DNA of 64,000 bases, from positions 62,001 to 126,000 of the forward strand of contig NC_044283.2 of assembly GCF_004027225.2 (NCBI RefSeq), read 5' to 3'. A model generated the notes under the pieces. That model made no database searches, was not told where the DNA came from, and worked only from the letters and a program-made list of their open reading frames with translations. Positions 1 to 64,000 of this stretch are shown piece after piece. Source of the stretch: Strigops habroptila. Its lineage: Eukaryota; Chordata; Aves; Psittaciformes; Psittacidae. Position 1 is the first letter of the stretch; each line of letters begins with the position of its first letter. The position numbers were made by a program, and so were the translations under genes.

Positions 1-1
1 T

Positions 2-3000
2 GACTGGGTGGCTGAGATAAACCGGCAAGCCTTGGAGCCAGGTAGGTGATGAACTCACACCGTGCAGCATCCATCAATCCCTCAGTCCCTCTGGAGCGGC
101 TCTGCTGGGAGCTCAGTGGGTGAGGGAGCCCCTTGTCTGTGTGCTGTGGGTGCTGTGGCTGGTGCAGCAGCAGGTCTGTGGTCCATGTGCTGCATCCCAG
201 TGTGGGTTTCCTTGGCTGGCAGTGTGGGAGCTGGGCACGATTCGGCTCTGGACGAGGGGCTCAGCCAGGGGCGAGCTTGGTGCTGTGCAGTGTTTGCCTC
301 TGCAGAGCCTGTGGCCTCGCCACCCCGGAGGCCTGGGCTTCCGAGCACAGAGCCATGCAAAGCCTGTGGTCCTGCAGGCTCAGAGGTGGAGCTGCCCAGT
401 GTGGCCACCCCATGGTGCTACCCTGCGGGCACCAGGCTTTATGTGGGTGCCCCCCTGCTCCTTTCTGCCAGGAGGAAAGACCCCGGGACACGCCAGAGTC
501 AGCCTCAAGGAAGGAGCGCAGCTGGAGCCTGGCACAGTGGGACAGGACGTCCTGCCCGACCCCCTGCCCCACGGCTCTGTTCCTGGTGGGACGGGCCAGC
601 ATGGCCCAGAGCCGTGTGGCACGGCACCAGAGGAGGGGAGGAGGAAGGTGACCTTGGAGCCTGAGCGGGACAGTAGGAGCAGGACCCGTGCTGGTGGTCA
701 GCCCAGCCCTGCACGGGACAGGGACCAGCTCACCACAGGGAGCACAGAGAGCTGCGAGCCCGCCTCTGCTCTGCCCAGCGCAGCTGGGACTTCCCAGTCC
801 ACAGGAGCCCCAGAGGCTACCGAGACCCTCCACAGCCCAGGGCCCCCCATGTGCTGCAGCGATGGGACCAGCACTGCCCAGAACCTTCTGCCCACTGGTG
901 ATGCCAGGACAGGGGGTGGCAGCTCACCCCAGCCCTGCAGCAGCACCCAGCCTGAGGCCAGTAGGGCTGATATGCCCCAGACACGCTCAGGGCCTGGGGC
1001 TGCTGCCAGCCCAGTCCCCCCAGCACTGGTCATTACTGAGGGTGGTGCCAGCCCAGTCCCCCCAGCACCGCTCATTGATGGGGCTGGTGCCAGCCCTGGC
1101 CCCACAGCATCATTGACCCCAGAGGAGGCCAGGTCCAGCCCCATGTCCCTGCTGACCCTGGAGGAGGCTGTGTCTGGCCCCACGGTAGCACTGACTCCCA
1201 AGGAGGCCAGGACTAGCCCCACAGCACCGGTGACCCCAGAGAAGGCTGGGTCTGTTCCTATAGCACCACTGACCCCAGAGAAGCGCAGGTCCAGCCCCAC
1301 GGCACCACTGATGCCAGACGAGCCCAGGTCCAGCCCCACGGTACTTTTGACCCCAGAGGAGCCCATGTCCAGCCCCACGGCACCGCTGACCCCAGAGGAG
1401 CCCAGGTCCAGCCCCACGGCACCACTGACCCCAGAGGAGCCCAGGCCCAGCCCCACGGCACCGCTGACTCTGGGGGAGGTTCGGATGCTGGTGGAGCTCT
1501 TCTACCTGCCCTATCACCATGGGCCGCTGGCGCAGCATCTCCTGGAGCACTTTCAGTGGCTCCAGGCAAACAGCCTCAGCGTGGGGGTCTCTGCCGCGGC
1601 ACCCAGCGCCGGTGCGGTGAGTGCTGGGGCTGCCGCGTGTCGCGGCTCTGTGCCACGGCCGCGGTGACGCCTGCTGTGCCTACAGGGCCGGTGGCGCAGC
1701 CGAGCACAGTCCTTCGCGCGGCTCTGCACCCAGACCTGCCGCCTGCACGTGCGTCTGGTGGGTGCTGCTGGGCGGGCGCTGCTGTACGACCTGCACCCCT
1801 ACCTCTGGGACATCCGCAACGTGCTGCTGGCCGCCAGCGCCTTCATCCAGTGGCTGGGTATGTGGTGGGGCCAGCCCCAAGACGGCACCTGCGGGAGTGT
1901 GGGGCCCCTGGGCACTGCGGGCACCCGAGCTTTTTCTGTGGTGGTCCACTGCTCCCCCATACGAGTGACAGTGCCTGGGGCTCCCCCCCAGAGGTCTGGG
2001 GTCCCTGTGTCCAGCCAGGGTCCCTTCTGGGGTGCACCTCCCCTAGAGACCGTCCCCAGCGTGCCGTGCTCAGCGCCTCTCCTCCTTTGCAGATGGCCAT
2101 CTGCTCTGCGAGCCTGGCCCCAGGGGCACCTGGGGGAGCTGCTTTGGCTGTAAGTACTGGCGCTCCCTGGCTCTCCCCCTGGCGGGGGGCCCTGGTGCTG
2201 CCCTCGGGCCCCCCCAGCCCCGCGACAGCAGCAACACTCGCCACGGGGGTGCCCTATCCCATGCTCTGCCTGCCGAGTGCAGTGGGAATGGCCATGGGAA
2301 GCCTGGCACCCCCCCCACGTGCCCTGGCACACCAAGGCAGGATGGGGCACTGCTGCTGGGGACAGGGCAGTCACCGGAGCAGCTCTGCACCATCTCTCAC
2401 AGTCCGGAAGGAATGCCTATTTCTAGGACATGGTTCCTCAGCCCTTTGGATCCAGGGACCCCTTAGCCTTTCCGGTAAAAGGGATCCATGGGCTATTGAG
2501 AGCAGAAGTTTCCTCGGTGACATAGGCAAGATTGGATTTTGAATGCCTGTGCCTCACTTTGGAAGCCCCTGTTCTGTTGATTCAGGGTTACCTGGCTGTT
2601 CTGTGGCCCTTGTGACCTCTTACAAACCAGGAGCTGTTACCAGATGACAACCTAAGAGGGTCTCCAGTTCCATGTGGGATGGAGCCATGTGCCTTAAGCC
2701 ACTTCCACGGGGTAGCAGTTGCACGCAGGGCGAGTTCCCGCAGGCACTGCAGAGCTGGCTGGGCAGCAGTAGCCAGGAGCTGTGTCTTTACCTGACACAT
2801 TCATGGAGGCAAGATCATTCCTTTCCCCATTCCCACTCCAAGCCCTGTTGTGGAGAGTGTGCTGTACCCCAGTGCATGGCGAGCTCCTGGGCTGCACAGT
2901 GACCAGGGTGGATTGTGACGGTGCTGTGTGACAGAGGCTGATCTCCCCCCGGCCCAGCAGGTTTTTGTTCACCTCCTGTGTCTGTTTCCTGCTGCCTCCA

Positions 3001-6000
3001 GGGTGCCAGAGCATCACGGCCCCGATCCTGCTGCAGGGGGATGCTGAGCCCTGGGCACAGCGCGGGGGCCTCTTTGGAGAGCTGCAGGTGAGAGGATGCC
3101 CATTGCTGGGGGACTGGAGGAGCCTTGGGAAGCGGGATCCCACTTGTTGCTCCTGCCTGGAGCCTTGGGAAGCATGGTCCCAGCTGCTGCTTCTGGCCTG
3201 GCACTGGGCTGCTACAAGGGAAGTCAGAGCTGCCCTGGGCCTCTGTGCCTTGGCTGCAACTCCTGGGGTTCAGGGTGCTCAGAGGGACCCTCCTGCTGCT
3301 GCTCAGGACAAGGTTTGGAGCCAGGAGGACCCACTCCATTGGGGACTGTCTCTTCCAGGCGCTGCTGCCTGTGGGGAACAGCTCTGACCTCTTCTACCAG
3401 CCACCTCCGCTCTTCCCGTCCCGCCAGCTCTATGTCCTGCGCCCGCTGCTGCCCCAGGACAAGGTGGGAGCCGCAGAATAAGGGGCAGACAGAGCTCAGC
3501 TCTGTGAGCCTGTGCTGCACATGTCTAATGCGAGATGTGCTCGCCTGCTGCGGGCCGGGGCTGAGCTGCAGTGCAGGCAATGCGGGTGGAAGGGACCGCT
3601 GAGCAGGCCAGGGCTGGGGCAGGGCACCAGGGCTGGGGCAGGGCAGCCCCCAGGATGCAGAGTGGGTGATGTGGCCAGGGCAGGGCAGACATGAGCCCCA
3701 GGTGAACTGGCCCCGACATGGGATGCCAGGATTCATGGGTGGTCTCCAGAGCACCCCCAGTGCTGAGCTCCAGCGGTGGCTGCAAGCAGATGCCAGGAAA
3801 GATCCAGAACAGAACAAGTCTGGATGGTGACCTCCTGCAGCCTTCAGCAGCCTGCAGCTCTGGCACTGCCTGAGCCTGTTGAGGTTCAGCTCCGAATCAG
3901 TCCCTTCTTCAGATGCCCACCCAGTTGAGAGGATGATTCCCCACTGGAAGGGCAGCAGCCTCTGTCAATTGTGAGCAGCGTGCTGCCCCCTCGCTCCATT
4001 TCCACCCCAGCAGTTCGATGGGATGGGGAGGGAAAGGGAGAATTTGGAGGTGGGTGGACATCCAAGTTAAACTGCTGTCAAACGCAGCAGAGCCCTGGGT
4101 TCCCCATACAGCACAGAGCCTGCAGCAGGCCCCCCACTCCCTCGCCCTGCTGCCTCTGCCAGCGAAAGGAAATGCAATCGCTGCAAATCCAGCATCATGG
4201 ACACAATCACAGGACCCGGCAGTGCTCAGCTGGGCGCTTGTAAACAGCAGAGGAGGAGCTGCCAGCACACGAGAGCAGAGCACAAGAGCAGACTGCCCCT
4301 GTCAGCATGTCCCATTGCAAGAGCTTGTTTCCAACTGCCTGTTGTCAGATTTCATCTGATTGGGCTGAACTTCAACAACCTGAATGTCTGTGTCCAGTGA
4401 AACTGAGGGAAAAAGCGCAGCTGAACAGCCCGTGGTGGGAATGGTGCTGGGAAGCGCTCCCGCTGTCCTGCCGTGTCGCTCCGTGCTGCGGCAGCCCTTC
4501 CCTGGGGAAGCAACGCTTCTGTCAGGATGTGCCTTTCACTGGTCCTGTGAGCAGCAGCGATCTTGAATCTGGCCGAGATAGGAGGTCCCGAGATGTCCCA
4601 CTTTGAGCATGCTCTGAGCAGGCTCGAGTTCTAGTCCTGGTGTCGCTGCTGCTCTGAGCATGCTCCCTCCCTGGCGAGCCGCATTTCCATCAGCTGGTCC
4701 CCCAGGATGCCTGCCTGGAATGGCGGTTTCCCATTCTGAAGTGTTGGTGTGCTGGGATAAGGAGCCCCAGAGGCCAGCAGAAGGTGGTGCACTGTGCATC
4801 ACTGGGTGCAGACCCCAGCACCCTTGGATGCTGAGGCACATACCTCCATATACCTTCCCCTGGTCACGAGGCACTGGAGGGCACAGGCCTGGTCATGGTC
4901 CCTCTCTGTGGTCAGTTTGGGAAGCTGATGGCACACAGTGCTCTGTCGGGGGCTGTGGTGGGGCAGCTGAGGAGCAGCAGTGGGGCAGGGACCGGGCGGC
5001 AGAGCCAGCACTGAGGTGGGTCTGGTTCTTCCAGGGAGAGCTTTACCGCATGTGCCGGGAGGGTCTGGACTGTGACCCCAAAGTCGCAGAGATCCTTGTG
5101 GCCCACCCCGACCTGCTCGGTGACAGGTAAGACGTGGTCCCTCTGCGTGTGCCCAGCCCAGCCACGTGCTGGGTGATGCTGGGCTGTGGTGTGATGCAGT
5201 TGCCGCTTGCATCCTTGTGGGGCCCAGCTCTGCCATGGCTGGCGGTGGCCTCACCAGGGGCTGGGAGAGCCGTCCCTTTGCCAATGCCCAGATGGGTTGT
5301 GGGAATGGACCCACTGCCATGGCTCCCCTTGGCTGAGGGCTTCTGCTGGCGGCCTCAAAGGGATGTTCTGGGGCATGGGGTGCTGTCCCGCAGGGCAGGA
5401 GGGAGGAGGTTGGCTGGTCTGAGCTCTCCCCAGGTCAGGCTGGGCTCCCGTGGCAGCTCGGTGGAGTTCTGCTCTGGCTGCAGGCTGCTGGGCAGCTTCC
5501 TGAGCCTGAGCCCCGAGTACACATTTGTGCTGGAGGATGAGGCTGGTCCCTGTGGCTACGCTGCCGGTGCACTCTGCGCTGAAGGCTTCCTGCAGCAGCG
5601 AGACCACGGCTGGCTGCCAGCCATGCGGCACAAGTACCCCCGGGACCTGGCCACAGGAGCCCCGGCTCTGGGCCAGGTGAGGGAGCTCCTGGAGTGGAGG
5701 GGAGTGGGTTTGGGGATGGGGGGTCCCTCACTGCACTTGTCTCCCACAGGATGCCCTGGAGGAAGCGCTGCTCTTCTTCCACACAGAGCCAGCGGCCGTG
5801 CCCCTGCCTGTGCTGCGGCGCTTCCCCTCCCTGGTGCAGCTGGGCACGGCCACACGCACGCTGGACGCGGGGGCCAGCCGCAGCCTGGCCCTCTGCCTGC
5901 TGAGCGCGCTCAGGGCCAATGGTGAGCATCCCCCTGTGTGCCCTCATCCAACGTCATCCCCACTGCTCCCTGGCCCACCCCAGAGCTGGGAGCTGGCCCT

Positions 6001-6408
6001 GCCTGCACCCCACCTCTCAGCACCACCCAGGTGCCCTCACCGGGGCTCCACATCCCCTCAATAGCACAGTCTGGCCCCAGCTCCCAGGCACCGTGCCCTC
6101 CCCTTGCACCAAGGGACACAGGCACTTGTGCCTTGGGGCATCACACAGGCACCCAGTGCCAAAGGGCAGTGCAGAGGTTGACCTTCTCATGGAGGGGGTC
6201 CCAGCCACTGGCCCCGAGCCCCAGTGCTGGGATCGCAGTGCCAGGGGCCTGACCCCACACCTCCCTTCCAGGGTCGCGGGGAGTGTTTTGCCAGGTCAGT
6301 GCCGCCGACCAGCAGCAGCTGAGCTTCTACAGCAAGCTGGGCTTCGTCGCCCTGCCAGTGGCCTGGGACGGTTGTCCCGGTGCTTGGCTCCTGGGACGTC
6401 TCCTCTGA
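2..6408 (+). CDS. Protein O-GlcNAcase paralogue (OGA-like), 3' part
   Basis: Paralogue of OGA, the nuclear and cytosolic enzyme that removes O-GlcNAc from Ser/Thr. Exons: 2-41 (partial), 472-1616, 1686-1857, 3002-3087, 3359-3463, 5035-5126, 5484-5676, 5750-5921, 6272-6408. All have GT-AG ends and matching phases and give 713 codons to a TGA at 6406. The first residues (DWVAEI) match the end of the OGA catalytic region. The 1145-nt exon is a proline-rich linker ending in the stalk motif ELFYLPYHHGP...FQWLQANS. Then come GRWRSR, LLYDLHPYLWDI, DAEPWAQRGGLFGELQ, DLFYQPPPLFPS, EYTFVLEDE and the last-exon FYSKLG, all strong OGA landmarks of the stalk and pseudo-acetyltransferase domain. The GH84 catalytic domain is outside the window, so activity cannot be judged. 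Many substitutions against human OGA argue for a paralogue rather than OGA itself. Family assignment is firm; paralogue status is inference. Confidence 0.88.
1093..1475 (+). repeat. Coding 39-bp tandem repeats in OGA-like linker
   Basis: About ten 13-residue units of the form TPEEPRSSPTAPL, nearly identical at 1,330-1,475 and progressively degenerate toward the 5' side. The whole block stays in frame within the large linker exon and runs directly into the stalk domain. The repeats keep the opposite strand open as well, which produces long spurious antisense ORFs. The linker of OGA is known to be disordered; this repeat expansion is not something I recall from OGA. Confidence 0.85.
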
Positions 6409-6965
6409 GCACTCTGCGTTGGGTGCGGGCATGGGGAGGAAGTTCCAGAGGCAGGCTGGTACCCGTCCCGCACAGAGGGAGCAGGGGCAGAGGGGCACCA
6501 TGAGCAGGGCAGGTACACGTGATGGGGACATGGCCTGGGGGGGAGCAGGATGTCACAGGGATGCATGCAGGGGACGGTCCTTGGGCGACAGAGGTATTTT
6601 TGCCATCTCAGGAGAGAGGCATCAGGGCCCCTCTGCTCTGCCCCCAGCTGTTCCTGCTTGCTGAGCGCCCTCTGCCTTTGCTGGGGAGCCAGCAACACGC
6701 CTGTGCTGACTGCAGACCTCCAAGCCTGGCAGGAGCCACATGGGCAGTAGTTAGGTTGGTGGTCTGGGAGCGCGGCACAGTGCATTAGTGTGAGGGCTCT
6801 CCAGATCGCTCCATCCCCAGTGTGGCCCTAAGCTGGGCAGCTGGTGCTGGGGCTGGCCCTCAGCATCAAGGATCTGCCTGTCTGTATGGACTGACCTGTA
6901 TGGGGCACAGTGAGGCAGCCTCCATCTCTACTGCCTTGGGGGCTGAGGGAAGTGCTGTCCATGTC

Positions 6966-6971
6966 AATAAA
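6966..6971 (+). terminator. Poly(A) signal of the OGA-like gene
   Basis: Canonical AATAAA 558 nt after the stop codon, followed by a T/G-rich stretch. It implies a 3' UTR of about 0.57 kb. Confidence 0.75.
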
Positions 6972-7189
6972 GCATTTGCTGGGCTCTCACCATGGTTTGT
7001 CTCCTGGGGGAAACTGTTGGGGTACCAGCATGCCCTGCTCACACCCTCATCCCCACCCCTCAGCCAGCCCTGGCTGTCCACCTCACTCCAGCTGTCGTTG
7101 TAGGTGGTTCTGTGCAACCTCAAACAAAGCAGCTCCCACACAGCCGCCTCTTCAGGCACTCACCAGCCCTTGGCCTCCCCTGGCAACAC

Positions 7190-7258
7190 GCAGGGGGTTG
7201 GGACCGGATGAGCTTTAAGGTCCCTTCCAAGCCAAACCAGTCTGGGGTTCTGTGACCC
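7190..7258 (+). mobile_element. CR1 LINE 3' tail fragment
   Basis: Shows the CR1 3'-end pattern: GGTTGGGACCGGATGAGC, then TTTAAGGTCCCTTCCAA and a terminal GGGTTCTGTGAC. It is a short 5'-truncated copy between the OGA-like poly(A) signal and the CpG island. Confidence 0.7.
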
Positions 7259-7319
7259 TGCTGCGGCCTCTGGAAGAGTGCTGGGAGAGAGAGATGGAAG
7301 GATCAATCCGTCACTGAGG

Positions 7320-8250
7320 GTTTCTCTTCCATGCCCCAGCCCCAGAGGTGAGGACGAGGTTGGTGCGGCCGAGCGACCAGAGCGGGGGGTCTCGTCCAGC
7401 CCGGTCTGGCCCCGGCGCTGCCGTGGCTACGGGGCTGGGCGGGCGCTCGGTGCTCCCGGGCTGGCGTCCCAGTGCTCACGGCCACGCGGGTGGGACGGCG
7501 GCGCGGGGCCGCTCCGTGGCCGGGCGGGGCTGTCCGGAGGAGGGACCCGCAGTGGGCAGCCCCTCCGCGGCCCCGAGGCTCCGTCCCGGGCCTGGCGCGG
7601 TGCCCGGCCGGGGCGGGGGCCCCATCCCGGGGCCGGGAGCGCGAGACCCATTCTCGCTGTACCGGCAGCGGGGCCGCTCCGCACGGGCTGGCCCTGGACA
7701 CTTGGGCACGGCGCGGGGCGGGCCGGGGCGGAGAGGGGCGGCACGGCTCCGCTCGGCACGGCTCCGCTCGGCACGGCTCGGCACGGCTCAGCTGGACGCT
7801 CTCGCTCGGCGCTGCCGGAGCCGCGCATCCCGCAGGGACCAGAGGTACCGCCTGGGGCAGCCTAGCGCGAGCGGCGCCGGAGGGGAGCGTGGCTCGGACC
7901 GGCGCGGCTCCATCCCGGTTCCATCCCGGCACGTCCCGGCAGCGGCGGGGCCGGGTGCGCCGAGCCGGGCCGGGCCGCGGTGGCAGCGGGGACCCGTGGG
8001 GCCGCGGGGGGCGGGCAGGAGCGGGGGTCCGGTGTGCGGTGGTTGTACCGCCGCCGGCGGGGCAGGAGCGGTGGCGCGGGGAGCCGGCGGCAGCGGCTGC
8101 CGTGCTGTCCCGGGGGGTGCCGGAGCGTGCTGCAGGAAGCCCGGCGATGGGAGATGGGAGCCTGTGATGCCGCGTGTCCCGCGGGGCAGGGTGCGGGTGC
8201 GGGCAGTGCAGGCAGCGGTGCGGAAAGGGGCACCCCGCAGACCCAGCAGT
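7320..8250. promoter_or_regulatory. CpG island, probable LOXL3 promoter and first exon
   Basis: About 0.9 kb of very GC- and CpG-dense sequence, with GC-box-like stretches and a short array of GGCACGGCTCCGCTC-type repeats at 7,740-7,795. Open frames on both strands are composition artefacts. The first LOXL3 coding exon begins 12 nt before its ATG with a splice acceptor, so an upstream untranslated exon must exist, and this is the only CpG island between OGA-like and LOXL3. The assignment is inference; a divergent transcript is also possible. Confidence 0.6.
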
Positions 8251-8359
8251 TTGGGGGTGTCCCGTCGGGGCTATGCAGCCACACTGCATGCCCACATGCG
8301 AGCTTCGGCGGGTTGTTCCGAGCTGTGGTTTGCAAAGGGCGGTGCACACTCAGGGTTTC

Positions 8360-11300
8360 CATGAAGATGGAATTTACTGTAGCCCTTGGAAGAGAGGGTG
8401 GATGAAATCGTGTGAGGCGTGGGGCTGGGGAGGGCATCCTCTCTTGGCTAGTGGCCCCGCATCTTCCCAGCAGCTCCCCAGAGGAGCAGGCAGGTCACCT
8501 ATCTCCCAGTAGCTCTAAGCTTGGTGTCTCTCTGCTCTGGGACCCCCAGACCTGCCGCCAGCTGATGGCTGCAGCCTCTGCACGTTCCTCAGGGTCTTTC
8601 CTTCCCGCCTGCAGCTGGTTCCTGCCAGGGCTGCCCTTCCAGAGCCACGGGGCCCTGAGCAGAGCCGAGCACCATGCTGTGTCCTGGGGAATCCGGGTGG
8701 TGTTGGGAACTGCAGAGAGCTGTGCTGTGACCTGTCCTGGCTTGGAGGGTGGCAGCAGGACAGGGGACCATCAGGCACCCCAATGGGGCTGGACCCAGAG
8801 TGAGTAGGGAAGTGCAGCATCAGCATGTGCTCCCTGCTGTGCGCACCCTGGAGAGCCCCCGGAGCTGGGGTGTGCTGCCCACAGCAGTGTCTCTGTCACT
8901 GCCCAGGTGTTGGGAGGTGTCACCAAACCTGCTGGGATGGCCAAGCTCCTGTGGTGGCCCTGGGCTGATCCCCAGTGCTCCTGGGACCAGTTCATCTACA
9001 GAGCCCTGTGGCCCTCCAGACCCTGGCTGTGCTCACCCCAGAGCTCCGATCCAGTGGGGTCCCTGCAGGCAGGGATTGTGGGGGCTCCCTCAGCTCGTGC
9101 ACACACACTCCCGGCATCCCAGTGCTGCTGGGAAGCAGGAAGAGTGAAGCAGGCCTGTCCCGGCAGCCAGGATTGCGCAAGGGCCAGCGCCGCGCTCTGC
9201 ATCGAGGGCCCTGGGGAGAAGGGGAGGGATGGAGCCCAGTGCCTGAAGCCATGGGACCCGCCAGACCTTCTCCTGCCCCAAGTGCTGGGGACGCAACCCC
9301 ACGCTCTCAGGGATGTCCTGGTGTGGGCCTCGGCAGAGTGTGACCGTGTCACCCCTTACCCTTCCCAAGGAAGGATACACAGAGGGAGCTTCTTCCTCCT
9401 TGTGCTAGCGGGTTTCCCAGGTCTTCGCTTACTTGTGCTGCTGAGTCCTCCCAGTTGTCAGTTTCGGGGCTGCTCCATGTCCCCATGAGTGTGTCCAGGG
9501 CTGGGGCTGAGAGAGCACATTCCTGTAGGATCTGCCATGGCCTGGCCTTTCCTGCTGCTGTGGCCTGGGATATTGTCCCTGTACACAGGAATGCCCTGCG
9601 TTTGCCTGCCCTAACTCACACGGATCCAATATGCCTACTTGCCAGGGCCCTGGTCATCAGGAGCTACCCTTTCCTGAGGTCTGTTTGTCTGGAAACAGCA
9701 GCCCCTGTGCAAGATGCAGTTGGGGGAGCGGAGCTCTCATGCTCCAGCATCTGCGGCTCCGTGGCCAGGAGGTGGTTTGGGGCCCTGTGCGCGCCCAGCC
9801 AGGACATTCCTGAGGTTTCCTGGGCAGAGGGGAGGACCCGAGCTGCTCTCCTGCTCCCACGCCCAGCGTGCTCTCCAGGCCAGCCCGTCCTCCCAAGCCC
9901 TTTCCACTTGCAGCGCCGGTGCTCGCGCGCCGGGCAGCCACGTTCAGCGCGGCACAGCTCGGCCCGCGGCTCTGGCACCAGCTCTGCTCTCAGAGGAGAC
10001 CGGGCTGGAGCTGGCAGCATCACGCTTGGTGCTGGGGCAGGACCGTGCCCAGCTCCTGCCCAAGACGTGTGGCGGCAGTAGCCCGGGGACATGCTTGAAA
10101 CACCCCGTCCCTCTCCCAGGCGATTCCTGGCCCCCCTGCCCCATCCACATGCACTCTGTCCGTGCCCAAGCTGGCCGCACCTCTGCCTTTCTCCCTCTCC
10201 AGGGATGCGTGTGGTTCCTGCAGATTCCTGCTCCTCTGAAAGCACCAGCCCATCAGCTGTGCCGTGTGCCGATGGGGCAGGAGCCGCTGCGGTTGCGGGA
10301 CCCTTGTGTTCAGCAGGAACAGCCCGTGGAGGCTGGGCAGAGGTGGGGAGGAGATGGGAAACCCCCACCTTGGGTCTCTGGTGCTGGTAGATCAGCCCTT
10401 GCAGTGTGGAGGGACCCCCAGCCACAGAGCCCCAGCCCTGGCACAGACCTTGTGCCAGGCGGCAGGACTGCGGTCCCCAGTGCTGTGCCAGGTCTGTCCC
10501 TCCAGCTGGAGCGAAGGGAACCCAGCCTGAAACCGGGGTTTGCTGCGCACGGATCATCCCCATCTGCAAAGCTGCCGCTCCCCGGCACGGCCCCGCGGGG
10601 CTGGAGTGTCCCCGACCCGGTCCCGAAGCAGTGGTGGGAGCGAAGCCTGGTAGCACAGCAGGAAGCCGGGAGCAGAGCAACGCGCTGGAAAAAGTGATGT
10701 GGACAAGGAGAGCCCTGTCAGCCCGAGCTCCCGGGGACGTGGCCACCGAGCACGTTCGGAGCTGGTACAGAAACAGGGAAACGGCTTGTGCTGTGCCCCT
10801 GGGAGCACGCTGCCGCCCGGCAGCCGCCTGGGGTGGATATGGGGAGTGCTGGTGCCCCTAGCAGGCGTTTCACTGGGAAGTGAGTGGCAGGAACCGAGAA
10901 CGGGCTGAGCTGCGAGGGCAGAGGAAGAGCAGTCGGGATGAGAGACGCTGGAGCCTGAGCAGAGGAAAGCTGTGACCAGGAGCGGGGCGCTGAGGGTGGC
11001 AGCAAGCTGGGGTTAGTGCAGGGATGGATGCAGAACTTTGGGCAGGTTCTGGAGTAACTGAAGGTCTGTGAGGAAGAGAAATCCACGGTGGTGTTTAAAT
11101 ACAGAGGCTGAGTCTGCTGAGCTGGGGCTCAGTGGGGACTTGGTGCTTTGCTGTGCAAAGCCATGTTGTGGTCTCTGGTGCCTTGTTCAGGTCTCTGGTC
11201 CTACATGTTTTTTTCCTAAATGCACGAGCTTAAATCTTCCTTGTAGTCGAGGCTATAGGCTACATGATGCCATCTTCCCAGGTTGTTCAGGTCTGTCCTC

Positions 11301-13872
11301 ATCACAGTTCTGCATGCTCCTGCCCATTTCTGCCTTTGCAGACTGAACCAGGAGAGGACTTTTTCCTCCTCCAGATACGGTTTTGCTTTGGAAAGCATGT
11401 GATCCTCCCCAGAAAGCTCACTGAGGGGTGACTTCCCCCTGTAACCACATTTTAGTTCCAGCAGGTGACCAGTTTTAATCCACTTAGCAGAGGTGCACTG
11501 GTTCTGGTGAGTGCTAATTATTCATTAAAAGGTGGTGCAAGGTAAATTGAACACGTTCCAGTCTCAGCCTGTTACATCAACACAGTTACTCCAATTAACC
11601 AAACCTGTGATCTCCTAAAAGGTCAAACCAGCTTCCTGACATAGGCCATCTCTGCAGAGCTGTGGAGATTGGCACTAGTTGTGCTGCTGCATAGACCCGC
11701 TGCAACCCAGCCTGGAGCCGGCCTGCACCGCGCATCCGCAGAGATCACCTCACTCAGTGCAAGTGCTGGAGAAGCTTCAGTCCTGATGTGCCTGTGGCTT
11801 TCTCGGCCTCAGTTAGCACTGAGAGGGCCCAAATTTGTGCATTACTTAGTGGTAGAGCTCTGCGGGTTTATAATGCTTCACTTGGGCAGGGGACCTCCCC
11901 GCGGTGACCAAGGGATGGAATAAGAAGTGTTTTAGCACTTCTATGACATGGTAAACTCATCCCTTTGCTGCTTTCCAGGTAGAGCAGAAGTGTGGATGGA
12001 GCATTCCTGCCCCTGGCAAGCCCAGAGACCCCTTTTCCAAGCTGCTGGCAGGGCTGGGGTGGCCCTTGGCGCTCCCTCCTCCTCCTCCTCCTGCAGTAAC
12101 AGGCTGATTAAAAGGTTCAGAACAGCGTTTCCCGCTGCCTGCCCACAAAGCTGCTTCCCGCTGGGCTCTGTTACGTTCTTGCAGTGCCAGTGTGGGCAGC
12201 TGAGGTGCAGGGAGCCCAGAGCCAGGGCACGTCCCCGCCTGCTGCTGTCTCCACTGTGGTGTCTCCGTGCCCCAGGTTGTGACAGGGGAGAGACCCAGAC
12301 CTGGGCTGATGTGGTTGTCCCGAGTGGCTGGTGTGCTTCCCACCACAATGTCTCCCATCAGCCTGGACCGTGTTGTTGGTCCTTGTTACCACTCACCTTC
12401 ACCGCCTGAGCATCCCTGCAGGCACCGGGCACTCATACCAAGGGACTTGCTGCTCTTGGTGGCATCTCCAAAGCAGTGCACGCTCTGCAGGCCAGGTGAC
12501 CTGGCCTCCGTCATCTGGAAAAGTGAACAGAGCAGGAATGGGCCTGATTCCTGCTTGCGGAGTCTCTGTGGAGTCTGAGGGGGCCTTCCCAGCCCCTTTG
12601 CTCCATGAGGACCCTTTCCCAAAGCCACTGCAGGGACTTTCTGTCACCGCGGGTGCCAAGGGGCCGGGAACAAAGGGGCAACATGAGGACAAGCTTTAGT
12701 CCAGGGCAAGGGGCTCCTACAGTGGCACCAAGAGCAGCCGCAGTCCCGGGATGCCCCAGTACACCCCGGCTGTCTCAGCGAGCTGTGAGTGGGGATGGAG
12801 GCTCACAGGGGGGTGCACTGGCACCATGGGGAGGGTCAGTGCAAAGGGTCCCTGCGGCACAGCCCCAGCTGGGAGCATGTGTGGGGTTTGTGATCATTTT
12901 CCTTCCTAACTCTGTGGCTAAACACTGGAGCCTGGTCTCCCCCTGCTTGTGGGTAAGCCAGATTTCATCCTCTCTAATGTCCTCTCTAATGACAAGCACA
13001 GGCTGTGAGTGTGGAATGCAGGCTCTGCTCTTGGTTGGGGATGTAGGACATGGAGATGTATTTCTGGTGGTCCTCTCCTGGGGGGCTCCCAGGTTTGGGG
13101 GTCACTTCCCCACCTGTAGAAGAGACATCTGGAAGGGTGATGTGAGGCTGCAGTGGTGCGAGGCAGGCGGGTCCCTGTGCTGGCAGTTGTGGGTGAGCAT
13201 CCGAGCTTTGCCCTCGAGCCCAGAGCCCAGCCTGGAGCGCAGCTCATACTGCCCATGCAGAAATGCTGCGGCAGCATCTGCGGGGTTAAAGTGGTCCCAG
13301 ATGGATAAATGGGAATAGTGCACTGGGAACTGGGAACTGAAGGAGGTTCACAGAGAAGTGTTTTCATTATTGTTTGCCATCGGACTGGTGCAGGAATACC
13401 ACATCTCCCTCAGGTATTCCAGGAGCCACACGTGTTGCTGGAGGGTTGGAGACTGCTGCCCAGAGCAGAATGGAGAAGGGTCCGGCTGCGGCTCCTCACA
13501 GTGGGCAGCAGCGTGGGCTGGCAGCGCTGCACCGGTGGCCCTGGACCGCACAGGGTGGATGCAGCTCCTGGCCAGTATGGCTGGGCTTTCCCTGGGCGCT
13601 GGTCCTGCCCCAGGGCCCTTTGGCACAGGAGATGTAACCCAGCAGCGCGGTGGGATTCCGGTAACAGAGGACAGCAGGGTGCTGGGATGGCAGAGCCTGT
13701 GTGATGGCAGCTCTGGGGTGCAGGGAAGCACTGGTGAGAGCGGCCTGGGGGCTGCTGTGAGCAACCAGAGGCTACAACCAGGGGCTACAGCCAGCACAGG
13801 CGGGATGAGGGCAGTGTGTGATGCAGCACAGCTCGTGCATCCCGCACACCCCGACCCCTCCTGCCCCTGCAG
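8360..13872. other. Presumed LOXL3 intron 1; no gene recognised
   Basis: 5.5 kb between the CpG island and the first LOXL3 coding exon. I see no exon chain with recognisable homology on either strand; in particular there is no PH or PTB domain that would indicate DOK1, the human neighbour of LOXL3 on this side. It contains a short pyrimidine repeat near 12,075 and a relatively AT-rich patch at 11,510-11,640. Confidence 0.5.
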
Positions 13873-13884
13873 AGCCCGGCTGCC

Positions 13885-16800
13885 ATGGGGACCTGCCGCG
13901 GGTGGGCACAACCGGAGCTGCTGGTGCTCAGCGTGTGGCTGTGGGTGAGCAGCGCCGGCCCCACGCACCCGCCCGGCCCTGCACTGAGGGTGCGCCTGGC
14001 TGGGTACCCGCGCAAGCACAACGAGGGCCGCGTCGAACTCTTCTACAACGATGAGTGGGGCACCATCTGCGATGACGACTTCACGCTGGCCAACGCACAC
14101 GTGCTGTGCCGGCACCTCGGCTTCGTGGCTGCCACCGGCTGGGCCCACAGCGCCAAGTACGGCAAAGGCGTCGGTAAGAGTGGGGCGGTGGGCACGGCCC
14201 CCTGTGCTGCACAGGCTGGGGCTGCACATGAGCCTGCTGCCACAGGGCTGTGCGTGTGCCGCAGCTCACATGTGCTGCTGGTGGGGCAGGGCAAGCAGGT
14301 CCTGTGCTGAGTGCCCAGCAGTGTGTGTGTGCGTGTGTGAGTGCACATGTGCATGTATGCACATGCAAAGTGGGATGGGAAACTGCGTGTGAGCTGCTGT
14401 GCATGTACCCAGGGCACAGGGCGGTTGCAGGGGGTGCAGGTCCAGGTCTGTGTGGTGCAGAGGTGCAGCCATGTGTGCTGCAGACGAGACGCTGTACAGA
14501 CCCCAGCTGCATGTGGCGTGGGGTCTGCAGAGCAGCCCCGTGGGGAAGTAGAACCTCCCTCTCAGGGCTTTACTCCGGGCATTTCACCGGCCTCAGCTTC
14601 ATGCTGAGGGAGGGATGGTCCCAGCCCAGCACCCACCAGCATCCACGCTCTGCTGTGCACCTTGGCCATGCTCCATGGGCACCCTCCCTGCTCCCGGGGG
14701 ATGCTGCTTGGGCTGGCCCCGCCTCACCCCGGCCCTGGTGTCTGGCAGGGCGGATCTGGCTGGACAACGTGAATTGCGCTGGAGGCGAGAAGAGCATTCG
14801 GGACTGCAAACACCGGGGCTGGGGCAACAGTGACTGCAGCCATGAGGAAGACGCGGGTGTCATCTGCAAGGACGAGCGCATCCCAGGCTTCAAGGACTCC
14901 AATGTCATCGAGGTGAGGAAACTGCGGGTCAGGACCCCTCAGAGTCAGCAGATGAGGCTCTGCTCAGGATGTGGCCTGGGTGTGGGGACATGGCACAACT
15001 CTGGGCAGGGGATGGCTGGTCTGCCAGGCAAGAGGAGCTGAGGCCATGTCCCACTGGCTGTGCCCAGGTTCCCGGCTTTGCTCTGGGTGGGTGTCTGGGT
15101 GTGGGGTGGATGCAGGATCCTGAGGTGACAGGACGCTCCCAGGAGGTGCACCCAGGGGGATGTGGGGCACTGGGTGCACAGTACGGGAGTAGGAGCATGG
15201 CCATCCAAGGACGTGCCCTGCAGGAATGCAGGACCTGGCCATCCCTGCTCCCCACCTGGGGCTGGGGACCCCATCTCCTGTGGGTGCCTGCATCCTCAGA
15301 GCACCCGTGGGCAGGGGCTGGGGCAGTGGGTGCGGTACTGACCCATGCCCTGCAGACAGAGCAGAGCCATGTGGAGGAGGTCCGGCTGCGGGCGGTGGTG
15401 GCTGGGGCCCAGCGGCAGCTCCCAGTGACAGAGGGCATCGTGGAGGTGCGCTACAAGGACAGCTGGGCACAGATCTGCGATGAGGGCTGGGGCAGCCACA
15501 ACAGCCGCGTTGTCTGCGGCATGCTGGGCTTCCCTGCCGAGAAGAAGGTCAACAGGAACTTCTACAAGTGAGTGAGGCTGACAAGGAGCCTGCGGGGCTG
15601 GGGACAGTGCCAGGGACATGGGGCAGTGCTGGGGGACAGCAGGGGACAGCTGGCCATAGGGGCACTCACTAACCAAGCTGAGGGCCATGGTGTGGCTGGG
15701 GGGCCATGGCTGCCCATCTGCCCGTGCACTGTTGCAGAGGCTGCTTCAAGAGGGCAGCGTCTGCACCAAGGCAGTGCTGCTCCTCTACAGTTCCCTCCAG
15801 AGTGGAGTGTGGGAGTCCCTGTCCGGAAGGGAGGTTTGCAGCCAAGCCAGGCAGGGATGCTCCAGCAGCATCACGGCCTGAGCAAGGACTGCAGGGACAT
15901 GGACAAGAACACGGTGCCCGTTGCGGTGCCCGTTGTGGTGCCTGTGTGGTGCCCGGCATGGTGCCCAGCATGGTGTGCTGACCGGGCAGCTCTGGTGTTG
16001 CTCCCACAGGCGGGTGAAACATGCAGCCAGGACAAAGGGCTGGAGCCTGAGGCCAGGCAGGAGGTAACGGGCCGGGGCAGCTGCCTGCCGAGCCCTTGGC
16101 AGAGCTGGGCTGTCCGGCCATGCCGGTCTCCGCCATCGAGACGGATCCTGGCACAAGGGGATCCGGGCGGAGCAGACCGAGGGCTCGGGCTGTGCTGGGC
16201 AGGCAAGACACGGTGGGACCTCTGCCCATGCGTGCTGCGGTCCCCGTCCCTCAGGAGAGACAATCTTCCTCCCAGGCCGGCCATGCCCCAGGCTCAGCAG
16301 CACCCACCCCATGCACCAGGCAGGAGCCCTGGCACAGTGGCAGGATCCTTAGGCAGGATCCCTGGAGGTGTAGAGGGCTGCAGGGTCTGTGTGGGGAGCC
16401 TCGGGGCGGAGCTGTGTCTCCTGGTGGATGGGGAGAGCTGTGGCAATGGGCTGCTTTCTGTGGAAAGCAGCAGTGGGGAAGCTGGAACGGCTGCACACCC
16501 TCCATTCCGTGCAGGAGGGCTGGCAGCACTGCTGAGCAAGTGCTGGGCACCAGGGTGATGGACATCACAGTGCTCGCAGTGCTGGCACCCATGTAGCAGC
16601 TCTTGTCCTGAGTGCTGCATCTGCTCGGGATCTCTTGCACCCTCTGCCCATTCACTCTTGCTGCTTTTCTGCCAGTCCCAAGGGATACTCTGGCTGCCGT
16701 TTCCCCTCCACCAAGAAACCTGGAGAGAGGCTTTGGACAAGGGCCTGTAGGGACAGGACAAGGGGGATGGCTTTAACCTGCCAGAGGGGAGATTGAGATG

Positions 16801-19800
16801 AGCTCTGAGGCAGAAGCTCTTCCCTGTGAGGGTGCTGAGGCGCTGGCACAGGGTGCCCAGAGAAGCTGTGGCTGCCCCATCCCTGGCAGTGTTCAAGGCC
16901 AGGTTGGACACAGGGGCCTGGAGCAGCCTGCTCTAGTGGAAGGTGTCCCTGCTCATGGCAAGGGGTTGGGACTGGAGGAGTTTTAAGGTCCTTTCCAAAC
17001 CAAACCAGTCTGGGATTCTATGGTTTGGTGCTGACAGCCCCTTTTCCAATGAGCGGGAATTTCCCCTGCAGCACTGGGTGAAATGCTTTGCCAAGTCCAT
17101 GGAGCTGGGGTCTGCTCCTTCCTCTGCCTGGAGCAGGAACTGTCTCCTGAAAGTCACACCCTGGTTTGCCAGAGCTGACTGATCTGGGCTGCAGTCGTAC
17201 GTGTGGTCACCGGCTAATCCAGCCTGGAAGGGACCTCGGGGAGTCCTGGTCCAACCGCCTGCGCGGAGAAGGGCTGGCTGTGGGTCAGCCCAGGACTCCA
17301 TCCAGCTGGCTTTTGAAAACCTTGGCGGATGGAGATCCCACAGCCTCGCGGCCTCTGCTCCAATGCCAAACAGCCTTCATGGGGGAAAAGCATTCCTTCC
17401 GCTGAGCCTGAACCTCGTGTTGCACCTCTTTTCTCTCATGCTCTTCTCTCCTGTGGCTGGAAGAGGTGAGCTCTGGCTCCATCACAGCCCCCAGCTCGCA
17501 GTGCCCGGCTGGTGCCGGAGCCCCTGAGGACATGTCAGCCGAGGCTGGAGCAGCCCTGTGCCCCCAGATCCCCACCAGCCCCGACGTCTCAGGGGCTCTC
17601 CCCAGCGCCCGCACTGCAGGGCTGGTGTCTTGTACTGGAAACCAGAGCCGGGCACAGGATTGAGCCGTGGTCCCATGGGTGTCAATGGGGGATGATGTCC
17701 TCTAGCCGGCCGCTGAGTCCCATCTCCTGGCAGTCCTGTGCAGTGTCCTGGGGCTCGCTGACACGAACCTGCCACCGGCCAGTGGGGTCAGTTGCCAGCC
17801 TTGGGTTTACTGTGTCCTGGAGGTGTCAGTCCCTGCCCTGGTTTGGGGCTCTGCTCTTCACTCCTTGCAGTGTCGGGGTTTTGGCCCCACTCAGCGTCTT
17901 CCTCCCTGAGTGAAGCAAAGCATTTGAGTGTGTAGGGGCAGCATGTGGTGTCCTGGGCAGCCTCCTCTCCCTGCAGGGAAGCTGCCTTGCTGGCAGAGGG
18001 TCCTTGCACGCCTGCAGCAAGTCCCACCATGCCCCGTGCACTGGGCAGAGCTCTGGTGCCTGCGCCACTTGCTCGGTGCTGTGCTTCTATGCTTGCTGCT
18101 CCCCTGGAGCATGGTGCAGTGGTGGTGGCTGGGTCTGCACAAGGACACGGGCCACCTCACTTGTATCCCACAGATCAGATTTCTGCTGCTGGTGTTTGAT
18201 CTGCTGTGTCACAAAGCAGCACAGGATGCTGCAGCATTCTGCACAGTTTCCTGGTGGGATGTGGGCAGGAAACTGCATCATTGCTGTGGAGAGCAGTTGT
18301 GTTTCATTGCTGGCTGCAGATGATGCTGCTGCACCCGTGTGTGACATGAAGGGGACACGCATGAGTCTCCCTGGGGGCAACAGACCCAGTTTCAGTGAAA
18401 GCCAGGGCTGCTATGTGTGTTCCCTGTGTCCCTGTGGAGGTGACAGCCCAAGGCTGTGGGCTCCGTGACGGTTATGTTCTGTTTTCCAGGCTGGCCTCCA
18501 AATCTCAGCCTAAACAAAAGCGCAGGGAGGACGTAGGGTTCAAGAAGAGGTAAATGGCTCCAGTGGGAGCCTGAGTGCCAGGAGCTCAGTCCCACCAGAG
18601 CCGAGCGTGACCCTGAGGATGTGGGACAGGCAGTGGGTGAGGGGCGGGCGCCCTGCGGACACAGGGGGACAGTGCCAGGGCCCGGGCAGCAGGCAGCGGG
18701 CGCAGCGCGAGCAGGGTGGCCGGGGACACCTCCACCGCCGTCTGGCCGTGCCTGTCCCGCCCCAGGGCTGCCCTCTCTCTGCAGGCTGTTCACAGAGCGG
18801 CAGCAGCTCAATTACCGGCTGCACTCGGTGTCCTGCGCGGGGACGGAGGTGCACCTCTCCATGTGCGCCTTCGAGTTCTACCGCGGCAACGCGTCGGCCG
18901 CCTGCGGCGCGGGCAGTCCCGCCGTCGTCAGCTGCGCGCCCGGGCCGCAGTTCGCCACCGGCAGCGCCCACAAGAAGAAACAGCGGCAGCAGCAGCAGCA
19001 GCAACAGCAGCAGGGCCAGGTGAGCTCCGAGGGGACGGACACCCACAGCCACCCACAGCTTGACACTGCCCCACTGCGGGGCAGCGGGTATGCGGGGACC
19101 AGCCCAGGGAGGAGGACATGGGGACTGTGTCCTGCCCCTGCACATCACAGGGTCATGGCCAGCAACCTCTGTGCTGTGCCACGCCGTGCCATGCCATGCT
19201 GTGCTGAGCTGTGCCGCACATTCAGCACTGCACCAACCGTGCTATCCCCTGGGTCCAGAGAAGGGCAATGGAGCTGGTGCAGGGCCTGGAGCAGTTCCTG
19301 GGATGAGGAACGGCTGAGGGACCTGGGGGGGTTTAGTCTGGAGAAGAGGAGGCTCAGGGGGGCCCTTATTGCTCTCTGCTGACTGACAGGAGGATGGAGC
19401 CAGGAGGGGGCTGGTCTCTGCTCCCAAGGAACAAGGGATGGGACAAGAGGAAACGGCCTCAAGCTGCTCCAAGGGAGGGTTAGATGGAGCTGAGGAACAA
19501 TTCCTTCCCCAGAGGGTGCTCAGGCATCGGAACAGGCTGCCCAGGGCAGGGCTGGAGTCACCGGCCCTGCAAGTGTTCACACACCGTGTAGACGAGGCCT
19601 CAGTGCCATGAGTTAGTGGTGGCCTTGGCAGTGCTGGGAGTGGTTGGACTGGATGAGCTTAAAGGTCTCTTCCAACCTTGGTTGATTCCATGATTTGATG
19701 ATGTGATGGTTCCATCCCTTGCCCCCTGTCCCCTGCAGCCACGGATCCGGCTGAAGGGAGGCGCGAAGGTTGGCGAGGGCCGCGTCGAGGTGCTCAAGGG

Positions 19801-22800
19801 CAGTGAGTGGGGCACGATCTGTGACGACCGCTGGAACCTGCTTTCAGCCAGCGTGGTGTGCCGCGAGCTGGGCTTCGGCAGTGCCAAGGAGGCTCTCACC
19901 GGGGCGCGCATGGGCCAAGGTGAGGCGCTGAGCTGCAGGGGCCGGACACTGCCCTCCATGGGCCTGCGGGTGAGGCATGTGTCCAGGCACAAGGCTCTGC
20001 TAGGCTGGGACAGGCTGTGGCCGGGCTTGTCCTGTGAATGCCTGGCTGCTGGCCGCATGTGGAGCAGCCCCAGGGGACCACGGCTGCTCCATGGTGCTGG
20101 ATGGCCACGACTGTGCCCGTGTCACTGTCCCTGAGGCCTGCTGTCCTCCTGGCAGGGACGGGGCCCATCCACATGAACGAGGTGCAGTGCCTGGGCACCG
20201 AGAAGTCCCTCTGGAGCTGCCCTTTCAAGAACATCACGCAGGAGGACTGCAAGCACACAGAGGATGTGGCCGTCCGCTGCAACATCCCCTACATGGGCTA
20301 CGAGACCCTGGTGTGCACCATGGGGGCTCCTGGTATCGGGGCTGGGGGGACCCGCTGAAGGGTGGCCCGTCTGTTCTCTGCACCCTATGGCACCCCATGA
20401 CACCTCTCACATTTCCCCTAGTCTGGGGCAAGGGCTGCCCTGGGGGGTTTGGGGGTGGGAGTTCCAAGGTGCCCCTGTGAGGAGAGGGGTGGATGGGATG
20501 CCAAGGGGGGGTCAGGGTACCCTGTGGTGTGTGTGGGGTGTGTGGGGGCGCTGCTCCTGCTGTTCCTGCTGCTCTCCCTGTGCCAGCTCCAACCCAGCAG
20601 AACCACCAGAAAAAATCGCTGTGGGAGAACCAAGAGAGATTTTTCTAAGTGGTGATGAAATGAGCAAACGGGGCCATGAGCTCCCTCGTGCCCGGCCCCT
20701 CGTTTCATCCACTTTGGGCTTTTTTGTCATTTAACACTCTCACCTCTGCCATTTCTGGAATGTGAATGCCATTCCAACATGAGCCATTTCCCTGCTGTGG
20801 TGAGGCAATTCCCAAACTCACAGCCAAGTTCTTGGCCCCAAATCTGACAGTTTTGTGGGTTCTGGGCTGACCAAAGCTCTGCCCGGCTCCACTCAGCTCT
20901 GGCTGCCTCCTCCCATGTGCCTAGAGCCCATGAGGGTGCTGCAGCTGCAGCCACTGTGGGCTGGGCTGGGCTGTCCTGCGGGATGCAGCACAGCAGCAGG
21001 AGCATCACTTGTGATGATGATGGTGATGCTGCCACTGCCTTTCTCCGCAGATTCGGCTGAGCGGGGGCCGGAGCCGCTTCGAGGGGCGGGTGGAGGTGGC
21101 GGTGGGGGCCGGTGCCGGGGATCAGCCGCGCTGGGGGCTGGTCTGCAGCGAAGGCTGGGGTACGCTGGAGGCGATGGTGGCCTGTCGCCAGCTGGGCCTG
21201 GGATTTGCTAACCACGGCTTACAAGTAGGTGCCTGCGCCAGCTTGGCCAGGGCAGCGCGCGCCAGCACCACCGCTCCGCTGGGATGGGCACAGAGGCCAG
21301 GATGGGCCGGGATGGGATGGGATGGGATGGGGTCGGGTCCCTGCTCACTGCCCCAGGGCTTCCCTGCAGATCCGCCTCTCTGGTGGCAGGACACCGTTTG
21401 AGGGCCGCGTGGAGGTAAAGCGAGGCAGTAAGTGGGGCATGGTGTGCAGCGAGGGCTGGACCACCAAGGAGGCGATGGTGGCCTGTCGCCAGCTCGGCCT
21501 GGGCTATTCTCTGCATGCGGTGACGGTAGGTGCTGGTGGGGAGGCCCCCAGTGACACCCTGGGGAGCACAGGCACCGATGCTTCCTGGTGGGGATGTATG
21601 GGGGCAAAGGAACGTGGCTGCTCCATGCCAGGGGACAGGACCCTCATGAGCAGGCTGGGGACATGGGCAGGGCTGTGCCGTGGTGGGTGCTGGCCGCAGC
21701 CCGGGCACATGTGAGCCAGGGCACCCACGGCACCAGCCCTGCCACCTGGCCTCACCCCTCCCCAGGAGACGTGGTACTGGGATGCCAGCAACGTGACGGA
21801 GATGGTGCTGAGCGGGGTGAAGTGCGCCGGCCACGAGATGTCCCTGAGCCACTGCCAGCACCACGGCTCCAGCCTCAACTGCAGGAACACGGGCACGCGC
21901 TTCGCTGCCGGCGTCATCTGCTCCGAGAGTGAGGGGCCGTGGGGTCTGCAGGCGATGGGGTCTGTGGTGGGGGGGTGCACAATGGGCTCTGCGGGCAATG
22001 GTGCCCAGGGCTGCAGATGGAAGGTCTGTGAGCCGCAGGGCTGTGGGCAATGGGGTTTGAAGGTGCCGGGGGGGGGGGCTGCAGCCGATGGGGAGGGCGC
22101 GTCCCGCCCCCAGGCCGGTCCAGCCCCGCCTGCGCTGGGCGCCCGCCCCGTCCCTGAGCAGCGCCTGCCCACAGCGGCCTCCGACCTGCTGCTGCACGCG
22201 CCGCTGGTGCAGGAGACGGCGTACATCGAGGACCGGCCGCTGCACATGCTGTACTGCGCCGCCGAGGAGAACTGCCTCTCCAGCTCGGCCCGCCTGGCCA
22301 ACTGGCCCTACGGGCACCGCCGCCTGCTCCGCTTCTCCTCCCAGATCCATAACAACGGCCGCGCCGATTTCCGCCCTAAGGCTGGCCGGCACTCCTGGGT
22401 CTGGCACGAGTGCCACCGGTGGGTGCACGGTGCGGGCAGAGGGTGCCGGTGCTCTGCGGTAGGGTCGGTAACAGTGACGGTGGGTGAGGGTGACACCCGC
22501 TGAGGCCCCTTCTGCTGCCCAAGTTTTTCTCGCTTTGGCTCAGGGCTGTCCCTTGATGTGCAGTGCTGGGGCTGGGGACGCAGCGCTGGGGCTGGGGGCT
22601 GTGTCCTGCAGCTGAGCCCCCGTTTGCCTGGGCCACCTGCCCGGGGACAGCCACATCCCCTCCCATGGCAGGGCTGGTGCAGCCACGGCTCTGCGGGTTC
22701 CCTCTTGCAGGCACTACCACAGCATGGATATCTTCACCCACTACGACATCCTGACCCCCAACGGCACCAAGGTGGCGGAGGGGCACAAGGCCAGCTTCTG

Positions 22801-23859
22801 CCTCGAGGACACTGAGTGCGAGGAAGGTGGGTGCCATGGGTGGGGCCTTGTGGCACTGTCCCTGCCCGTGTCCGCTGCCCCCAGCCATTGTGCACGCTGG
22901 GGCCGGGTGGGCAATGCGGGAGGACAGGCAGTGTTCTCTTCCCCCTGCAGACGTGGCCAAGCGGTACGAGTGTGCCAACTTTGGGGAGCAGGGCATCACT
23001 GTGGGCTGCTGGGACCTGTACCGGCACGACATCGACTGCCAGTGGATTGACATCACTGATGTCAAACCAGGCAACTACATCCTGCAGGTGCTGAGCTGCC
23101 CTGCGCCCCAGCTCTGCACGAGCCCTGGCCATCCCACTCTCGGAGTGGCTGGAGCACGCTGGGGCTGGTGGGTGTGCGCTGGGGTGGGCACTGCCTGTCC
23201 TTGTGTGTGGAGACACACAGGATGTGTGGAAGCTGCTCGGGCACGCTTCAGCCTGCCTGCTCCTGCTCTGAGCAATGCTCACGGGCACATGGTGCTCAGT
23301 GACAGGGCCACCACAGCACATCCCACTGCAGCAAGACACAAACCCTGCCAGGAGTGGGGTGCTGGGGCCGTGCCACAGGCAGCAGCTCTGCTGAGGCTGG
23401 GAAGGCCAAGCTGACAAGGTGTGGGGCTACAGCGCTGCCCACTGTGGGGCAGGGGGCTGCCGCCCTCATTGTTGGTGCCCCACAGGTCGTGATCAACCCC
23501 AACTTCGAAGTGGCAGAGAGTGATTTCACCAACAACGCCATGAAATGCAACTGCAAGTACGACGGGCACCGCATCTGGGTGCACAGCTGCCACATCGGTA
23601 ACAGCCTGCACGCGGCATGGGGGGCCAGGGCACACCGGGGCAGGGGGGACCAGGCAGGGGGGCCCCAAGGCAATGGGGATGCTGTGGCCAGACTGTGGGG
23701 CTGTGTGCGGGCTGTGGGGTTGGGGGCAGGCTGGGGTCCTGGTGTGGCTGCAGTGGGAGCTGACAGCTCCTGCCCTCTGCCGCAGGTGATGCGCTCAGCG
23801 AGGAGGCCAACAAGCGCTTCGAGCAGTACCCGGGGCAGCTCAACAACCAGATCTCATAG
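13885..23859 (+). CDS. LOXL3: Lysyl oxidase homolog 3
   Basis: Secreted copper amine oxidase that deaminates lysines of collagen and elastin. Coding exons: 13873-14173 (ATG 13885), 14749-14912, 15356-15567, 18785-19019, 19739-19919, 20156-20310, 21051-21224 (or 21370-21525), 21766-21928, 22175-22418, 22711-22826, 22951-23087, 23486-23597, 23786-23859. All phases agree. The product is 751 aa, against 753 in human. It has a signal peptide (residues 1-25), four SRCR domains (about 30-525), then the lysyl oxidase domain. The copper site WHECHRHYHS, the LTQ lysine in GHKASFCL and the LTQ tyrosine in [11 protein letters not shown] are all present. The C-terminus is NNQIS. Very high identity to human LOXL3 in the catalytic part, and adjacency to HTRA2, exclude LOXL2 and LOXL4. 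Odd points: a duplicated exon in SRCR4, a glutamine run before SRCR3, and weak donors GTGTGC (20311) and GTGCTG (23088). Confidence 0.96.
14310..14375. repeat. TG/CA microsatellite in LOXL3 intron
   Basis: Interrupted (TG)n run grading into GTGCATGTATGCACATG-type sequence, in the intron between the first two SRCR1 exons. Alternating purine-pyrimidine. Confidence 0.7.
16720..17025 (+). mobile_element. CR1 LINE 3' fragment
   Basis: Runs from CTTTGGACAAGGGCCTGTAG through the landmarks AGAAGCTCTTCCCTGTGAGG, CAGAGAAGCTGTGGCTGCCC and GTTCAAGGCCAGGTTGGACA to a TTTAAGGTCCTTTCCAA / GGATTCTATGG end. It is a 5'-truncated CR1 in LOXL3 intron 3 (15,568-18,784). The same subfamily recurs at 25,450 and, reversed, at 52,405. 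Confidence 0.85.
17185..17460 (-). mobile_element. CR1 LINE fragment, reverse orientation
   Basis: The + strand reads as the reverse complement of a CR1 3' end (GGAAGGGACCTCGGGGAGTC ... TCCAACCGCCTG ... GATGGAGATCCCACAGCC ... AGCATTCCTTCCGCTGAGCC). A different, more diverged subfamily than the neighbouring copy at 16,720. Confidence 0.7.
19000..19019 (+). repeat. End of CAG run coding for polyglutamine
   Basis: The coding CAG/CAA tract spans about 18,981-19,013 at the end of the fourth LOXL3 coding exon; this entry marks its 3' end at the splice donor. It encodes Q-R-(Q)9-G-Q in the linker between SRCR2 and SRCR3. Human LOXL3 has a short KKQQQ stretch at the same place, so the run is an expansion of an ancestral Q-rich linker. 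Confidence 0.8.
19235..19705 (+). mobile_element. CR1 LINE 3' fragment
   Basis: CR1 in LOXL3 intron 4, from CAGAGAAGGGCAATGGAGCT through GGAGAAGAGGAGGCTCAGGG, AGAGGGTGCTCAGGCATCGG and GAACAGGCTGCCCAGGGCAG to GGACTGGATGAGCTTAAAGG and a TGATTCCATGATTTGATG tail. It is one of the longest copies in the window and inserts about 35 bp before an exon acceptor at 19,738. Confidence 0.85.
21051..21224 (+). other. LOXL3: LOXL3 SRCR4 first-half exon, copy A
   Basis: 174 nt, phase 0 to phase 0, acceptor TTTCTCCGCAG and donor GTAGGT. It encodes [16 protein letters not shown] ... [15 protein letters not shown] and corresponds directly to the single human LOXL3 exon at this position. Confidence 0.85.
21370..21525 (+). 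other. LOXL3: LOXL3 SRCR4 first-half exon, copy B (duplicate)
   Basis: 156 nt, phase 0 to phase 0, acceptor TTCCCTGCAG and donor GTAGGT. It encodes [16 protein letters not shown] ... [15 protein letters not shown], the same half-domain as copy A but with a six-residue-shorter loop and a different end. Both copies splice in frame to the exon at 21,766. Including both would give one and a half SRCR domains, so mutually exclusive use is the likely reading. No stop codon or splice defect is visible in either copy. Confidence 0.8.
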
Positions 23860-24362
23860 GAACTAGCCTGGGAGACGCCGGGGGGAGCCCCGGGGGGGCA
23901 TCTCCCACCCTCCTCCCGCACGGGTGGGAGACACTGCTGGAGCCTCAGGGGCCTCAGCCCCGCGCTGCGGCCACCGGCACCCATGGGGCTGCTGGGACTC
24001 GCCGGCACCCACCAGCACCGCGCACCCACCCTGGCCCATGGCCACCACCCAACCACTGCCCAGAGGCTCTGCCCACGTCCCCTGGGCCGCGGCACACGGG
24101 CACAGGCCGGGAGGTCCCAAACCCCACCATGCGCCCCCCCCCGCTCCCGGTCACCGCAGCTGCACCTCCCTGCTCCCCAACAGTCCCAGTTCCTCCCCAG
24201 GACCTGCCACCCAGCAGGGACCCGCAGCCCCGCAAGGCCCCGGGCGCCCTGGGGAGCCCCTCGTGGTGGGGCTACCCTGCAGCCCTTTGCCGTGGTGTGG
24301 CTGCCCCTGGCCCACGGCCGCAGCGGCTCCCAAATGCCTCTTAGCTGTAACTTTATTTTCTC

Positions 24363-24368
24363 TATAAA
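24363..24368 (+). terminator. LOXL3: Candidate LOXL3 poly(A) signal (TATAAA variant)
   Basis: TATAAA about 0.5 kb after the LOXL3 stop, in the only AT-rich patch of the 3' region. No AATAAA occurs nearer. TATAAA is a known weaker variant. Confidence 0.45.
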
Positions 24369-24389
24369 GTTGTCAGTCGTTCCCAGCGG

Positions 24390-25448
24390 CTCCCGGCTCT
24401 TCTCGGGGAACAAGGAGTCTGGCAGGACCAGGAGGCTCGGCACGGCACAGTGCTGGCCATGCTCTGGCACAGTGCATGGGAGCTGCCAGTACCCACATGG
24501 AGCAAGGAACCCCCCTGCCCACACAGCCCTGGCTGGGCAAGGACCAGCCCCACACCAGCACCAGTACTGGCAGCTGCTGGGCTACAGAGAGATGGTACCA
24601 GGCCTGCTGGGAGAAGCCTGTGTGGGTAAGGAGGGGGCCAGCAGGACCCCAAGTGTAGCTGCCCCAGCCTGAAGCAGCCCCACGGCACTGGAGGGAGCAG
24701 CCAAAGCCACCCTGGCACAGCAGGGACGTGGTGAAGTACTAGTTCCCCCCCAGATGCAGTCCAAATGTTAGTGAGCAGAAGTCCTGCCGTGGGCTGTGAT
24801 CCATGAGGAATGCAGCCGCGGCTGGCTCCGGGCAGCGGGAAGCTGCGGTCAGTGCTGCCGTGGCCGTGCTGCCAGGAACGCGGCGGCTCCACTTCCTCTG
24901 CGTACAGCGGCAGGGGCTCGGCGGCGAGCAAGTTCCCGTGCCCTGCCTGTTCTGGTGCCTGTTCTGTCCCGCTGCCTGCTCCCCAGCCTGCTCTCAGGGC
25001 AGCAGCAGGGTCTTGGTGCCGCCCTCGCCGCAGCATCCCCAAAGAACTGTGCTTCTTTCATCTAAAAATACCAGGCTGGGGCGAGGGAGCCCCATCCCGG
25101 GGGGGCTGCTCCTGGCTCCACACACACATTCCTCCCGCCAGAGCTGGGCTGGACACGGCTCCTCAAGGCGGGAGCAAAGCAGGGGCTCTTCCAGGAACAC
25201 GAGGAACACCCGGAGCTGCTCCTTCCCAGAAGGGCTCTCGGCCTCCAGCTGCAGAGCACAGGGAGGCTCCAAATGTCCACAGGGGCCGGGCTGCATGTGT
25301 GGGGAGCTGAGCTGCAGCATGAACCCACGCCGGGCTGTGGGAGGGACACACAGTCAGGGGACAGGCTCCCACCTTCAGCCCTCCCTCACCCCAGCCAGCG
25401 AGGCGCTGCCCAGACATTGCAGGGTCCAGCACCAAAACCCCCCTCTCA
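24390..25448. other. Intergenic gap between convergent LOXL3 and HTRA2
   Basis: About 1 kb with no recognisable exon on either strand. The two genes end tail-to-tail here, as in human, but are separated by about 1.4 kb including the CR1 copy at 25,450. Confidence 0.5.
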
Positions 25449-25449
25449 C

Positions 25450-25715
25450 CATGGCTTTAACCTGCCAGAGGGGAAGATTGAAATGAGCTCTTGGGCAGAA
25501 GCTCTTCCCTGTGAGGGTGCTGAGGCGCTGGCACAGGGTGCCCAGAGAAGCTGCGGCTGCCCCATCCCTGCCAGTGTTCAAGGCCAGGTTGGACACAGGG
25601 GCTTGGAGCAACCTGCTCTAGTGGAAGGTGTCCCTGCCCGGGGCAGGGGGTTGGAGCTGGAGGAGCTTTAAGGTCCCTTCCAACACAAACCATTCCAGGA
25701 TTCCATGTGACAGGA
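25450..25715 (+). mobile_element. CR1 LINE 3' fragment
   Basis: Near-copy of the element at 16,720 (GGCTTTAACCTGCCAGAGGG, CTCTTCCCTGTGAGGGTGCT, TGGACACAGGGGCTTGGAGC, GGAGCTTTAAGGTCCCTTCC). It lies just downstream of the HTRA2 poly(A) site. Confidence 0.85.
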
Positions 25716-25802
25716 GGGGCAGGGTCCCTCACAGCCCAGCCTCCTCCAGGCAGTACTGTGGGCAGGAGACCCCGCGGCACTGGGGGGTCCCTATAAAAGT
25801 GC

Positions 25803-25808
25803 TTTATT
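25803..25808 (-). terminator. HTRA2: HTRA2 poly(A) signal
   Basis: TTTATT on the + strand, that is AATAAA on the gene strand, 141 nt beyond the HTRA2 stop codon. Confidence 0.8.
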
Positions 25809-25948
25809 TGAGTACAGAAAGGCTGCTCCACGAGTCCACCCCGGCACTGGGCCGGGCGCCCTCCAGTTCCCCCAAGGTCTCGGTGTGTCCGTGCCCAGCT
25901 CGTGGACATGGCTCAGTCCTGCGTGTCTTGCCCCACGTGGCAGCTCCG

Positions 25949-28900
25949 CTACTCAGTGGCCTCGGGGACGACGCTCAGCAGCAGCGTGTCGTGGCCGCGC
26001 CGCAGCAGCAGGGTCAGGCTCTGCTGCGTCCGCACTGCCTCGTACACGTCCTCGGCGCGGCGCGACACCTGCCCGTTGATCTCCAGCACCACGTCACCCG
26101 CCTTCACCCCTGCCCTGTGGGCACAGTGACACAAGCACAGTGGGTGCCGCAGACACTTCCCAGGAGCAAGGAGTGCCGGGCCCCACAAGCAGGCTTGGGC
26201 CAGCAGGACAAGCCTGGGCAAGGGCCACCAGTTGGCTTCTGCTGCACATCAGGGCCCAAGCCCTGCTGCTCTGGAGCAAACCAGAGCTAAATACATCCCA
26301 CCCCGCGTAGCTGCTCTCTCAGGCCACCCCCCAAGGCACAGGGCACTTACTGATGGGCCGGAGAGCCGATGATGACCTTGTGGATTAGCACTCCATAGGA
26401 GACATCGGGGAAGCTGGGGTCACGGAGCTTCAGCTCAGCCAGGATGCTGCAGGGGGAAAGTCAGCATCAGGAAAGGAGCTGGGCGGCAGAGCAGGGCTCC
26501 CACCCCACCACAGCTACACAGGACCTCTCCTCCTGCCTCCCTGCACGCTGCCAAGCACGAGCACCCAGCTGCAAACCCCAGGAGGACCCAAACACCATCG
26601 TCCTGCCAAAAACCAGAGGACAAAGTGCTGACTGTGCCCGGGAGGGATGGAGCTACCGGAGCAGCTGGGTCACACGCGTCCCTGTCTAAGCAGCCCCAGG
26701 TCAGGTGCCCTCCCTGGTGTCAGGTCTGTTCCCCTGCTGTAGTTCCATTGCTCTGCCTTTGGAGGTAAGACAAGAACAAAAGCTGGGCCTCTCTTGTTGC
26801 CAGAGGTGCCAAGCAGAGCTAAACCTGCCCCTCTTGTCCATAGCCTACAGACTGAACACCCCCAGTTCCTCCCACCTTCCCACAGTGGTGGCTTAAACTC
26901 TGCACCTCTCGCTGCTCCGCACACTGTACTGTGCTTCCTCACAGGCTGTGCAAGCTGCCCCCGCTTCCTGATGTCACAGGATCTCAGCATGGTTGGGATG
27001 GGAAATGAACCTCTGGAGATCATCTACCCCAGCCCTGCTCAAGCCGGCTCAGGCAGAGCAAGCTGCCCAGGGCTGTGTCCAGGGAGGTGCTGAATATCTG
27101 CAGTGCTGGAGACCCTCTGACCTCTCCAGGTGCCTGTGCCAGGCTTCTACCACTGTCCCTGCAGTAACAAAGTGGTTCCTTGTGTTCAGATGTAGCCCCA
27201 CGTGTTCCAGTTTGTTCCCGTTGCTCTTGTCCCGGCACCGGGCACTGGCAGAACACCCACACCACGTGCTCTGCTCCGTTACCGAGTCCTTCTGCCCCTG
27301 CCTCAGGCACTAAAGCTCCACGTGCCCTCAGGCAGGTCTCTGCAAACACAGCCCATGCGCACCGGGCGCTGGCGGGCTGCTGGCCGGGCTCCCCAGGGCT
27401 GCTGGCCCTGCCCAGCGCCGCAGGAGTCGGGCTCCCCCATCCCAGAGGCTTTGCCGAGGACCAGCACCATCTGCTGGGCATCGGCCGAGCACCCAGCAAC
27501 GCGGAGCGTTCCCCAGCGGCCCCACTGCCTGAACCTCACAGCGACCTGCTCCTCCGCTGCTGTGCCCGGCGGGAGCCCAGCCCCTGCTCGCGGTGCCCAG
27601 AGGTGCAGGCGGGAGCCCAGCCCCTGCTCGTGGTGCCCAGAGGTGCAGGCGGGAGCCCAGCCCCTGCTCGCGGTGCCCAGAGGTGCAGAGAGCCCTTCAC
27701 AAACCAACACCACACCGGAGCCACGGCAGCTTTGGGAAGGGCAGAGCATGGCCCTCAGAGGTGCTCCTGCCCAGCACGCTGTAACCACCAAGCCCAGGAG
27801 CATGCTAAGCCCCAGGGGTCAGGTAAAGGTCTCTTGAAGCTGGCTGCAACAGCCAAGGAACCAGAGCGGGCGCTCTGTGCTTGGGAGGGAGAGCAGCCCC
27901 CAGGACAGCTCCTGACGCATCTTCAGTGTTCGGGTGAAGCTGCTGCAGCAGCTCCCTCCCACCCCACAGCCCCGAGCAGAGCTCCAGGCAGGGCTGTCCT
28001 CAGCAGGGCTCAGCTCCCACTGCCTGCACGGCACCGCTCAGGGAGTTTGGTCATAGGCATGTCTTGGGCACCCACTGAAGCAAGGGGTGATCCTTCTATC
28101 TGCCCAAGCAGGTTGTCTGTCTGCAGCGTTCTGCTGACCAGAGTGTTCCCTGAGATGCAGCAGTAACACAGTGCCCTTCCCACGCCACAGCCAGGTGCGT
28201 GAGGTGTCTCAGACCCACAAGAAGTCATCCTCTTCCCACTTGCCAGGGCTGTACTGGTCAAACCACGATGAGCTCTCTCCAGAGGCAGTACCCAGGAGCC
28301 TCCCACCACGCCAGCAGCAGCCACGCCGTGGAGCTCACAGAGCTGCTCTCCCACCTTCCCCCTGCTCCCCCAGCTGCCTCTCACGCAGACACAGTGGCCA
28401 GGGCTCACTCTGGAAGCCCCATGTTACAGAAGTGCTTCTGCACCACAGTCCCCAGCAGATCCCCCTCGCCGCGGGTACCGCTTGCCCAACTCTTTGATCA
28501 CAGCGTTCCGCTGGCCCCTTGCGTGTGTTACACAACGTTTCTGGTGGCTTCACCTTCCCGCTGTGTTGCAAAGGGCCCTGATCCAACTCCTCCCAGTGAC
28601 AACTACTCTGGGGGGGTTACAGCTTCTGCCACAAGTGTAGAAACCTGCAAGCTTCTCACTGACCCCTGACACAGCCCTGGAACCTAAACACAACACGAGC
28701 ACACAGAGGTCTGAATGTCAATGCTGCAGCCCTCCCCACACCAGGCCCTCCCAGTTTGGCAGATCCCATCACAAAGTCACCATGCCCCAGAACAAGAGCA
28801 GCCTTAGAACACGTACCTGGGTGTAAGAGTCAGCATCATCACCCCGATGTAGCGGCGCTTTGTCTCTGTGTTCCCAAACCAAGAGCCTGTCAAAGGAAAG

Positions 28901-31900
28901 GACATGAAATGACCCGCGTGCACTGGGAGCAGTGTTGGGCTGCCACAGAGCCCACAGGCCCCACGGCAGACAGTGTGTGTGGGGTCATTCTGATGCCCGA
29001 CCAACACCTCATCTAAGCTCCATTCACCAGCTGCAGTTTTACATTATTGCAACTGTGCTGTTTTGAGCTGTCGTTCTTTTGGACTGAGAATATCCCTCCA
29101 CAGCGCCAACATGAGAACCAGGCAGCCAGAGGCTGTGTTACAGACAGCATCACAGAGCAGCAAAGCCAGGCAACGTTCTACACCACCGAAATAACTGCCT
29201 GTCCTTTCTGATACAGCCGAATCTGGCGCCTGCGTCTCCATCAGCACACATGAGGTAATGGAAGATGCAGAAGGAGTTTCATGGCAGGTGGGAGAATCTT
29301 CTTGCCCCCAAAGACTCTTTGTCCTGCTCTGCTTACCCTGCTCAGAAGATCTGGCCCAGCGGTGCCGGAGCTTCCCTTCCCTCCCCCAGTACCCGAGCAG
29401 AAGGCACCCCACTCACTTTTGCGGTCCTCCTCCTTTTGCAGGAACTTCCGCAGCCGGTCAGAGGGGATAGCAAAGGAGATGCCTGATGTCACCTTCATGG
29501 TGTTCACCCCAATCACTTCGCCGTCCTGCAGGGGAGCGGGCACAGTGCCATCCTGCTGCATCCTCGTGGAGAGCGGAACCACTGTGCAAGCCTGGAGTGC
29601 TGCCTGTGCGCCCATCCCTCCCCTGCCTGCTGCTTCTGCAGCCTGCCCGGCCCTGCCGAGCTGGGCAGGGACCAGCCCCACAGCTGCAGCCACACAGCCC
29701 TTCCCTGAGCCCTGCCAGCAGCAGCCAAGCTGCACGCACCGGGCAGGGCTCAGCTGTGCCACGCGAGTCCCACGGGCTCAGCCTCCCTCAACCAGGCACC
29801 GCGCAGGGCCGAGCCCCAGCTCCTCCTCACAAGGAGCCTGGGGCACACACAGTCCCCTCCTCCCAGCAGCTGCAGCACCCACACGTGCTCCCACCGAGAC
29901 ACAGACTGAGGGCACCCGGCACCGCTGCCCCAGCCAAGGCTGCACCAGGAACTTACCAAGTTGACGAGGGGGCCGCCGGAGTTCCCAAACTGCAGCAGAG
30001 GAGAGAGCAGTAAAGAGGCCATAAAGCAACATCCTCACACAGCGGGGCCCGAGGCAGGGAGGCAGCGTCCAGAGAGCAGGGTCAGGCTGAGGAACGCAGC
30101 CAGCACCTGGGTGACCGGCCAGAATCCCTCCATCTCCCAGCCTCCTCTGACCTCACGGCACCCACAGCCCTTCCCCAGCTCCCCCCTCCCCAAAGAGGGC
30201 AGTGGGATGAGGCGCCAACACGCCAAGCTCCCCTTACATCGATGGCAGCGTCTGTCTGGATGTACTCCATGTCGGAGGCGGCGAGGCCCAGCTCCCGGCT
30301 GCCCCGCTGCGCAGAGCTGACGATGCCCGAGGTGATGGTGTTCTGCAGGGCGAAGGGGCTGCCCATGGCCACCACGAACTCTCCCTGTCGCACCTCGGAG
30401 GAGCGCCCAAGGGGCAGCGTGGGCAGCGGGTGCTGCAAGAGAGGGGGGCAGTGAGCGGGCGGGAGGGACGGAGGGACCATCTCCAGAACCAGGATGCACA
30501 CCTTCGGCTTGATCTTGATGGTAGCAATGTCTGCAACCTGGTCCACGTCCTGCACCACGGCGTCATACTGCTCCCCGCTGGCCAGCTTCACCCGCACGTG
30601 CCGCCGGTTCGCCACCACATGCGCGTTGGTCACTATGAGCCCGTCCGGAGACACCAGGAAGCCGGAGCCATTGGAGATGGGCACGTCGCGGCCCGAAAAG
30701 GGATGCCTGCAAGGTGGGCACAGCTCAGGGAGGGGTGGCGGGGACCCCGAGGGGTCTGGCAGGGACTCTGGGGAAGGCAGGCAGGGGCCAGGCAAACTGG
30801 GAGGCCCAGGCTGGGAGGCAGCGGGGGATAGCGAGGGTGTCTGGGCAACAGCGTGATGGAGGCAACTCCTTCATTCCCCATGTGGAGAGTCTGCACAAAC
30901 AGGGACACAAAAGGGGTGCAAGTAGGAAGAATGAGAAGCCCACGCACAACTGGAAAGGTGTGATCCCGCTGGGAGGTGTGGTGGGAAGCCGATACGAGTG
31001 GAGAGCTGTCATGGGCTCTTCGGGAAAGAGCAGCAGGAGGTAGGTAGAAGGGGTTATGATCTGCACAAAGAAGTAGCTTGAACACACAGAGCCTTGCCCT
31101 GGAGCAGGTAACAACCACCCGGGAGGTGATGAATACATCTTCTGTAGGTAGCCAGAGGAAAACTCACAACTGCAGGCTCTGGTGCCCATGGGGAACAACA
31201 ATCACCCTGACCTCTGCAGGTGACCTCAGCGTGGTGCTGAGCGGGGTCCCTTCAACCCAAACCCCCCGTGACTCTATGAAAAGCAAAGTCACGCCCCTGA
31301 GACAGGGAATCTGTGCCACAGGACAGCCTGGGGCCGCTGCCGAGAGGCAGCTTTGCTCACACGGTCCTGCAGGACCAGAGGGTGGCAGCTCAGAAGCGCC
31401 GCGTCCCTGCAGGACAGGACGCGTGCTGAGGGCACACAGCATGTGCAGGCAGCGGGGAGAGGGGACGGAGCCGTCCCTCCCGCGGCACTTGTGGGATCCC
31501 AACCGCGCCGTGCCCGGTTCCGGCTGCCCGGGACACCAGGCAGGGCGGCCGCGGGCGAGGCTGGAGCAGAGGCTGCTCCGTGCGGGAAGCCGGGAGCGGG
31601 GCTGTGCCGGCGGGGCGCGGGCTGGACCCTCCCCGAAGGGGCAGGACCGGGACAGGGTCGAGAGGGACCGCCGGGGACCGAGCTCCGAGGGGTACCTGCC
31701 CACGATCTCCACATAGACCAGCGCGGGCGCCGTCTTCTCCACCACGTCAGCGATGAAGTTGAAGGCGGCGCGGGGCGAGGCGGGCGGCGGCGCGGGCACG
31801 GCGGCGCGCAGCGCGGGCAGCGCGGGCCGGCGCCCCTCGCCCTGCCGGGCCCACAGCAGCAGCAGCGCCGCCGCCCCGGCGCCCAGCGCCGCCGCCAGCG

Positions 31901-32066
31901 CCCGGCCCCCGGCGGAGGAGGGGGGCGGCGGAGGCGGGGATGGAGGGGGAGGAGGCGGCGGCGGCGGCGGCGGGGGGGGGCCCGTGGCGGCCCCGCACAG
32001 CGCCCGGCACCACCGCACCGCGCCCGGCAGCAGCGGGGCACGCACCCACCGCGCCAGCGCCGCCAT
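25949..32066 (-). CDS. HTRA2: Serine protease HTRA2, mitochondrial
   Basis: Trimeric quality-control protease of the mitochondrial intermembrane space; its processed form binds IAPs. Eight exons (5' to 3'): 32066-31696, 30706-30502, 30432-30238, 29989-29957, 29525-29417, 28886-28817, 26446-26351, 26114-25949. Phases agree; the product is 414 aa, against 458 in human, with the same exon count. Residues 1-25 are a basic targeting peptide, 30-49 a proline run, 56-72 a membrane segment, and 89-92 AVPA, the IAP-binding tetrapeptide exposed on maturation. The catalytic triad is His in TNAHVV, Asp in VADIATI and Ser in GNSGGP, the last in an 11-codon exon. The C-terminal part is a PDZ domain (YIGVMMLTL ... 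[14 protein letters not shown]). The membrane segment and lack of an IGFBP module exclude HTRA1, 3 and 4. It shares a promoter with AUP1. Confidence 0.97.
26975..27300 (-). mobile_element. CR1 LINE fragment, reverse orientation
   Basis: In HTRA2 intron 7. The + strand shows the reversed CR1 3' end: GAACCTCTGGAGATCATCTA, CCTGCTCAAGCCGG, GTCCAGGGAGGTGCTGAATA, CAAAGTGGTTCCTTGTGTTC, GTTCCCGTTGCTCTTGTCC. Confidence 0.8.
27568..27687. repeat. 40-bp minisatellite, three copies
   Basis: Three head-to-tail copies of a 40-bp unit beginning GGCGGGAGCCCAGCCCCTGC, almost identical, in the HTRA2 intron between 26,447 and 28,816. Confidence 0.9.
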
Positions 32067-32092
32067 GCTGCTGTGGGGCTCACGTGCCGCCC

Positions 32093-32250
32093 CGCCGCGG
32101 GGTACGCCGGGACCTGTAGTCCCGAGGCGGAAGTCTGCCGGAAGCTGTAGTCCCGCCGCAGGGCACGCTGGGAGATGTAGTTCCGAGGCGGAAGTCTGCC
32201 GGAAGCTGTCCTCCCGCCGCGGGGCACTCTGGGAGCTGTAGTCCCGCCAC
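32093..32250. repeat. 61-bp tandem promoter module, about 2.6 copies
   Basis: Copies begin at 32,093, 32,154 and 32,215 (exact 61-bp spacing). Each carries the reverse complement of ACTACANNTCCCAG followed by a GC-rich tail, the ZNF143/SBS consensus; the middle copy is the best match. The first two copies are each followed by two GGAAG (ETS) cores in GCGGAAGTCTGCCGGAAGC. Confidence 0.85.
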
Positions 32251-32461
32251 GCCGATAGCCGCAGGGAGGCCGCCGGTGGGGGAAGGCAGAGAGCGGCTCC
32301 CCGTGCTCACCGGATCCGCCGGCCGCCCTCCCCGCGCCGCCGGGGCTCGTGGACAGAGGGAGGCACGGAGGGAGGGACCAGGGTGCGGCGCGGTGCACGC
32401 CGGGAAGGCGCCGCCGCTCCCAAGCTGCCCCGCGCGGGCAGGCGGGCGGCCGTGGGGGAAG

Positions 32462-32488
32462 ATGGCGGCGGGTGTGGGGCGCGCCTGA
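32462..32488 (+). CDS. Short upstream ORF in the AUP1 leader
   Basis: ATG GCG GCG GGT ... TGA encodes 8 residues. The start is in strong context (A at -3, G at +4) and ends 19 nt before the AUP1 ATG. The same bases form a YY1-type motif, which often sits just at transcription starts, so whether the ORF is in the mRNA depends on the exact start site. Confidence 0.4.
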   Translation: MAAGVGRA

Positions 32489-32507
32489 GGTGCCGGGTGC
32501 GGCGGGG

Positions 32508-35500
32508 ATGGAGCCTCCCGCGGCGCCGGGCCCCGAGCGGCTCTTCGACTCGCACCGGTGAGAGCCGCGGCCGCCCCTCGCTGCTTCGCGGGGGTCCCGG
32601 CGAGGAGGGGCCCGCGGGGGTCCCGGCGAGGGGGGGCCCGCGGGGAAAGGCGGCGTGTCCCTGGGGGAGGCCCCGGCGGCCCGCTGGGGAGGGGGTATCC
32701 CGTGGGGGCTCCGCGGGGGAGGTCGGGGTGTGCCGGGCGGGGGGGGGGGACGCGGAGCGGCCCGGCCTCGCCGCGCTCAGGCCGCTCCGCTGCTCTTCGG
32801 CCCCGCAGGTTTCCGAGCGATGGGTTCCTGCTCCTGGCCCTCCTGCTCTACGCGCCCGTGGGGCTGTGCCTGCTCGTCCTGCGCCTCTTCATCGGCGTGC
32901 ACGTCTTCCTGGTCAGCTGCGCCCTGCCTGACAGCGTGCTGCGGCGGTGCGTGCGGCTCCGCGGGAGCCCGGGCCGGGGCCGGGCGCTGCTGTGGGGCTG
33001 GAGGGCTGCCCTCGCCCGGGGGGGCCGTGAGCCGCGGGGGCTTGGGCTCGTGCAGGAGCTTTTGGGACTCTGTTCCCAGACCCACGAAGGCACCTTCTCT
33101 GCCAAGACCAAAGCGGGCACTTGCCTCTTGAGAGCTCGAGGATTGGTCCAGAACACTTGGATCAGTGCAGCCCCCGCTGCCACCCGAACAGTTCCCATCC
33201 CAGATATCTGTCCTGTCATTCCCCCGTTGTACCAGTGTCCTTTGTCCAGTCACATGGATTCCCCGGTCTGCTCTGTTTGCTGGATGTGCAGCCGGCAATG
33301 GCTCGGGCCCCTGGATGAGAGGAAGCTGCTTCCCCCCAGGTTCATCGTGCGGGTGATGTGCTCGGTGCTGGGGCTGTGCGTGCAGCAGAGCGACCCCCGG
33401 CTGCGCGACACCGGCGTCAGGGTGTATATCGCCAACCACGTCACGCAGTTCGACCACAACGTCATCAACCTCCTCACCTCCTGCAACACGGTGAGGGGCC
33501 GGCGGGAGCCTCCCTGGGGTCCGGAGGGTTCTTTCTCCAGGAGAAGGGCCCAGAGAGCTCTGTCAGAACTCAGGCATTGCCCTGGTCTCCTTCGGTTTTC
33601 ATTTATCAACCCATGAACCTGGAGTTCTTTGTGGTTCAGTGTCATGCTCTTGGGCTCTGCATAACAACTGGAGCAGGGTGAGGAGGAGCAGGAAGTGTTG
33701 GAATGGGTATTGATTTTATTGAAAGAGGCTGGGCAGGTCCCAGCAGCTGCATCTTTTTCAGGTAGGTGCTGTCAAGAGCAGGGCTGGTTGTGAGGCTTTT
33801 CCCCCAGCCCTGGCTGTCACCCCTGTCGTGTGGGACAACTGGCTGTGAGGGGAGCTGTGTGGTGGTGCTGGGGTTATTCTGCCAGGCTGCTGGTTGTGTA
33901 ACTCCCTCTGCTCATGTTAAATCCCTTAAGTGTGGAATTCCTGAGTCAACTGGCTCTAAGTGTGCCTGGGAGTGAGTTGGTTGGTCTTATATCCTGAGCA
34001 GCAGCAGATTTGCTCCTTACCTGGAGAAAAGTAACTCTTGGGAGTAGTGTGTCCTCTGCCAAATGTGTCAGGAACCTCGAGAGAGAACAGGGCAGGGAGT
34101 TGTTGCCCAGGGCGGGGAGAGTTTGTTTCTCTGGCAGACAAGGTACAGCCTGAACTGGAGATCAGGAGTCAGACACCTGAGGACTTGGGGCCAGGCAGTG
34201 ACGTGCTCTCTGCTATAGTGCCTTTAGCCGGCAGGCTGCTCCCTCGCCCCCAGAGGCATTTCTGCCGATAAGCAGGAACGTTGTCTCCCACTGTCAGGTG
34301 GGAAAGTAGAGCCTTGGGGGAGGACAGGACAGGACAGGGTTCCTTCTGACTCTTGTTCTCCCTTGCAGCCTGCCCTGAACAGTGCCCCTGGTTTCATCTG
34401 CTGGTCACGGGGCTTCATGGAGCTGGGAGTGAGCGGGAGCCGAGCGGAGCTGGTGGATTCCCTGAAGGCGTATTCGTCCCACAGAGAGAACCCCCCGCTG
34501 CTGCTCTTCCCGGAGGAGGCAGCCACCAACGGCCGGGCCGGGTTGCTCCGCTTCAGGTACCGGAGCGGGCGCTGCTGCGGCGCGGCGGCGCTTGGGTTTG
34601 GCTTTGGGGTCATTCCCTGTGGAATTCCTCCTTTCCAGCTCCTGGCCGTTCTCCGTGTCGGACGTGGTGCAGCCCGTCGCCCTGCAAGTGCTGAGGCCTT
34701 TGGTCACCGTGGTGAGTGGGGGCACGTGGCAGGGGGGCTCTGCAAGCCTGGGCTGTGTGGTGGTGCCGATAATCCTGCCTTGAAGCCTGTGGGAGGTGCA
34801 GCCTGGCCTCGTGTGCTGTCACTGGCTTCTCAATGCTAACACAGTTTTCCCAGTCCCCTTCTCAGGGAACTTCCACCAAATCAATACTCTTGTAGTTGCA
34901 CTGACAGATTTGATAGGTGCTTCGGTGGCTCAGCTGCCCAACAGTGTGCCGTCTGGCTTCTGTGGCCACAGCATCCCTGTGTCTCATCTCCCCTTTGTGA
35001 GCTCCCTGCTGTTAAAGTGCTTGGCAGAGTAGCTCCACTTGCCTTGGAGAGTGGCTGATGTGCCAAAGGTTGGCCGGGCTCTCGGGGTAGGTTCTTGAAT
35101 TCCCAAGTGCAGACATGAGCATGATGCAACATCAGCTTCAGAGAAGTGGCAAAGTTCATGCTGGCAGTGCTGGTGCTGCTGGCCAGGCTGCAGTAAACTG
35201 TTCTCAGCTTGCTTACAGGGGGAGATCTTGTTGAATTTCTTATTTCTTAATATGAGTTATGGATCCGTGGATCTCCTTGATTAAAAGACACATTTTACAT
35301 TTGTCTGATATTTTAGTTGATTCTCTGTTGTGCATCTGTTTAAAGCAGTAGGTGGACAGTGGATAAGGCACAGTGGATGGATTTAGAGGTATTGCAGGGA
35401 TTTTTCAGGGGAGGCTCTGATGGGGATTAGTTCTTTGCCAGTGTCATTTAGTGGCTCCAGCGGCCGCAGGTGACAGCACTGACACCTCTGCTGGTGAGGT

Positions 35501-38500
35501 TCAGGTTGGTGGATGACGAGGAAGCTGCATGACCGTGACGCAGGGCGCCACTGGCAGCGGCGGGTGCGCGACTGGGCCCGGAGTGTGATGTGCGCGGTGG
35601 CGCTGAGCGGGGGAGCGCGGGGCTGGGGGTGCTGGTGAGCGCTGGGAACAGGCTGTGCAGAGCTTTGGCGGCCCCGCAGCCAGGAGAGCGGGGCAGTAGC
35701 TGACAGAGTTCAGGGAGGCCACAAGCGTGAGGCAGGATCCAGAGAGCAGCTTAGAGGCACTCGGCATAACCAGCTCAGCAGAGGGGTGCTGCGCGTGGCT
35801 GCCCGCGCGCCGGAGGAGCGGTGCAGGGCTGGAGAGGGCTCGGTTGTGTGGCAGCGCACACGGCAGCAGCAGGAGGCTCTGCACGTGCTCAGGCTGGATG
35901 CGGCTTCTGCTCAAGTTCAGCGGTGGGTTACGGTGCGGTTTTCTGACAATGAGAACCCTACATTTTTGAGTGACTACTCGAGGAGTGGGAGAGCTCTCCT
36001 GTTCTGGGCTGCTGACAGGGAATATCTTATCCTTCCTGTGGCTTTGGCTCCTCCAAGGAATTCCGTGAGATGGGTCAGCTTGTTTGTCTGTGCATCCCTT
36101 CCCTCACGAGTGGTGGGGAGAACAGCATGCGCATGACTGCAGATGTGTTTGAAGGTACTGGTTATAGTCACTTCTTGGCTCAGACTGCTGCCTCCAGAGG
36201 TTGAGCAGGACTTTCTGCCCTAATTCATCCTGGTCGATTCCTGATGCAATTTTAAGCCATCGGAAACTTGTGAGGACTGGACTGGAGATGCAGCACTTTG
36301 AATGGCTCAGTCAGTGCGTTGCAGAAAGCTTTCTTAGATGCTTGTGTGACACACTGAGCTGAGCAAAGCACCAAGCCTGGAGTTCAGGAAGAGTTTTCCC
36401 CAGCTCTGGTCAGCTGGAGCCTTGGAGGAGGCGTTGTTCTGTGGCACACATGGCCTGGGTTCAGCTGTGACAGCTTCCTCCTTCCTGGTACGTGGTGCAG
36501 TGCCAGGCTTGGGCTTCGGGCTGGAGCAATGCTGGTAACACATGGATTGTTCAGTTGTTGTTGGGGATGGGTCGGCGGGAGCTGAGCAATTGGGTTGGGC
36601 ATCACTTGTGTTTATTGTTGTTTTCCCCTTCCCTTCTTAGTTTTATATTCTCTTCCCTTGTTATTTCCCTTAGTAGTAGGAGGAGTGGTGGTTTTGATTC
36701 TGCTTTAGTTATTGGGCTGTTCTGATCTCAACCCGAGGGGTTCACATTCCTTCCATCCTCCTCCCATCCCCGCTGGCTGCTGGTGCGGAGCTACCGCCCC
36801 GGGTTCAGCCACCACAGCAAGGCAGCGGGTTTCTGAGCTCTGTCTCTCCAGTTACCCGCAGTGGTTGTGGTTTCTGGGCTGGGGAATAAACCAGGCCTGA
36901 GGCCTGTCTTGGAGTCATAGAACTGTTTGGTTGCAAAATACCTTTAAGCTCCTGGAGTGCAGCCATTGCCCAAGCACTGCCACGTCCACCACCCAGCCAT
37001 GTCCCCACGGGCCTTGTCTGCACGTCTTTTGAATCCCTCCAGGGCCGGTGACTCCAGCACTGCCCTGGGCAGCTTGTTCCAGTGCCTGACAATCTTTTTG
37101 GGAAGGAATTGTTCCTCATCTCCATCTAATCCTCCCCTGGGGCAGCTTGAGGCCGTTTCCTCTTGTCCCATCCCTTGTTCCTTGGGAGCAGAGACCCGCT
37201 GGCATCCCGGTGGGGCCCTGCCCGGCTCCTGTTCTGTGGGTGCAGCCTCATTGTGCTTTCTTCCCCAGAGTGTGGCTGACTCCTCCTGGATTGCAGAGCT
37301 GCTCTGGACCTTCTTTGTCCCCTTCACAGTATATCAAGTAAGGTACTATCCCTCTCTCTTTCATTTGGGGCAGGGATGGGGCAGGCAGAGCTGTGGTAGT
37401 GAGAGGTTTTCCAGCAGTGCTGATGTGCCCCTCGCTGTGGTCTCTGTGTGGCTTTGCTCAGTGTTACTTGGTCCGTGCCAGGTCCAGCTGCTGGCCCAGC
37501 TTCTGAAGCAGAGTGGGCCTGGTTCCTGCGTTGAGTTGGGGAAGGAGAGGAGCCTCCCAGGGCTTTTATGTCAAGTTTTCTGGGTATATTTTTGAGGCTG
37601 GCTGCTCGGCTGTGATTCACCCCAAGGTTCCTCAGGTCCCATGGGTGATTCCCTGCAGTCCCTTGTGGATTGCAGAGGGCGTTCAGACACCTCTGTGGGG
37701 CCCAGGTGAGCCCAGACAGGCTGAGAGCTTTGGTGTGGCAAGGTATCAGAGGCAGCAGAAGCGGGCGGGAGTCACATTCAGGGGTCATTTGCTGTAGCTT
37801 TTCCCAGCCGAATTTGGCTCGAGTCCTGTTGATCTGGTTTCTACTTGCATGTAAGTGGCAGTGGTTCCTCATCGGGGGCCGTTCTGGGAACTTCATTAGG
37901 ACATGCTTGGCGTGTTACACTTGGGTGCTAATAGAGGTTCAATGAGCCACTTTGTTTTCCAAACCGTGCCTTGCCCTGAGCTCTGCAGCTCCTGGTGAGG
38001 TTTCACACTCATCTTGTGGGGAGAGGCTTGGGGCGAGCTGCGATGGAGCTGCCGTGCTGGTGCCGGGGGGCTGCCCCCCTGCCCCCCCGCAGCCAGCCCG
38101 CTGCTGTTGTCCCCATCAGGTGGCTGCCGACCGTCCCCAGGCGCACGGAGGAGCCGAGCGAGGACTTTGCGCTGCGGGTGCAGGAGGTAGGAGGGGGCTG
38201 CACCCACAGGGGAGGGTGGGAGCAGAGCTGCAGAGGGTGTTCCTGGGTGGGTGCATTTGGGTGGTGGGAGCTCTGGCCCCTGTTTATTGCCCCTTCCAAT
38301 GGCTCAGTTTTTCCATGGCCTGTTTGCTGGTCCCCTTCCTGCCCGTTCCCAAGGCTCTGCCCATCGAGTTCAAACCTTTCACTCCCTTTCCATAATCCCA
38401 CAAGTCAAACGAAGCAGCTGGTTCTCCACCTTTCCCTTATGTGCTGAGAGCCTCATAGCTCCTGCACTGAGAATCCTGTATCTCCCTGTCAGCCTGTTTT

Positions 38501-41500
38501 GGCACATGATATTCCCAGCTCCTGGTCCTTTATGCACTCCATGCAGGCTCTGGAGAAATCAGTTCCCAGTCCTCTTGCCCTTGCTGTGGCTCCACACAGG
38601 CCTGTACATGTGCTACACTCCCCTGCAAGCTGGGAATGCTGGGGTCATACGTGTTGTGTGTCATGTACATGTGCCTCTTCTCTGCACCTGTGCAGCTCTT
38701 GGCCATGGAGCTGGGTGTGGTATCCACACGGCTCACGGCAGCAGACAGAACCGAGCACATGAAGAGGCTGAGACACACATCGCTGCTCCCCTTCGCCCCA
38801 GGTGGGTGTCCTGGGTCGCGTCCTCACTAGGGAACCGCCTTCAGAGAGGCCTCAGGCTGCTCTTGGTTACTCGTGCGTGGAGGGAGAGGAGGAGGCATGT
38901 TGGGGAGCAGGGGCTGCGGGTGTGCTCGGGGCTGGGGTTGGAGCTGGCTGGCAGGGCGAGCACCGCTGCTCCTGTGTGCAGACGTGGTGGCTGTGTGCAG
39001 GACGTGCAGCTTGCTTACCCTGCCAGCTCGTGCCGGAGCAAGCGGAGCTGTGGCAGCTCAAAGGCCACCCTGTTGTTGCAGCCCCAAGCCAGGCGCTGGC
39101 AGCGCGGCACCGGGTGCCGTCCAGCCTGGCGGGAGCTCCCGAGGACGTGCGCGTCGCGGCGATGGTGCGGCAGGTCAAGGAGGTGCTGCCTCACGTGCCT
39201 CTGGAGGTCATCAGGATAGACCTGGGTAAGCCATGCCCAGGGACACAGTGTCACCTTCCACGCTGTCTCTGTGATACCTGAGAGCGGAAACCGTGTCCCT
39301 GCTGCACCGTGGAGCACAAGGGCAGCAAGGGTGTGAGCGTCCGGGTGCGGTAGCTCCCTCTCTAACAGATCCTCTTGTCCCTACAGCCCAAACCAACTGT
39401 GTGGACACCACCATTGCCAACTTGCTGGAGGGGAGAGTATCCTTCTTCCCTGACAGTAAGGAGGCTGGTACTGACCTGCCCGCCCCAGCTACCTCCCAGG
39501 CTCCAGCTGCTTCTGGCATCCAGGGCTCCGCAGCTGAGCCTTCTTCCAAGGTACTTCTGGTGGTTGCGTTGTCTCTTCTGATGGCTTGTAGCCACAGCAC
39601 GATGGCCTGTGTCCTGCACTAGCCATGGGGTCAGGGAATGGAGCATTCTAAAGTGGAGGCTGACCTGGCATTGCAGAGCCGCTGGGGAGCTCCGTGGGCT
39701 CTGACCGTGTGCTGATGGCTCCTGTGCTCTGTGTTGCAGGCAGCTGCAAAGCAGTTTGCCAAGTCCCCTGTGGAGCGGCACCTGTCCCTGCAGGAGCGGA
39801 AGCGAGCGCTCTACGACTACGCCAGGAGGTGAGAGCCCCCCCCGGCCCTGGCAGAGCCCCCACACCCCCCAGCAGCACCCGGGTACCCCCGGCAAGGGCC
39901 GGCCCTGCTGGGCCTCATGTCCTCTGGCCCAGGAGCACGGGGCTGGGCAGAGGGAGGTGGCAGAGCTTTGTCCGCATCCCCTTGTCATTCCTGGGAAGTG
40001 CTCCCGGATCGTTACTGTGCTTCTGCGTTTGGGCCTAGGTGGGATTGAAGCTGTTTGCCCGAAGCTGCTGAGGAGCAGGCTTAGCAAAAACCCTCAGTTG
40101 TTCTTTGGTGCAAGGGATTTGTTTGATAGGAGCCACTGTGGACCTATAGATTTCTTTGCAATGAGTATTCATGCTCTGGACACTCATTTCAGACAGGAGT
40201 TGGCTGTTTGGCAGCAGGGACGGTGCAGTTCAGGTTCCTCAGTGTAAGTGGAGAAGTGCAGGGACCAGGGAGCGAGTCTGACCCTGTGTGGGGTTTTGAT
40301 GAGGCACATCCTGGAGCCAGCGTCCTGTTCTGGTGTAGAGGAGACACAGGAAATTCAGGCAGTTTGCCTGGGTCCGGAGTACACATTGCTCTGTGGGAAG
40401 GGGAGAACCAGTCTGGTGCTCCAGGAGTCAGGAGAAGGTTGCAGAGGTTCAGGGATCAGATAGACCTTTGAGATCAGCTTCTCTCTGCTACTGAGAGAAG
40501 GAAATTCCCGTGTCCGGAAACTGAAGCGAGGCAAATCCTCAGTGCCCGTTTCTAAAGGGCTGCTCCGAGGTGGCTCTGGGTAGCTCTTGGTCACCAAGGA
40601 CTTGGTTCAAACAGCTCTGTTTTTCTGTAAGATCACTGCAGTTTAGAGGAGTTTCATCTCCGCATAGTCCTGTGCCATAGACAATGTTAGACTGAGCTCA
40701 GAGCTGTCCCCCAAGCCTGATGGGAGCGTGGAGGTGCTGGGGGCTGGATCCACCGGGCGTGAGCTGTTCAGCAGCAAAGAAAAGAGGGTGGGAATCCTTT
40801 CCTGTGGATACCCAACCTGGCTTCCTTGCTGCTCTGCATGACCCTTTCCTGAGGCTCTTCTGCCTGCTGGCTGTGGAATAGCGATCTCTGCTTCTGAGGG
40901 AGGAGGGGATCCCAGCAGGATTTGGGAAGGTGCTCGTGCTCCTCCATGTCTGTACTCCGAAAGGGCCGTCCGTGCTGTGCCAGCCTCGGAGCAGGCGTGT
41001 GTCTGCCTGGGGTTCCCAGTGGCAGCAGCCACGCATCACTCGGCGGTTCAGGCTCAGCTCGGGGCTCCCGAGTGCTGCTCTCACCCGGCAGCTCCGGCAT
41101 TCCCAGCACGAGGCGGCTGTTCCCCGCCGGGGCTCTGCTTTGTTCTCACCCAGCCCCTTCCCACACCAACCCAAGCTGGTGTGTGTCAGCTCGGGGGGTG
41201 GGTGCGGGGGGGGGGTCCTGCAGTGTCACCGCTCCTTCTGCCCTCCCCCATGGAGCCTGTCCTTGCTCCAGCCTGGGGCGCTGTGCGTGCCTCCGTCCCG
41301 GGAGCCGGGCTGGGACCTGGCCTTGCCAGGCTTGTCCCCGGTAGTGCCCGTGTTCAGATGCGGGCCTGGTTGGAACCGCGCCCGGGTTCGCCGCGGCTTC
41401 CCGGGCTCTGGGCGAGCTGGGGCCGGGCCCGGGCCCTGCTTGGGGAGCACCGGGTGTGGGGAGGTGTCACCTCAGCGGGCCCGGCCCGCCGTGCGCGCCC

Positions 41501-41601
41501 CCTCGGGGCTGTGCCCCGCTCGCGGCCCGTGCGCTGACGCCGGTGTCTCCCGCAGGCGGTTCGCGGAGCGGAGCGGCGCGGCGCGGCTCGGCGGGCCTTG
41601 A
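32508..41601 (+). CDS. AUP1: Lipid droplet-regulating VLDL assembly factor AUP1
   Basis: Monotopic ER and lipid-droplet protein that recruits the E2 enzyme UBE2G2 for ER-associated degradation. Twelve exons: 32508-32557, 32809-32946, 33340-33490, 34369-34556, 34639-34711, 37269-37342, 38120-38186, 38696-38801, 39082-39225, 39387-39550, 39740-39828, 41556-41601. Phases agree; 429 aa. The N-terminus PGPERLFDSHR is that of human AUP1. A hydrophobic hairpin follows (LLLALLLYAPVG ... LRLFIGVHVFLV), then the acyltransferase-like motif NHVTQFDHN (HX4D) and LLLFPEEAATNGRAGLLRFS, then VPFTVYQVRW. A CUE domain for ubiquitin binding lies at VRQVKEVLPHVPLEVIRIDL and DTTIANLLEGRV. The C-terminal E2-binding helix is LQERKRALYDYARRRFAER. 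It is head-to-head with HTRA2, as in human. Confidence 0.96.
35500..35945. other. Local CpG-rich segment in AUP1 intron 5
   Basis: Within the longest early AUP1 intron (34,712-37,268), about 450 bp are distinctly richer in CG dinucleotides than the flanks. No splice-compatible coding exon or known repeat is recognisable. It may be an internal promoter, an enhancer or an old insertion. Confidence 0.35.
36540..36820 (+). mobile_element. Endogenous retrovirus LTR remnant
   Basis: Resembles the 3' portion of a songbird ERV LTR as I remember it: GCATCACTTGTGTTTATTG, a T-rich middle, CTTTAGTTATTGGGCTGTTC, TGATCTCAACCC, and a CCACAGCA-like end. It is degraded and no internal retroviral sequence lies beside it, so it looks like an old solo-LTR fossil. 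The left boundary is uncertain and family (ERVL-like) is a guess. Confidence 0.5.
36905..37215 (-). mobile_element. CR1 LINE fragment, reverse orientation
   Basis: Directly follows the LTR remnant in AUP1 intron 5 and ends about 50 bp before an exon. Landmarks on the + strand: GAGTCATAGAACTGTTTGG, CACTGCCCTGGGCAGCTTGT, GGAAGGAATTGTTCCTCATC, CTTGAGGCCGTTTCCTCTTG. Confidence 0.85.
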
Positions 41602-41642
41602 CCGGCCCTGCGCGGCTCGGCGCGCCCCCTGGCGGCGGCGGC

Positions 41643-41648
41643 AATAAA
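41643..41648 (+). terminator. AUP1: AUP1 poly(A) signal
   Basis: AATAAA only 42 nt after the AUP1 stop codon, giving a very short 3' UTR. It lies at the left edge of the CpG island of the next gene. Confidence 0.8.
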
Positions 41649-41659
41649 CGGCGGCAGCG

Positions 41660-42130
41660 TCTGGCGCGGCTCGGCTGTGCGCGCGCGGGGGGGCGGGGCC
41701 ACTGGAGGGGGCGGGGTCACCGGGGAGGGGGCGGGGCCGGGCCGGCTCCGTGCGGGCCCGCACGCGCCGCGGCCGCCGCCCGCTCGCCCGCCGCACGTAG
41801 GCGCCGCTTAAAGGGGCAACGCGGCGGCCCCGGCGGGTCCCGGCACTGGCGAGCTGCGGCCGGAGGCCGCGGCTCCGGGGCGGTGCTGCCGCCGAACCCT
41901 ACGGGAACCCGGCCTCTGCCGGCGTTCCCGCCCCGGTGCCGACCCCGCGGGCCCCCGCGCACGGAGCCGGTGCCCTTTTAAGAAACGAGCTGCCGGTGCC
42001 GGTGGTTTTATTTACATGGGGGCTCGGGGGCGTCACGTGACGGGCAGAGCGGCGGCGGCGGCCGAGCGCGGCGGGGCCATGGCGTGCAGCGGCGACGACG
42101 GTCCGTGCGGCGGGGGGCGGGAGCCGGGGG
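41660..42130 (+). promoter_or_regulatory. CpG-island promoter of the BNIP3-like gene
   Basis: Dense CpG sequence from just after the AUP1 poly(A) signal to the first BNIP3-like exon, with repeated GGGGCGGGGC boxes at 41,690-41,740 and a CLEAR palindrome at 42,032-42,041. There is no TATA box. The AUP1 end and this promoter are separated by fewer than 50 bp, so the two genes are tightly packed. Confidence 0.7.
42032..42041. promoter_or_regulatory. CLEAR-type palindrome GTCACGTGAC
   Basis: Exact 10-base palindrome, the consensus for MiT/TFE factors (TFEB, TFE3, MITF), 37 bp before the BNIP3-like ATG. It also contains ACGTG, the core of hypoxia response elements, in both orientations. Presence is direct observation; function is inference. 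Confidence 0.6.
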
Positions 42131-43689
42131 TCCCGAGCGGGCAGCGGGGGCCGGGTCACTGGGGTCCCGGTGGGTGCCGAGCGGACACCAGAGGGATGGG
42201 GGAGTGCGGGTCCCGGGGATCCCGGTTGGGCCGGTGTGACCCGGGGGGTCTGGGTCACTGGGGAGCCCGAGAGTCCTGGGTGGGCTGGCACAGGGCGGGG
42301 GTTAGGTTAACAGGGGTCCCTGCGGGGCTGACGTGCCCCGAGGTCCGGGACAATGGAGAGCCCGGGGCTCAAGGGCAGGCTGGTTCCATGGGGGTCCCGG
42401 TGGGCTGATGTGCACCGGGGAGGGTGGTGGGAGGTCAGTGGGGGTCCCGGGCTGATGGGCATTGCAGGGGTCCCGGGGGAGCGGGGCACGCCGCGGGGCA
42501 GCCCTGGGCAGACGCGCGTGCGCATGACACCCCAGGTTGGAGATAGTGCTTGGTGGTCCCTGGGCAGTGGTGCTGGATGCACCGGGGGGGTCAGAGCAGG
42601 GTGCGGGTGGGCGCGGGGCCGGAGCCGGGCTGACAGCCCCTGCAGGCTCCTGGGTGGAGCTGCGCTGCGGCCCCGGGGGCCCCGAGCCCGAGCCCTCGCG
42701 GCTCTCCTCCTGCCACGCCGACGTGGAGCGGATGCTGCTGGAGGCCCAGCTGGAGACCGAGAGCGGTGACAGGTGAGTCCCGGGGCTGAGCCGAGCACCG
42801 GGGGCCGAGGGGTGGCACAGGCCTGGTGACCGGGGGTCTCTTTGCAGTGCGCTGCTCCTGCTGGGCTCCCCAGCCTGGGATGACGATGGAGCTGGTCCGG
42901 CCAGCGAGCGGCCTGGAGACAGCAACCTGCGGCCTCCCTGCAGCCAGCCCCAGCCAGGCTGCCTGCACCCCCGGCAGGTGAGGGAGCTGCGCCGTGCCCT
43001 GTGCCATGCCGTGTGCTCTGCTGTGCCCGCTGTGCCCCTGGTCTTACTTGCTCTGTGCCTCTTTCTAGCAGGATGTGCCAGAGGAAGCCAAGCGGAGGGA
43101 GCGCCGCCTGCCAGCATCCCTCAGCTGGGCCTGCGCCCGCCACCCTCGGCATCTCTCTCCAAAGTAAGGCCGTGTCCCCCGGCAGCATGTGCTGTTGTCC
43201 CCTGTCCTGCACCCTCTCGCGGTGCTCTGTCCTCCCTTCCCTGTTAACCGTGCGCTTTTCCCAGGGAGTTTGCCTTTGTGTGCTCCCCGCAGCCGGTGCT
43301 GTGGAGCCTGCAGGGAGGAGCAGTGGGGAGAAAGAAGAAACTGTTCAGTTCAGAGCTGCTGCTGCTCTTCATCCCCTCGCTGCTGCTCAGCCACGTGCTG
43401 ACGCTGGGGCTCGGGTGAGTTTCTGATGGGCCTGATCTGGGCTTGGGTGCGGGCAGGGTGAGCCCTGAGCTGAGGGGTGTCTGCTGCCTGGGGGCCCCTG
43501 GCTGGCCTGACCTGGGAGGCTGCCCTGATGGAGCGGGGCTGGGGGCACACTCCTGGGTGTGGAGTGCTCATCCTTGGGCGCTGCTCTGAGCAGCCACAGC
43601 GTCCCTGCAGGGTCACTTACAGCCTCTCTCTCCAACCCAGGATCTACATTGGGAAGCGACTGGCAGCCTCCTCAGCCAACCCACTGTGA
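42079..43689 (+). CDS. BNIP3/BNIP3L-family mitophagy receptor, third paralogue
   Basis: Tail-anchored outer mitochondrial membrane protein of the BNIP3/NIX family. Six exons: 42079-42100, 42646-42772, 42848-42977, 43072-43163, 43265-43414, 43641-43689; 189 aa, against 194 and 219 for human BNIP3 and BNIP3L. The LC3-interacting motif is at residues 10-13 (WVEL in GSWVEL), at the family position. CHADVERMLLEAQLE matches the conserved GDMEKILLDAQHE block. The segment before KEF is where the weak BH3-like region lies in BNIP3, but the SDW..DWSSRPENIPP signature is largely lost. The membrane segment SLLLSHVLTLGLGIYIGKRL keeps the dimer histidine (His167) and the glycines at +7 and +11; Thr replaces Ala at +3. 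The first donor, GTCCGT, is weak. It is more diverged than BNIP3 or BNIP3L, hence a separate paralogue; fish have one called bnip4, as I recall. Confidence 0.87.
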
Positions 43690-43983
43690 AGAGGTGGGAT
43701 TGGTGAGGCTCCGTGTGGGGGGAGCCCGGGCACCAGCACAGCCCGGCTGTGGCACGAGGTGCTCCCAGGCTTCCCGGCTGCGGCACGAGGCGCCGTCTCC
43801 CATCGTCCCTTCTTTAGCCCCAGCCCAGGAGCTGATCCCGCTCTCCCACGTAGACAGAAGTCCACTGATGGCAGCTCCCGGGGCAGGCAGCCTCTGCCCT
43901 CCCCATCCCTTGGTTACGGGTCCACGTTCCTGCTCTTTAACACAGACTGTAAATATGAGTCTTGAGCTGCAATACCGCGTGTG

Positions 43984-43989
43984 AATAAA
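43984..43989 (+). terminator. Poly(A) signal of the BNIP3-like gene
   Basis: AATAAA 295 nt after the stop codon, with a GT-rich region downstream. Confidence 0.8.
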
Positions 43990-43994
43990 GAGCC

Positions 43995-44235
43995 GTGAGT
44001 CAGCGGTGGCACCAGACCTGCGCGGCCCAGCACCGGGAGAGCAGGCGAGCTCCTGGGGCGTTGTCATGGCATTGCCCTGGGCTCGGGCTGCAGGAGGGCG
44101 AGTCCCTGCCAATTGGGGTGCTGGGGGGTGCCTGGCTGTGGAAGGGGCCCCTGCTTGGGCTGTGTGTGCACAGGGGTGAGTACTGGGCGCATATGGGGTT
44201 TTCAGCCCTGCTGCAGTGTGTCAGGCTGGTGCATT
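43995..44235. other. Gap between BNIP3-like and DOCK-like 3' ends
   Basis: The two genes converge here and their poly(A) signals are about 250 bp apart. I see no further feature in the gap. Confidence 0.5.
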
Positions 44236-44240
44236 AGTCC

Positions 44241-44246
44241 TTTATT
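44241..44246 (-). terminator. Poly(A) signal of the DOCK-like gene
   Basis: TTTATT on the + strand (AATAAA on the gene strand), 823 nt beyond the DOCK-like stop at 45,069. Implies a 3' UTR of about 0.8 kb. Confidence 0.65.
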
Positions 44247-44845
44247 AGCTATGGCTGAGGCAGGGGGAAGCCCAGGGTGGGTGGCCAAGGGCTGCGAAGC
44301 CAGATGTGGCTGGAGAGCTGGCGCTGCAAAGCCAGATGTGGCAGGAGAGCTGGTGCTGCCCAGGCTGCACACAGAGCTGGCTGGGCCAGAGGGTTGGTTC
44401 TGGCGCTGCAGGGTGGCGTGGGAAGGTGCGGGACAAGGGACAGGAGCTGCCTCCGGTGGTGTGAGCGGGAGGGAATCGCTCGGCCCATGCTGGCAGGGGG
44501 CTCGTTGCCCTGCACGTGGCGAGGTCCATGGGCAGTTGAGGGTGGAGGGAGGAAGATCCTTTCCAGTGCAGCGTGGTCACAGTGCTGAGGGGCTGTGGGG
44601 CTCAGAGCTCAGCCGGGACAGGGCCTGGCACAGGCGGGTGTGTGGCCACTTGGGCTCAGCAGGAGCCTGGCCTGGGGCTGCTGCAATGCGCTGGGGTGGG
44701 GAAGAGTCTGGGGGCAGGGGGTTCCCAGCCCTGGGGACACCTGGAGGGTGGCAGGAGCCTGCCCTAACAGGACACAGGGTGGCCGTTCCCTGTGCTGGGG
44801 CATGCAGGGGGGTCCCAGGCTGTGCAGGATGCAAGCGGGGGTCCA

Positions 44846-45000
44846 GCGGGCAGGGATGGAGCAGGGCTGTTGGTCAGGCGGGCAGGGATGGAGCAGGGCT
44901 GTTGGTCAGGCGGGCAGGGATGGAGCAGGGCTGTTGGTCAGGCGGGCAGGGATGGAGCAGGGCTGTTGGTCAGGCGGGCAGGGATGGAGCAGGGCTGTTG
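44846..45000. repeat. 32-bp minisatellite in DOCK-like 3' UTR
   Basis: Five nearly perfect head-to-tail copies of a 32-bp unit beginning GCGGGCAGGGATGGAGCAGG; the last copy is partial. It lies just beyond the stop codon of the DOCK-like gene and creates a long spurious ORF on the opposite strand. Confidence 0.92.
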
Positions 45001-45068
45001 GCACAGCGGAGCGGGGTCACTGCGGGGTTTTCCATCCCTGGGCAGATGGGGCCGCTGCGGGCACCGGC

Positions 45069-48000
45069 TCAGAGGTGTGACAGGCGCTTGGACTTGGGCG
45101 GCGGCGGCGGCGGCGGCGACTTCGGGCTTTTGTTTCCATCCGCTGTGGGTGATGTGGTCACCTGCCAGTGGATGGGGCCGTTACCAGAGACTGGGGCCGT
45201 TACCGGGGGTGGGGCGGGGGCGCCGGGGCGGGCCGGGTGGTACCTTCCCTGCAGCAGCATCACTGGGCTCCAGGAAGGTCTCGTACACGGCGGGGCTGAT
45301 CTTGCGGGGCAGCGGCGGCGCTTTGCTGGCGCTCTTCACGCGGCCCCCGAAGCCGGTGGGGGACGGGGACGGGGACGGCCCTGCGGGGGGTGCGGGGGTC
45401 ACCCAGCGGGGAGCCTGCGGGGCCCGTGTGGGTGCCCAGGGCTGCCAGGGCCAGCTCCCTCCCGCCTGTGGGGCTGCAGTGCGGTCGGGTGCGAGCCAGC
45501 CGCGAGAGGCGAGCTGGCTCCTGCTGTGAGCTCAGCCCAGCACCAAGACCTGTCAGCACAAGGTCTGGGATCAACAATGCTCCGCGGGAAGCATTGGGTG
45601 GGAGACACTGGAGCCGCGTGGGATCTGCCTGTGCTCTTGGTACCCAGCGCTCCCTGCCTGCAGCGTCCTGCGGAGCCGGGCGAGGGGCTGAGGGTGCCTG
45701 TGCGGGGGATGCTCGTACCGCTCTGCTGGGGCAGGGGCACAGCCCTGCTCACGCCTATGGGGCTGCAGGGCCGGGGTTGGGGCGGTACCTGTGGGGCTGG
45801 GCTGGGCGCCGGCGCGGCTCAGCCCCGGCTGCTTCCCGGCGGAGCTGCTCTCGCCGATGTTGCTGGAGAGTCTCCGCTTCTCGTCCTGGGGTGCAGAGGG
45901 AGGTTCAGCACCGCGGGGGGGCACGGGCGGCATCGCAGGAGCCTCTGGCAGGGCTGGTGCTCCCCAGTAGCCCTGGGCTCCTGCCCTGTGCCCCCCACCC
46001 GCTGCTCCTGCCACCAGCACCCCGAGTCCCACCCGTGCTGGGGTCCCCGGTGCTGCAGGAGAGGGAACCCGGGAGGAGGGGAGGCACCGGGGCTGTGCTG
46101 AGCATCACCTTGGGCTCCGGCAGCTCCGAGATGGACTGGCGCAGGTCCTGCCACCGGTGCCCGAAGAAGATGCTGGAGCGGTTTTCCCTGCGCTCAGTCC
46201 TGCGCTCATCACTCTCGGTGGGTTTTGGAGTCGGGGAGGGCTCCATTCTGGGGAGCATTGGGGCTGGTCAGGGGCGGGCGGCAGGGGACGGGGAGCAGGG
46301 CTATGGCGTGCGCCAGCCAGACCCAGCACCGTCTCCACATGGGCCAGCAGGGATGGCTCAGGTGCCAGGGGAGCCTGGGGGCTGCACTCGGGGTGTCTCT
46401 GCTCCGTGCCCCCCACGTGGTGGCAGGACGAGCCCTCGGGATGTGCCTGGAGCACGGCAGTGGTCTGGGCAGAGGGGGGTGAGGGCGGCTCAGGGGCAGC
46501 AGGGAGGGGTGAGGGCGGGGGGGGGGGCTCGGGGCCGGTGCTCCCACCACAGCACTTGCCTGTCCTCACAGTGGCTCAGCCGGTCCCAGTCGGGGCCCCA
46601 GGCCATGGACCGGGGACGTCCGGTGCGCTGGTCCTCAAAGCAGACCTGAGGGCACAGGGAGAGGGGAGGGATGGGAGCGCAGAGCCCCCCGCGTCTGCCC
46701 TTGCTCTGCCGGGGCAGCAGCGCCCTCTGCCTGGGCTTGTGCCACCCCCCTAGGGCTGTCCCCCACCCAGGTCCCCCACACAGAGCCCCTCACCCTGTTG
46801 CAGCTCCAGCCCTGCAGGTTGGTCCCTGCTGCCCCAGACCTGCGCTGGCCTGCCCGGTGTCACCCGTGGGTGCCGTGCTCAGCACCCGGCACTCACCATC
46901 TCCCGCACCCCGTACTGGCTCTCCACCTTGGCCCGCAGCTGCACAAAGCACTGCTCCATGCGCTCGTGGAAGGGCCACAGGTCCTCTGTCACCTTCTGCC
47001 CGTGGAGCCGGATACCCTCTGCCAGAAGCGGCACCTGTGGGAGGACAGGGACAGGTCCACCAGGGTTGTGGGGTCCCCGGGCTGGGGACATTGGGGCCAG
47101 AGGGGTGCTGCGTGCTGTACCTGCCAGGCGATCAGGTCCTTCAGCTTCTCGATGTTCTCCTCATCCTCAGGGTGCTCCTGCAGGTAGGACTCCTGGAAAA
47201 AGGCCTGCAAGGAGCTGGCTCAGCACCACCGAGGGGCTGGCTCAGCCCCACACAGGCAGGGGACAGATCAGCACCCATGTCCTCACCGTCTCGTACTTGG
47301 CAAAGCCCCCCATGACAGCAGGGTCTACGATGCCGCTGAGCAGCATGGAAAGCGGGTTGATGGGCAGGCCGGGGTCCTGCTGGTGCCGGTTGATCTCGCT
47401 CATGATCTTCTCATTGGTTTTCATCATGGTCTCGATGGCGTTTTCCAGCGGGGAGATGATGGTCTGCGCCCGGGAGGGGAGGTCACAGCCACCTGCCCAG
47501 TGACCTGCCTGGCCTGGGCAGGGTGGCAGCGAGGGCCCTCCCCAGCCCCAGGGCTGCTCATCTCATGCCACGACACCCCTTGGCCACTGGCACCAGCTCC
47601 TGGAGCCGAGCTGAGGGCTCAGGAGGAGGTGCTGGAAGTGCTGGTCCTGGCGTGGAGCAGAGGCTGCAGCAGGGCCAGTCCTGCAGGCAAGAGGCTGCAG
47701 GCCAGGAGGTGGACGTGGCAGCGCTCGTGCAGCCCCTGCGCTCAGCACACCCGTAACAGCCCAGCCAGGGCATTCCTGTGTCCTCATCCCACAGCGCCTG
47801 ACCCGCGCTGGGCACCTCCCCTGACAGGGCTGTGAAACCCACACATGGAGCTGCTGGAACTCCTCCAGCGCCGCTGCTGCTCCCACACGAGGTCTCCTGC
47901 TCCCCACGGAGGAGATGGGCCCCGCGGTGGGTGAGCCCACAGACCGGGCCCTGTCACCGGGTCCGTGCTACCGGCACCAGCCGGGGAGCGCCGGGGGGTC

Positions 48001-51000
48001 TCCGTGCCCACGGTCAGCAGCGACCCCTCCCTGTGGCCGGGGTACGTGGCCTGGGACAGCATTCCCTGCGGCACTGGCCCAAGGTCAGCCCTGGGGCAGG
48101 GGGGGTCAAGGCGATGCCAAAGGGGGGTCATCCCCAGTGACCGGCAGCGGTGGCAGCCAGGCTCTGTGCTCGCACCCGCTCTTGCAGGCAGAGCTGGACC
48201 CGCTCTTCCGCTGGCACTGATCTGAGCCCCGCGCACAAAGCACCACAGGAGCAAGCTGGGAGCTCGGGGGCTTGAGTGCTGGGGGGCTGGCTGGGTCTGG
48301 TTTGCACCGAGAGCCGGGGCTGGCGGGGCAGGGGCAGGGGCAGGACACGCTCCTGCACCCGGGCTCAAGCTGCTGGAAGGGGGGAGGAGGGGGTCAGCAC
48401 CCCCGCCTGGGTCTGTGTGATGCAGTGGGGGAGGAATGCCCTGGGAGGGTCCCGCTGCCCCCGAACCCCCTCACCGTGGTGGTGGAGGTCACTGCGAACC
48501 ACCGGAGGATGCCGGGCAGGGGATAGGCTGTCAGGAAGGTCGTCCGCTCAATCCACATGTTCTGTGGGAAGGGATGGGGTCGTCCCAGCACCCTGGGACA
48601 ACCCATGGGGCAGGGGGCTCCCACCTCCCTGCCCCATGGGCATGGGACCACCACTGCCTCCACTCCATCCCTCCCCTCATCTCCCTTTCACCCCCCTCCT
48701 CTGGACACTTGGCTCCTCACAGGCCCCCCTGGCCGGGGTCCCACAGCACTCACTGCAAACTCATTGTCTGGGTCCTTTGGGCCTTTCTTGAAGGGCCGTG
48801 AGTAGTTGAACCTCTGGACGTGGTTGGCCCTGTAGAAACTGGAGGGCGGGAAGGGCAGACAGTGGGAGAGGTCCGTGTTTGCCCCTTCCCACGTGGAGCA
48901 GGGCGGGAGCAGCCACTCCGTGCCAGGACACTCACTTGGTGATCTGCTCGGGGATGCTCCGGTCCTTGAACCGGCCCTTGGCTTCCTCCGCTGGCTGCAC
49001 GGTGAAACACTGGATGTCTGCGGGAGTGAAGGAGCCACCAGCACCACGTGGGGACACGTGGGGCTGTGTGAGGGCACCCACATGGGGGCAATGGCCCAAG
49101 AACCAGCCCTCCCGCCAAGTCCCTGCTAAGAGAATCCCTCCCGCCCAGCCCATGCTTGGAGGATACACTGTCCTGGGGAGCTGGTGATGTCCTGCCCGGG
49201 GGGACACGTGCTCTTGAGCCTCTCGGCGCTGGGGAAGGGGCTCAGCAGCCGCAGCTCAAAGTCCTCCCGGCGCTCGTACTCCTTGCCCCGGTAGATGAAG
49301 ACCTTGTTCTGCAGGGGGGGAGGAGGTGGCCTGTCCCTTCTGAGAAAAACATTGCCCCACACCCAGCAGCAGGGGGAGAAAGGAATTGAGGCATGTGGAG
49401 GTGATGGGTGAAGCCAACACAGCCTCACTAAGGGCAAACCGTGCCTGCCAAATCTGGCGGCCTCCTGTGACAGGGTTACAGTGTTGGTGGATAAGGGAAA
49501 GGCAACTGACATCAACTGACTGGCCTTGTTCAAGGCATGTGGCACTGTCCTGCACAGCACCCTTGTTTCTAAGCTGGAGAAACAAGGATTTAATGGATGG
49601 ACCACTCTGTAGATAAGGAACTGGCTGGACAGTCGCGTTCAAAGAGTAGAGCTGTTGGAATGAGTCCAGAGGAGGCCACCGAGATGGCCTCCAGAGGGGC
49701 TACAGAAAACCTGGAGAGGGGCTTTAGCCAAGAGCCTGCAAGGACAGGACAAGGGGGAGCCTGCCAGAGGGAGATTGAGATAAGCCCATGAGAAGGGGCA
49801 GGGCTGGGACCCGCGGCACCCCCGGCTCCTGTGGCCGCAGCACGGGGACACTCACCCTCAGGAACGGGGGGAAGCCCTGCCCATAATAGCCCACAGCGAA
49901 GTAATCCGGGCTGGGCCGCAGCACCTTCAGGATCTTCTCGTAGAACCCGGCTTCCCGCTGCTGCAGGAGAGGGGCAGGAATGGGGACAGGATGGAACCGG
50001 CCATGGAGCAGGAGCACTGCAGCCCCCCCCCCCCGGCTCTTAGCTGATGTCACTCACCAGGATGTCGCTCAGCAGCTCGTAGTCAAAGACCTCGCTCTCG
50101 TACTGCTCCGCCAGCTCCTTGCAGATGTGGATGGCCTCTTCCCACATCTGCAGGAGATGGAGCTGGGGGTGAGCTGGAGCAGGGGACACTGGGGCTTCCA
50201 GAGGAGACCAGCCCCATCTGCAGTGAGGGTGGGGGGCTAGTCGTCCAGCTGGGTACAGGTGGCAGCAGCAGGACTTGGCTTCCCACCATCTCCAGCCCTT
50301 GAGCCCCCCAGCACGGGCAATCCTGCTCCTGGGGTGTCCCAGCTGCTGGCCCCAGGCAGTACGAGGGCTGGGGGCTGAGACTGCATGGGATACGATGGGA
50401 CGGAATGAGGTGGGATTGGATGGGATGGGACAGGATGGAACAGAATGGAGTGGGATGAGAGGGGGTGGGTAAGGGTGGGATGGGGTGGAAAGGGAGAGGG
50501 TGGGGTAGGATGGTGGCACAGGGGGAAGCACAGCCTCAGCAGCTGGGCGGTGTGGGTGAACCGTCCATCCCGGGCTCGCTGCAGGGCAGCTCCAGCCCCA
50601 CCACAGCGGTGGGGAGGAAGGTTGGGCCGGGATGGGGCTGGGGGCTCAGAGCGGGAGGCAGCGGTGGGCAGGGACACCCGTGTGGCAGCAGGAGGGGGCA
50701 GCCGCGGCACGGCCGTGCTCACCTTGCCCTGGTCGAAGTAGCGGATGATCTGGTTGTAAAGCGCCTCCTTGAGCTGGCGCTGGGTGCGCAGCCCGGGCCC
50801 GTGCGCGCCCTGCACCGGCGCCGTGGTCGCCTCGTCCGACCACTGCAAGGAGCAGCGGGACCCCGTCAGGCCGAGTCCCGGCGGCCCCGCGGCCCTGCGG
50901 CCCCTGTGCCCACCTTGAGCAGCCGCGCGTGCAGCAGCAGCGTGTAGGCGCCCTCCGTGTAGTTCTCGTAGCTGATGTGCAGGTCCCTCAGCTTGTACAG

Positions 51001-54000
51001 GTACCTGGGAGCGAGGGCGCGGGGGGCAGCCCCGCACACGCCCCTCGTCAGCTCCTGCATCCCCACCCGAGTCCCGCGGCCGCGCAGTGACGGGCAGGGG
51101 CAGCCCCAGGACCCTCACCCCGGCCATCCTCTCCCCGGCCGTGCTCACCTGATGTACATGGCCTGGCGGCCGATCTCCTTGTAGAAGTTCTGGGAAGAGC
51201 AGACGAGGCCATTTGAGTGGTCCCGGGAGAGGCCGATGCCCCCACCCCCCCACCCCCCATGTGCTGTGCTGGGTCATGGTGCTGCTGGGACCGTCCCCAC
51301 CGGCTCAGACCCACATGGTGCCTCCCAGCAGCTGCCTCCCAGCAGCTGCCTGCCAGGGGCACCGGGTCTGGCACCGTGCACACCCCATCCCCGCTGTGCC
51401 GGGGGCCCAGGGGAGATGTGGGGCTGAGCCCTGGGGTGGGAGGCACGGGGCAGGTGCCCACCAGCAGGTTGACAGTGCAGATCATGCTGTAGGTCTTGTT
51501 CTCATCGTTCCTCACGGCCCGGTAGTCGAGGAGCCGCTCCAGGAGCCCCGTCACCAGCGCCACAAAGCTCTGCCCAGGCTTGGCCAGCTCGCGGTGTCCC
51601 TGGCAGCAGCTCAGCAGGCTGGGGAGGGCAGGAGGTGATGGTGTCACTGTGCTCAGCCACGGCCCTGCTCCCTGCACTGCGGAGAGGGGGGGCAGGAGGG
51701 GCAGCAGCAAGAGAGAGCAAACCCCGTGCTCATGGAGGAGAGAGCTGAGAGCTTCATCTGCCTGGCACATGGGTCTGTGATGGGCATCACAGGGCAGGAG
51801 CAAGGCCTGGGCAGGGCAGGGGCATTGCTGGGGCAGAAGCGATTGCTGGGTCAGGGGCATTGCTGGGGCAGGGGCATTGCCGGGGCAGCAGTGGTGTGCA
51901 AGGGGCACATAATGCTGCTGGGGCAGGAGTTTTCCTCCCCCCAGGTCCCACCCCAGGTCAGAGCACACTGGGGAGCAGGCTGGCTGAGGCGGTGTGGGGC
52001 TCAGGAGGACAGCAGAGGCTCAGGGGGGCTGTGGGGATATCCCTGCACACTCACATGCTCTCGAAAAGCTGCTTGTACTGCTCGTCACCACGGCCACCCT
52101 CCACCTCAGTGTCCAAGTGCCGCAGGATCTCATCCTCGAACTGCAGAGACGCGTGTGAGCAGCACCGGGAGCTGGGATGTGTGGCGCTGGGGCCGTGGGG
52201 CTGCAGCACTGGGGAAGGAGGCTCCCAACAGCCCCAGGCTCAGCCACTGCAGCCCCTTCCCCAAGGACTCCCGGCACTGAGGGGTCCCTGTCCCCCCGCC
52301 CTGCTGTGGGTGGGTCCCCCACACTGCCCCGGCATGGACAGGACCTCATCCTGCTCTCTGCTCACTCACTTTCTCCCCAGTCCCAGTCCCGCTCCTGTAT
52401 GAGCCCTATAGAATCATAGAATGGTTTGGGTTGGAAAGGACCTTAAGCTCATCCAGTTCCAGTCCCCTGCCATGGGCAGGGAGCCCTCACATCAGGCCAT
52501 ATTGCCCAAGACTCTGTCCAACCTGGCCTTGAACACTGCCAGGGATGGGGCAGTCACAGCTTCTCTGGGCACCCTGTGCCAGCGCCTCAGCACCCTCACA
52601 GGGAAGAGCTTCTGCCTCAGAGCTCATCTCAATCTCCCCTCGGGCAGGTTAAAGCCATTCCCCTTGGCCTGTCCCTACAGGCCCTTGTCCAAAGCCCCTC
52701 TCCAGGTTTCCTGGAGCCCCTTTAGGCACTGGAGCTGCTCTAAGGTCTCCCCTTCAGGAGCCTTCTCTTCTCCAGGCTGCCCCAGCCCAGCTCTCTCAGC
52801 CTGGCTCCAGAGCAGAGCTGCTCCAGCCCTCGCAGCATCTCTATGTCCCTCCCTGCTGCAGCCCCACACCTATGATGAGAGCAGGAGGTTCAGCATCAAC
52901 TCCACCACCCCAGGAGGGATGGTCCCGCGGGTGAGCGGCAGGGTCCAGCGCCAGCACCCACCTGGGCAAAGCTGCGGGTGAGCTGGTACTCGCAGAGCAT
53001 CATATCGAAGAAGATGGGGATGGTGGCCTTGCGCAGCTCCGGCTCCGGCACCAGCGTCATCTCCAGGATGGGGCCCACCATGCCTGGGATGAACTCAATC
53101 TTGTGGGGGCCTGGGAATGGGAATGGGATTGGGAATGGAAAAGGGAAAGAGAAGGCCAGGCTGTGGGCAGACACCAGCCCAGAGAGGAGGGACTGCCTGC
53201 AGGGAGTGAGGGCTCAAAGCTGGTCACAGTGCTGTGGGCTCAGTCACCACAGCTTTGCATGGCTGCAGATGGCACATCCCACAGGCTCACACATCCCTCC
53301 CTGCACATCCCAGAGCATCCCACAGGCTCACTCATCCCTCTCTGCATACACCAGAGCATTCCCCAGGCTCTCACGTCTGCTGAGCCTCATCCCTGCTGGC
53401 TCGCACACCCTGCTTATGCCTGCAGCCCCGATGCCTCCCACTGGGAGCATCCCACCCCCCAGCACCATTGCAGGGGAAGTGCTGGTGACCGCCAGCCCAC
53501 AGACCCTCGCCAAGCCCCCATGGCCACGCCGTGGCTCACCGAGGTTGTACCACATGTCCCGAATGGAAGCTCCAATGGTGGCTCTCATGTCCCCGTACCT
53601 GCCAGGACAGCTTTGGTCAGCACAGCGCTGCAGCCGGGCGCAGCACCCAGAGTAGGATGTGATCCAAGCACAGCCCAACCAGCTCACACCAAACCCTGGC
53701 CCCACAGCGGAGCAGCCAGGGGGGACAGCGCCCGAAGTGGAGCTAGAGAGCCCAGCCCCACGGTGCTGCCACAGGGCAGGGGCAGCTGGAGGAGCTGAGG
53801 GCAACTCACTTGGCCAGGATGCTGCTGCGCTTGGCCTGGGAGAAATTTTCCAGCTGTAGCGAGTCCTGGGTCAGGAAAGCCACGGCCAAGTGGAAATAGT
53901 TGTTCCAAAGCTGCAGTGGGGACAGGGCAGGGGTGGCACAAGGGGCCGGGGGCAGCGTCGGGGAAATGCCAGGTCCCCTCGCCCTTGGCTGGAGCAGCGC

Positions 54001-54902
54001 CGCTCACCTGCAGCTCGAAGCTGTCGTCGCTCAGGAACATCTCTGTCAGGGTGGTGGCAAACTGGTTGATGGTGCGCAGGAACTCCCTGTGGGTGACGGG
54101 GACAGTGGCTCTGCCTGCCCCACTGCTGCTGCACTGGCCCTGTGCAAGGGCATCCCCCCGGTGCCATGGGGTGTCCAGCAACAGCTCCCCACTGCCCCGG
54201 GAGCCCCCAGGCCCACTGATGGGGCTGCAGCTGGGGCTGGACTGTCCCAGGGCAGAGCAGAAGGCATCCAGAGCTGCCCTGAGCTGGACCCAGGGTGCTG
54301 GAGGGGGCTTGGAGGGGGCTGAGTGAGCCTTAGGCTCCGTGCTCCGGTGTCTGGGTGCCCTGTGCCCCAGTGAGGTGCCCCAGGTCCAACATCCCCACAT
54401 GGGCCCCTGCGAGCCCAGGGGTCCTCACCGGTTCTGCACCATGTTCATCACCATCCAGTCAGACGGGTACACTGTCTTGCCAATCAGGTCCTTGAAGAGG
54501 ATGAAGGTCTCCATGAGGAAATCCTGCCGGGAAGGAGATGTCAGGAGCTGGGCTCGACCCTGATGCCCTCCTGGGGTGATGCTGTGCTGGGTGCCAGGGC
54601 TGGGAGCAGCCTCACCACCCACCAGCTTCACCTCCATGGAGCAGGGATTAGGGCTCTGCCGGGGCTCAGGGCGGGTGGCACTGGTGCTGGGTACCCAGAT
54701 ACAGGCACTGGGACCAGTGGGATGCCCCAGCCAAGACATGGGGTGGAGAGACAGGGGGTGCCCCTGATGGAGGGCCCGGCTCACTGTGTGGGGCAGCACT
54801 CACCATCAGCTCGGCCCGGGAGGGGAACGCCTTGATATAGGAGCTGTAATGGTCCATGTCCATCTGGCTCAGGATGGCAGCCATGCAGGCCACGTAGTGA
54901 CT
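45069..54902 (-). CDS. DOCK-A family Rac exchange factor (DOCK1/2/5-related), C-terminal half
   Basis: Rac guanine-nucleotide exchange factor. Exon pieces (5' to 3'): 54902-54804, 54523-54429, 54086-54008, 53910-53810, 53598-53540, 53110-52962, 52140-52055, 51618-51462, 51189-51149, 51004-50914, 50842-50723, 50147-50058, 49960-49856, 49308-49167, 49017-48936, 48838-48754, 48561-48475, 47463-47287, 47204-47121, 47034-46897, 46645-46560, 46247-46109, 45885-45789, 45380-45244, 45161-45069. All phases agree: 873 codons with stop. It contains [19 protein letters not shown], and the full DHR-2 catalytic region ([52 protein letters not shown]). The C-terminus has proline-rich motifs ([16 protein letters not shown]) of the type that bind CRK. 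It feels closest to DOCK2. No exon for the SH3 or DHR-1 regions was found to 64,000. Confidence 0.9.
49385..49790 (+). mobile_element. CR1 LINE with reverse-transcriptase segment
   Basis: Antisense within a DOCK-like intron. The left part (49,470-49,640) matches the CR1 ORF2 stretch around GTTGGTGGATAAGGGAAAGG and GGATTTAATGGATGGACCAC. It jumps to 3'-end sequence (GAGGAGGCCACCGAGATGGC, GGACAGGACAAGGGGGAGCC), so the copy has an internal deletion. It is too decayed to code. Confidence 0.8.
50380..50512. repeat. GGGAT-rich simple repeat
   Basis: Irregular array of GGGAT/GGAAT/GGGTA units in a DOCK-like intron. A shorter (GGGAT)n run occurs at 21,308-21,332, between the two alternative LOXL3 exons. 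Confidence 0.75.
52405..52870 (-). mobile_element. CR1 LINE 3' fragment, reverse orientation
   Basis: The cleanest copy in the window. The + strand begins TAGAATCATAGAATGGTTTG and GGTTGGAAAGGACCTTAAGC, then GTCCAACCTGGCCTTGAACA, TCTCTGGGCACCCTGTGCCA, CCTTGGCCTGTCCCTACAGG and CTTCTCTTCTCCAGGCTGCC. Low divergence from the remembered consensus suggests a comparatively recent insertion. It lies in a DOCK-like intron. Confidence 0.9.
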
Positions 54903-54904
54903 CT

Positions 54905-56600
54905 GTGGGACAGGAGCTGGTGAGGCACTGCCGGGGCCCCATGGGGTGTGCTGGGGATGGGGTCCCATGGTTGGCACTGTGGGGTGCACTGGGGGGTTCC
55001 GAATGCCTGCCCATGTTCCTCCAGCCGGTCTGTACCCCAGATCCCCGGCTGCCCTGGGGTGTCCCTCATGGTCCCCTCCTTCCTGGGTCTTCGTACCTCT
55101 CCTGCCCACTGAACCCTGTCTCCTGCAGCCAGCCGTTCCTCTGCCAGCCCCTCACAGCCTGCTCAGGGGTGGGACAGTGCTGTGCTGCAGGGGGGACGCA
55201 GGGTCCCCAACTGCACGTTGGCTGCGGATAGTCTGTAATGTTTAAGCAATTTAAGGCTCTGTGTGGATGGAAGGGCCTTTTGAAAGGCAAGTAGCTCCAT
55301 TCCGGAGGCTGATGTGTCTGGAGTGCCTCTGGCAAAGGGCCCCAAACTGAGCCATTAACTCCATTCCTGTTCTGCGTGCTCCCGGCTCTGTCGAGAGGAG
55401 CAGCAGCGCCGCCTGAGCAGGATTCCTGAATGCAGGATGAGAGGGGCCGTGCCCGACCCCCACACTGTGCTCAGTTGCTCTCATGAACCGGAGGCGCGGG
55501 TGCTGCTCCCACAGCGGTTCCTCTCCCATTAGCTCATTACAACGTTTTCTTGGCGATGCCTCTAAGGTGGATGGGTCTGCGATAGGTTTTGCTCCTGGGA
55601 CAAAGCTACAGGGAACTCCCCAGGGCGCTGAGCAGCAATTGAAGCCCGAAAGCCAACGAGGTCAGAGCCTCGGGTCACCGCTGTGTGTGTGAGAAGCAGC
55701 TCCGAGCCCCCAAATGGCATTGTAGGAGTCTGTATCCCAGGAGCATCCCCGGGGATGCAGCAGCCCTGGTCCAGCCCCGCAGCAGGGTCAGCGCATGGCA
55801 AAGCTGCCGCTGCCGGCACCACCGCCCCGCCAGGGCCAGGGTGCTGTCACCCCACGGGCAGTGGGGCTGGGGAGCTCCCAGGGAAGGGCTGCAGCACACG
55901 GCAGCGGTGTGCAGGGGAGCACCGTGCCCCAGCCCTGGACATATGCAGGGAACTATCTTGCGAGAAGCAAATGGACAAAACCCCAGCAGGTCCCAGTCCT
56001 GGAGCACGCGGGTGGAGGCACCGGCACAGACCTGAGGCTCCCTGCTGAACGCTCTCAGCAGCACCAGCAGCATCTCCATACAGGGCACCCGCGCAGGCAC
56101 GACAGGGATCCTGCAGAGGCATCAGAGCCTCAGCGAGTACAACTTGCCCGCGAAGCTGGAGGTGATTCACTCCCTCCTCTTCAATACTGGCCTGCTGCAG
56201 GACTCGTTCGGCAGCGGCGGATGTCCTCACTGCAAGCTAAGTACCGGCAAAGTGCTGCCACAAACCCATCCACGGTCCCTGGGCATCCGTGTGCGCGATG
56301 CCGTGGAGCACCGGTCTCGGGAGGACCTCATAGTAGGAGCTGGGGCTGCTCCCACTGATAGATCCCAGCTGTGCAGCCACTGCAGGAGCAGCCTGAGCCC
56401 TCACCAAGGTTCTGGGGTCCATTTCTCGCGTACAGACAGGCGTGCAGCCCCGGGACAGCCGGTAGGACCACCGGAAGGACTGGCTCCCAGCTGGGGAAGA
56501 GGGTCTGTGGTCCCCCGGGGAATGCTGCTGTCCCACCCGGGGCTCCCCAGCTCCGGGACCCGCCGCCGGAGGGTCCCACAGCCCACGGGCACGCTGCCTG
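54905..56600. other. No recognisable exon upstream of the first DOCK-like exon
   Basis: 1.7 kb scanned on the - strand for continuation of the DOCK chain (the armadillo-like part before the first visible exon); none found. Short open frames occur on both strands near 56,040-56,350, but they match no family I know and lack matching splice phases. Confidence 0.45.
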
Positions 56601-56619
56601 CACCGGTGATGGCGGGAAG

Positions 56620-57480
56620 ACCGGGGCTGTGCCCCACCCTGTGCCCGGGCCCGAGCACCGCACTTGCCACGGCGCCCGCACCCTCCGGGTCCCGGTCTCT
56701 TCCCCGGCCCAGGGCAGCCCTGCCCTCAGGTGCGGATGTGCAGTTCCCGCTGCCCTGTGCGCGTACCGGGATACCGGGGCTCGGCTGCGCACCCGGGCGC
56801 GCTCCCCGCCCGGGCACCCCGGCCCCCGAGTCCCGCCGGCACCGCCCCCGGCCCCGCCTCGCCCCGCCCCCGGCGGCTCCGCCCCGGTACCGGCGATCCC
56901 GCGCGGCTCCGCCCCGCCCCGCCCCGCCGTGCACGGCGCCCGCCGCTGCCCGACCCCTGCCGCCGCTGCTGAGCACCAGGTACTGGGCGGGCTGGGACGC
57001 GGGGTCCGGCGGCGGGGCGCGGCGGAGCGGAGCGGGGCGGCCGGGCCGGGCTGGGCTCTGCGGGCATCGGCGGGCATCGGCCCTGCGGCCCCGCTCGGTG
57101 CGCCGGGAGCGCCGCGGCGGCGGCACTGGGGCCGGGACCGCGACCCCGGGCGGTGCAGGAACTGGGGGGGGATGCCGGTGCCGGGAACCGCGGATCGGTG
57201 CGGGGAGCCCCGACACCGGGACCCCGCAGCGGTGCGGGCAGTGGCCCGGGGGTGCGCGGTGCCTGGTGCGGCCGGAGCAAGGAACCGGGCGGGGAGCGGG
57301 GGGGATGGATCTGCGGTTTCCCCTCCCGCCGGTGCGCGGTGCCCGGTCCCGAGCGGCCTCGGCCGCCCCGTGCTACCGGGGGTCGCAGCACCCCCGGGTC
57401 CCCCTGTCCTTGGCCCGAGCAGGAGCTGCCCGGGGCAGTGCAGAGCGCCGGTGGTACCGGGCACCCCGTGCCGGGCACCC
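56620..57480. promoter_or_regulatory. CpG island of unassigned orientation
   Basis: About 0.85 kb of extremely CpG-rich sequence with clustered CCGCCCC/CCCCGCC boxes at 56,850-56,940. It has the look of a housekeeping promoter. On the - strand it would be a start for the DOCK-like gene 1.7 kb away; on the + strand it would serve an unseen gene to the right. Neither is supported by a recognisable first exon. Confidence 0.65.
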
Positions 57481-58842
57481 CGCGAGCCGCTGGCCACCAC
57501 GATTGGGGTCCGTGGGGTCGCAGAGTGCTGGTAGCAGCGGCGTGGGGTGCAGCCGAGGGACATAAATCTGCGCTGAGAGCCGCGTGTCACAGGGGTGAGG
57601 ACACCCGGGGTCGGGTCCCGGCTGTGGCAGCTCCGCTCGCCTGGCAGCTCCGTGCGGGACATGCGGGATCTTGCTCTGTTGGTGCTCGGCTCCCCCTTGT
57701 TAGGAGACACATCCATCAGCCAGAGCTGTGTCTGGGTGACACACGCACATGCACGATCCCAGGGATGTCACTTCGGGTACCACACACCGCGTTGATGCCG
57801 GCTGCTCGTGCTGGAGGGGTTCAGCCCACGTTGCTCCCAGCAGCTCACATCACCATGCTCTGTGGTCAAGGCCTTGGTGGCTGCTGGTGGGGCTTTGGCA
57901 GCAAAGCTGGGCACAGCCTTGGTTGCTCACCGTGAGATCGGAAGGTGCAGCTCTCAGGGCTGCTCCAGTCCCTCTTGTCCCCATGAGAGCACACAAAACC
58001 TAGTTAGAGCTGTGGTGCCTTGCAGAGGAGCCTGGAGAAGGTCTTCATGGAGCTCGTCTGCTTGGAGCGTTAGGTGGACACGTATGAGTAGCCACCGGGA
58101 CCTGGCTTTGCAGGGACCCAGCTTCGCAGCGTGTGCCCCATGGGGACAGGTCTCAGCCCAGCTGCTGGCCTTGGGTGCTCCTCACAGCTTGCAGCTCCCA
58201 GTGATCTCCACATCCAGCACCTCCCAGGGGACGTGAGATGCTGGGGACCCCCAGCTGTGTCCCTCCCTGCTGGTGCTGCCCAAGGAGAGGGGCCGGGGAG
58301 GTGACCCCTGGGCAGAGCTGGGCTCAGGCTGGCACCCGCTGTCTCTTCCCAGTGTTTCCTCTCCATGGGAAGCGTTCGGTCCTTGCTGTGCGGTCAGAGT
58401 GGATTTAAACACAGAAGCTCCTTTAGACTGAGATTATCTTCTCTATGAATTATAATTATTGTAATTGTTTAATAGTATGGTAGCACCCAGAGGTGACAAA
58501 TAATTGGTGGATCTGTTCCTGTCTGTAGTAATGATGCTACTTCCATGCTAAGCAGTGCTCTTGGACAGGGTCTGTCCTGCGTGTCTATGGAGATGGTCCA
58601 TGTCCTCCCAGCTGTTTGGGTGGGGAAACCAAGGCACAGGGCGAGGAAAAGCGCTTGCTAATTCCTGAATTCCCCTGGTAGTGGCATTGTCTAAAGCACA
58701 TGGAGACAAAGGCGGGGCGGGGCGCCTACGTTGAACATCCACTTAAAGGCAGGAATTTGTATTCCGAGAGGACGTTCTCCCGCTCTGTGCCGGGAGGCTG
58801 CAGCTGCAGCAGCTCCTGCGCCGGGGCCGGCACCGTGGCCAG

Positions 58843-58959
58843 GCTGCCCCATGGTGGGACAAGGCTGATGGGGGGACAGGGGCTGCCCCATGGTGGGACA
58901 AGGCTGATGGGGGGGCAGGGGCTGCCCCGTGGCGGGGACGAGGCCAGCGGGGGGACAAG
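58843..58959. repeat. 39-bp minisatellite, three copies
   Basis: Copies begin at 58,843, 58,882 and 58,921 with GCTGCCCCATGGTGGGACAA; the third is more diverged. Confidence 0.85.
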
Positions 58960-59229
58960 GTGTCACTGCCTGCGCCCGGGGCTGAGCCCCTGCAGTCAGG
59001 ACTGGTGCACACAGGGTTGACCGTGGTGGTGCAGCCACCCCGGGAGCTGCCGGGTGGCAAAGCCATTCCAGCTTGTTCCATAGATGTGCTTTGTGGACAG
59101 TTTGTGGTTCCCAATGGGATTCCTGGCACACGCAGCAGCACATGGAGTCCTGCTCTGTCACACTCTTGTCCCGGCGGCTTCTCTACGCGCTCAGATGGGG
59201 GCCTGAGCACTGCTCCCTAAGAGATGGGA

Positions 59230-59405
59230 TGTGCCTCCCCAGGAGAGCGTGGAGCTGCTCTTGTGATGGCCAGGCTGGATGGGGCTTGGAGCAACCTGCT
59301 CTAGTGGAAGGTGACCCTGCCTGGGGCAGGGTTTGAACTGGAGGAGCTTTAAGGTCCCTTCAACTCAAACCACTCTCTGATTCTATTCCATGATTCTATG
59401 AGCTG
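59230..59405 (+). mobile_element. CR1 LINE 3' tail fragment
   Basis: GGAGCAACCTGCTCTAGTGG, GGAGCTTTAAGGTCCCTTCA and a terminal CATGATTCTATGA tail; a 5'-truncated + strand copy. Confidence 0.85.
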
Positions 59406-62400
59406 TGCCTCCTGTGGCCAAAAGTCTTTGGGCTGCGTCCTATTTCCCTCATCCTGCAGTCGCTGCAGGAACAGCCCGTGCGGGAGGTGCTGGCAGAGCC
59501 CACGTGCTTTGGTGCTGTGCACCAGCCACCCTCTGGGCCGGGTCTCCGGGTCAAGTGTTTTCCCACATCCCGCAGCACAAGGTGTCTCCAGGACTCTGAG
59601 GAATGTTAATCGAGCCCACGTCACTGGGAAGGACATGGCAAGCAGGGTGTTTCCATCCTCCCCTTTTGGTCTCTTCTGTGGGTGCTGGACCACAGCGCCC
59701 AGTGGGTGCTGCAGACTGTGAGAGACACTCACCAGCTCTTCCACCGAGGTGGAGCCCCGCGGCTCAAAGGCAACAGCCTCCTCCTGGGTGCCAGCTCCCG
59801 GGGCTCCCTGCCACGGCTGGCCCGTGTTCCCCAGGGTAGGTCACCCCAGCTCATCATGCGAGTGGAGCGGTGGTGCCGGTGCTCCTCTGCCTGGCAGAGA
59901 GAGGTGGGAACGCAAGCGGGTAGCAGTGAGAGCAGACACTGCTGTCATCACAGCTGCGTTAGCGTCCATGGAAGACAGAGGAATCATTCGGCTTCTGAAA
60001 GCTTTGTGCAAGGGCTTTGCATTTCACTGTGCCTCCTGACCAACCATGTGAAGTCTCCATCTGACAGCACCAGCATCGCTGCAGTTGAAGAGAAGCGGAG
60101 CCAATGACCTCTGCATGCCCGCAGGAGGATGTTGTTCTTCCCTAACTGATGGATCCCTCCACGGGGCATTACCCGGGATGCAGCAGCCCTGGAGAGGTGC
60201 CCGCAGGGTGCTGCTGCCGCAGGGGTGGGTGATGGGGGTCCTGGCTCCGAGAGCCTCCTCCTGGGCCCCGTGGCAGCGAGTGACTGTTTTTCCTGCAGAG
60301 CACTTCAGCCCATGACCTAAATAGAGGAGCGAGCGGGCGCAGGGGACCCGTGTGTACGTGACCCCAGGCGATGCTGCTGGGTGCTGGGGTGCAGGGCCCT
60401 GCGCCCACCACCCTCTGCCCACCACCCTCTGCTTCCTGGGGAGCCCCGGGCTGTCTGAGCAGAGCCAAGACCTTCCTTGCCTTGGGTGCTGCTGGAGGGA
60501 GGAGCTTGAGTGGAGCAGGAGTGAAGCGAGGACCATGGGACACAGGGAGCTGGCCCTGGGAATGTGGCAGGGCTGGATGGGGTGAGCACTGCCAGTGGTG
60601 GCCAGAGAAGGGACGTGTTCAGCACAAGGGCTGAGCTGCTCCAGCGCAGGTGCTGTATTACCATGAGCACAGTCGGATATAAAGGGCAGTGACTCAGTGC
60701 CTGCAGGATGCAGGGGGGTCTGTGATGGTCTGTGAGCAGCTGGGCTTGGGAAGAGCCTCCAAGAGAACCACGAGGGCAGGGCACGAGCTGGCTTCATGGA
60801 GCAGCTTCCTCAGCGAGGAGCCAGATTTGGGGCTTGTGACTTGCCCAAGGAGAAGTTCTGAGTCCTTGAGTCCCGCAGATGCTCCAGCCCGAGTTCAAAC
60901 GCGCCAAGTGCTCCAGAGCCAAGGCAGGATTAAGCTCTGCTGCTAAGTGCGGAGCGGTGACCCTGGCTCCTGCCCGGGCCTCCGCTGAGAGCAAATGCCT
61001 CATCCTCCAGTGCCGCCCCTCTCCATTGTCAGCGGCATCTCTCTCCTTGCCAGAGATGAGGAAGAGCAAAGGTTCTGTCCCAGGAAAGCTGCTGCACCAA
61101 CAGAGATTATGGGCAATCAGCTCTTCTCAGCTCCACGACAATCTGGCTTCCTCTCATAAATCTAATCTCCCAGCTTCCTGCATCCTGAGGGGAAGATTTA
61201 TGTGTCTGCTTCGGTTCTGCCACTGCCACTGCCAGGAGGTGGAGGATGGGTGGAGGAGGGACCAAAGCTGGCCAGGGACGGGCGAGTTGTTCATGGCGTG
61301 AGGGGCAGCTGTACCCTCTGTCGGTGTCCGTGGCGCTGCCATTGGATGCCGTGGCTGGGATCTGCCCGGCAGCCCCGGCTGGTCTGTGCCACAGGACACC
61401 AACATCCATCGAGCCAGGAGGAAGAGCTGAGCTGGGCCTTGCGGCTCCAGAGGAGGAGGAGGAGGAGAAGCAGGGCTCTTCCTCTGAGGTCAGCCCTGCA
61501 GCCCTCACAAGATGAGTCTCAACGCAAACCCAGAAGGCCTGGTGCCTGCCTCTCAAAACTCACCCTCAGCCAGCACCGGCCATTGGCTCTCCAAGGGAGG
61601 CTGTGGATAGGAGCTGATCGTGCACCGGCACAGCCCGGGCTGGTAATGCAGGACCAGGTCTGCGATCCCACCATCCAAAGTGGTGCAGGAGGCTCATGGA
61701 TCTGAAGGCTCTGCCTGAGGATGGCTGATATGTGGTTCAGAACATCTCAAAAATCCTTATTGCTCTGAGGAGTGTTTGAGGTTTGTGGGCAGTGAGGGCT
61801 TTCTGAGGACTGGAGTTTGGTGGTGGCCATGGCTGGGCCCATGGGAACCGTGGGAAGTGGTTCCTGATGCTTCCTTGGCTCCTGGGCTCACTCAGTGGAG
61901 GAGACATTGTTCCCAAGTGCACTGAGCACGCAGCTGAAGCCAGGAGCCCAACACCGAGTGCTCGTGTCACCTCCTGCATGGCAGTGGTGTCGCCTGGTTT
62001 TATCTCGACATCATCTGATGTGACCTGCTGTCACACCGTGTTCATGCACTCGTCATTCCCATAGGAACTGAGAGAGGAGAAAAACGCTCAGACCTTAAAA
62101 ACCTGCTGAGGCGGAGGATCCACCGTGGCACAAAAGGGAACAAACCCCTCCCCAGCTGCCCCAGCACTGCCCAGCCTCACTCTGTGAGGAAGTGGCTCCT
62201 CTGGCTGCCCTCACCCGTTCCCTGCTGCTCTGCCCGGGGCTCCCGCAGCCCAGTGCTGCTCCGTGCTCCTCCTCTGTGTTCGTCCTTTTCCTTCCTTGCC
62301 CTTCTCTCAGCCGTGGAATACCCCACATGTGTCCTCAGTTTTCCCGGGGTGCAGAGTGCCATTTCCCAGTAAATGTGCTTGAAGATGGCAACTGAACTGT

Positions 62401-62956
62401 GCTGGTATGGCTGGGGGCTGGTTCCCTGTGCTTCCTGTGCCTCTCTGTGCATCCGAATGTCCCTGGAGCTGTGCTTCCAGGCGGATCCATTGGCAGAGCA
62501 GTTTTCTTGGATCCAGCTACAGTATGGGGTGGCCCATCAGGTACTGGAGCTACTGGTTGCAATAACAAGTCCTGATGCCATCCTATGGCCAGGCTTACCA
62601 GTGCTTGAAGACGCCAGCACATGGCAAAAAGTGCCTGGACACGGTGCCAAATCCCAGTGCACCATAAAGCACTCACAGGGGCAAGAGGGAGGGTCCTGGC
62701 TCTTGGTGTTTGACATCCTTGGAGTTGTTCCCAAATGGAGTTAGCGCAAGGATAATTTATAGACTCTCTCCTTGTCCTTGTGGCTCATCCCTGCTCTCTC
62801 TGGTGGCGCGGTTTGGGAGGCAGGGGGTGACTGATGGCGTTGTGTTTGCTGCACGGGCAGTGGCACAGCCTCTGTTGTCAGTGAGGTCTCTGCTGCGGGC
62901 TCCAGGGCTGTGGCTGTGCCTGGACCCTGCTGGGAGCACCCATGCTTGGCTCTTGT

Positions 62957-63138
62957 TCTCTGGCTCCCTCTGCGCCATGTCTGTCAGTGCTCTTGTTGGG
63001 AACCCTCCAGAGCAGGTTCCTGACTCCCTCTGCCCCGTGTCTGTCAGGGCTCTTGTTGGGAAGCCTCTGGAGCAGGTTCCTGGCTCCCCTTACTCTGTGC
63101 CTGTCAGGGCTTTTGTTGGGAAGCCTCCAGAGCAGGCT
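62957..63138. repeat. 60-bp minisatellite, three copies
   Basis: Three tandem copies of a 60-bp unit containing CTGTCAGGGCTCTTGTTGGG and CCTCCAGAGCAGGTTCCTG, about 85-90 percent alike by eye. No coding role is apparent, although all three frames are partly open. Confidence 0.88.
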
Positions 63139-64000
63139 GGCCACACACGGGCAGCCCTCTGGGAGCGCTCAGCCCGGCTGTGCTGGTCCCGGTCCATGCT
63201 CAGAAGGCCCATCCAGTGCGGAAACGTGCCGGCTGGACCCTCTGCCCCTCGGTGCGTTGCTCCAGTGCAGCCGGGGATGCTGATGTGGGACTGGGGCGGG
63301 AACACCGAGCTGCAGGCAGCAGCCGTGGATGCGGCACAAGCCCAGTGATGTGACCCCGTGGCTGTGGCAGGGCCCCCGGAGCAGCTCATCCCGCAGCCCC
63401 ATGCAGCCCTGGTGCTGGCACAGCCCCCATCCATGGCCAGGCGCCACAGGCAGGGCACGACTCCCCCGGGCTTGGGGGTGTAGGGCGGGCGGTGCTGGCT
63501 CTGTCCCTGCGCCAGCTCCCTCCTGCGCCCATTGCTGCCCATACTAACAAGCTGCCCCATCCCTCCCGTGCCTCCAGCGCGTCTGGCCTCACAAACACTC
63601 CCGGCATCTGGGCTCGGCTCCAGGCTCAGGAGGGAGCGTGGCGCATGGACCAGCATCCCGACTAGCGCGGGGCTGGGGATGCGGGAGCCGGCGCCACTCG
63701 TCATGGGGGAAGTTGGGTCGGTACCAGGGCGATTCCAGGCTGCTGCGCACTCCAGGGCAGAAGAAGCAAGGCAAGAGGCGAGGGGAAACGGGGGGGGGAG
63801 CTGGTCCCACAAGTCCATTGCAGGGGGGCTGCAGAGCCAGCAAGGCTCCCCCATCGTGTGCCAAGCAGTGAGCTGTGGGCCGGGGTTGCGGGATGCGGGA
63901 TGCGGGACATGGTGTGGTACAAGGGAGTAACTCTGTGCTATAGGGACCCCACGTTGCTCTGCTCCTCGCTTGTACCTCAGGTGCCTCTGGAATTCTGGGA

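Follow-up and report, generated by a model that had tools for sequence, protein, structure and literature searches.

The window, by which we mean the whole 64,000-nucleotide stretch of Strigops habroptila DNA that was analysed, carries six genes in the order OGA-like (+), LOXL3 (+), HTRA2 (-), AUP1 (+), BNIP3-like (+) and DOCK-A-like (-), as found by spliced protein-to-DNA alignment with human queries (Table 1). All six models are multi-exon and have open frames, with neither frameshifts nor in-frame stops, and their spliced scores ranged from 187 to 2899. The aligner restricted donors to GT or GC and acceptors to AG. Five of the genes (OGA-like, LOXL, HTRA2, BNIP3-like and DOCK-A-like) were identified from the window proteins alone; the choice of LOXL3 over LOXL2 and the name AUP1 depend on the human sequences used for comparison. 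The genes are compact and GC-rich, and none of the 60 modelled introns exceeded 3,217 bases. Human DOK1 and PCGF1, tried as possible neighbours, gave best matches in the window at chance level, and an Rfam scan of the whole window returned nothing above the gathering scores. Two copies of a CR1-like tail motif were present, with one mismatch each (expected 0.01), which, like the compact GC-rich genes, is in keeping with a bird or another sauropsid.

Table 1. Genes modelled in the window (window coordinates).
Gene	Position	Strand	Model
OGA-like paralogue, 3' half	1041..6405	+	8 exons; disordered linker, stalk, pseudo-HAT; match to human OGA in PDB
LOXL3	13950..23853	+	13 confident exons; another two at the 5' end are uncertain
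HTRA2	25952..32144	-	8 exons; two doubtful 5' exons dropped from the model
AUP1	32508..39829	+	11 exons, to the last aligned residue; human query only
BNIP3-family gene, candidate BNIP3L2	42646..43689	+	5 coding exons, the first tentative; WVEL motif, transmembrane helix
DOCK-A-like gene	46570..54902	-	21 confident exons; DOCK2 residues ~934-1636 (ARM end and DHR-2)

LOXL3, HTRA2 and AUP1 form the conserved core of the locus. The LOXL3 protein was 82.4% identical to human LOXL3 versus 66.0% to LOXL2, in a comparison that covered these two human proteins, and its best PDB match was the lysyl oxidase homologue LOXL2. One LOXL3 exon holds a CAG repeat (18981-19013) that codes for polyglutamine. 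AUP1 shared 64.1% of its residues with human AUP1. A CpG-rich stretch (31501-33500) spans the 5' ends of the head-to-head genes HTRA2 and AUP1, and is probably their shared promoter. In line with the first-pass annotation, which had read the core as standing in human gene order, the arrangement agrees with the text on the human locus in Wotton et al. (2008, PMC2446394) and matches the order known for the Lbx2/Tlx2 locus; in that text, HTRA1 stands in the place of chicken Htra2.

The HTRA2 product scored 499.6 bits against HTRA2 in the PDB search, compared to 378.9 bits against HTRA1 and 371.1 bits against HTRA3, and was 74.7% identical to human HTRA2. Flies have HtrA2/Omi, and HTRA2 probably parted from HTRA1/3/4 before vertebrates arose. 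Hence, HTRA2 is no marker of vertebrate genome duplication, and the earlier count of HTRA as a fifth family of the paralogon does not hold: at most four families remain.

The core is flanked by an OGA paralogue, a BNIP3-family gene and a DOCK-A gene, as the first-pass annotation had proposed and as our models and PDB and Pfam matches confirmed. The human gene list given by Wotton et al. (PMC2446394) names no OGA, BNIP or DOCK gene for this locus, consistent with the claim that this trio is missing from the human block. Compared to the trio, the core orthologues are nearer to their human counterparts than either the OGA pseudo-HAT or the BNIP gene.

The left edge of the window truncates the OGA-like gene, whose GH84 half would fall to the left of base 1; no match to the GH84 catalytic domain was found inside the window. 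Over the stalk and pseudo-HAT, the protein matched human OGA in the PDB with 331.1 bits (E 1.1e-97). No Pfam family was matched, either by this protein or by the three forward frames of 1-10001 (X at stops), which include the OGA exons; its identity depends on the PDB matches. A doubtful exon at 166-186 was excluded from the count. The pseudo-HAT was 41.6% identical to human OGA, while a more distant OGA chain, 6r45, was 29.2% identical to the window protein and 26.2% to the human one. The gene may encode a divergent OGA-type protein. The linker is encoded by a minisatellite (1099-1468) with a 39-base unit in ~9.5 copies, which keeps an open frame and yields 13-residue repeats like TPEEPRSSPTAPL. 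A further CpG-rich stretch (7501-8500; observed/expected 0.94 and 0.73) lies between this gene and LOXL3, and no gene was identified in it.

The OGA paralogue is not new, as it was already published for chicken in 2008. Wotton et al. (PMC2446394) reported Mgea5 on chicken chromosome 6 plus 'a further Mgea' beside Aup1-Htra2-Loxl3, and in their Table 1 both chicken and teleosts have Mgea2 entered at Lbx2/Tlx2.

All junctions of the five BNIP exons are canonical, and the last exon closes with a stop codon. Their product scored 84.7 bits against Pfam BNIP3 (cut-off 26), and it retains the WVEL motif, a VERMLLEAQLE stretch that aligns to a motif given in PMC5526904 as MEKILLDAQHE, and LLLSHVLTLGLGIYIGKRL. 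The features of the family (BNIP3 domain, WVEL LIR and transmembrane helix) are all present, and the LIR and the helix suggest that the gene encodes a mitophagy receptor. Against the human sequences, the protein was 37.5% identical to BNIP3 and 38.5% to NIX, compared to 65.5% between BNIP3 and NIX. Nine residues were shared by the window protein and BNIP3 alone, ten by the window protein and NIX alone, and 56 by BNIP3 and NIX only. The gene therefore appears to lie outside the BNIP3/NIX pair at roughly equal distance from each, a position that a long window branch could mimic. A tandem array of a 32-base unit (44846-45001; 4.9 copies, 100% match) falls in the interval that separates the BNIP gene from the confident DOCK exons.

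Wu et al. (2017, PMC5526904) described three vertebrate BNIP3 lineages, the third of which, BNIP3L2, was found only in ray-finned fishes and coelacanth. Our gene resembles BNIP3L2 in its BNIP3 domain, WVEL motif, transmembrane helix and position outside BNIP3/NIX, and it may be a tetrapod member of that lineage. It differs from BNIP3L2 as known to date in that it occurs in a sauropsid, adjoining AUP1; the sampling described by Wu et al. did include chicken, zebra finch, alligator and turtle, and BNIP3L2 was nonetheless confined to fishes. Zebrafish bnip4 may, at a guess, be the same gene as BNIP3L2. The passages on zebrafish bnip4 in PMC4201762 and on trout bnip3 in PMC6142374 hold nothing on this locus.

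The DOCK-A-like protein matched DOCK2 (1055.4 bits) and DOCK5 (1024.8 bits) in the PDB, with DOCK10 of the next family far behind (53.8 bits). Its DHR-2 is close to those of DOCK1, DOCK2 and DOCK5, which a review (PMC8063744) gives as the members of DOCK-A, and the gene product is thus a putative Rac exchange factor. The likeness extends to the ARM/TPR end, lobes A-C of DHR-2 and a 15-residue stretch identical to DOCK2. The gene would be a fourth member of DOCK-A, and the literature naming DOCK among the open-licence papers searched showed no report of a fourth vertebrate gene of this kind; passages on amphioxus Dock1/5 (PMC8805411) hold nothing on this locus. Four last 3' exons of the model were not counted. 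Three extra 5' model exons (55962-60754) aligned no conserved block and were dropped as noise.

Over ~690 aligned residues, the window protein was 67.1% identical to DOCK2, 69.3% to DOCK1 and 65.3% to DOCK5, while the human proteins were 73.8% (DOCK1-DOCK5), 70.3% (DOCK2-DOCK1) and 64.8% (DOCK2-DOCK5) identical to each other. Because the window values overlap that of the AUP1 orthologue, percentage alone cannot part paralogue from orthologue. Raw identity puts the window gene nearest to DOCK1, but DOCK1 has the shortest branch. Sites that split two against two favoured window plus DOCK2 (16) over window plus DOCK5 (8) and window plus DOCK1 (5). With one human member per paralogue, and with a provisional DOCK1 sequence, the four-taxon maximum-likelihood tree joined the window gene to DOCK2 and DOCK1 to DOCK5 (support 99.8/100). 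Both rival quartets were ~28 lnL worse (AU p 0.0006 and 0.0003). In 120 alignments simulated on the rival trees (60 per tree), window plus DOCK2 was the best tree in 18 and 17 cases, with a maximum lead of 2.8 lnL. Since the simulated lead never exceeded this value, branch lengths alone do not yield the observed topology, and long-branch attraction was ruled out as its source.

The quartet itself is undated and fits a duplication at the base of the vertebrates or a later copy of DOCK2 alike. One or more of the trio might therefore be later lineage-specific duplicates, for instance a sauropsid DOCK2 copy, that were relocated next to AUP1 and diverged rapidly. Such a copy would likewise give the quartet of window and DOCK2, a high GC content can accelerate sequence change, as seen in AUP1, and there is most room for this explanation in OGA and BNIP, which had no informative quartet. 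However, the branches of the window gene and of human DOCK2 are both long (0.34 and 0.29), whereas a late copy would need change that is almost all one-sided. Moreover, three unrelated late insertions into exactly the expected paralogon would be a coincidence, and Mgea2 is listed in teleosts too (PMC2446394). We consider late duplication of this kind unlikely.

An ancient origin for the trio is in line with the four Lbx/Tlx paralogons described by Wotton et al. (2008, PMC2446394). A chicken contig that they assigned to chromosome 4 unites Aup1, Htra2, Loxl3, the NP620159.2 gene and 'a further Mgea gene', i.e., a second OGA, and in this it resembles our window. Their account differs from ours in that BNIP3 does not occur in the main text and DOCK2 appears there, in five passages, only at Tlx3-type loci. 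A further difference lies in the gene content of the window. The NP620159.2 gene, which we take to be M1AP, was not found in the window, where a human M1AP query gave spliced scores of 62 and 66, which is chance level.

We consider it likely that the three flanking genes (OGA-like, BNIP3-like and DOCK-A-like) are ancient genome-duplication copies that belong to the Lbx2/Tlx2 paralogon and were lost from human 2p13. The window would then be the sauropsid version of this paralogon, one of four copies that arose from two early vertebrate genome duplications, and the trio would be the copies of their families proper to the Lbx2/Tlx2 block. Their sisters would be OGA, BNIP3 and DOCK1 at the Lbx1 locus on human 10q, BNIP3L/NIX and DOCK5 at the Lbx4 remnant on 8p, and DOCK2 at the Tlx3 locus on 5q. 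The human lineage would have lost all three genes from 2p13. In the published scheme, Lbx2 loci group with Lbx3 and Lbx1 with Lbx4, and DOCK2 lies at the human TLX3 locus and on chicken chromosome 13 (PMC2446394); the DOCK topology, as far as the aligned sequences go, fits this locus pairing. Hence, the paralogon proposed in the first-pass annotation stands in outline, backed by the published Lbx2/Tlx2 region, the DOCK tree and the place of BNIP outside the BNIP3/NIX pair, while its HTRA family and the novelty of its OGA gene fall away.

An alternative explanation might be that the trio represents the bird's only OGA, BNIP3/NIX or DOCK2, relocated and fast-evolving. This is very improbable if chicken represents our species, since in chicken Mgea5 maps to chromosome 6, and the place of Dock2 on chromosome 13 implies that a bird DOCK2 exists elsewhere (PMC2446394); furthermore, BNIP3 and NIX are treated as present in land vertebrates (PMC5526904). 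Even less credible is an assembly artefact, or a set of genes in decay that no longer work. It is true that no N-terminal half was seen for DOCK and that the OGA linker consists of tandem repeats, but the 21 DOCK and 5 BNIP exons keep open frames and canonical AG/GT junctions after long divergence, and the window contains no N.

What is new here, next to an OGA paralogue already known from chicken, is the DOCK-A gene with its topology, the sauropsid BNIP3L2 candidate and the possibility that this DOCK has lost its N-terminal half. With the first two, families that are usually listed from human would gain one DOCK-A gene and one mitophagy receptor of tetrapods. The order proposed for the two vertebrate genome duplications at the Lbx/Tlx loci (PMC2446394) is also put to the test by the DOCK topology, which agrees with it and comes from a family represented in the 2008 text by DOCK2 alone. 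Should extra O-GlcNAcase, mitophagy and Rac-exchange genes be in use in birds, gene lists based on human would under-describe bird physiology.

Upstream of the first recognised DOCK exon, no SH3, C2 or DHR-1 exon was seen in 9.1 kb. A tblastn search of 54.7-64 kb with residues 1-975 of DOCK1 and DOCK2 found, for both queries, only the known exon (54804-54902), the next match having an E-value of 0.97, whereas the C-terminal part of DOCK1 gave 18 matches at E<=0.001 on 45-55 kb under identical settings. Pfam matched no family in six frames of 55-64 kb (X at stops), which, in a search run with no positive control, is weak evidence of absence, and the match to TPR_DOCK begins no earlier than position 301 of the 524 in the profile. 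Since a splice acceptor opens the first recognised exon, there must be some exon upstream of it, coding or not. These observations make a half-length DOCK gene that consists of the DHR-2 half a tentative proposal, to which we would give somewhat under an even chance. The plain alternative is a long intron that runs past the window edge; the 9,098 bases between this exon and the window end compare with modelled introns that are all far shorter.

Every DOCK protein has DHR1 and DHR2, and SH3 and ELMO control autoinhibition in DOCK-A/B (PMC8063744). A half-length DOCK, if true, would thus be a real departure, with neither ELMO/SH3 autoinhibition nor phospholipid targeting. Possibly, though we would not wager on the full combination, the locus holds a fourth avian DOCK-A that is the ohnologue sister of DOCK2, lacks SH3, C2 and DHR-1, retains just the ARM end and the Rac-activating DHR-2, has its own CpG-island promoter and stands beside a tetrapod BNIP3L2. 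A CpG-rich stretch at 56001..57500, upstream of the first recognised DOCK exon, is a possible DOCK promoter. Farther upstream of the DOCK gene, a 60-base tandem repeat is present in three copies (62955-63136).
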